From a virus, in IMG/VR virus record IMGVR_UViG_3300045970_000853, positions 1 through 25,314 of that record: a stretch of 25,314 nt of DNA. The stretch is one strand, 5' to 3'. The position numbers and the translations under genes were made by a program. The notes under the pieces were generated by a model. It saw only the letters and a list, made by a program, of their open reading frames with translations. It ran no database searches and had not been told where the DNA came from. Positions 1 to 25,314 of the stretch are shown piece by piece (within the stretch, counting starts at the first letter, position 1; every line of letters begins with the position of its first letter).

Positions 1-1
1 C

Positions 2-751
2 GGTGGCATCGTCCAGATCGGTGGCGGGCCTCTCTGCCAGAGGATGTTCCTGCCGATCAACAACACCATCAAGGACTTCTGCGAGAACTTCGAGCTCCAC
101 ACCCTTGCCGGGGATCTGGAGTGGACAGTGGACCTCTCGGAGAAGACGAAAGATGGCTCCCGCCCAGCCAATCTTCGCGTCTTGGCAAGAGAGTTTGCAG
201 GAGACCCCAACCCCATCGCGTATCTGGAAATAGGTTCCCACGACGCTCAGCCACAGACTATTCTGTCTCTCACCATCAATTCCTCCGGGAAGGATGGAGC
301 GAAGAAGAAGATCAGCCTGGAGTTCCGGAAGGATGGAACTGCCAGCTGGTCGTTTGCTGGTAATGCTGACTGGACCTACGAAGGCAAGCTCACCGTCAAG
401 GTCACGAACGGCATGGAGTTCACATCGCTGAAGGGGTTGGCGACTCTTCGAGGCAACACGGCGTTGGTGGAGACCACGAAAGGTGCGATGGACCTGAAGT
501 CTGCCGCGGAGGTGAACATCAAGGCCACGACGCGCGTGTTCGTCGGGCCTCGGGTGCACCTTGGCGTCGGCGCCACCGTACCTGGCAGCGTTGCGGAATA
601 CCCCGTCATGCTCGCCACTCCTGCCCTGCTCGCCTTCCTCAGCGCCCACACGCACCTCAGCGCATCCCCAGGAGCTCCCACCGGGGTGCCCATCACCGCC
701 GCCACTCTCGTTCCCGCGGACCACGTCTCAAAGACGACTCTCGGCAAGTAG
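2..751 (+). CDS. Baseplate/tail-spike-like protein (5' end outside window)
   Basis: The reading frame is open from the first bases of the window (GGIVQIGGGP before the first ATG at 44), so the gene probably starts upstream; 249 residues are visible. The first ~100 residues are mixed. Residues ~105-190 are a run of short alternating beta segments (for example KLTVKVTNG, TALVETTKGAM), as in trimeric beta-helix spikes. The last ~55 residues contain HTHLSASPGAPTG, which resembles the THTH-plus-Pro/Gly tail of gpV/gp5-like baseplate spikes. The likely role is in the cell-puncturing spike or baseplate hub of a contractile tail. The stop codon is followed at once by the ribosome binding site of the next gene, so the two are co-transcribed. 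The family assignment is from motif style only. The main alternative is another beta-rich tail protein. Confidence 0.6.
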   Translation, partial: GGIVQIGGGPLCQRMFLPINNTIKDFCENFELHTLAGDLEWTVDLSEKTKDGSRPANLRVLAREFAGDPNPIAYLEIGSHDAQPQTILSLTINSSGKDGAKKKISLEFRKDGTASWSFAGNADWTYEGKLTVKVTNGMEFTSLKGLATLRGNTALVETTKGAMDLKSAAEVNIKATTRVFVGPRVHLGVGATVPGSVAEYPVMLATPALLAFLSAHTHLSASPGAPTGVPITAATLVPADHVSKTTLGK

Positions 752-761
752 GAGAAGACCG

Positions 762-3389
762 ATGAAGCTCTACATGGACACGCTGCCCCTCCGAGACCTC
801 GATCTCAAGAAGACGGCCGGCTTCGCGGCCCGCCTCTCCGAGAAGCCGGACAACTGGCCCCAGGAGCTGACGAGCGACCTCTACAAGCAGCTGCCCTTCC
901 TCTCTGACTACGAGGTGAGCGTCAACCTCGACCGAGTCGACGAGCAGCGCGGCTTCGGCTTCGGCTACGCCGACGTCCACAACAAGACCGAGCGCCCCGA
1001 GCAGGAGCATGAGCAGACCGGGATGCCGCACGTTCGCATCCCCCTCGTGGTGCAGGAGCGGGCTGTGAAGCCCTTCTCCACCTTCATGGACGGCGAGAAG
1101 GTGCTGCCCCTGAACGAGAACCGCATCCGCGAGCACCTCTTCAACCCGCAGAGCTTCGACCTCTCGGCGTCGCCCCCTCGGGATCCGTCGCTGGTCGAGA
1201 ACCTCATGCCCCCGCACCGCAGCGGCATCGGCATGGGCGGCGACTACAAGATGGCGAGCGCCGACGAGAAGCTGCTCGCCGACCTCCAGGGCATCAGCAA
1301 GGGCAAGACGGCAGGTGCCCACAAGTGCCACACATGTGGTGGGCGGGCGACTGGGATGGCCCACATCAACGATCTCCCACCGCGGTACGTCTGCGACAAG
1401 CACGGGCCGAGCAAGAAGGATCTGGAGAAGGCCTCATTCGACAAGACCGCCTTCAAGCACATCTCCCCGGAGCAGTGGAAGGCGCTGCACGAGTCGCTGG
1501 AGATGCAGCAGGCTCTCCACGAGTACGGCGGGGACAAGTCCCACCCGGCCGTCCAGAACCGGCTCTACGAGCTGGCGCTGAAGCACTACGGCTTCCACCC
1601 GAAGCCGGAGGCTCCGCCGGCGCACAAGATGGAGGCCTTCAAGGCCAAGATTCAGGCCAAGTCCCAGAAGGCCGCCGAGAAGCAGGTCGAGAAGACCAAG
1701 AAGATGATGGAGCAGGGCAACAAGCTCCTCTCCGGCGCGCAGGGTGGGCAGAAGCCTGCCGGCGGTGGCAGCCCGCTGAAGATGCCGGCCAACGGCATCA
1801 AGAAGACCGGCTCGCTCCTGCTCGACATCGCCCCTACCATCCGCGAGTCGGACGCCCAGAAGTTCGTCGAGAAGGTAGCCTCCAGCGCCTCCCTTCAGGC
1901 CGGCTTCCAGAGGTCCGGCATCTCCGATCTCCTGGTCGAGGTCTTCGACAAGACGGCCCGGGTCGAGGCCGATGACCGCTTCCGTGCCATCGCCGACAGC
2001 ATCGAGCCGACCGTGGTCTCGATGCAGAAGCTCCCGGGCGGCGACTTCCTCGTGAAGAGCGCCAACAGCTCCGCCTTCGTCCCCGGGCAGGCTGCACAGG
2101 GCCAGGTCATCCCCGGCCAGGAGATGGCGGGCGCGATCGGCCAGGACCAGGCTCAGGCCATGCAGCCGGGCCAGACGGCCACTGCCGTGGCCCCTCAGGC
2201 TGCCGCGGCGCCCCCGCCGGCAGCTCCGGAGCAGGAGGACCCGACCGGCGGCGCCCCGCCCAACGTGCCGGGCCCCGAGGACCTCGGCGAGGTCGGCGTC
2301 CATCCCGAAGAGGATGGCACTGAGACCCAGGCGCAGGTGGCCGAGCAGTTCGGCGAGTACCTGGTCCAGGACATGATGGGCAACCAGGTGATGGGGTGGG
2401 TCTTCCCGAAGACCCTGGCCTGGGACGGGAACTTCTCGCCCCAGCCGATCTCCCTCTTCACCAACGGGTCTGCCTACGCCGTCCAGAGCGCCGTCGCCGG
2501 CGAGATGATCGGCAAGAGCACCGGCCTGCCGTCGGTGAACCCCCGCGGCGAGGGCATCTTCTACATGGTGGACCGCACCGGGGCGAAGGCCACGGCGCCG
2601 GTCACCGTCCATGGCGGGATGTCGGGCCCGGACGGCGGCGAGATGTACACGTGCTCGGACGTCATGGGGAACCAGTTCAAGGTCACCATGTCGCCGGGCC
2701 TCACCGCCCCGCAGCGCATCTCCGACAACGAGTACGCCCTGCCCAAGGCCTGGAAGTTCATGGCGCTCGGAGCGCAGCAGACCCAGCTCGTCCCGGACCC
2801 GCTCCAGATGAACAAGTCAGCTGCCGTGAAGCTGGCCCAGGACACGGTCACCCTCTTCTGGAACGGCTCCTTCAACCTGGAGGGCGGCTGCGGCATCGAG
2901 AAGCTGAGCTCCGACTACCGCTACGACCTCGACGGCTTCTCGGCGGAGTTCATGCTGGGAGTGCTGGGCGTCCCCGGGGAAGACATCAAGTCGAAGCTGG
3001 CCGCCTGCCGGAAGAAGGGCGCCATCAAGATCGCCGGCCGGGAGATCACCCTCTTCAGCGAGCGCTACCAGGAGAAGAAGAAGGAGGCGAGCGCCATGTG
3101 GGCCCGCATCCCCAACCTGGCCCGCGACCTGATCAAGGAGGCCGCGTCGATGGAGGACGAGGGCACCGTCGACAAGGTGCTGGCCCTCAACTTCATCAAC
3201 CCCGAGAACCTCACCACCTTCATCGACTACACGCCGGAGCTGGAGGAGGCCTCGGAGAAGCTGGCCGCCATGCTGCTCTCCAGCTACCTCGGGATGAAGG
3301 AGATCCCCGAGGGCGCGGTGGAGCGGTCGATGAGGAACATGGAGGAGGTAATTCTTGCGTTGAAGGCCGTGCAGCACGCGGAGCAGTGA
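762..3389 (+). CDS. Large uncharacterised virion-type protein with zinc knuckle (875 aa)
   Basis: The ATG at 762 is chosen because GGAG (751-754) lies 7 bases upstream; an upstream in-frame extension to 561 would run inside the previous gene. I do not recognise the family. Residues 1-180 form an N-terminal domain. Residues 187-214 hold C189-x2-C192-x18-C211-x2-H214, a probable zinc site. Residues ~285-330 are Lys/Ala-rich helix. Residues ~440-515 are a low-complexity Ala/Pro/Gln/Gly linker. A C-terminal domain of ~350 residues follows. KTA/KVA/KLA tripeptides recur (KKTAG near residue 13, DKTAF, DKTAR, EKVAS, EKLAA), a feature shared with other proteins in this window. Its position between a spike-like gene and internal-protein-like genes suggests a structural or assembly role; that is inference. 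It does not look like a portal protein. Confidence 0.8.
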   Translation: MKLYMDTLPLRDLDLKKTAGFAARLSEKPDNWPQELTSDLYKQLPFLSDYEVSVNLDRVDEQRGFGFGYADVHNKTERPEQEHEQTGMPHVRIPLVVQERAVKPFSTFMDGEKVLPLNENRIREHLFNPQSFDLSASPPRDPSLVENLMPPHRSGIGMGGDYKMASADEKLLADLQGISKGKTAGAHKCHTCGGRATGMAHINDLPPRYVCDKHGPSKKDLEKASFDKTAFKHISPEQWKALHESLEMQQALHEYGGDKSHPAVQNRLYELALKHYGFHPKPEAPPAHKMEAFKAKIQAKSQKAAEKQVEKTKKMMEQGNKLLSGAQGGQKPAGGGSPLKMPANGIKKTGSLLLDIAPTIRESDAQKFVEKVASSASLQAGFQRSGISDLLVEVFDKTARVEADDRFRAIADSIEPTVVSMQKLPGGDFLVKSANSSAFVPGQAAQGQVIPGQEMAGAIGQDQAQAMQPGQTATAVAPQAAAAPPPAAPEQEDPTGGAPPNVPGPEDLGEVGVHPEEDGTETQAQVAEQFGEYLVQDMMGNQVMGWVFPKTLAWDGNFSPQPISLFTNGSAYAVQSAVAGEMIGKSTGLPSVNPRGEGIFYMVDRTGAKATAPVTVHGGMSGPDGGEMYTCSDVMGNQFKVTMSPGLTAPQRISDNEYALPKAWKFMALGAQQTQLVPDPLQMNKSAAVKLAQDTVTLFWNGSFNLEGGCGIEKLSSDYRYDLDGFSAEFMLGVLGVPGEDIKSKLAACRKKGAIKIAGREITLFSERYQEKKKEASAMWARIPNLARDLIKEAASMEDEGTVDKVLALNFINPENLTTFIDYTPELEEASEKLAAMLLSSYLGMKEIPEGAVERSMRNMEEVILALKAVQHAEQ

Positions 3390-3390
3390 C

Positions 3391-4134
3391 ATGAAGAAGC
3401 TCGCCTACGCAGAAGCGGCCGTTGCCAAGCGGATGGCCACCCACATCTTGGGGGGCGCTGCCGTCGGCGGCTACGCCGCGCACCGGGCCGGGAAGCTGGA
3501 CCCCAAGGGGACGAAGAAGGACTTCAAGGGGCACACCAACCGAGTGCTCGGAGGGGCTGTTGCCGGCGGCGCCCTGGGCGGCATGGTGGGCCAGCTCCAC
3601 TCCATGACCGTCCCGGTCTTCAACGAGGCGGCCGTCAAGTCCATCAAGGAGCGGATCAAGTCGAGAGGGCACTCCTTCCACGACCTGCATCGCGCCGCCG
3701 GCGCTACCGTCGGTGGGGCGGTCGGCGGAGGTTCCAACTACCTCTGGGCCAAGTCGCACAACAAGAAGCAGAAGGACAAGAAGAAGCACGTGGACCCGAG
3801 GGCTGCCGCGGTCGTTGGCGCCGGCTTCGGAGCTTCTCTCGGTCACGGAGCCGGGTCCTACGCTCGGCTCCACCACCTCAACGGTCTTCAGAATGCCCCT
3901 GCCAAGGCTCAGATCCCGTCTTGGCTCAAGGGTGTGAAGACCAAGGCCGAGGCCAAGAGCGCCTACCGGGCCCAGGCCCGCAAGCACCACCCAGACCTCG
4001 GCGGCAACGCTGAGAAGTTCAAGGGAGTGCAGTCTGACTGGGAGGGCTTCGAGAAGCAGCATTTCAACAAGCTCAGCCACTCCATGGCCGCCTTCCTGGA
4101 CGAGCTCGCGTGCATGGCGGAGGCCCGCAGGTGA
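3391..4134 (+). CDS. Glycine-zipper protein with C-terminal J-domain (247 aa)
   Basis: The start follows the previous stop by one base, with GGAG 7 bases upstream. The N-terminal ~165 residues contain four small-residue-rich segments with GxxxG/AxxxG spacing (for example GGAAVGGYAAH, GGAVAGGALGGMVG, GATVGGAVGGG, VGAGFGASLGHG) separated by basic loops, as expected for glycine-zipper membrane segments. Residues ~178-230 match a J-domain: a basic helix AYRAQARKHHPD with the H200-P201-D202 signature, then a turn and an amphipathic helix. J-domains stimulate the ATPase of Hsp70/DnaK. The last 15 residues contain FLDELACMA, resembling a motif near the N termini of several neighbours. A J-domain on a membrane-type phage protein suggests recruitment of host DnaK during assembly or DNA entry; this is inference. 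The HPD and flanking helices are seen directly. Confidence 0.85.
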   Translation: MKKLAYAEAAVAKRMATHILGGAAVGGYAAHRAGKLDPKGTKKDFKGHTNRVLGGAVAGGALGGMVGQLHSMTVPVFNEAAVKSIKERIKSRGHSFHDLHRAAGATVGGAVGGGSNYLWAKSHNKKQKDKKKHVDPRAAAVVGAGFGASLGHGAGSYARLHHLNGLQNAPAKAQIPSWLKGVKTKAEAKSAYRAQARKHHPDLGGNAEKFKGVQSDWEGFEKQHFNKLSHSMAAFLDELACMAEARR

Positions 4135-4985
4135 AACACCCAGCCGAATTCTACATGAAGTACCTGCTCATCCAGGACCCTCAGATCCTGGATGCTCAGC
4201 TGCTGAAGAAGGTCTCCGACTGGGGAATCCTCTCGCCGGACGAGAAGTACCTCGGCTTCTTGCGGCAGCGAATCCCTACTCCGCCCCCAGGCTTCGACCC
4301 CCTCAACTTCTCCGACCGCCCCTCGATGCGCTACCTGCGAGAGCAGGGGGTCTACGAGATCTTCCACTCCACGCCCGGCATGAACGAGGCCTGGGACCTC
4401 ATGGCGGACCCGGAGAAGCGGCTCATCGTCGAGCAGGCCATCCTCTCCCGTCTCGACCTGAAGATGCTGGCCCAGAAGCTCAACAAGAAGAACGGCTGGT
4501 TCCTGACCGAGGACGGCATCTCGACCTTCCGCCACTACTTCTGGAACGTGAAGCTCCTCACCTTCGACGAGTGGGGGCGCCACCTCTGGAGCCGCACGGC
4601 CCTGTACGAGACCTACATGGGGCTGCTGCGGGCAGACTCGAAGCTCTCCTTCTCGCTCCTCCGGATCGAGCAGTCCATCGAGTCGAAGAACATGATCCGC
4701 CGGGCCCAGGAGATCGCCTACTACACCCTGGAGGAGGTCAACCTGAAGCCGGGCACCCCGCCAGACAAGGTGAAGGCGATCTCGGTCCTCAACAAGTCCA
4801 TCGTCGAGTGCCATGAGGCGCTGTCGACCTCCGACATGGCGCTGAAGGACGTGCTCAAGCAGTTCGAGCGGTGGCGCATGGAAGGCTCCCCGGTGCAGCC
4901 GCGAGATGTCCACGAGCTTGCTCCGAACGGCAACTTCACCAACGGCGGCGCCGGCTCGAAGGACCCGAAGCCGCTTCCAAACTGA
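4131..4985 (+). CDS. Uncharacterised protein, possible helix-turn-helix (284 aa)
   Basis: The start is taken as GTG at 4131. It overlaps the previous stop in a GTGA arrangement and has GGAGG 7 bases upstream; another GTG at 4110 lacks that spacing. The protein is mostly helical, without membrane segments. Residues ~105-150 (LDLKMLAQKLNKKNG, then LTEDGISTFRHYFWNV) have the look of a helix-turn-helix followed by an aromatic YFWNV stretch. Comparable stretches occur in phage small-terminase-like proteins, but I cannot confirm the family. The C-terminal ~30 residues are disordered and Gly/Pro/Asn-rich. It is translationally coupled to the J-domain gene and followed 8 bases later by the papain-like gene, so it belongs to the same operon. 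Function is unknown; a small-terminase or connector role is a guess. Confidence 0.8.
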   Translation: MKHPAEFYMKYLLIQDPQILDAQLLKKVSDWGILSPDEKYLGFLRQRIPTPPPGFDPLNFSDRPSMRYLREQGVYEIFHSTPGMNEAWDLMADPEKRLIVEQAILSRLDLKMLAQKLNKKNGWFLTEDGISTFRHYFWNVKLLTFDEWGRHLWSRTALYETYMGLLRADSKLSFSLLRIEQSIESKNMIRRAQEIAYYTLEEVNLKPGTPPDKVKAISVLNKSIVECHEALSTSDMALKDVLKQFERWRMEGSPVQPRDVHELAPNGNFTNGGAGSKDPKPLPN

Positions 4986-4993
4986 GGCGAGAG

Positions 4994-5617
4994 ATGCGCT
5001 GGGCTGGTGGCCTCTTCGATGAGCTGCTGAAGATCGCTGAGACCGCCAAGGTCGAGAAGGCGTTGGAGTCGCCTGTGCCCACCGTGAGCAAGTTGAAGGC
5101 GAGGCTGAAGGCGGGAGACGTGCTATTCACGACGCCCATTCGTTCGCAGATGCACAGCGCGTTCGGCAGGTACGTCTTCAAGCCGCTGTCCCGCCTCGTG
5201 CAGCGAACCGACTACGGCCACTCCTCGCTCTACGTCGGCAACGGTCGGGTTATCGAGTCGCGCATCGGAGAGGGCACCAGGACTCGCTCTCTTCACGCGG
5301 TGGCCAAGAAGAACAACATTGTGGCCATGCGGCCCAGCCTGCCGGCCTCGGAGAAGAGGAAGGCCGTGTCCTTCGCCAAGAAGCAGAACGGGAAGGCCTA
5401 TGACATGAAGGCGCTCATGGCTACCGTGAGCCCTTTCCGTAAGCACCGCCAAGGCCGCAACCCAGAAGAGGCGAAGTCCCACATCTGCTCGGCACTCGTC
5501 GCCAATGCTTACTCTCGCCGCAAGTTCTCCGACTCGTCGCGCCTCACCACAAAGCCTAGCGAGATCATGAAGTCGCCGCACCTCAAGCCTGTCGCCGCTC
5601 TGGAGCCCAAGACATGA
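4994..5617 (+). CDS. Papain-like (NlpC/P60 superfamily, YiiX/YaeF-type) enzyme (207 aa)
   Basis: The ATG at 4994 has GAGG 6 bases upstream, and the upstream frame overlaps the previous gene, so the shorter start is preferred. A segment GDVLFTTP precedes DYGHSSLYVGNGRVIESR, which gives the His of a permuted NlpC/P60 fold (H76), with E88 as the likely polar partner. The nucleophile is probably C165 in HICSALVANAY. This His-first, Cys-last order is typical of the YiiX/YaeF-like permuted branch, whose members hydrolyse amide, peptide or thioester bonds. Residues 8-15 (FDELLKIA) form the short motif shared with other candidate internal proteins. No signal peptide is visible. The enzyme could cut peptidoglycan during entry or act on a host target after delivery; the substrate cannot be told from sequence. 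Confidence 0.8.
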   Translation: MRWAGGLFDELLKIAETAKVEKALESPVPTVSKLKARLKAGDVLFTTPIRSQMHSAFGRYVFKPLSRLVQRTDYGHSSLYVGNGRVIESRIGEGTRTRSLHAVAKKNNIVAMRPSLPASEKRKAVSFAKKQNGKAYDMKALMATVSPFRKHRQGRNPEEAKSHICSALVANAYSRRKFSDSSRLTTKPSEIMKSPHLKPVAALEPKT

Positions 5618-6303
5618 CCGCCATGAACGAGAACTACATCTCGATGCTCCAGAAACTGGCCTCCAAGGAGAAGAAGGCCGCGCCAATCCCTCCCGAGCAG
5701 GTTCACGGGCTCGTGCTCGATAGGCTCCGCAAGGCGACCCCCGGCACCAAGCACTATGCCAACATCATCCGCAAGGGGCTCATCGGGATTCGCGGCTCTG
5801 GCAAGGTCACGACCGCCAGCGTCGAGGGGGACGGGCCCGACCTGAACTTCTTCGAGCGCCACCCGAAGAAGATCCTCGGGGCCCTGGCTCTCGCCGGCGC
5901 TGCTACCCAGCACAAGAAGATCCGCGGCCTTCCCAAGCTCGTCAGGTCTGGGCTCGCCAAGAAGAAGTGGCAGAAGGCTCGGGCAGTGGTCAAGGAGAGA
6001 GCGGCCGACCTGAAGCATCAGGCCAAGAAGAGGGCCAACGAAGGCTTCGCGCACCCCCGGAAGGACCTCGGTCACGAGAAGACTGAGATCGTCGTCTTGC
6101 GGCGCGGCGGCAAGGGGGCAGCCGAGACCGACCTCCACCGGGCAGTGGAGGGGAAGCTCCGCGGCCGCGAGGTGCTGGACATCAACAACAAGCCGGGCCG
6201 GAGCGAGCCGTACGGCCCCCGGCGCCCCGTGGACCTGAGTGCTCCTCGTCACAGCAAGACGGACTACGTCCACCACTCTCACGGCAAGGCTGAGCACATC
6301 TAG
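5614..6303 (+). CDS. Basic protein with one short hydrophobic segment (229 aa)
   Basis: The ATG at 5614 overlaps the previous stop (ATGA), with GGAG 8 bases upstream; an ATG three codons later is possible. The protein is strongly basic. Near the N terminus, YISMLQKLAS (residues 8-17) resembles the recurrent [DE]-x-[LM]-x-K-[IL]-[AS] motif. Residues ~88-103 (HPKKILGALALAGAAT) form a short hydrophobic, small-residue segment whose layout matches NPKKVIGVTAAS in the DUF5661-like protein at 23201. The rest is Lys/Arg-rich helix and then a polar His/Pro/Arg-rich tail. No enzyme motif is seen. It is the last gene tightly coupled to the J-domain operon. A DNA-binding or membrane-associated internal head protein is plausible but unproven. 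Confidence 0.75.
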   Translation: MTAMNENYISMLQKLASKEKKAAPIPPEQVHGLVLDRLRKATPGTKHYANIIRKGLIGIRGSGKVTTASVEGDGPDLNFFERHPKKILGALALAGAATQHKKIRGLPKLVRSGLAKKKWQKARAVVKERAADLKHQAKKRANEGFAHPRKDLGHEKTEIVVLRRGGKGAAETDLHRAVEGKLRGREVLDINNKPGRSEPYGPRRPVDLSAPRHSKTDYVHHSHGKAEHI

Positions 6304-6315
6304 TAGCCTTCATGG

Positions 6316-6321
6316 TAGGGT
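6316..6321 (+). promoter_or_regulatory. Candidate -10 box (TAGGGT) for a near-leaderless transcript
   Basis: TAGGGT lies exactly 6 bases before the ATG at 6328 and is preceded by TGG, which makes it an extended -10 type site. No Shine-Dalgarno sequence is present. No clear -35 box was found. Transcription from such a site would begin at or beside the start codon. Confidence 0.4.
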
Positions 6322-6327
6322 ACATAC

Positions 6328-6798
6328 ATGAACTGGGTCGAACAGGAGATGGACAGCAGGAATCCGATGGCGGTCACGCCAGAGCGGGAGCGGGCTCTCG
6401 ACTGGGAGAAGAGCACCTCGCTCCCTCTCATCGCCAAAGAGGCCGACTCTGGTGAGAAGCCCATCGTCCCCATCGTCTTCCAGCCTGTCCAGAGCCCCGG
6501 CAACTTCGAGTCCGAGTTCGGCGTGAAGGACGGCGACCTCATCTTCCACTTCTGGCCTTGGCACTACCATCTGGACGAGAAGGCCGGGCGGATGAAGCGA
6601 GCCTTCAAGAAGGGATTCCGAGAGGCTCTCGGAACCTCCATGCACGCCTCCTTCGAGGCTCCGACGATCACGATCGCAGAAGATCGGGACATGGGGGCCT
6701 GGTTCGTGATGGTGAAGGGCGGCGGGCGCCACCAGTTCTACAGGCAGCGTGCCATCACCGCCGTCACCGCTCTGCACAAGGCTCTAGGCGGCGAGTAG
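6328..6798 (+). CDS. Uncharacterised soluble protein (156 aa)
   Basis: The ATG at 6328 is used although it lacks a Shine-Dalgarno sequence; a TAGGGT box 6 bases upstream may supply a leaderless start. The protein has no membrane segment and no recognised motif. Its centre is aromatic (LIFHFWPWHYHLDEK, residues ~70-85), followed by a basic helix (RMKRAFKKGFREAL), two beta strands (APTITIA, WFVMVKGGG) and a final helix, so a compact alpha/beta fold is likely. It lacks the KTA-type repeats and the N-terminal motif of its neighbours, and is separated from the preceding operon by 24 bases. It is the last plus-strand gene before the minus-strand RNase HII operon. Function is unknown. Confidence 0.8.
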   Translation: MNWVEQEMDSRNPMAVTPERERALDWEKSTSLPLIAKEADSGEKPIVPIVFQPVQSPGNFESEFGVKDGDLIFHFWPWHYHLDEKAGRMKRAFKKGFREALGTSMHASFEAPTITIAEDRDMGAWFVMVKGGGRHQFYRQRAITAVTALHKALGGE

Positions 6799-6802
6799 AG
6801 CT

Positions 6803-6822
6803 AAAAGGGCGTGAGAGCGCCC
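6803..6822 (-). terminator. Hairpin terminator of the minus-strand RNase HII operon
   Basis: On the minus strand, GGGCGC-TCTC-ACGCCC forms a 6-bp stem (one G-T wobble) with a 4-base loop, followed directly by TTTT. On the plus strand the same stem is preceded by AAAA but followed by CTCCCC, so it should act mainly on minus-strand transcripts arriving from 6831-8022. It sits between two convergent genes. Confidence 0.6.
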
Positions 6823-6830
6823 CTCCCCGC

Positions 6831-7040
6831 TCACTGAGCGGGAGACATCCGAGAATGGTGGTACGCAACCGTTCTCGTCAGCATGCTCAGCTTGACGCAG
6901 AGCCGCTTGAACATCGGATCGTAGAGCTCGTGGCATGACGAGCAGAAGACCATCGGCATCGCCATCTTGCTGATGACTTCGAGCCGGATACTGATTGGAC
7001 GGTCGCAGCACATGCACCCGACCTCCACCATCTCAGCCAT
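6831..7040 (-). CDS. Zinc-ribbon microprotein (69 aa)
   Basis: The ATG (7040-7038) overlaps the RNase HII stop by 8 bases, so the two genes are translationally coupled; an AAGGTGG-like ribosome binding site lies ~7 bases upstream. The protein has two CxxC pairs: CMCC near residues 9-12 and CSSC near residues 33-36. This is a small zinc-ribbon layout with a ~20-residue hydrophobic/basic stretch between the pairs. CSSCH also matches a CxxCH haem signature by chance, but there is no signal peptide and the second Cys pair favours zinc. Function is unknown. Tight linkage to RNase HII suggests a nucleic-acid-related role, which is inference only. It is the last gene before the hairpin terminator at 6803-6822. 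Confidence 0.65.
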   Translation of the reverse strand: MAEMVEVGCMCCDRPISIRLEVISKMAMPMVFCSSCHELYDPMFKRLCVKLSMLTRTVAYHHSRMSPAQ

Positions 7041-7668
7041 TATTTGCCACCTTCCCCAAGAACTTGGAGCAGTAGGAACGCCTGTGTTCGTAGATCGTCG
7101 GCCCCATCAGTAGCCCGTGCTTCTCGATGGCGTCGGTGTGGGTCTTGGTCAGGTAGCCTTTATTGATAGCCCAGTCGTAATCTGGCCGGCCCAGCTTCCG
7201 CAGCATCGCCGCCTTCTCGACCATCACCTGGTCTCGCATGACCTTGGCGATGATGGACGCCATCGAGACCTGGACATGGTTTAGGTCCGCCTTCGGCTCG
7301 ATGATCTGCTTCCCTGCCCAGGAGTTGACTCTGTTGCCCCACTCCGTGCCGTCGACGATGAGCATGTCTGGCACACAGTGCAGCTCTCCGAGCGCCCTCT
7401 TGTAGCTCTCTTGCAAAGCCCACTTCGGCCCAAGCTTGTCGATTTCCCAAGCTTCGACTGCACCGAGTCCCTTGTCGTAGGCCGCCTCTAGGAGGGGCAG
7501 CAACAAGGATCTGCGGCGGATTTCGGAGAGCTTCTTTGAGTCGGTAACGCCCTTGGGCAGGAACATGAGATCCTTTGCCCGGGTCACTACGACGACGGAA
7601 ACTATGGGACCTGCTCCACTGCCCCAGCCAACTTCATCGAGGCCTGCGATCAACTCTTCTTCGGGCAT
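7033..7668 (-). CDS. rnhB: Ribonuclease HII
   Basis: RNase HII cleaves RNA in RNA-DNA hybrids and 5' of single ribonucleotides in duplex DNA. The family landmarks are present in order (numbering from the ATG at 7683): AGLDEVG (D16, E17), then IVDGTEW with a catalytic Asp, then KAD and SMASIIAKVMRD, the most conserved segment. This gives a complete D-E-D-D acidic set at a length near the family norm. The usual Gly-Arg-Gly after the first acidic pair reads Gly-Trp-Gly (G19-W20-G21), an unusual substitution at the ribonucleotide-reading loop. I prefer the ATG at 7668: it has AGGGG 5 bases upstream, whereas AAGGAG directly abuts the ATG at 7683. The gene lies in a three-gene minus-strand operon inside the structural region. 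A role in primer or R-loop removal during phage replication is likely. Confidence 0.92.
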   Translation of the reverse strand: MPEEELIAGLDEVGWGSGAGPIVSVVVVTRAKDLMFLPKGVTDSKKLSEIRRRSLLLPLLEAAYDKGLGAVEAWEIDKLGPKWALQESYKRALGELHCVPDMLIVDGTEWGNRVNSWAGKQIIEPKADLNHVQVSMASIIAKVMRDQVMVEKAAMLRKLGRPDYDWAINKGYLTKTHTDAIEKHGLLMGPTIYEHRRSYCSKFLGKVANNG

Positions 7669-7692
7669 GAAAGCCCCTTTCATCTCCTTATC

Positions 7693-8022
7693 TCAAGGTC
7701 TGGAGTCTTTTGGGTGCCCCAACCGTTCACGAAGTCTGACGGTCACAGTGAAGTTCTCGACTCGCTTCGAGTGCACAAGAGGGTTCACCTCGAAACGAGT
7801 TTCGAGCTGTCCTTGGGGTGAGGTACCATTGGCGGCGGCCCACTTCTGGAATAGGTTCCAGACCTGAACGGCGAGGTTGATGCGGACCGGCTCCCGCCAA
7901 GAGAGTTGGATTTTGTAAGTGAGTGCGTTGACAGTCGGGACCACCTCGTATGCTATGGTCTGACCGAGGGCGAGTCCGGTTGAGTCGCTGAACGCAGCTA
8001 GCCAAGCGAGTCCTGGTGGCAT
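7693..8022 (-). CDS. Uncharacterised small protein upstream of rnhB (109 aa)
   Basis: This frame fills the gap between rnhB and the divergent terminase gene, and its codon use (mostly C/G in third positions) looks coding. Residues ~27-45 and ~80-97 alternate hydrophobic and polar residues (YEVVPTVNALTYKIQL, NFTVTVRLRERLG), suggesting beta strands around a central helix (INLAVQVWNLFQKWA). No known motif is visible. The ATG has a weak AGGA ribosome binding site ~10 bases upstream, and a TAGGAT box (on the minus strand) lies 9 bases before it. The stop lies 24 bases from the preferred rnhB start, so it is likely first in the rnhB operon. It begins only 16 bases from the terminase ATG on the other strand, so any promoter must overlap the terminase start. 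Confidence 0.55.
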   Translation of the reverse strand: MPPGLAWLAAFSDSTGLALGQTIAYEVVPTVNALTYKIQLSWREPVRINLAVQVWNLFQKWAAANGTSPQGQLETRFEVNPLVHSKRVENFTVTVRLRERLGHPKDSRP

Positions 8023-8038
8023 CGGGGAATCATCCTAC

Positions 8039-9841
8039 ATGAGTGTGGTCCTAAACTACGACGAGTACGCCAGGGGCGAGAGCAACGTCATCGTTGCCGA
8101 GAATGGCCAGCTTGAGCTGAAGGACGAGTGGGACTACGCGCAGGATGTCGACTTCGAGGACGACTACGTCGACGACGACGAGCTGGCCAGACGTCAAGCC
8201 GTACTCATCAACATCCGACCATCTGAGTTCGTCGAGTTTGCCGTCAGGATGCCTGACAAGGTTGCCCAGAAGCACATACCCTTCTCGTTCAAAGGGAGAG
8301 AGTACCTTCGGCTACCCTACGACACTCAGGCCAAGCGCACTCTCTACAAGTGCGGCCGCCAGGTCGAGAAGAGCACCCTGCTCGGCAACAAGTGCCTGGC
8401 CTACTGCTGCGTCTACAACGCCTTCAACGTCCTCTACGTCTCGCCCACCAACCAGCAGACGAAGACCTTCTCTCAAGACCGACTGAGGGAGCCCGTCGAG
8501 ACCTCGGAGATCCTGAAGGCCTGGACGACGACCAAGCTCTCCGACAACGTCTTCTTGAAGAAGTTCATCAACCGCAGCCAGATCACGCTGCGCTACGCCT
8601 ACCACAACGCCGACCGTACCCGCGGTATCCCGGCCGACCTCGTCCTCATCGACGAGCTTCAGGACGTCATCACCGACAACATCCCAGTCATCGAAGAGTG
8701 CGCCTCCCACTCCCCTCACAAGTTCTTCATCTACTCCGGCACGCCGAAGAGCTACGACAACGCCATCGAACACTACTGGGCCAACTTCTCGACCCAGAAC
8801 GAGTGGGTGGTGCCTTGCGAGCGGCATGGTACGCCGAACGATCCTAGCTCATGGCACTGGAACATCCTCGGGGAAGAGCACATCGGGCGGGACGGCCCGG
8901 TCTGTGATCGCTGCAAGCAGCTCATCGTCACCAACCACCCGATGGCGCAGTGGGTGATGATGAACCCTGGTGTGAAGCAGAAGCTCCAGGATTTCTACGA
9001 GGGCTACCGCATCCCGCAGCTGATGGTGCCGTGGCTGCCTTGGGGCGACATCCTCGACAAGTACACCAAGTACCCGCGCAGCCAGTTCTACAACGAGGTG
9101 CTCGGCGAGTCGTATGACTCCGGCACCCGCCCCCTCACCAGGCAGGACGTGATCGACAACTGCCTGCCCGGCTTCTACATGGACCAGGCCGGGCTCCAGA
9201 ACGTGAAGACAGCCCTAGGCATCGCCTCCCCCGTGTATGCCGGCGTGGACTGGGGCACTGGCGAAGGGTCGTTCACCGTCCTCTCCCTCGGCGCCTACAT
9301 CCACGGGTTCTTCACCATCTTCTACATCCACCGCTTCGAGGGGCAAGAGATCGAACCACCAGTGCAGCTGGAGTTGATCGAGAAGCTGGTGCAGTACTGG
9401 GATGTGAAGCTGGTGGGCTGCGACTACGGCGGCGGCTTTGACCGCAACGATGCCTTGGCTCGCAAGTTCGGCAAGAACCGGATCGTGAAGTACCAGTACA
9501 GCCAGCCCGGCATCAAGGTGAAGTGGGAGGACGGACTCAACCGATTCCTCGTCCACCGCACCGAAGTGATGAGCGACATGTTCAACGCCATCAAGCGCCG
9601 GGACGTCTTCCGCTTCCCAGACTACCAGCAGTTCGAGGATCCATTCGCGAAGGACATGCTGAACATCTTCTCGGAGTATTCCGAGACGCAGCGTCAGGTG
9701 CAGTACAAGCACACCCCGGACTGTACCGATGACTCCTTCCACTCCATCTTGCTCTGCTTCCTCGCCTCGATGCTGAAGCACCCCAGGTTCGACGTGCTCA
9801 ACCCGACTCAGAAGACTGGGTACGCGGCCGCTGAGGACTAA
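8039..9841 (+). CDS. terL: Terminase large subunit (TerL), ATPase plus nuclease
   Basis: TerL powers genome packaging into the prohead and cuts the concatemer. The ATPase half contains a Walker A variant GRQVEKST (residues 106-113, with Glu where a Gly is canonical), Walker B LVLIDE (D205, E206) and a coupling segment IYSGTP. The nuclease half has RNase H-fold aspartates at D404 (GVDWGTG), D462 (GCDYGGG) and D564/D565 (TDDSFH). Between the two halves, CERHG and CDRCK (residues ~260-300) look like a zinc-binding insert. The N-terminal ~50 residues are very acidic (EDDYVDDDE). Length (600 aa) is normal. The ribosome binding site is weak (GGGGA, 10 bases before ATG). The gene stands alone on the plus strand, flanked by minus-strand genes on both sides, which is unusual for phage terminases. 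Confidence 0.95.
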   Translation: MSVVLNYDEYARGESNVIVAENGQLELKDEWDYAQDVDFEDDYVDDDELARRQAVLINIRPSEFVEFAVRMPDKVAQKHIPFSFKGREYLRLPYDTQAKRTLYKCGRQVEKSTLLGNKCLAYCCVYNAFNVLYVSPTNQQTKTFSQDRLREPVETSEILKAWTTTKLSDNVFLKKFINRSQITLRYAYHNADRTRGIPADLVLIDELQDVITDNIPVIEECASHSPHKFFIYSGTPKSYDNAIEHYWANFSTQNEWVVPCERHGTPNDPSSWHWNILGEEHIGRDGPVCDRCKQLIVTNHPMAQWVMMNPGVKQKLQDFYEGYRIPQLMVPWLPWGDILDKYTKYPRSQFYNEVLGESYDSGTRPLTRQDVIDNCLPGFYMDQAGLQNVKTALGIASPVYAGVDWGTGEGSFTVLSLGAYIHGFFTIFYIHRFEGQEIEPPVQLELIEKLVQYWDVKLVGCDYGGGFDRNDALARKFGKNRIVKYQYSQPGIKVKWEDGLNRFLVHRTEVMSDMFNAIKRRDVFRFPDYQQFEDPFAKDMLNIFSEYSETQRQVQYKHTPDCTDDSFHSILLCFLASMLKHPRFDVLNPTQKTGYAAAED

Positions 9842-9844
9842 AAA

Positions 9845-9869
9845 GGGCGGCTCCGGAATGGAGCCGCCC
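9845..9869. terminator. Strong GC-rich hairpin between convergent genes
   Basis: GGGCGGCTCC and GGAGCCGCCC form a perfect 10-bp stem around a 5-base loop (GGAAT), beginning three bases after the terL stop. On the plus strand no T-run follows. On the minus strand the stem is followed by TTTTAG, so it is a canonical terminator for the minus-strand genes at 9924-11102 and probably also stops or stabilises terL mRNA. Confidence 0.7.
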
Positions 9870-9871
9870 CC

Positions 9872-9920
9872 CACTACTCACGCTGGTACTAAATCGCGGT
9901 ACCCCCGTGCGTGAATAGTG
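9872..9920. repeat. Nested inverted repeat (second hairpin of the convergent-gene terminator)
   Basis: CACTACTCACGC (9872-9883) pairs with GCGTGAATAGTG (9909-9920), 11 of 12 positions as Watson-Crick pairs in DNA. Inside it, GGTAC (9885-9889) pairs with GTACC (9899-9903). The structure fills most of the space between the 9845-9869 hairpin and the stop of the minus-strand gene at 9924. Confidence 0.6.
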
Positions 9921-9923
9921 TAA

Positions 9924-10364
9924 CTAGGTCCCGGTCCGCATCGGCGGCGGGACGGCGACCAGCTTCGGGGCCGTCTGCGCGGGGAGGAAGCTCGGGGTCG
10001 AAGAACGGTACCCCTGGAACAGGGTAGCCCAGTTCTTCCCGCTGCGGTGGCGCCACGCGCCGATCGCCTCGTTGGCCACGACGACGGTGCTGGCACCCAG
10101 GATGGTGTAGAGCATCCCGCGGCTGACGGGCTTCCGGAAGTGGATCCCGGCCTTCGACTCGGGAACCGTCCCGAGCAGGTTGTACAGGTGGCGAGCCTCG
10201 GTGGCATCGCCCCTCTCCACGGCCGCACGGGCCAGGATGAGGACGTCGTTGGCGCCGACGGTGTAGACGACCTTCGTCTTCACCTCGTTGCCGAACCCAT
10301 CGACGGTGCTGGACGGATTCTGAGCGTCAGTGACGACGCCCTGCTCCGGAGGAAGCGGACTCAT
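9924..10364 (-). CDS. Uncharacterised protein with one hydrophobic segment (146 aa)
   Basis: The start is well supported: AAGGAG lies 5 bases before the ATG on the minus strand. Residues ~37-65 form a helix-rich region (NDVLILARAAVERGD, then EARHLYNLLG) resembling a single helical repeat. Residues 83-98 (GMLYTILGASTVVVAN) could be a short membrane-inserting or buried segment. The last 30 residues are Pro/Ser/Ala-rich and probably disordered. No family is recognised. It is the downstream gene of a two-gene minus-strand unit with the helix-turn-helix gene at 10413-11102 (48 bases between them) and reads into the double hairpin at 9845-9920. Function is unknown. Confidence 0.75.
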   Translation of the reverse strand: MSPLPPEQGVVTDAQNPSSTVDGFGNEVKTKVVYTVGANDVLILARAAVERGDATEARHLYNLLGTVPESKAGIHFRKPVSRGMLYTILGASTVVVANEAIGAWRHRSGKNWATLFQGYRSSTPSFLPAQTAPKLVAVPPPMRTGT

Positions 10365-10412
10365 GTGACTCCTTTGTAAGGGAAAGGTGCTACTGACCCT
10401 TATCCCTCCGAC

Positions 10413-11102
10413 TCAGGAGTTCTTGCCGGCAAGTTGTCTCAGCAGCATACCGCGCCCATCGTCCAAGGCCCGCAGCAGGGCGTCGGGGGTGCCACCTTTT
10501 CCGAGCTCTACCCACATGAGGATGGTGCCGCGAATGGCCTTGCGACCCTCGTCGAGTCTCTTGTGGGTATGCTGGGCGATGAGAGAGGTCTTGTAGTCCT
10601 CTGCCTGAGAGACGTACTTCATCATCGCCAGGCAGAGTTGGTAGAAGACAGCCCACGACAAGGGCTCGTTCACGTAGTCGGCGAAGATGTCGAAGCAGAC
10701 CTCGTCCATTCGGTCGAAGAGGTCCGCCCAGGTGGCAATCTCTTCTCGGTGCCATGCCTTGGCCGACAGCGCCTGGGTCGCCGCCATGAAGAGCCCGTCG
10801 GCCTCTTCCTTGTTGGGGCGTAGGGGTTGGTCCTGAATCCCAGTCATTCTGCGGACCACCGACATGTCCTGCTCCAGCTTCTGCACCCGAGCCATCAGCT
10901 GGAAGAAGGTCTTCCGGTTCATGGGAGGGAAGCCGTGGCCAATGTCGACCGCCAGATTCTCGACGTCCTCCACGGGGATGAAGGTCCTACCGTCCCTCTT
11001 CTCTCGGCGGAGCAATCCCTGCCTCAAGTAGTCGTAGACGGACCTCTTGGACTTGCCGAGCTTCTCAACGGCCTCATCGAAGGTGTAGAAACTGCTTCCC
11101 AT
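10413..11102 (-). CDS. MerR/excisionase-type helix-turn-helix protein (229 aa)
   Basis: The ATG at 11102 is preferred because GGAGG lies 8 bases upstream; a GTG five codons earlier is an alternative. Residues ~5-50 read FYTFDEAVEKLGKSKRSVYDYLRQG, then a basic wing RREKRDGRTFIPVEDVENLA. This is the standard winged-helix layout of MerR/Xis/helix_turn_helix_17 proteins, in which the final segment is typically the VeDVe helix. Residues ~65-95 form a coiled coil (FFQLMARVQKLEQDMSVV). The remaining ~135 residues are helical and unrecognised. It could be a transcriptional regulator of the divergent operons at 11102/11171, or a DNA-binding packaging/recombination factor. Being the first gene of a minus-strand unit divergent from the head genes favours regulation; this is inference. 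Confidence 0.8.
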   Translation of the reverse strand: MGSSFYTFDEAVEKLGKSKRSVYDYLRQGLLRREKRDGRTFIPVEDVENLAVDIGHGFPPMNRKTFFQLMARVQKLEQDMSVVRRMTGIQDQPLRPNKEEADGLFMAATQALSAKAWHREEIATWADLFDRMDEVCFDIFADYVNEPLSWAVFYQLCLAMMKYVSQAEDYKTSLIAQHTHKRLDEGRKAIRGTILMWVELGKGGTPDALLRALDDGRGMLLRQLAGKNS

Positions 11103-11170
11103 TTTTGGTGCCTCCACCTTAGGCTGGGGACCGGTCTTTCACTACCCTTGGGCCAGGGAGCTTACCACTC
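11103..11170. promoter_or_regulatory. Divergent intergenic region between the HTH gene and the head operon
   Basis: These 68 bases separate divergent starts at 11102 (-) and 11171 (+). They must hold the minus-strand promoter, and possibly one for the long plus-strand head operon. I see ribosome binding sites on both sides but no convincing -35/-10 pair, so the location is by position only. Confidence 0.35.
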
Positions 11171-12109
11171 ATGAGCGACGAACTCTCTCGGTACCTTTCG
11201 ACAGGCAGCACTCACGCGAGCCTGTCGGCCGAGCGGCTGGAGTCGATGGGCAAAGAAGCAGCCAACATGCTCCTCGACAAGAAGGTTCCCCTGAACACCA
11301 GCATCCCGAAGTTGGCGGCTGCGGTCGACGACATCAACGGCGAGCAGGTGAAGCGCATCTGCGAGTTCGCCAACACCGCCGTCTATCTCGCCCAGCATGA
11401 CCGCAACAAGACGGCCGGCTCCGAGTCGAGCTACCCGCAGTTCGAGCTCGCCGATCCGAACCGCGTCATCCAGGACCTCTCTTCCGGCTCGAAGCCGACC
11501 CGCATCAGCCAGGTCGACCTCGACTACGGTCGGCAGCACGAGAAGGCCAAGCTCTCCTCCAAGCGTCCTGAGCTGGAAGACGCCCTCCAGGCTCTCTTCA
11601 TCCCCGACCAGGAGAAGACGGCTTCCGTCCTCGACTTCAGCCGAGAGACGGGCGTCCACGAGCTGATGACCGCCAAGGGCAACCTCGTCTCCATGAAGGA
11701 GCACCTGGAGAGCGCGGCCGAGAACTACGACCTCCTCCAGAAGCAGGCTGCCGCCGAGTACTACCACGAGGTGAAGACCCACCTCCTGACCGGCGAGAGC
11801 TTCTCCGACGTGCTCATGGCGGCGAACTCGTCCGGGCTGGAGGGGGAGAAGATCGCCTCGGTCCTGGCCCCGGTCATCGAGCGGCTGCTCCGGGAGAAGG
11901 TGGCTTCGGACGCCGCCCTCTCGCGGGGCGTGTCGGACCTGGAGAAGGTCGCCCATCGAATCGTGAACGAGGAGCATCCCCTCGTTCGCCTGGTCGGCGC
12001 CGTCGCCCACTTCGACGAAGAGCTGTCCAAGTGCGCCGAGGCCCTGGCTTCGGTCGACTCTCAGCTGGTCGAGGTCCGCAGCACCATCAAGGAGACGTTC
12101 CTTGCTTGA
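11171..12109 (+). CDS. Helical virion/assembly-type protein (312 aa)
   Basis: The ATG has GGGAG 10 bases upstream, a weak spacing. The protein is almost wholly alpha-helical, acidic and without Cys motifs or membrane segments. A Pro/Ser-rich break near residues 85-115 separates an N-terminal domain from a long helical C-terminal part (~155-312). The K-[TIVLC]-A pattern recurs strikingly: NKTAG, EKTAS, EKIAS, EKVAS, LEKVA, SKCA. It is the first gene of the long plus-strand head operon and overlaps the next gene by 8 bases. In this position between TerL and the protease many phages have the portal, but this protein is too short and lacks portal features. A head-core or internal protein role is possible. 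No family is recognised. Confidence 0.8.
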   Translation: MSDELSRYLSTGSTHASLSAERLESMGKEAANMLLDKKVPLNTSIPKLAAAVDDINGEQVKRICEFANTAVYLAQHDRNKTAGSESSYPQFELADPNRVIQDLSSGSKPTRISQVDLDYGRQHEKAKLSSKRPELEDALQALFIPDQEKTASVLDFSRETGVHELMTAKGNLVSMKEHLESAAENYDLLQKQAAAEYYHEVKTHLLTGESFSDVLMAANSSGLEGEKIASVLAPVIERLLREKVASDAALSRGVSDLEKVAHRIVNEEHPLVRLVGAVAHFDEELSKCAEALASVDSQLVEVRSTIKETFLA

Positions 12110-12353
12110 TGACCTGCGCCGGCACGCCGCGGCGTCCGCGGCTCTTCGGGAGATCGCTCTGGCCAAGACGGCCGGCCCGATCCTGAGGACCATAGGAAAG
12201 GGCCTCGGCGCTGCTGGCAAGTTCGTCGCCAAGCGCCCAGTCGGGACTGCCCTCGTGGCCGCCGGTACCCTCGCCGGCATCGGTGCCACCCGTTCTGCCA
12301 TGGCGGGGTTCAACCCCGCCATCCACCGTGCTCAGCTGGGGATCGAACCATGA
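12102..12353 (+). CDS. Small glycine-zipper membrane protein (83 aa)
   Basis: The start is TTG at 12102, with GGAG 7 bases upstream and an 8-base overlap with the preceding stop; no in-frame ATG gives a better start. The N terminus is a basic helix (DDLRRHAAASAALREIALAKTAG). It is followed by TIGKGLGAAGKFVAK and a hydrophobic small-residue segment GTALVAAGTLAGIGATRSAMAG (written in full because it is the key feature; ~residues 48-68), which fits a single transmembrane helix with G/AxxxG contacts. The gene ends in an ATGA overlap with the next gene. It is one of several small glycine-zipper proteins in the window. Function is unknown; a membrane-inserting internal protein is plausible. Confidence 0.7.
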   Translation: MLDDLRRHAAASAALREIALAKTAGPILRTIGKGLGAAGKFVAKRPVGTALVAAGTLAGIGATRSAMAGFNPAIHRAQLGIEP

Positions 12354-12979
12354 CCTACGAAGAGATGTTCAAGCTCGCCAGCGACGCGGCTCCTGACACG
12401 ATGGCGGACGCCGCCATGGCGATGAAGCTGGCCGAGAGGATGGATCCGGAGTCGGTCAAGGACATCGTCAAGGACTTCACCGAGATCTCCGAGCGCATCG
12501 CCGTCCACACCAAGGTGGCCGGCTTGGCTCGGGATGTCGGCACGGCGCTCGGGGTCACCGTGGTCGGTGGCCTGGGCCTGGCGCTCGCGACCGACCTCTA
12601 CTCTGCCACCCGCCGCGGGCTGACCAAGGCCCGCAACTGGAAGCGGATGATCGAGGCCAACCCGAACCTCCTCGACCCCCACTCCGATGATGGAGTCATG
12701 CACCAGGAGCGCCTTCGCCCAGCCTTCAACTCGATCCATCGGTTCGCCCCCGATGTGGCCTCCGACCCCCTCGCCGCCGGCGCCGCAGTTCGCCAGCTGG
12801 CCGACTCTCCGAGCGGCACCTACCACGCCAACCTCAAGAACTCGGTCGACGTCCAGAAGACGATCTCCGACTCCCACGCCAAGCCCTTCGTCGGGTTCTT
12901 GAAGGGGATCGACGTGAAGAGCGACAAGGGTCCGAAGCAGGGGCCCGGGGCCTTGAAGACCAACCATCCGCGCGGCTAG
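12350..12979 (+). CDS. Membrane-type protein with N-terminal targeting-like motif (209 aa)
   Basis: ATG overlaps the previous stop (ATGA), with GGGGA 8 bases upstream. The protein begins MTYEEMFKLAS, a clear instance of the recurrent [DE]-x-[LM]-x-K-[IL]-[AS] motif. It also recalls, in length and position, the TYQEFI-type capsid-targeting start of T4 internal proteins (remembered, not aligned). Residues ~20-60 are helical. Residues ~63-84 (VGTALGVTVVGGLGLALATD) are a probable transmembrane or membrane-inserting helix rich in Gly. The C-terminal ~110 residues are polar, with a final Lys/Gly/Pro tail. It lies directly before the prohead protease gene, a typical place for a protein that is packaged and processed. 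No known family is recognised. Confidence 0.8.
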   Translation: MTYEEMFKLASDAAPDTMADAAMAMKLAERMDPESVKDIVKDFTEISERIAVHTKVAGLARDVGTALGVTVVGGLGLALATDLYSATRRGLTKARNWKRMIEANPNLLDPHSDDGVMHQERLRPAFNSIHRFAPDVASDPLAAGAAVRQLADSPSGTYHANLKNSVDVQKTISDSHAKPFVGFLKGIDVKSDKGPKQGPGALKTNHPRG

Positions 12980-12985
12980 GGACTG

Positions 12986-15781
12986 ATGGACAAGCAGATC
13001 CTGTACCTGGGTCGAACGGAGCAGGGTGTCTTTGCCCAGGCTCTGTTCGGCAGTTCTGGCGCCTTCGAGAAGGTCGCTGGGGCTCCGCCCTTTGCCGACT
13101 GGGCCACCGGGGACGAGCTGCGGAAGTTCATCCGGACCATCACCAAGGAAGACAGGAAGACCGGCGTCTACACCTTGGTGAACGCGCTTGGAGCCGGCGA
13201 GTTCTTCGGCCCCAACATCAACAGCGACTACTTCCCGTGGGATGCCCTGGCGCACGAGGGCGACGACTACGGCTACAAGACCTTCCTCCGGGCCCACGCC
13301 TTCCAGCACCACGCCAACAAGGATCCAGCTCGGGCCTTCGGCGTGCCTGTCCACTCCATCCTCAACACCCACATGAAGAGGGTGGAGCTCATCATTCGGC
13401 TGGACCGGGACCAGGCTCGGGCACAGGGCGCCGACGGCATCATCACCCGGGTCGAGAAGGGGGAGTTCCCCGACGTCTCGATGGGGTGCAAGGTTCCCTT
13501 CGACGTCTGCTCCATCTGCGGCCATCGTTCCAAGACTCGGGACGACTACTGCTTCCCGGCTGGCACCCAGATCCTCACGGAGGGGGGCCAGTACCAGAGC
13601 ATCGAGACCCTGAACGTCGGGGATGAGGTCGTCACCCACACCGGGCAGACGAAGCGCATCACGGCGCTCCTGCCTAGCGTCGCCCACGACGGCCTGGTCA
13701 AGATCGAGTCCTTCGGCTTCTCGACCATCGAGGCGACCCCCAGCCATCCCTTCTTCGTGGCTCGGACGCGGTCTGGTGTGCATGGTGGTCGGTACCTCCA
13801 GCTCATGGAGACGTCTCCAGACTGGATGGCGGCCGAAGACATCCAGCCGAACGACACCGTCTTCCTACCCATCCCACCGCTCTCCGACAGCGTGGATGCC
13901 TTCCCGTACGACGAGAAGAGGGGCAAGGAGGTCGGCTGGCTGCTCGGCATCTACCTGGCAGAGGGCTGCCCTTCCTTCTCGAAGGGAACTCCGTACCCGA
14001 AGGGGGTGAACTTCTCCCTTCACTTCGATGAGACGGACATCGAAGACCACATCAAGCAGGCCGTCCTGCACCTCGATGAGGGGGCTCGGGTCGGCATCTC
14101 CGTGGACGAGAGCCGACACTCCCGCACCGTTCGGGTGATGAGCCGAAAGGCCGCCGAGTGGCTGATGTTGCACGGCGGGCGTGGCAGCAAGACGAAGCTC
14201 CTCAGCCCTGCCATGGCCGGCGGCCCGAAGTTCATCTCCCTCCAGATGCTCAAGGGCTGGGCGGAAGGGGACGGCAGCTACGACGCCAAGATGGACCTGC
14301 TGCGGGTCGCCACGTCCTCGGAGACCCTTGCTCGGCAGATGCAGCTCGTGGCGGCCGGGTGCGGCATCCTGGCCGGCGTGAAGCTCCACTCCAGAGACAC
14401 GAACTTCGGCCATCAGGACATCTGGTACGTCTCCTTCTCTGGGGACGCCGCTCATGCGGTCCAGGAAGCTCGGCCCCAGGATGTCTTCTCGAAGCAGAGC
14501 AAGCTCTTCTTCTGGAAGAACTACCTCTGCTCCACCGTGAAGAAGGTCGAGAACCTCGACTTCCACGGCCCGGTCTACAACTTCGAGGTCGAGGACGACC
14601 ACTCCTACGTGGCCGGCTCCTACGCCGTCCACAACTGCCAGCACATGCGGCCGCCCGAAGAGCTTCGTGGCATCTACGGCCCGAACAAGATCCTCCCAGA
14701 TGGTCGCAAGATCTACGTCATCAACCTCACCCCCAGGTTCTTCGACATCAGCTTCGTCTTCATCGGCGCGGACAAGACGGCCAAGGTGATGGCGAAGCTG
14801 GCTTCGAGGGGGGATCATGTCTGCATGGGAAACGTGTGTGCACTACCTTCTGAGAATGGAGGAGAAGGGGCTGTTGTTTATGGGCCCACTGGAACTCCTG
14901 CCAATCTTGGAGAAATTCGGAAGACTGCCAGCGCCTGTGATGAGATGCGGGGGCCCTGCGGACGAAAGTGCGCTGAGTGCGCCGAGCGAGAGTCCTGCCA
15001 CACAGACAAGCTCGCGGCCGCTTTCGGGGTGAAGAAGCAGGCCGCCAAGAAGGTGGCCGAGATCATCAAGAGCGTCCCTACAGGCGTCTTTGCTCTCAAG
15101 ACCCTTCCCCACCTCGAAGGGGCTGAGCCAGACATCGACCGGTGCGACCTGGATGAGATGGCTGAGAGGCCTCTCCGAGAGGCCTTCTCCGGCGCTGCGC
15201 GCCTAGGGATTGTGCTGAAGCCCCACGAGTTTCAGCATTTGACGCTTCGGAGGATGGGGGAGGACGCCCTACTCCAAGACCTGAACGAGCATCACAAGAT
15301 CTTCCGGCCGTCCCGGGAGTTCGCCGACGTCGGTATGGATAGCAAGCTGGACGACGTCTTCGACCTCTTGAAGAAGTACATTCACCAGCGTACGGCTCTC
15401 GGTACTCCCTTCGTCATGAGGGTGGTGATGTCGGGTGGAGGGGCCAAAAATGCTCTTCCCACTAGAGAGCCGATCGAGCATTCTTTGCTGGACAAGGTCA
15501 GCGCCGCGTACAATGGGTACCGTCGCAACCTCTTGATGAAGCTCTCGCAGTCAGTGGAAGGGATTCACAGCGACCCGAGGTTGAGAGAAGTTTTCTTGAA
15601 AGACGAGCTGAGCAACATGTTCAACAAGACCTCAAGCTCCTCGATCATGTCTCCCGACTCGATGCAGTATTTCTTGGGCGCGCACTTCTCTGACCGCAAC
15701 GTACTGTGCGAAAGTGCAACCGTCGGGTCGGTTGCCTTCAACGATGAGTGGCTCCACGGGATGGACCACACTTTGGCCTAG
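12986..15781 (+). CDS. Prohead (head maturation) protease interrupted by an intein
   Basis: The precursor is 931 aa; removal of the 362-residue intein leaves 569 aa. The N-extein resembles T4 gp21/assemblin-type serine proteases. It has a GPNINSDYFPWD segment (residues 75-86), equivalent to the N-x-N-G-x-x-Y/F-P element, a His near residues 108-109 in QHHANKDPARAFG, and the Ser of DVSMG (S165). Directly after follows a zinc knuckle C175-x2-C178 ... C551-x-x-type H553, which is contiguous only after splicing. The C-extein continues with NLTPRFFDISFVFIGADKTAKV and then ~330 residues that include another Cys-rich patch (residues ~650-680). Such enzymes cleave scaffold, internal and capsid proteins inside the prohead. 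The gene lies upstream of core-like proteins and the capsid gene, as expected. The C-terminal extension is unassigned. Confidence 0.85.
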   Translation: MDKQILYLGRTEQGVFAQALFGSSGAFEKVAGAPPFADWATGDELRKFIRTITKEDRKTGVYTLVNALGAGEFFGPNINSDYFPWDALAHEGDDYGYKTFLRAHAFQHHANKDPARAFGVPVHSILNTHMKRVELIIRLDRDQARAQGADGIITRVEKGEFPDVSMGCKVPFDVCSICGHRSKTRDDYCFPAGTQILTEGGQYQSIETLNVGDEVVTHTGQTKRITALLPSVAHDGLVKIESFGFSTIEATPSHPFFVARTRSGVHGGRYLQLMETSPDWMAAEDIQPNDTVFLPIPPLSDSVDAFPYDEKRGKEVGWLLGIYLAEGCPSFSKGTPYPKGVNFSLHFDETDIEDHIKQAVLHLDEGARVGISVDESRHSRTVRVMSRKAAEWLMLHGGRGSKTKLLSPAMAGGPKFISLQMLKGWAEGDGSYDAKMDLLRVATSSETLARQMQLVAAGCGILAGVKLHSRDTNFGHQDIWYVSFSGDAAHAVQEARPQDVFSKQSKLFFWKNYLCSTVKKVENLDFHGPVYNFEVEDDHSYVAGSYAVHNCQHMRPPEELRGIYGPNKILPDGRKIYVINLTPRFFDISFVFIGADKTAKVMAKLASRGDHVCMGNVCALPSENGGEGAVVYGPTGTPANLGEIRKTASACDEMRGPCGRKCAECAERESCHTDKLAAAFGVKKQAAKKVAEIIKSVPTGVFALKTLPHLEGAEPDIDRCDLDEMAERPLREAFSGAARLGIVLKPHEFQHLTLRRMGEDALLQDLNEHHKIFRPSREFADVGMDSKLDDVFDLLKKYIHQRTALGTPFVMRVVMSGGGAKNALPTREPIEHSLLDKVSAAYNGYRRNLLMKLSQSVEGIHSDPRLREVFLKDELSNMFNKTSSSSIMSPDSMQYFLGAHFSDRNVLCESATVGSVAFNDEWLHGMDHTLA
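13550..14635 (+). mobile_element. LAGLIDADG intein (362 aa) in the prohead protease
   Basis: Splicing block A starts at C189 of the precursor (CFPAGTQIL). Block B is T251-P-S-H254. Two LAGLIDADG-type motifs follow: GWLLGIYLAEG (residues 317-327) and LKGWAEGDGSY (422-432), each with its acidic residue (E326, D429). Block F is near DFHGPVYNFEVEDDHSY, and block G ends VHN before C551 (the +1 nucleophile). All residues needed for standard class 1 splicing are present, and both homing-endonuclease acidic residues are intact, so the element looks active for splicing and possibly homing. It lies exactly before a Cys of the host protein's zinc knuckle. Confidence 0.95.
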
Positions 15782-15837
15782 AGGCTAGACCTCGAAGACG
15801 GCCTACCAACTGTCGCACCACCAAGGAGAACAAGATC

Positions 15838-16737
15838 ATGCCGATGGATCCGCAGCTCGCCGCCCTGTACGGGACCGACGAGGAGACCGACACCGAGAAG
15901 CTGGCCGCCGCCGAGATGGCGGAGGGCCTCGCCGAAGAGGAGCAGTTCGACGTGGCGACCGCGACCGACGAGCAGGTCGAGGCCCTGGCCCAGGAGTTCC
16001 TGGCCAGCGAGGGCACCGAGGAGACCGCTGAGGTCGCCGAGGCCGAGGAGCCCAAGGAGGAGGAGCAGGTCAAGATGTCCGCCGACGAGGAGGCCCAGGA
16101 GAAGCTCGCCGAGGCCGACTACCTCGGCCGCGTCATGGCCCACGCCTACGTCGCCGAGCTCCGCGGCATCGAGTCCGGGGAGAAGACCGCCGCTCCGTAC
16201 GGCGAGAAGGAGAAGGAGGAGCACAAGCGGATCGCCCGCGGCGCCTCCAACGTCACCGGAGCCGGCTACGGCGCGGCCGGCGCCTTCGCCGGGCATCGCG
16301 GCGCCAAGCATCTCGTCGCCAGGGCTGCCGAGAAGGCAGTGGCTGCCGGCGGCAAGGCGAAGGGTCCGAAGACCCAGGCTGCCCTCCGTGCCGCTGGTGC
16401 CGTTGGCGGCGCGCTCGCCGGCGGCGCTGCCGGCAAGGGCGTCGGCTACGCCGCGACTCGTGCGGGCAACCGCGTCGCTCGCATGCTGACCACCGAAGGC
16501 AAGAAGGAGAAGAAGTCCAGCGCCGAGACCGAGGAGATGTCGGCTCTCGACGTCCTCGCCGAGCGCCGGGCCCTGGAGATCCTGGAGGCCAACGGCATCC
16601 AGCTGGAGGCTCCTGAGGCCGTCGAGACCGAGAAGGTCTCCGCGTCCGAGGAGGAGATGAACCTCCTGGCCCAGGCCGTCGAGGCCCGCGCCGAAGAGCT
16701 CCTGGCCGCCAACGGCTACGAGTTCGAGCAGGAGTAG
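15838..16737 (+). CDS. Acidic core/scaffold-like protein with glycine-zipper centre (299 aa)
   Basis: The ATG at 15838 has AAGGAG 9 bases upstream; an earlier in-frame start would overlap the protease gene. Residues 1-110 are extremely Glu/Ala-rich helix, as in prohead core or scaffold proteins. Residues ~133-215 are basic and small-residue-rich (GAGYGAAGAFAGHRG, AVGGALAGGAAGKGVGY), a glycine-zipper region. Residues 222-231 (KKEKKSSAET) recur identically in the protein at 17104. The C terminus holds two related units, LAERRALEILEANG (240-253) and AVEARAEELLAANG (280-293), with a weaker one near residue 45 (EQVEALAQEFLAS). It lies between protease and capsid genes and is followed by a strong hairpin. 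The acidic-basic-acidic layout is compatible with a scaffold or internal protein that is cleaved on maturation; this is inference. Confidence 0.8.
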   Translation: MPMDPQLAALYGTDEETDTEKLAAAEMAEGLAEEEQFDVATATDEQVEALAQEFLASEGTEETAEVAEAEEPKEEEQVKMSADEEAQEKLAEADYLGRVMAHAYVAELRGIESGEKTAAPYGEKEKEEHKRIARGASNVTGAGYGAAGAFAGHRGAKHLVARAAEKAVAAGGKAKGPKTQAALRAAGAVGGALAGGAAGKGVGYAATRAGNRVARMLTTEGKKEKKSSAETEEMSALDVLAERRALEILEANGIQLEAPEAVETEKVSASEEEMNLLAQAVEARAEELLAANGYEFEQE

Positions 16738-16746
16738 TCCACCTTC

Positions 16747-16782
16747 CCCGGGCGGGGCCGCTTGTAGGCTGCCCCGCCCGGG
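16747..16782 (+). terminator. Strong hairpin terminator after the 15838-16737 gene
   Basis: CCCGGGCGGGGC (16747-16758) and GCCCCGCCCGGG (16771-16782) form a perfect 12-bp stem around a 12-base loop, followed by ATGTTGTTT, a loose T-rich tail. Its position 10 bases after a stop codon supports partial or full termination, separating expression of the core-like gene from the genes downstream. Confidence 0.7.
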
Positions 16783-16801
16783 ATGTTGTTTCGGAGCAAC
16801 G

Positions 16802-17086
16802 ATGTACTCCAGCAGCAAGTCCAAGACGAGCAGCAGCTTGGCCTTCCTGAAGGGGTTCACCGACGAGATGATGAAGATTGCCAACCTGACCGATGCGAAC
16901 AAGAGGGTGCGGAACTCCGGCCCTGCGGCAGCCGTTGGGGGGACTTCCCTGCACAAGGTGAGGCACTACTCCAAGCCGGCAACCATGACCAACATCGTGA
17001 AGACGGCTCCGACTCTCGCCCCACCAGCTCCGCCAGCAGTTCAAACCGCCACCACGACTTCCCCTCCCGCCGTCATCGGCGGGTAA
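16802..17086 (+). CDS. Small protein with targeting-like motif and Pro/Thr-rich tail (94 aa)
   Basis: ATG has GGAG 7 bases upstream, just after the hairpin at 16747-16782. The first 12 residues are Ser/Lys-rich, followed by FLKGFTDEMMKIAN, where DEMMKIA (residues 21-27) matches the recurrent motif of candidate internal proteins. Residues ~30-60 are basic and polar. The last ~25 residues are Pro/Thr/Ala-rich and probably disordered. There is no membrane segment or catalytic motif. The gene sits between two Lys/Glu-rich core-like genes. A small internal head protein carrying a packaging tag is the simplest reading, but nothing outside the motif supports a function. Confidence 0.7.
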   Translation: MYSSSKSKTSSSLAFLKGFTDEMMKIANLTDANKRVRNSGPAAAVGGTSLHKVRHYSKPATMTNIVKTAPTLAPPAPPAVQTATTTSPPAVIGG

Positions 17087-17103
17087 GCAAGTAGGAGACT
17101 CGG

Positions 17104-18324
17104 ATGAAGACCAAGCTCGCCGGCCACTTCCCCCTCCAGGACGCTCTCCGGCGCACCATCCAGGAGGCGAAGCTGAAGATCGCCGCCTCGGAGAAGGGTG
17201 AGGAGAAGTCCGAGGAGAAGAAGGAAGAGAAGAAGGCCCCGCCCTTCGGCAAGAAGGACGAGAAGAAGGAGACCAAGAAGGAGGAGGCCAAGGAGAAGGA
17301 GTCCTCGGCCGTGGTCGACTTCCAGAACCCCGACGAGGTGGAGAAGCTGGCCGCCTCCCTCGACTTCGTGGCCGAGAAGATCGCCGACTACACCACCATC
17401 GGCGGCGAGAGCCACCAGGGCGGCGAGGTCCTCCCGGTCCAGTCGCCGGCCAAGGGCAAGCAGGTCTACCCGACCAGCAAGGGCGGCAAGAGCCCGGCCC
17501 CGGCCGTGAAGGCCACCAAGGACAACCCGGGTCCGGCCAACGCCATGGCCACCGACGACGAGCGGGCCCCGGGCGGCACCGGCGCCAAGTACCCGGCGCA
17601 CGGCGTCCTGAAGACCGGCGGCGTCGCGGCCCTCAAGGAGGTCGTGGCTGCCCAGCTGGCCGCCGAGCCTGTCGAGGAGGAAGAGAAGACGGCCAACAAG
17701 GTGGTCAACCGGGTGGCCGAGCTGTTCGCTGGCGGCAAGAAGGGCACGATCGGGGAGATGGCTGGCAAGCGTGCCGGCAACTCCTTCAAGGGCTTCAGGC
17801 AGATGACCGGCGAGGCTGCCAAGTCCACAGCCGCCCGAGTGGCCGCCGGCACCACGGTGGCCCTTGGCGCCAAGAAGGCCCTTGGCAAGAAGGAGAAGAA
17901 GTCCTCTGCCGAGACCCCCGAGGCCGTCCAGTACATCCTCGGCAAGATCTCCACCGTCTACAACGGCGGCGAGTCCCATCAGGGCGGCGAGCAGCTCTCC
18001 AACACCATGCCCGTCACCATGCAGCCGGGCCGCTCCCTCATCCAGAACAAGGATGGCATCAAGAACGTGACCAAGCCCGAGGCCAAGGCCTTCCGGAAGA
18101 AGGAGCTGGCCGAGGTCCTGTCCGAGCCGGCCTCGCACCGTGGCGTGGCCCCGAACATCAGCGGAAACCTGCGTAGCGCCGCGAGTGGCGGTGTGAAGAC
18201 CGCAGCGAAGAGGGCCCTCCTCAGCAAGATCGCTGGCGAGGGATGCAAGTGCACCGAGAACACCCAGTGCCGTCACTGCCATCTGAAGGAGGCCACCGCC
18301 TCCCTCCAGGCGTCGGCGCAGTAG
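17104..18324 (+). CDS. Lys/Glu-rich core-like protein with internal repeat (406 aa)
   Basis: ATG has AGGAG 6 bases upstream. Residues ~30-70 are a dense Lys/Glu charge block. Residues ~80-95 hold EKLAAS and EKIAD helices. GGESHQGGE occurs twice (residues 100-108 and 288-296), each preceded by a similar helix ending in Ile-x-x-Tyr, so the protein contains a diverged internal duplication. Residues ~205-260 form a basic, small-residue-rich helix region. Residues 262-271 (KKEKKSSAET) are identical to a segment of the 15838 gene product. The C terminus has CKCTENTQCRHCH, a possible zinc site. Gene position between protease and capsid, high charge and low complexity suggest a prohead core or internal protein. 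No database family is recognised by eye. Confidence 0.8.
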   Translation: MKTKLAGHFPLQDALRRTIQEAKLKIAASEKGEEKSEEKKEEKKAPPFGKKDEKKETKKEEAKEKESSAVVDFQNPDEVEKLAASLDFVAEKIADYTTIGGESHQGGEVLPVQSPAKGKQVYPTSKGGKSPAPAVKATKDNPGPANAMATDDERAPGGTGAKYPAHGVLKTGGVAALKEVVAAQLAAEPVEEEEKTANKVVNRVAELFAGGKKGTIGEMAGKRAGNSFKGFRQMTGEAAKSTAARVAAGTTVALGAKKALGKKEKKSSAETPEAVQYILGKISTVYNGGESHQGGEQLSNTMPVTMQPGRSLIQNKDGIKNVTKPEAKAFRKKELAEVLSEPASHRGVAPNISGNLRSAASGGVKTAAKRALLSKIAGEGCKCTENTQCRHCHLKEATASLQASAQ

Positions 18325-18348
18325 CCCCACCGAGAGGAGATGAAGCCC

Positions 18349-18720
18349 ATGGAGAAGATCAGCAACCAGCAGGCGGCCGCGCTCACAAAGGTGGCAGCAA
18401 GCACCCTGCGGGCTCTCTCGGAGGAGAACAAGGCCCTCCGCGAGAAGGTCGCGTCACACGAGAAGCAGTCTCGCGCGGAGAAGATCGCGGCGATGATGGA
18501 GGAGAAGGGGCTCAACACCGAGCTCGACTTCTCGTCCAAGGTCGCCTCGATCCTGGAACGGGACGATCTCACGGTTCTCGAAGAGGCCGTGGGGATGAGC
18601 GCCCCGCAGATGAAGCTCGCCTCCATCCATGAGGATGGGGTCGAAGTCGAGAGCTCCGGTGACGGAGCCGTCGACGCGGCGACCCAGCAGTTCGCCGCCA
18701 ACCTCGCCTCGCTGGAGTAG
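18349..18720 (+). CDS. Coiled-coil small scaffold-like protein (123 aa)
   Basis: The ATG at 18349 is preferred: GGAG lies 9 bases upstream, while the ATG at 18340 directly abuts it. Residues ~8-55 form a continuous charged helix with heptad spacing (TLRALSEENKALREKVASHEKQ), predicted coiled coil. K-[VI]-A steps recur (TKVAAS, EKVASH, EKIAAM, SKVASI, MKLASI), five in 123 residues. The C-terminal ~30 residues are acidic. No catalytic or membrane features are visible. It sits directly upstream of the decoration-like and capsid genes in the same operon. A scaffold, core or capsid-assembly helper is likely, by position and coiled-coil character only. Confidence 0.75.
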   Translation: MEKISNQQAAALTKVAASTLRALSEENKALREKVASHEKQSRAEKIAAMMEEKGLNTELDFSSKVASILERDDLTVLEEAVGMSAPQMKLASIHEDGVEVESSGDGAVDAATQQFAANLASLE

Positions 18721-18762
18721 TCCACCACTCACGCAGTCCTACGCTCTTCAAGGAGAACAACG

Positions 18763-19257
18763 ATGTCCGCACCGAACTTCGAGCTCATCACCGAGCTCCA
18801 GATGACCGCCCGCCGCGACTTCCCTCTCGCGGCTCCGTCGATCCTCAACCCGCTGGATGCAGCCGCCCTGGTCGAGGGTGAGTGGCTGCGTCTCAACGCC
18901 GACTACAAGCTGGAGCGTGGTACCGGCGAAGAGACCAACGCTGCCGTCTTCCCGGTCCACACCGAGCGCGGCCGGTACGACACCCAGGCTGTCCAGAAGG
19001 TGAACGTGATCTTCGCCCAGATGTACGAGGCCGAGACCACGATCGCCGACCTGACCGGTCTCGTCGTCGGCGATGCCCTCACCGTGCAGACGGTGGTCAT
19101 CGGCGGCGTCAACCGTCGCGGCCTGGCGAAGCGTCTCACCGCGGGCGGCCCTCCGGCCGTCCCGACCAACGCCGGCGCCGTCGTGGTCGGCTACGTGACC
19201 AAGATCACTGGCACGAAGCTCCGCTTCATCCACTTCGCGAACCAGAAGGCCTACTAG
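18763..19257 (+). CDS. Probable head decoration/stabilisation protein (164 aa)
   Basis: ATG has AAGGAG 7 bases upstream. After an N-terminal arm of ~35 residues the protein is mainly beta (LVEGEWLRLNADYKLERG, AVFPVHTERG, TALTVQTVVIGG-like strands, GAVVVGYVTKITGTKLRFIHF). There are no Cys residues, membrane segments or enzyme motifs. Size, beta content and placement one gene before the major capsid protein with a strong ribosome binding site fit a decoration or capsid-stabilising protein, as found next to capsid genes in many tailed phages. It lacks the KTA-type motif that marks the presumed internal proteins, consistent with an outer-surface role. Alternative: a minor capsid or fibre-like protein. 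Confidence 0.7.
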   Translation: MSAPNFELITELQMTARRDFPLAAPSILNPLDAAALVEGEWLRLNADYKLERGTGEETNAAVFPVHTERGRYDTQAVQKVNVIFAQMYEAETTIADLTGLVVGDALTVQTVVIGGVNRRGLAKRLTAGGPPAVPTNAGAVVVGYVTKITGTKLRFIHFANQKAY

Positions 19258-19297
19258 GCTTCCGGCTTCCGTCATCCAAGGAACAGGAGAAAGAACC

Positions 19298-20425
19298 ATG
19301 AGCGCCGTCCCAGCAAAGGTCCTGAACGACCTCTTCTTCGAGAAGGTGTCCACCCAGGAGGGCAAGGACAAGATCGCCGAGTTCGGTGGCACGTACATCC
19401 GTGACCGCCTGCGCGAGGTCTCGTTCGCCCGCAAGATCCTCCCGCCCCAGCCCGTCCAGCGGTCCGAGTGCCAGCGCTCGGTCCACCACGACACCCTGGT
19501 GAAGATCATCGACATCGAGCCCAACTCGCGGGCGATGTCGATGTCCTTCCGCGGGCAGCCCACCGCCCGCTTCATCCGCGCCCCGCGCTTCGAGATCCCC
19601 TTCTTCACCATCTCCTCGGAGAAGTTCGAGAAGACGGAGCAGGAGCTCCTGGCGTACGAGATGCCCGTCACCAAGATCATCGAGGAGAACTCGGTGAAGG
19701 ACATCCAGACGATCGAGGACCGCCAGTTCCTCCTCTTCGTCGAGGCCGCCATCCAGATGTACCAGGCTGACGCCAACCTTGGCCCCGTGGCCTTCAACGG
19801 CACGAACGTCAACGCCGGCGCGGTCAAGGGCGTCTCCGTGGTCAAGGGCGACGGCGCCCTGGCTGCCGTGGCCCAGGACTTCACCGTCTACCCGGTCCTG
19901 AAGCCCGACTTCATCAAGCTCAAGAAGCTGCTGCACCGGCGCCACCTCCGGGCCGAGCGGCTGCTCATCACCGAGCCGGACTACGACGACATCTCGTCGT
20001 GGACCATCCAGGACGTCGGCATGACCATCGCCGGCGAGACCTCCACCGAGGGCTGGAAGAGCCCGACCGTCGTCGGCCTCAAGATCATCCGGACCATCAA
20101 GACGGAGATCCTGCGCGAGGGCAACGTGTACTGCTTCACGGCGCCCGAGTTCTTCGGCCGGTTCTACGTCCTGAACCAGACGAAGTTCTACATCGACAAG
20201 ATCGCCAACCTCATCACCTGGCAGAGCTGGGAGGACATCGCCATCGGCATCGGCAACGTCGCCTCGCTCGTGAAGCTGGAGCTCTTCCCCGGCTCCGTGA
20301 CCCCTGGCGCGACCGATGCTGGCTTCGCCACGGCCATCCCGGCTGACGAGAACGACCCCGAGCTCTACCCGGTCAACAACCGTGTCGACGCCGGTCTCCG
20401 CTATCCTTCGGTCTCGCAGTTCTGA
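19298..20425 (+). CDS. Major capsid protein
   Basis: ATG has AGGAG with good spacing. The 375-aa protein has a helical N-terminal arm (residues 1-45) and an E-loop-like region rich in Arg and hydrophobics (residues ~60-100). A P-domain long helix follows (DIQTIEDRQFLLFVEAAIQMYQ, residues ~135-160), and the C-terminal part includes FFGRFYVLNQTKFYIDKIANLITWQSWEDIAIGI. That ending, with a Trp-rich strand followed by an amphipathic segment, is typical of HK97-fold capsid proteins of large myophages. The gene follows protease, core and decoration-like genes, and a 13-bp hairpin terminator stands directly downstream, both expected for the most abundant virion protein. No long N-terminal scaffold domain is visible, consistent with separate core-like proteins upstream. 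Confidence 0.85.
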   Translation: MSAVPAKVLNDLFFEKVSTQEGKDKIAEFGGTYIRDRLREVSFARKILPPQPVQRSECQRSVHHDTLVKIIDIEPNSRAMSMSFRGQPTARFIRAPRFEIPFFTISSEKFEKTEQELLAYEMPVTKIIEENSVKDIQTIEDRQFLLFVEAAIQMYQADANLGPVAFNGTNVNAGAVKGVSVVKGDGALAAVAQDFTVYPVLKPDFIKLKKLLHRRHLRAERLLITEPDYDDISSWTIQDVGMTIAGETSTEGWKSPTVVGLKIIRTIKTEILREGNVYCFTAPEFFGRFYVLNQTKFYIDKIANLITWQSWEDIAIGIGNVASLVKLELFPGSVTPGATDAGFATAIPADENDPELYPVNNRVDAGLRYPSVSQF

Positions 20426-20449
20426 CCCGAGGTAGCACCTGATACAACC

Positions 20450-20483
20450 GAGGGGCTTGGGCTTGTTGTTGCCCAAGCCCCTC
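20450..20483 (+). terminator. Strong hairpin terminator after the capsid gene
   Basis: GAGGGGCTTGGGC (20450-20462) and GCCCAAGCCCCTC (20471-20483) form a perfect 13-bp stem with loop TTGTTGTT. The bases after it (AGCTTTGCT) are only mildly T-rich. It lies 24 bases after the capsid stop. Confidence 0.75.
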
Positions 20484-20497
20484 AGCTTTGCTACAGT
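20469..20497 (+). promoter_or_regulatory. Candidate promoter of the first HNH gene
   Basis: TTGCCC (20469-20474) and TACAGT (20492-20497) are 17 bases apart, with TGC before the -10 box (extended -10). The -35 element lies in the loop and right arm of the capsid terminator. The ATG at 20505 follows 7 bases after the -10 box and has no Shine-Dalgarno sequence, so the transcript would be leaderless or nearly so. Confidence 0.45.
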
Positions 20498-20504
20498 CTT
20501 CCGC

Positions 20505-21077
20505 ATGAAGACCTGCACGAAGTGTCGAAGAGAGTTGCCGGAAGATCGCTTCTCCCCCAACGGGAACAGCCGTCTTCGTTCGTCTTGTAAGGACTGCTCT
20601 GCGGCCCGTACGGCGACCCTGCATGCGGCAAATAGAGAAGCTAAGCGATGCCTCGACTGCAAGGGTTCAGTGGACGAGGGCCACACACTCTGCCCCGATT
20701 GCAGAGAGAGACGGAAGGGCTGGTACCACACCCGCTACCATGAGCGGGAGTTGAAGAATGGCAAGCTACGTCGCCAAGCTCTCAAGCTCGCAGCCTTCCA
20801 CGCCTACGGAGGTCCAGTCTGTAAGTGCTGCGGGGAACGGCACACGGAGTTCCTCTCGATCGACCACCTCAACAACGATGGTGCGGCCCACCGCCGGCAG
20901 CTGGCATCCGAGAAGTGGAAGGCTTCTGGGCGCGGAGTGAAGTTCTACGAGTGGCTGAAGAACCACAACTACCCGCCCGGCTTCCAGGTGCTCTGCTTCA
21001 ACTGCAACTTCGCCAAGGGGCACTTCAAGATCTGCCCCCATGAACTGGAGAAAGCTCCTACCCTCAGCGCAGTCTGA
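20505..21077 (+). CDS. Free-standing HNH homing endonuclease (190 aa)
   Basis: The ATG at 20505 is used; the frame extends upstream only into the terminator hairpin. Residues 1-35 carry a zinc-finger pair (CTKC and CKDC) of the type found at the start of many phage HNH enzymes. A second CxxC pair follows near residues 48-70 (CLDC, CPDC). The HNH core has VCKCCG, then SIDHLNNDG with the catalytic His, then FQVLCFNCNFAKG. All core residues appear intact, so it should be an active DNA nicking or cutting enzyme. It is placed directly behind the capsid gene terminator, the usual behaviour of mobile endonuclease genes that target a neighbouring conserved gene. Codon use is less strict than in the capsid gene, in line with separate ancestry. 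Confidence 0.9.
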   Translation: MKTCTKCRRELPEDRFSPNGNSRLRSSCKDCSAARTATLHAANREAKRCLDCKGSVDEGHTLCPDCRERRKGWYHTRYHERELKNGKLRRQALKLAAFHAYGGPVCKCCGERHTEFLSIDHLNNDGAAHRRQLASEKWKASGRGVKFYEWLKNHNYPPGFQVLCFNCNFAKGHFKICPHELEKAPTLSAV

Positions 21078-21081
21078 AAGC

Positions 21082-21087
21082 TAGGCT
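21082..21087 (+). promoter_or_regulatory. Candidate -10 box (TAGGCT) for a leaderless transcript
   Basis: TAGGCT lies exactly 6 bases before the ATG at 21094, with no Shine-Dalgarno sequence between. This is the same arrangement as at 6316-6321. No clear -35 element was seen. Confidence 0.35.
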
Positions 21088-21093
21088 CCTCAC

Positions 21094-21510
21094 ATGTTCT
21101 TCGAGATCTCTCGCGGTCTTCAGTCCCGTTACCTCTCACCTGTCCAACGCTCTTCATCGCTGTTCGCGGAAGAGCCGGTCGTACTGGGCAAGACACTCCG
21201 CCGAGGTACTCCGCCCCTCCGCGTGACCTACGAGCAGTTCATGCAAGGCCGCACGACCCTCTTGCGGCTCCTACACGCAGGCTCCATCCAGGTCGAAGTG
21301 GTCGATGTCGACATGGAGCCCCAGCGCCTCAACTTCTTGGACGCCGAGCGTGAGCTTCTCGCCGCCGCCCTCCACACCCCTCTTCAGGCCTTCTGCCCTT
21401 CCCCTCTTCCCGTGACCGAAGTCGACGAGACTGCTACGCTGTCCCCACCTTCGGCCCAAGAAGCGCCCACCCCAGATGAAGTGGCCGAAGGTGAAAGAGA
21501 GACGGCCTAG
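21094..21510 (+). CDS. Uncharacterised protein (138 aa)
   Basis: No Shine-Dalgarno sequence precedes the ATG; a TAGGCT box lies 6 bases upstream. Residues 1-100 look folded, with strands FFEISRG and QVEVVDVDM and helices YEQFMQGRTTLLRLLHAG and DAERELLAAALHT. The last ~40 residues are Pro/Glu/Thr-rich and disordered. No recognised family. It is immediately followed (no gap) by the next gene, and the three genes from here to 22365 form one tight unit directly after the capsid/HNH region, where tailed phages commonly place head-completion and connector genes. That role is inference from position. Confidence 0.75.
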   Translation: MFFEISRGLQSRYLSPVQRSSSLFAEEPVVLGKTLRRGTPPLRVTYEQFMQGRTTLLRLLHAGSIQVEVVDVDMEPQRLNFLDAERELLAAALHTPLQAFCPSPLPVTEVDETATLSPPSAQEAPTPDEVAEGERETA

Positions 21511-21834
21511 ATGCGAGTCTTCAACCTCACCACCAAGACGGTCGACTACCGGGGCAAGAACATCGGCCCCAACGGCAGCTTCGAGGACTACCCCGACATG
21601 ACCTTCATCCCCGACCGGGACAAGGCCTTGGAGGGCCAGCGGGTTCTCTCCTTCGGGAAGCTCCCCTACTGGTGGGAGGCCGAGAAGGCGTTGCAGAGCG
21701 TCGGGCTCAAGCCTGCTCCGCCGCCCGTCAAGCCGCGAGCCAAGTCCACGTCTGCCTTCTCCTCGGCAAAGAAGGTCGTGGAGCCGCCCACGGCCTGGGT
21801 CGAGAAGCCCATCATCCAGAAGTCGAGGGAGTAG
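21511..21834 (+). CDS. Uncharacterised small protein (107 aa)
   Basis: The ATG directly follows the previous stop codon, so translation is probably coupled; only a weak GAGAG precedes it. Residues 1-65 have a compact beta-rich start (MRVFNLTTKTVDYRG, ISFG-type strands) and a hydrophobic PYWWEAEKAL segment. The last ~40 residues are Lys/Pro/Ser-rich and probably disordered. The N-terminal pattern (short beta domain with a conserved-looking N-x-P-N-G-S turn) recalls small phage head-tail joining or capsid-associated proteins. No reliable family match can be stated. It lies between the 138-aa and 175-aa genes of the presumed connector group. Confidence 0.75.
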   Translation: MRVFNLTTKTVDYRGKNIGPNGSFEDYPDMTFIPDRDKALEGQRVLSFGKLPYWWEAEKALQSVGLKPAPPPVKPRAKSTSAFSSAKKVVEPPTAWVEKPIIQKSRE

Positions 21835-21837
21835 CTC

Positions 21838-22365
21838 ATGGCTCAGCTCACTGACGGCATCAACTTCCCCGGGCTCGATCCTCTGAGCCAGGCGGAGTTG
21901 CCGCGTGCCGACATCGAGCTGAACGAGTTCGTCAACCAGGTTCGGCTCTTCACGCGAGACTACGCGGAGCTCAACCGGCTCATCGCCGGCGTGGAGAGCT
22001 CGAACCGGCAGATCGTCTGGGCGGTCATGGACGCCCTCGACGACTTCAACACCTCCCCGCCCTTCACCCGCTTCGGCATCAGCACCTTCCCGTCGAGGAG
22101 CTTGCTCATCCGGGCGACCGTCATCTCGCTGCTCCAGTCGGTGGGCCTGCTCCAGACCCGCAACCACCTCTCTTTCTCGGACGGCGGCATCCAGGTCGGC
22201 ATCAACGACAAGACGCCCTTCATCCAGTCCTGGCTCCAGCTCTTCCAGAACGGCTACGAGCAGAAGAAAGAGAAGCTGAAGGTCGCCTACAACATCGAGT
22301 CGGCCTGGGGCGGCGGCATCCATTCCGAGTACCGCTTCGTGAACAACTTCTACGGGGAGTGGTAG
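21838..22365 (+). CDS. Probable virion connector/neck-type protein (175 aa)
   Basis: ATG has GGGAG 6 bases upstream and follows the previous stop by three bases. Residues ~20-65 are two helices (LNEFVNQVRLFTRDYAELNRL; NRQIVWAVMDALDDFN). Residues ~80-105 are a hydrophobic helix (SLLIRATVISLLQSVGLLQT), and a beta/loop region FSDGGIQVGIN follows, then a long helix (IQSWLQLFQNGYEQKKEKLK) and an aromatic C terminus (YRFVNNFYGEW). Such all-helical proteins with a central beta turn occur among head-tail connectors and completion proteins. The assignment rests on size, position after the capsid gene and fold character only. No motif seen in enzymes is present. Confidence 0.7.
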   Translation: MAQLTDGINFPGLDPLSQAELPRADIELNEFVNQVRLFTRDYAELNRLIAGVESSNRQIVWAVMDALDDFNTSPPFTRFGISTFPSRSLLIRATVISLLQSVGLLQTRNHLSFSDGGIQVGINDKTPFIQSWLQLFQNGYEQKKEKLKVAYNIESAWGGGIHSEYRFVNNFYGEW

Positions 22366-22413
22366 TGTTTGTACCCAAAGATGTTGTTGACATAGGCATG
22401 AGGTAGCAGGAGA

Positions 22414-22433
22414 GTCGTCTCTACGGAGGCGAC
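22414..22433 (+). promoter_or_regulatory. Hairpin with UACG tetraloop hiding the HNH ribosome binding site
   Basis: GTCGTCTC (22414-22421) pairs with GAGGCGAC (22426-22433), 8 bp with one G-U pair, around loop TACG closed by C-G. In RNA this is a cUACGg loop of the very stable UNCG class. The GGAGG ribosome binding site (22425-22429) lies in the loop edge and stem, and the ATG at 22434 follows directly, so translation initiation should be occluded. Confidence 0.65.
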
Positions 22434-23201
22434 ATGATCGACAGAACGCAGCTCAAGAAGATGTACGAGGACGATGGCCTGAAGATGGAGCAGATCGCGG
22501 ACAGACTCGGCGTGAGCCGAAGCACAGTGAGGTACCAGCTCATCCAAGCTGGCATCCCTCTCACCGAGCGAGCCCTCATCGACCGCGACGAGGTGAAGAA
22601 GCTCTACGAGGGTGGGTTGTCCCCCTACCAGATCGCGCAGGAGACTGGGCATTCTCAGGCTGGTATCAGGCTTGTCGTCAAGGATCTGGGCCTCAAGACC
22701 CGGAACATGCACGAGTCCCATCTCCATCGCACCGAGGAAGCCTTTGGCTTCGTGCCGACGAAGGAGCGCATCGAGAAGGTGATGAAGGAGAACGACTACA
22801 ACGCTGCATCGGCTGCCGATGCGTTGGGGGTCAAGTACCCGACCCTCTACGGTTACCTCCGGAAGTTCGGCATCCAGAGCAAGGGCGTCAGGGTGGCAGG
22901 AGAAGCCTCCTCCTTCGCCAAAGCGAAGATGGTGCTGCGTGCCGAGAAGGAAGCTCTGCTTCAGAGCATTGACATCAGGGCCTGTGAGATCTGCGCGGAG
23001 TCTCGCGTCTTCGAGATCGCGCATATCTACGCGAACAGGCACGGCGGGCCCATCGAGAAAGAGAACATCCTCATCCTCTGCCCCACGCACCACACTCTTC
23101 TCGACCAGGGCAAGCTGAGTAAGGCAGAGTTCACGAAGGTCAAGGCCAAGGTCCGGGTCGCAGAGAAGAAGTACAAGTTCAAGATCTACGAGGAGTGGTG
23201 A
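22434..23201 (+). CDS. HNH homing endonuclease with N-terminal helix-turn-helix repeats (255 aa)
   Basis: ATG has GGAGG 4 bases upstream, within a hairpin. Residues ~5-40 (LKKMYEDDGLKMEQIADRLGVSRSTVRYQLI) form a helix-turn-helix. A second related unit (VKKLYEGGLSPYQIAQETGHSQAGIRLVV) follows at ~52-85, and a third (NYNAASAADALGV-type, then TLYGYLRKFGI) at ~120-145. The C-terminal nuclease begins CEICAESRVFEIAHIYANRHGG, where AHI and NILILCPTHHTLLD supply the HNH residues plus a CxxC-type zinc pair. This modular DNA-binding plus HNH layout is typical of free-standing phage homing enzymes. It is inserted between a connector-like gene and the DUF5661-like gene, and its stop overlaps the next ATG. 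It appears intact. Confidence 0.9.
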   Translation: MIDRTQLKKMYEDDGLKMEQIADRLGVSRSTVRYQLIQAGIPLTERALIDRDEVKKLYEGGLSPYQIAQETGHSQAGIRLVVKDLGLKTRNMHESHLHRTEEAFGFVPTKERIEKVMKENDYNAASAADALGVKYPTLYGYLRKFGIQSKGVRVAGEASSFAKAKMVLRAEKEALLQSIDIRACEICAESRVFEIAHIYANRHGGPIEKENILILCPTHHTLLDQGKLSKAEFTKVKAKVRVAEKKYKFKIYEEW

Positions 23202-24574
23202 TGTCAGAGCTCCTGCACGGCGGCAAGGCAGACAACGTCCCCTCCTCCGCCTTCCCGGCCAAGAAGCTGCATGAGGGCATGAAGGTGGAGCGCGAGCACA
23301 CCTCGAACCGCAAGGTCACCGAAGAGATCGCCAAGGACCACCTGAGCGAAGACATGGACTACTACGAGAAGCTGAAGAATATGGAGAAGAAGGCCGTCTC
23401 GGACGAGTACGTGCGCGCCAAGGCGCGAGTCTCGAAGCGCGAGGGGGGTAAGAAGTTCTACACCGTCCACCGCCCCACTCCCCCCTACATCGGCCCGGAC
23501 TGGAAGACTGCCACCAAGCCCTACACCGGCGTTCGCCAGGTGGACGACATGTTCGGCGGGGACATGCCGAGCGCCAGCGCCTTTGACAAAGCCAAGTCGC
23601 ACGCTCGGATCGGTGCCGCGAAGCTCAAGGGGCTACTCAAGCGCAACCCCAAGAAGGTGATCGGCGTCACTGCGGCGTCCCTCACTGGCTTGGCAGCCCT
23701 GACTGCTCTCAAGAAGTCGAAGGAGAAGAAGGCCATGATGGATGGGTTCTTCGACGAGCTGGAGAAGATCTCTGGCGATGTCGCCGACATGGACGAGTTC
23801 CGGAAGAAGCACCCGGATCTCGCGAAGAAGGTCGAAGACATGGTCGACGGCATCAAGAAGAAGTACGCCCCCGTCCACGAGATCAACCGGAAGCGGATGG
23901 CGGATGCCGACGCAAGGGCTGAGAAGGTGCGTCGAGAAGGGGCCCGGGTGGACTGGAAGCGAGCCAACAGCGATCGGGTCAAGGAGCGAGCCGCCCGTAT
24001 GGGCAGGTCCAGGTTCGTTCGGAAGGCCAAGACGCTGGCCGCCCCCGTGGCCGCCGGCGCAGGCATCGCCGGCGCCGTCATGCTCGCCAAGCACCTGAAG
24101 GACAGGAAGGCAGAGCAGCCAGCGAAGACGAAGAAGGCTGCTGCCCCCAAGTTCGACCCGGCCAAGGCCCGCAAGATGGTGGAGTCCGTCGCCAACTTCA
24201 GGTCTCGCATCTTGGACACCCCGAAGCGCGGCGCCCTCACAGGTGGCGTCGTCGGGGGCCTCTTCTCCGGCGCCGGCGCCGTAGGCAAGGAGCACGACGA
24301 GCGGGCCAAGGACATCCAGGCCAAGCTCTCCCCTCAGGAGGCGAAGAAGGCGAAGCGGCTCCGCCTCGTCGGCCACGCCATGAACATGGCGACTGGGGTC
24401 GGTACGGGCTCCCTCGTCGGCGCCGGCCTTGGGTACGCCCATCGTGGGGTCAACAAGTGGGGCGCCAAGACCCTGGAGCAGGGAACCTCAGAGCGGGCGG
24501 CCGCTGTTCGTAGGGGCCTCTTCCGCGGCATCTTCGGCAGGATGCACCCCGCCAACTGGAAGAAGAAGGGCTAG
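23201..24574 (+). CDS. DUF5661-like protein with glycine-zipper segments (457 aa)
   Basis: The ATG at 23201 overlaps the HNH stop, with AGGAG 5 bases upstream; two GTG codons just before it are less likely. The N-terminal ~65 residues (ELLHGGKADN, KVEREHTSN, EEIAKDHLSEDMDYYEKL) match my memory of the DUF5661 signature, with conserved E-H-T, E-I-A-x-D-H-L and Y-Y-x-K-L. Residues ~150-175 are a hydrophobic segment after NPKKVIG. Then M179-M180-DGFFDELEKISG repeats the motif that marks N termini elsewhere, hinting at a fusion point. Residues ~185-270 are charged helix. Residues ~275-300 (AAPVAAGAGIAGAVMLAK), ~340-365 and ~400-430 are glycine-zipper segments, and the tail is basic. A multi-segment membrane-type internal protein is plausible; function is unknown. 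Confidence 0.8.
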   Translation: MSELLHGGKADNVPSSAFPAKKLHEGMKVEREHTSNRKVTEEIAKDHLSEDMDYYEKLKNMEKKAVSDEYVRAKARVSKREGGKKFYTVHRPTPPYIGPDWKTATKPYTGVRQVDDMFGGDMPSASAFDKAKSHARIGAAKLKGLLKRNPKKVIGVTAASLTGLAALTALKKSKEKKAMMDGFFDELEKISGDVADMDEFRKKHPDLAKKVEDMVDGIKKKYAPVHEINRKRMADADARAEKVRREGARVDWKRANSDRVKERAARMGRSRFVRKAKTLAAPVAAGAGIAGAVMLAKHLKDRKAEQPAKTKKAAAPKFDPAKARKMVESVANFRSRILDTPKRGALTGGVVGGLFSGAGAVGKEHDERAKDIQAKLSPQEAKKAKRLRLVGHAMNMATGVGTGSLVGAGLGYAHRGVNKWGAKTLEQGTSERAAAVRRGLFRGIFGRMHPANWKKKG

Positions 24575-24583
24575 GAGATCACC

Positions 24584-24730
24584 ATGGCTGTCGCACTGAA
24601 GAGCAAGAACTTCCAGAACCCGCAGGAGCTGACCAAGTTCGTGGCTGACGCTGCCAACAACGTCACGGCTGGGAACTACTCCATCGTCTACAACACGGCC
24701 AGCAACGTCTACACCCTGTTCTGGGTCTGA
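24584..24730 (+). CDS. Microprotein of 48 aa
   Basis: ATG at 24584 has GGAG 6 bases upstream, the G of which follows the previous stop. The protein begins MAVALKSKNFQNPQELTKF and ends VYNTASNVYTLFWV. It reads as a helix (PQELTKFVADAANNV) followed by two beta strands (YSIVYNT, VYTLFWV), so it could fold as a small alpha/beta unit. Codon use is strongly C/G-ending, like its neighbours. It is short but has a good ribosome binding site, and it fills the gap between two structural-type genes. Function is unknown; a small virion protein is possible. Confidence 0.75.
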   Translation: MAVALKSKNFQNPQELTKFVADAANNVTAGNYSIVYNTASNVYTLFWV

Positions 24731-24773
24731 GTCGTTCCCACAGGCCCAGGCCTCGAAGTAGCCTGATACCTCC

Positions 24774-25247
24774 ATGAGCGACCTCGACTTCTACGAAGCT
24801 CTCTCCAAGGACCAGGTCCGCCAACAGGCGGGTCAGGAGTTCTTCGAGAAGCTCTCCGCGACCAGCCCAGCGGGCGACATCTTTCGTCGGACCCTGACGA
24901 GGTACAAGCCGGAGCTCATCGGGGCCGCCGCCGGCACGGCTCTGGCCGGCCTCGTGGGCTATGGGACGAACAAGCGCTGGGGCGGGAAGCCGTCGCAGGC
25001 CGAGATCGATGCCGACGAGATGCACGGCGCCGAGCTTGCCGCGCAGGAGCGGGCCGGCACGCCTCCCAGCTTCGGCAAGAAGGTCCGCCTCTTGGCGACC
25101 GACGCCAACAGGGGCATCTCGAAGATCATGGCTGAGCACCCGAGGTCGGCGGCTTTGGCACTCGGCCTGGCCAGCGCCGGCACCGGTGCCAAGCTGGGCC
25201 GTCTCGTATCGAACATGAAGCGCCGCGCCGCGGTTCTTGGAGGCTGA
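24774..25247 (+). CDS. Glycine-zipper membrane-type protein (157 aa)
   Basis: No Shine-Dalgarno sequence precedes the ATG; a TAGCCT box lies 9 bases upstream (24759-24764). The N terminus (DFYEALSKDQVRQQAG, then EFFEKLSAT at residues 22-29) holds a variant of the recurrent motif. Residues ~48-67 (ELIGAAAGTALAGLVGYGTN) and ~125-145 (SAALALGLASAGTGAKLG) are small-residue-rich hydrophobic segments, probable glycine-zipper membrane helices. The loop between them is acidic then basic, and the C terminus is basic. It resembles the 12102, 12350, 3391 and 23201 products in plan rather than in sequence. Likely an internal or membrane-inserting virion protein; no family recognised. Confidence 0.75.
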   Translation: MSDLDFYEALSKDQVRQQAGQEFFEKLSATSPAGDIFRRTLTRYKPELIGAAAGTALAGLVGYGTNKRWGGKPSQAEIDADEMHGAELAAQERAGTPPSFGKKVRLLATDANRGISKIMAEHPRSAALALGLASAGTGAKLGRLVSNMKRRAAVLGG

Positions 25248-25251
25248 CCAG

Positions 25252-25314
25252 ATGAACGCCGAAGCCAAGCTTGCCCTCACTCTCTCGAAGACGGCTTCTG
25301 AAGACCCGTTCGCG
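25252..25314 (+). CDS. Start of a further gene (truncated by window end)
   Basis: ATG at 25252 follows the previous stop by four bases, with GGAGG ~8-10 bases upstream. Only 21 residues are visible: MNAEAKLALTLSKTASEDPF and one more. LSKTAS repeats the K-T-A pattern of the neighbours, which suggests another protein of the same class. Nothing further can be said from this window. Confidence 0.6.
   Translation, partial: MNAEAKLALTLSKTASEDPFA

Follow-up and report, generated by a model that had tools for sequence, protein, structure and literature searches.

A short peptide on unrelated phage proteins as a probable capsid-targeting sequence

Why should the same short peptide recur near the ends of proteins that otherwise have nothing in common? 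This question is raised by a virus record of 25.3 kb, analyzed here in its entirety and called the window, whose contents are a phage head block and several small genes. The head block includes a terminase (gene 8039), scaffold-like proteins (genes 11171, 15838, 17104 and 18340) and the major capsid protein (MCP; gene 19298-20425, plus strand, as are all features given below). A first-pass annotation of the window had proposed that the recurring pattern, [DE]-x-[LM]-x-K-[IL]-[AS], is a capsid-targeting tag. Our analysis of sequences indicates that a corrected form of this peptide, AFxDELxKI[AS], is very probably a capsid-targeting sequence, T4-like in function and removed by a head protease that cleaves at K-x-A.

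Relatives of the window's capsid protein were found in 157 IMG/VR stretches, many of them within records of 176-210 kb, and the relatives that bear names comprise Salmonella phage Arash plus the Vibrio phages D69, D148 and D181. For comparison we used 11 near-complete relatives (~180-210 kb) and Arash, whose head proteins are very divergent; whole genomes were read. Gene starts were taken from a simple purpose-made gene caller, and individual start sites may be wrong.

The tag in the window and in related genomes

In the 11 relatives, the consensus of the tag is [ASG]-F-x-D-E-L-x-K-I-[AS], an example peptide being AAFQDELVKIAVSQ. The pattern of the first-pass annotation is real in substance and corrected in detail. 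Tripeptides were also counted de novo over the N-terminal 40 residues of 962 genes (five genomes), and KIA and DEL ranked highest. Several positions are conserved although the pattern left them open or loose, namely [ASG] at -7 (95%), D at -4 (81%), L at -2 (86%) and I at +1 (93%), with positions given relative to K and percentages calculated from one sequence per cluster. Conservation ends directly after the last A or S of the tag. The hydrophobic residues at -9, -6, -2 and +1 would form one face of an amphipathic helix.

Among strict matches in the 11 genomes, 57 of 72 have K at residues 10-22, when 4.0 were expected, so that the claimed recurrence near protein ends was borne out on a larger scale than first noted. 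Altogether, 61 of 2476 genes are tagged, with three to nine carriers in each genome, and K is residue 15 in 28 of these 61. A point against the targeting reading is that in Arash nothing like KIA or DEL stands out among N-terminal tripeptides, and its dispersed genes have no recognizable tag.

All seven strings listed in the first-pass annotation are present at the residues given there, and they differ in quality: three are good N-terminal or internal examples, one is a C-terminal tag (described below), two are weak and one is coincidental. The first good example is GLFDELLKIA (residues 6-15; 5009..5038) at the N terminus of a C92 papain-like peptidase (gene 4994-5617). This tag is kept in three homologs, and D9, E10, L11, K13, I14 and A15 are invariant in four homologs, and the linker behind them varies. 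AlphaFold models residues 1-15 with pLDDT values below 50, apart from the confidently predicted fold, for which a cysteine peptidase of solved structure (PDB 3kw0) is a match. The second, GFTDEMMKIA (residues 18-27; 16853..16882) in gene 16802-17086, fits the consensus and is kept in the L084, L008 and L094 homologs. The third, GFFDELEKIS (residues 182-191; 23744..23773), fits the consensus and is internal to gene 23201-24574, where it comes directly after an in-frame ATGATG, with K at residue 189. The N-terminal half of this gene product matches DUF5661 and is encoded by separate ORFs in the relatives.

The weak sites are a degenerate YISMLQKLA (5635..5661) in gene 5614-6303 and the tag-like QEFFEKLS (24834..24857) in gene 24774-25247. 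An apparent relative of the former (G004_139045) has the canonical AFQNEMRKMA and, as read by eye, shares a FNFFERHPKKILG-like stretch; BLAST gave no hit. EFFEKLS was wrongly counted as a member of the strict pattern, since its third residue is F; a homolog (G004_160171) has ALFQKLA close to its N terminus. The seventh string, EEMFKLA of gene 12350, was rejected as a tag, as its homologs do not keep it, and many of them have K-T-A near residue 23.

A candidate cut motif and the head maturation protease

The end of the tag, K-x-[AS], is itself abundant in the head proteins. Across the window, K[ILVT][AS] occurs 75 times as compared to 24.8 in shuffles, and [DE]K[ILVT][AS] 29 times as compared to 2.9. 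When the first position was varied, K was the only residue clearly enriched before [ILVT]-[AS] in the window (3.0-fold; all others 0.3-1.2). A search for [AS][ILVT]K, in which the order is reversed, showed no enrichment (0.84).

Such sites are enriched in the scaffold-like proteins. The protein encoded at 18340..18720 has six K-[IVL]-[AS] sites, and its 12 homologs contain 57 when 6.2 are expected (9.3-fold), with the site at residue 36 invariant. K-[ILVT]-[AS] sites are also numerous in the protein at 17104..18324 (86 vs 20.5 expected in 11 homologs) and in a head-block protein at 11171..12109 (71 vs 14.5 in 12 homologs), while an acidic scaffold-like protein at 15838..16737 is rich in E-K-[LTV]-[AS] (EKhA 36 vs 1.9 in 11 homologs). 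By family, K-h-[AS] is enriched 4.0- to 4.9-fold in the 11171, 15838, 17104, 762 and protease families and 2.6-fold in that of the capsid protein, and is not enriched in the terminase, 18763, 4131 and 44 families (0.4- to 1.4-fold). The small 21838 family is an exception, with 4.4-fold enrichment and 11 sites. In Arash, K.A[SAG] is enriched 4.8-fold in the head block versus 1.05-fold in the rest of the genome; by eye, the head block of D69 gives a similar picture. The K-x-[AS] part at the C-terminal end of the tag is likely a cleavage site. It counts against this reading that sites of the motif in the scaffold favor S, A, E or G as the next residue, whereas the residues following the tag show no strong P1' preference.

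The strongest experimental anchor for K-x-A cleavage comes from the capsid protein of phage G. In the N-terminal alignment of 75 distinct MCP sequences of the window's family, 74 have K25, and at residue 27 there are 73 with A and two with S, marking K25-I26-A27 (19370..19378) as a candidate maturation cleavage site. N-terminal sequencing has shown that the phage G MCP, of 282 residues, has a mature form of 255 (PMC5646251), so that 27 residues are lost, which by arithmetic places the cut after A27. The phage G protein is homologous to the window's family (hhalign 97%, E 1e-10), and because the N-terminal regions align without gaps, with residues 25-27 paired, A27 of phage G corresponds to A27 of K25-I26-A27. 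A point against is that residue 25 of the phage G MCP, three residues ahead of the inferred cut, is A rather than K.

The candidate enzyme is encoded at 12986..15781, between the terminase and MCP genes, and is interrupted by an intein at about residues 189-552, recognized from its domains; the homolog at L007:4705-6312 is free of an intein. Its assignment as a head maturation protease draws on PHROG 18299 (head maturation protease), which is matched by 18 of its 22 homologs, and on BFVD fold matches at E-values of 1e-6 to 1e-4 to a prohead protease, COG3740 and a prohead core protein serine protease. H108, H109 and S165 are invariant in the 22 homologs and are putatively catalytic. Fold, conserved His and Ser, and head-block location are thus all as in the prohead protease superfamily, and the phage G homolog, gp19, is likewise encoded beside its MCP gene, between portal and MCP. 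The protease had been annotated as gp21-like, a description that is upheld for fold and gene place and not for family membership, because none of the 22 homologs matched the Pfam profiles Peptidase_S77 or S78 at E-values up to 1 and a fold search of PDB gave no significant match. A Pfam S77 search of the window's own record was also negative, as it was for the control genomes, which made it uninformative by itself. These sequences suggest cleavage after K-x-A as a new rule for a head protease.

Two possibly separable parts, cargo and controls

Tags at C termini bear on how docking and cleavage are related. The J-domain gene 3391-4134 encodes such a tag near its end, AFLDELACMA (residues 234-243; 4090..4119), and its homologs are tagged likewise near their C termini, with AFFDELSKIA in L088 and AFVDEM in L195 (G005). 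For comparing both ends, the core [ASGC]Fx[DN]E[LMFI] was made the sole definition of a tag. Of 59 N-terminal cores, 47 contain a K..[AS] of their own and two have a K-x-[AS] upstream. Of 12 C-terminal cores, six have K-x-[AS] within 14 residues upstream (background 7.3% per 14-mer); the remaining six are probably shadow ORFs. All six plausible C-terminal tags in the relatives have the upstream site, and four of them lack K..[AS] of their own. The J-domain protein of the window repeats this order, with a candidate cleavage site K-L-S (residues 227-229; 4069..4077) at the junction of cargo and tag, followed by AFLDELACMA near the end. Small as the numbers are, with about six plausible C-terminal tags, this arrangement is suggestive of a cut site on the cargo side at either protein end.

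These observations weigh on the most serious competing explanation, that the tag is a protease processing site only, a propeptide cut in which AFxDEL is read by the protease and not by the scaffold. We regard it as improbable. K-x-[AS] is indeed common to scaffold and protease, and the propeptides of phage SPN3US are not necessarily targeting signals (PMC10052503). However, the sites in the scaffold, protease and capsid protein have no AFxDEL, so that cleavage is independent of it, and some C-terminal tags keep AFxDEL, lose their own K-x-A and have a site on the cargo side, which argues that the two parts are separate.

A capsid-targeting role also agrees better with the identity of the carriers than does an address elsewhere in the infected cell, for instance the phage nucleus or a membrane. 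In principle, a short helix common to many N termini might direct proteins to any place in the cell, but the proteins of replication and transcription, which a phage nucleus would be expected to serve, carry no tag, and the tag ends in a motif enriched in head proteins; such an address is very unlikely. All 154 homologs of conserved Arash genes lack an N-terminal tag. These comprise terminase, portal, capsid protein, protease, RNA polymerase subunits, DNA polymerases, sigma factor, helicase, tail and structural proteins, among others, and the equal matching of replication and structural proteins, which the first-pass annotation had named as the contrary outcome, did not occur. Most cargo clusters have no known domain, which counts against a capsid-targeting role. 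The domains recognized in carriers are SNF2-type helicase, NUDIX, GNAT, histidine phosphatase, glyoxalase, MazG, C92 peptidase and P-loop, which would fit injected effectors. An ADP-ribosyltransferase cargo, suspected by eye (L313, L087_4687), was rejected, as no Pfam family was matched and L313 had no PDB match. As no more than a hint that carriers reside in heads, an untagged Arash homolog of one carrier (gp96, E 1e-4) is annotated as a structural protein.

Least credible of all is that the motif reflects chance in Lys/Glu/Ala-rich helices, or common ancestry: E, K and A are abundant in these proteins and each motif is short, but shuffles, the reversed order and replacement of K by other residues give no excess, a codon-scrambled DNA pattern found nothing, the carriers fall into unrelated clusters, and the bacterial matches belong mainly to a few homologous families. 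A simple helix-composition effect was rejected on the same shuffle, reversed-order and residue-swap controls. In the window, the strict pattern as first noted occurs four times, in contrast to 0.16 +/- 0.40 in 1000 shuffles. When all of IMG/VR was scanned with ATG-N21-FxDELxKI[AS], 108 stretches were retrieved, versus 0 with the scrambled pattern. The 194 unique carriers have regions behind the tag that form 102 clusters without detectable similarity, confirming the observation that carriers share no overall resemblance. The codons of the tag vary, and therefore selection acts on the peptide. Across bacterial and archaeal genomes totaling 257 billion bases, the tag pattern had 48 matches, mainly in HslU, PhoU, response regulators and a few other homologous families. 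Two of these matches resemble tagged phage proteins, and one of the two MAGs encodes a capsid protein of the window's type. That capsid protein was found in 27 of 36 searched tag-bearing records; among their virus records of 100 kb or more it was present in 20 of 23. The collections searched yielded no cultured phage that bears the tag; the tag-bearing phages are a large, mostly uncultured group. The sequence checks that the first-pass annotation had proposed, a profile with a proteome scan, a shuffled control and N-terminal enrichment, were all run, and the motif passed them.

A proposed route into the head and its known counterparts

Under the capsid-targeting reading, the tag would dock cargo late in infection on the prohead under assembly, at its scaffold or core, the likely docking surface being the hydrophobic face (-9, -6, -2 and +1 relative to K) together with the D-E pair. 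The head maturation protease would then cut after K-x-A or K-x-S in the scaffold, the capsid protein, itself and the tag, and tag removal would leave the cargo in the head beside the DNA, from where it would be ejected into the next host. It is somewhat more probable than not that this amounts to a general cargo-loading system, in which an AFxDEL docking helix at either protein end is parted from the cargo by a K-x-A cut site. If so, almost any protein could be recruited to the head, and a large, fast-changing arsenal of injected enzymes could be listed from sequence alone. Identifying the cargo of phage heads normally requires mass spectrometry of virions, whereas this tag would allow its prediction from sequence in uncultured phages. 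The list so obtained of proteins probably injected into bacteria spans more than 100 unrelated clusters, the majority of them of no known function, and a short removable tag offers a possible means to load chosen proteins into phage particles.

A full-text search of the available literature found no paper on this peptide or on a similar tag in other phages; several known systems are nevertheless related in part. The closest is the capsid-targeting sequence of T4, a short N-terminal peptide on the unlike internal proteins IPI-III that is removed by the prohead protease (PMC9026906). A short terminal peptide common to non-homologous proteins of one phage, a mark of this class, is found here as well. 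In T4, residues 4 and 7 serve targeting and residues 8 and 10 processing, so the two functions are separable as proposed here (PMC9026906). The T4 sequence has about 10 residues, few known carriers and a glutamate site, whereas the present tag has another sequence, K-x-A, more than 100 cargo clusters and C-terminal versions too. In phage P1, a reporter enters the head when it is given the N-terminal 30 residues of DarB, a large antirestriction protein that the phage injects; the N termini of the P1 Dar proteins yielded no consensus (PMC9024508), in contrast to the clear, shared consensus here. In SPN3US and phiKZ, the propeptides and inner-body proteins on which the prohead proteases act contain short cleavage motifs that recur (PMC10052503, PMC9026906). 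These are cut after A-x-E or S/A-x-E (A-x-E in SPN3US) rather than K-x-A, SPN3US propeptides are mostly 111-254 residues long, and no shared tag has been described for either phage. Phage G has a homologous MCP (gp27), which loses 27 residues, and a homologous protease (gp19) (PMC5646251). Set beside these systems, the putative tag would be T4-like in its workings but differs in its sequence, in its likely cut site and in the much greater number of its carriers.

Candidate head protein and protease gene

The product of 762-3389 (875 residues) is enriched 4.3-fold in K-x-[AS], the candidate cut site of the head maturation protease. This richness is level with that of scaffold-like proteins, and the product may therefore be a cut head protein. 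The protease gene itself (12986-15781) carries an intein, inserted after ...RSKTRDDY. Among relatives the protease ORF ranges from 526 to over 2000 residues, a spread suggesting that this gene has acquired inteins repeatedly or holds different ones.

Other genes of the window

On the minus strand, 7033-7683 encodes a product that looks, by eye and from its start (GLDEVGWGSGAGP), like a ribonuclease HII; its sole PHROG match is an unnamed one. Two genes judged by eye to resemble HNH-type homing endonucleases (20505-21077 and 22434-23201) sit inside the late gene block.

Tag carriers

In the gene starting at 23201, a DUF5661 domain (23201-23400) precedes a tag, the peptide very probably serving as a capsid-targeting sequence. 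A homolog of this DUF5661 half in the relative G006 (G006_145251, 122 aa) has YYDKLKLIEKKAFADELMKIA at the equivalent position. The L079:18290-18880 product bears two tags, FFDELEKIS at the N-terminus and MFDELSKIA internally, and is possibly a two-part cargo. L235:766-2925 encodes a tagged SNF2-type helicase; its homolog in Salmonella phage Arash, gp217 (annotated as a DNA helicase), starts without the tag.
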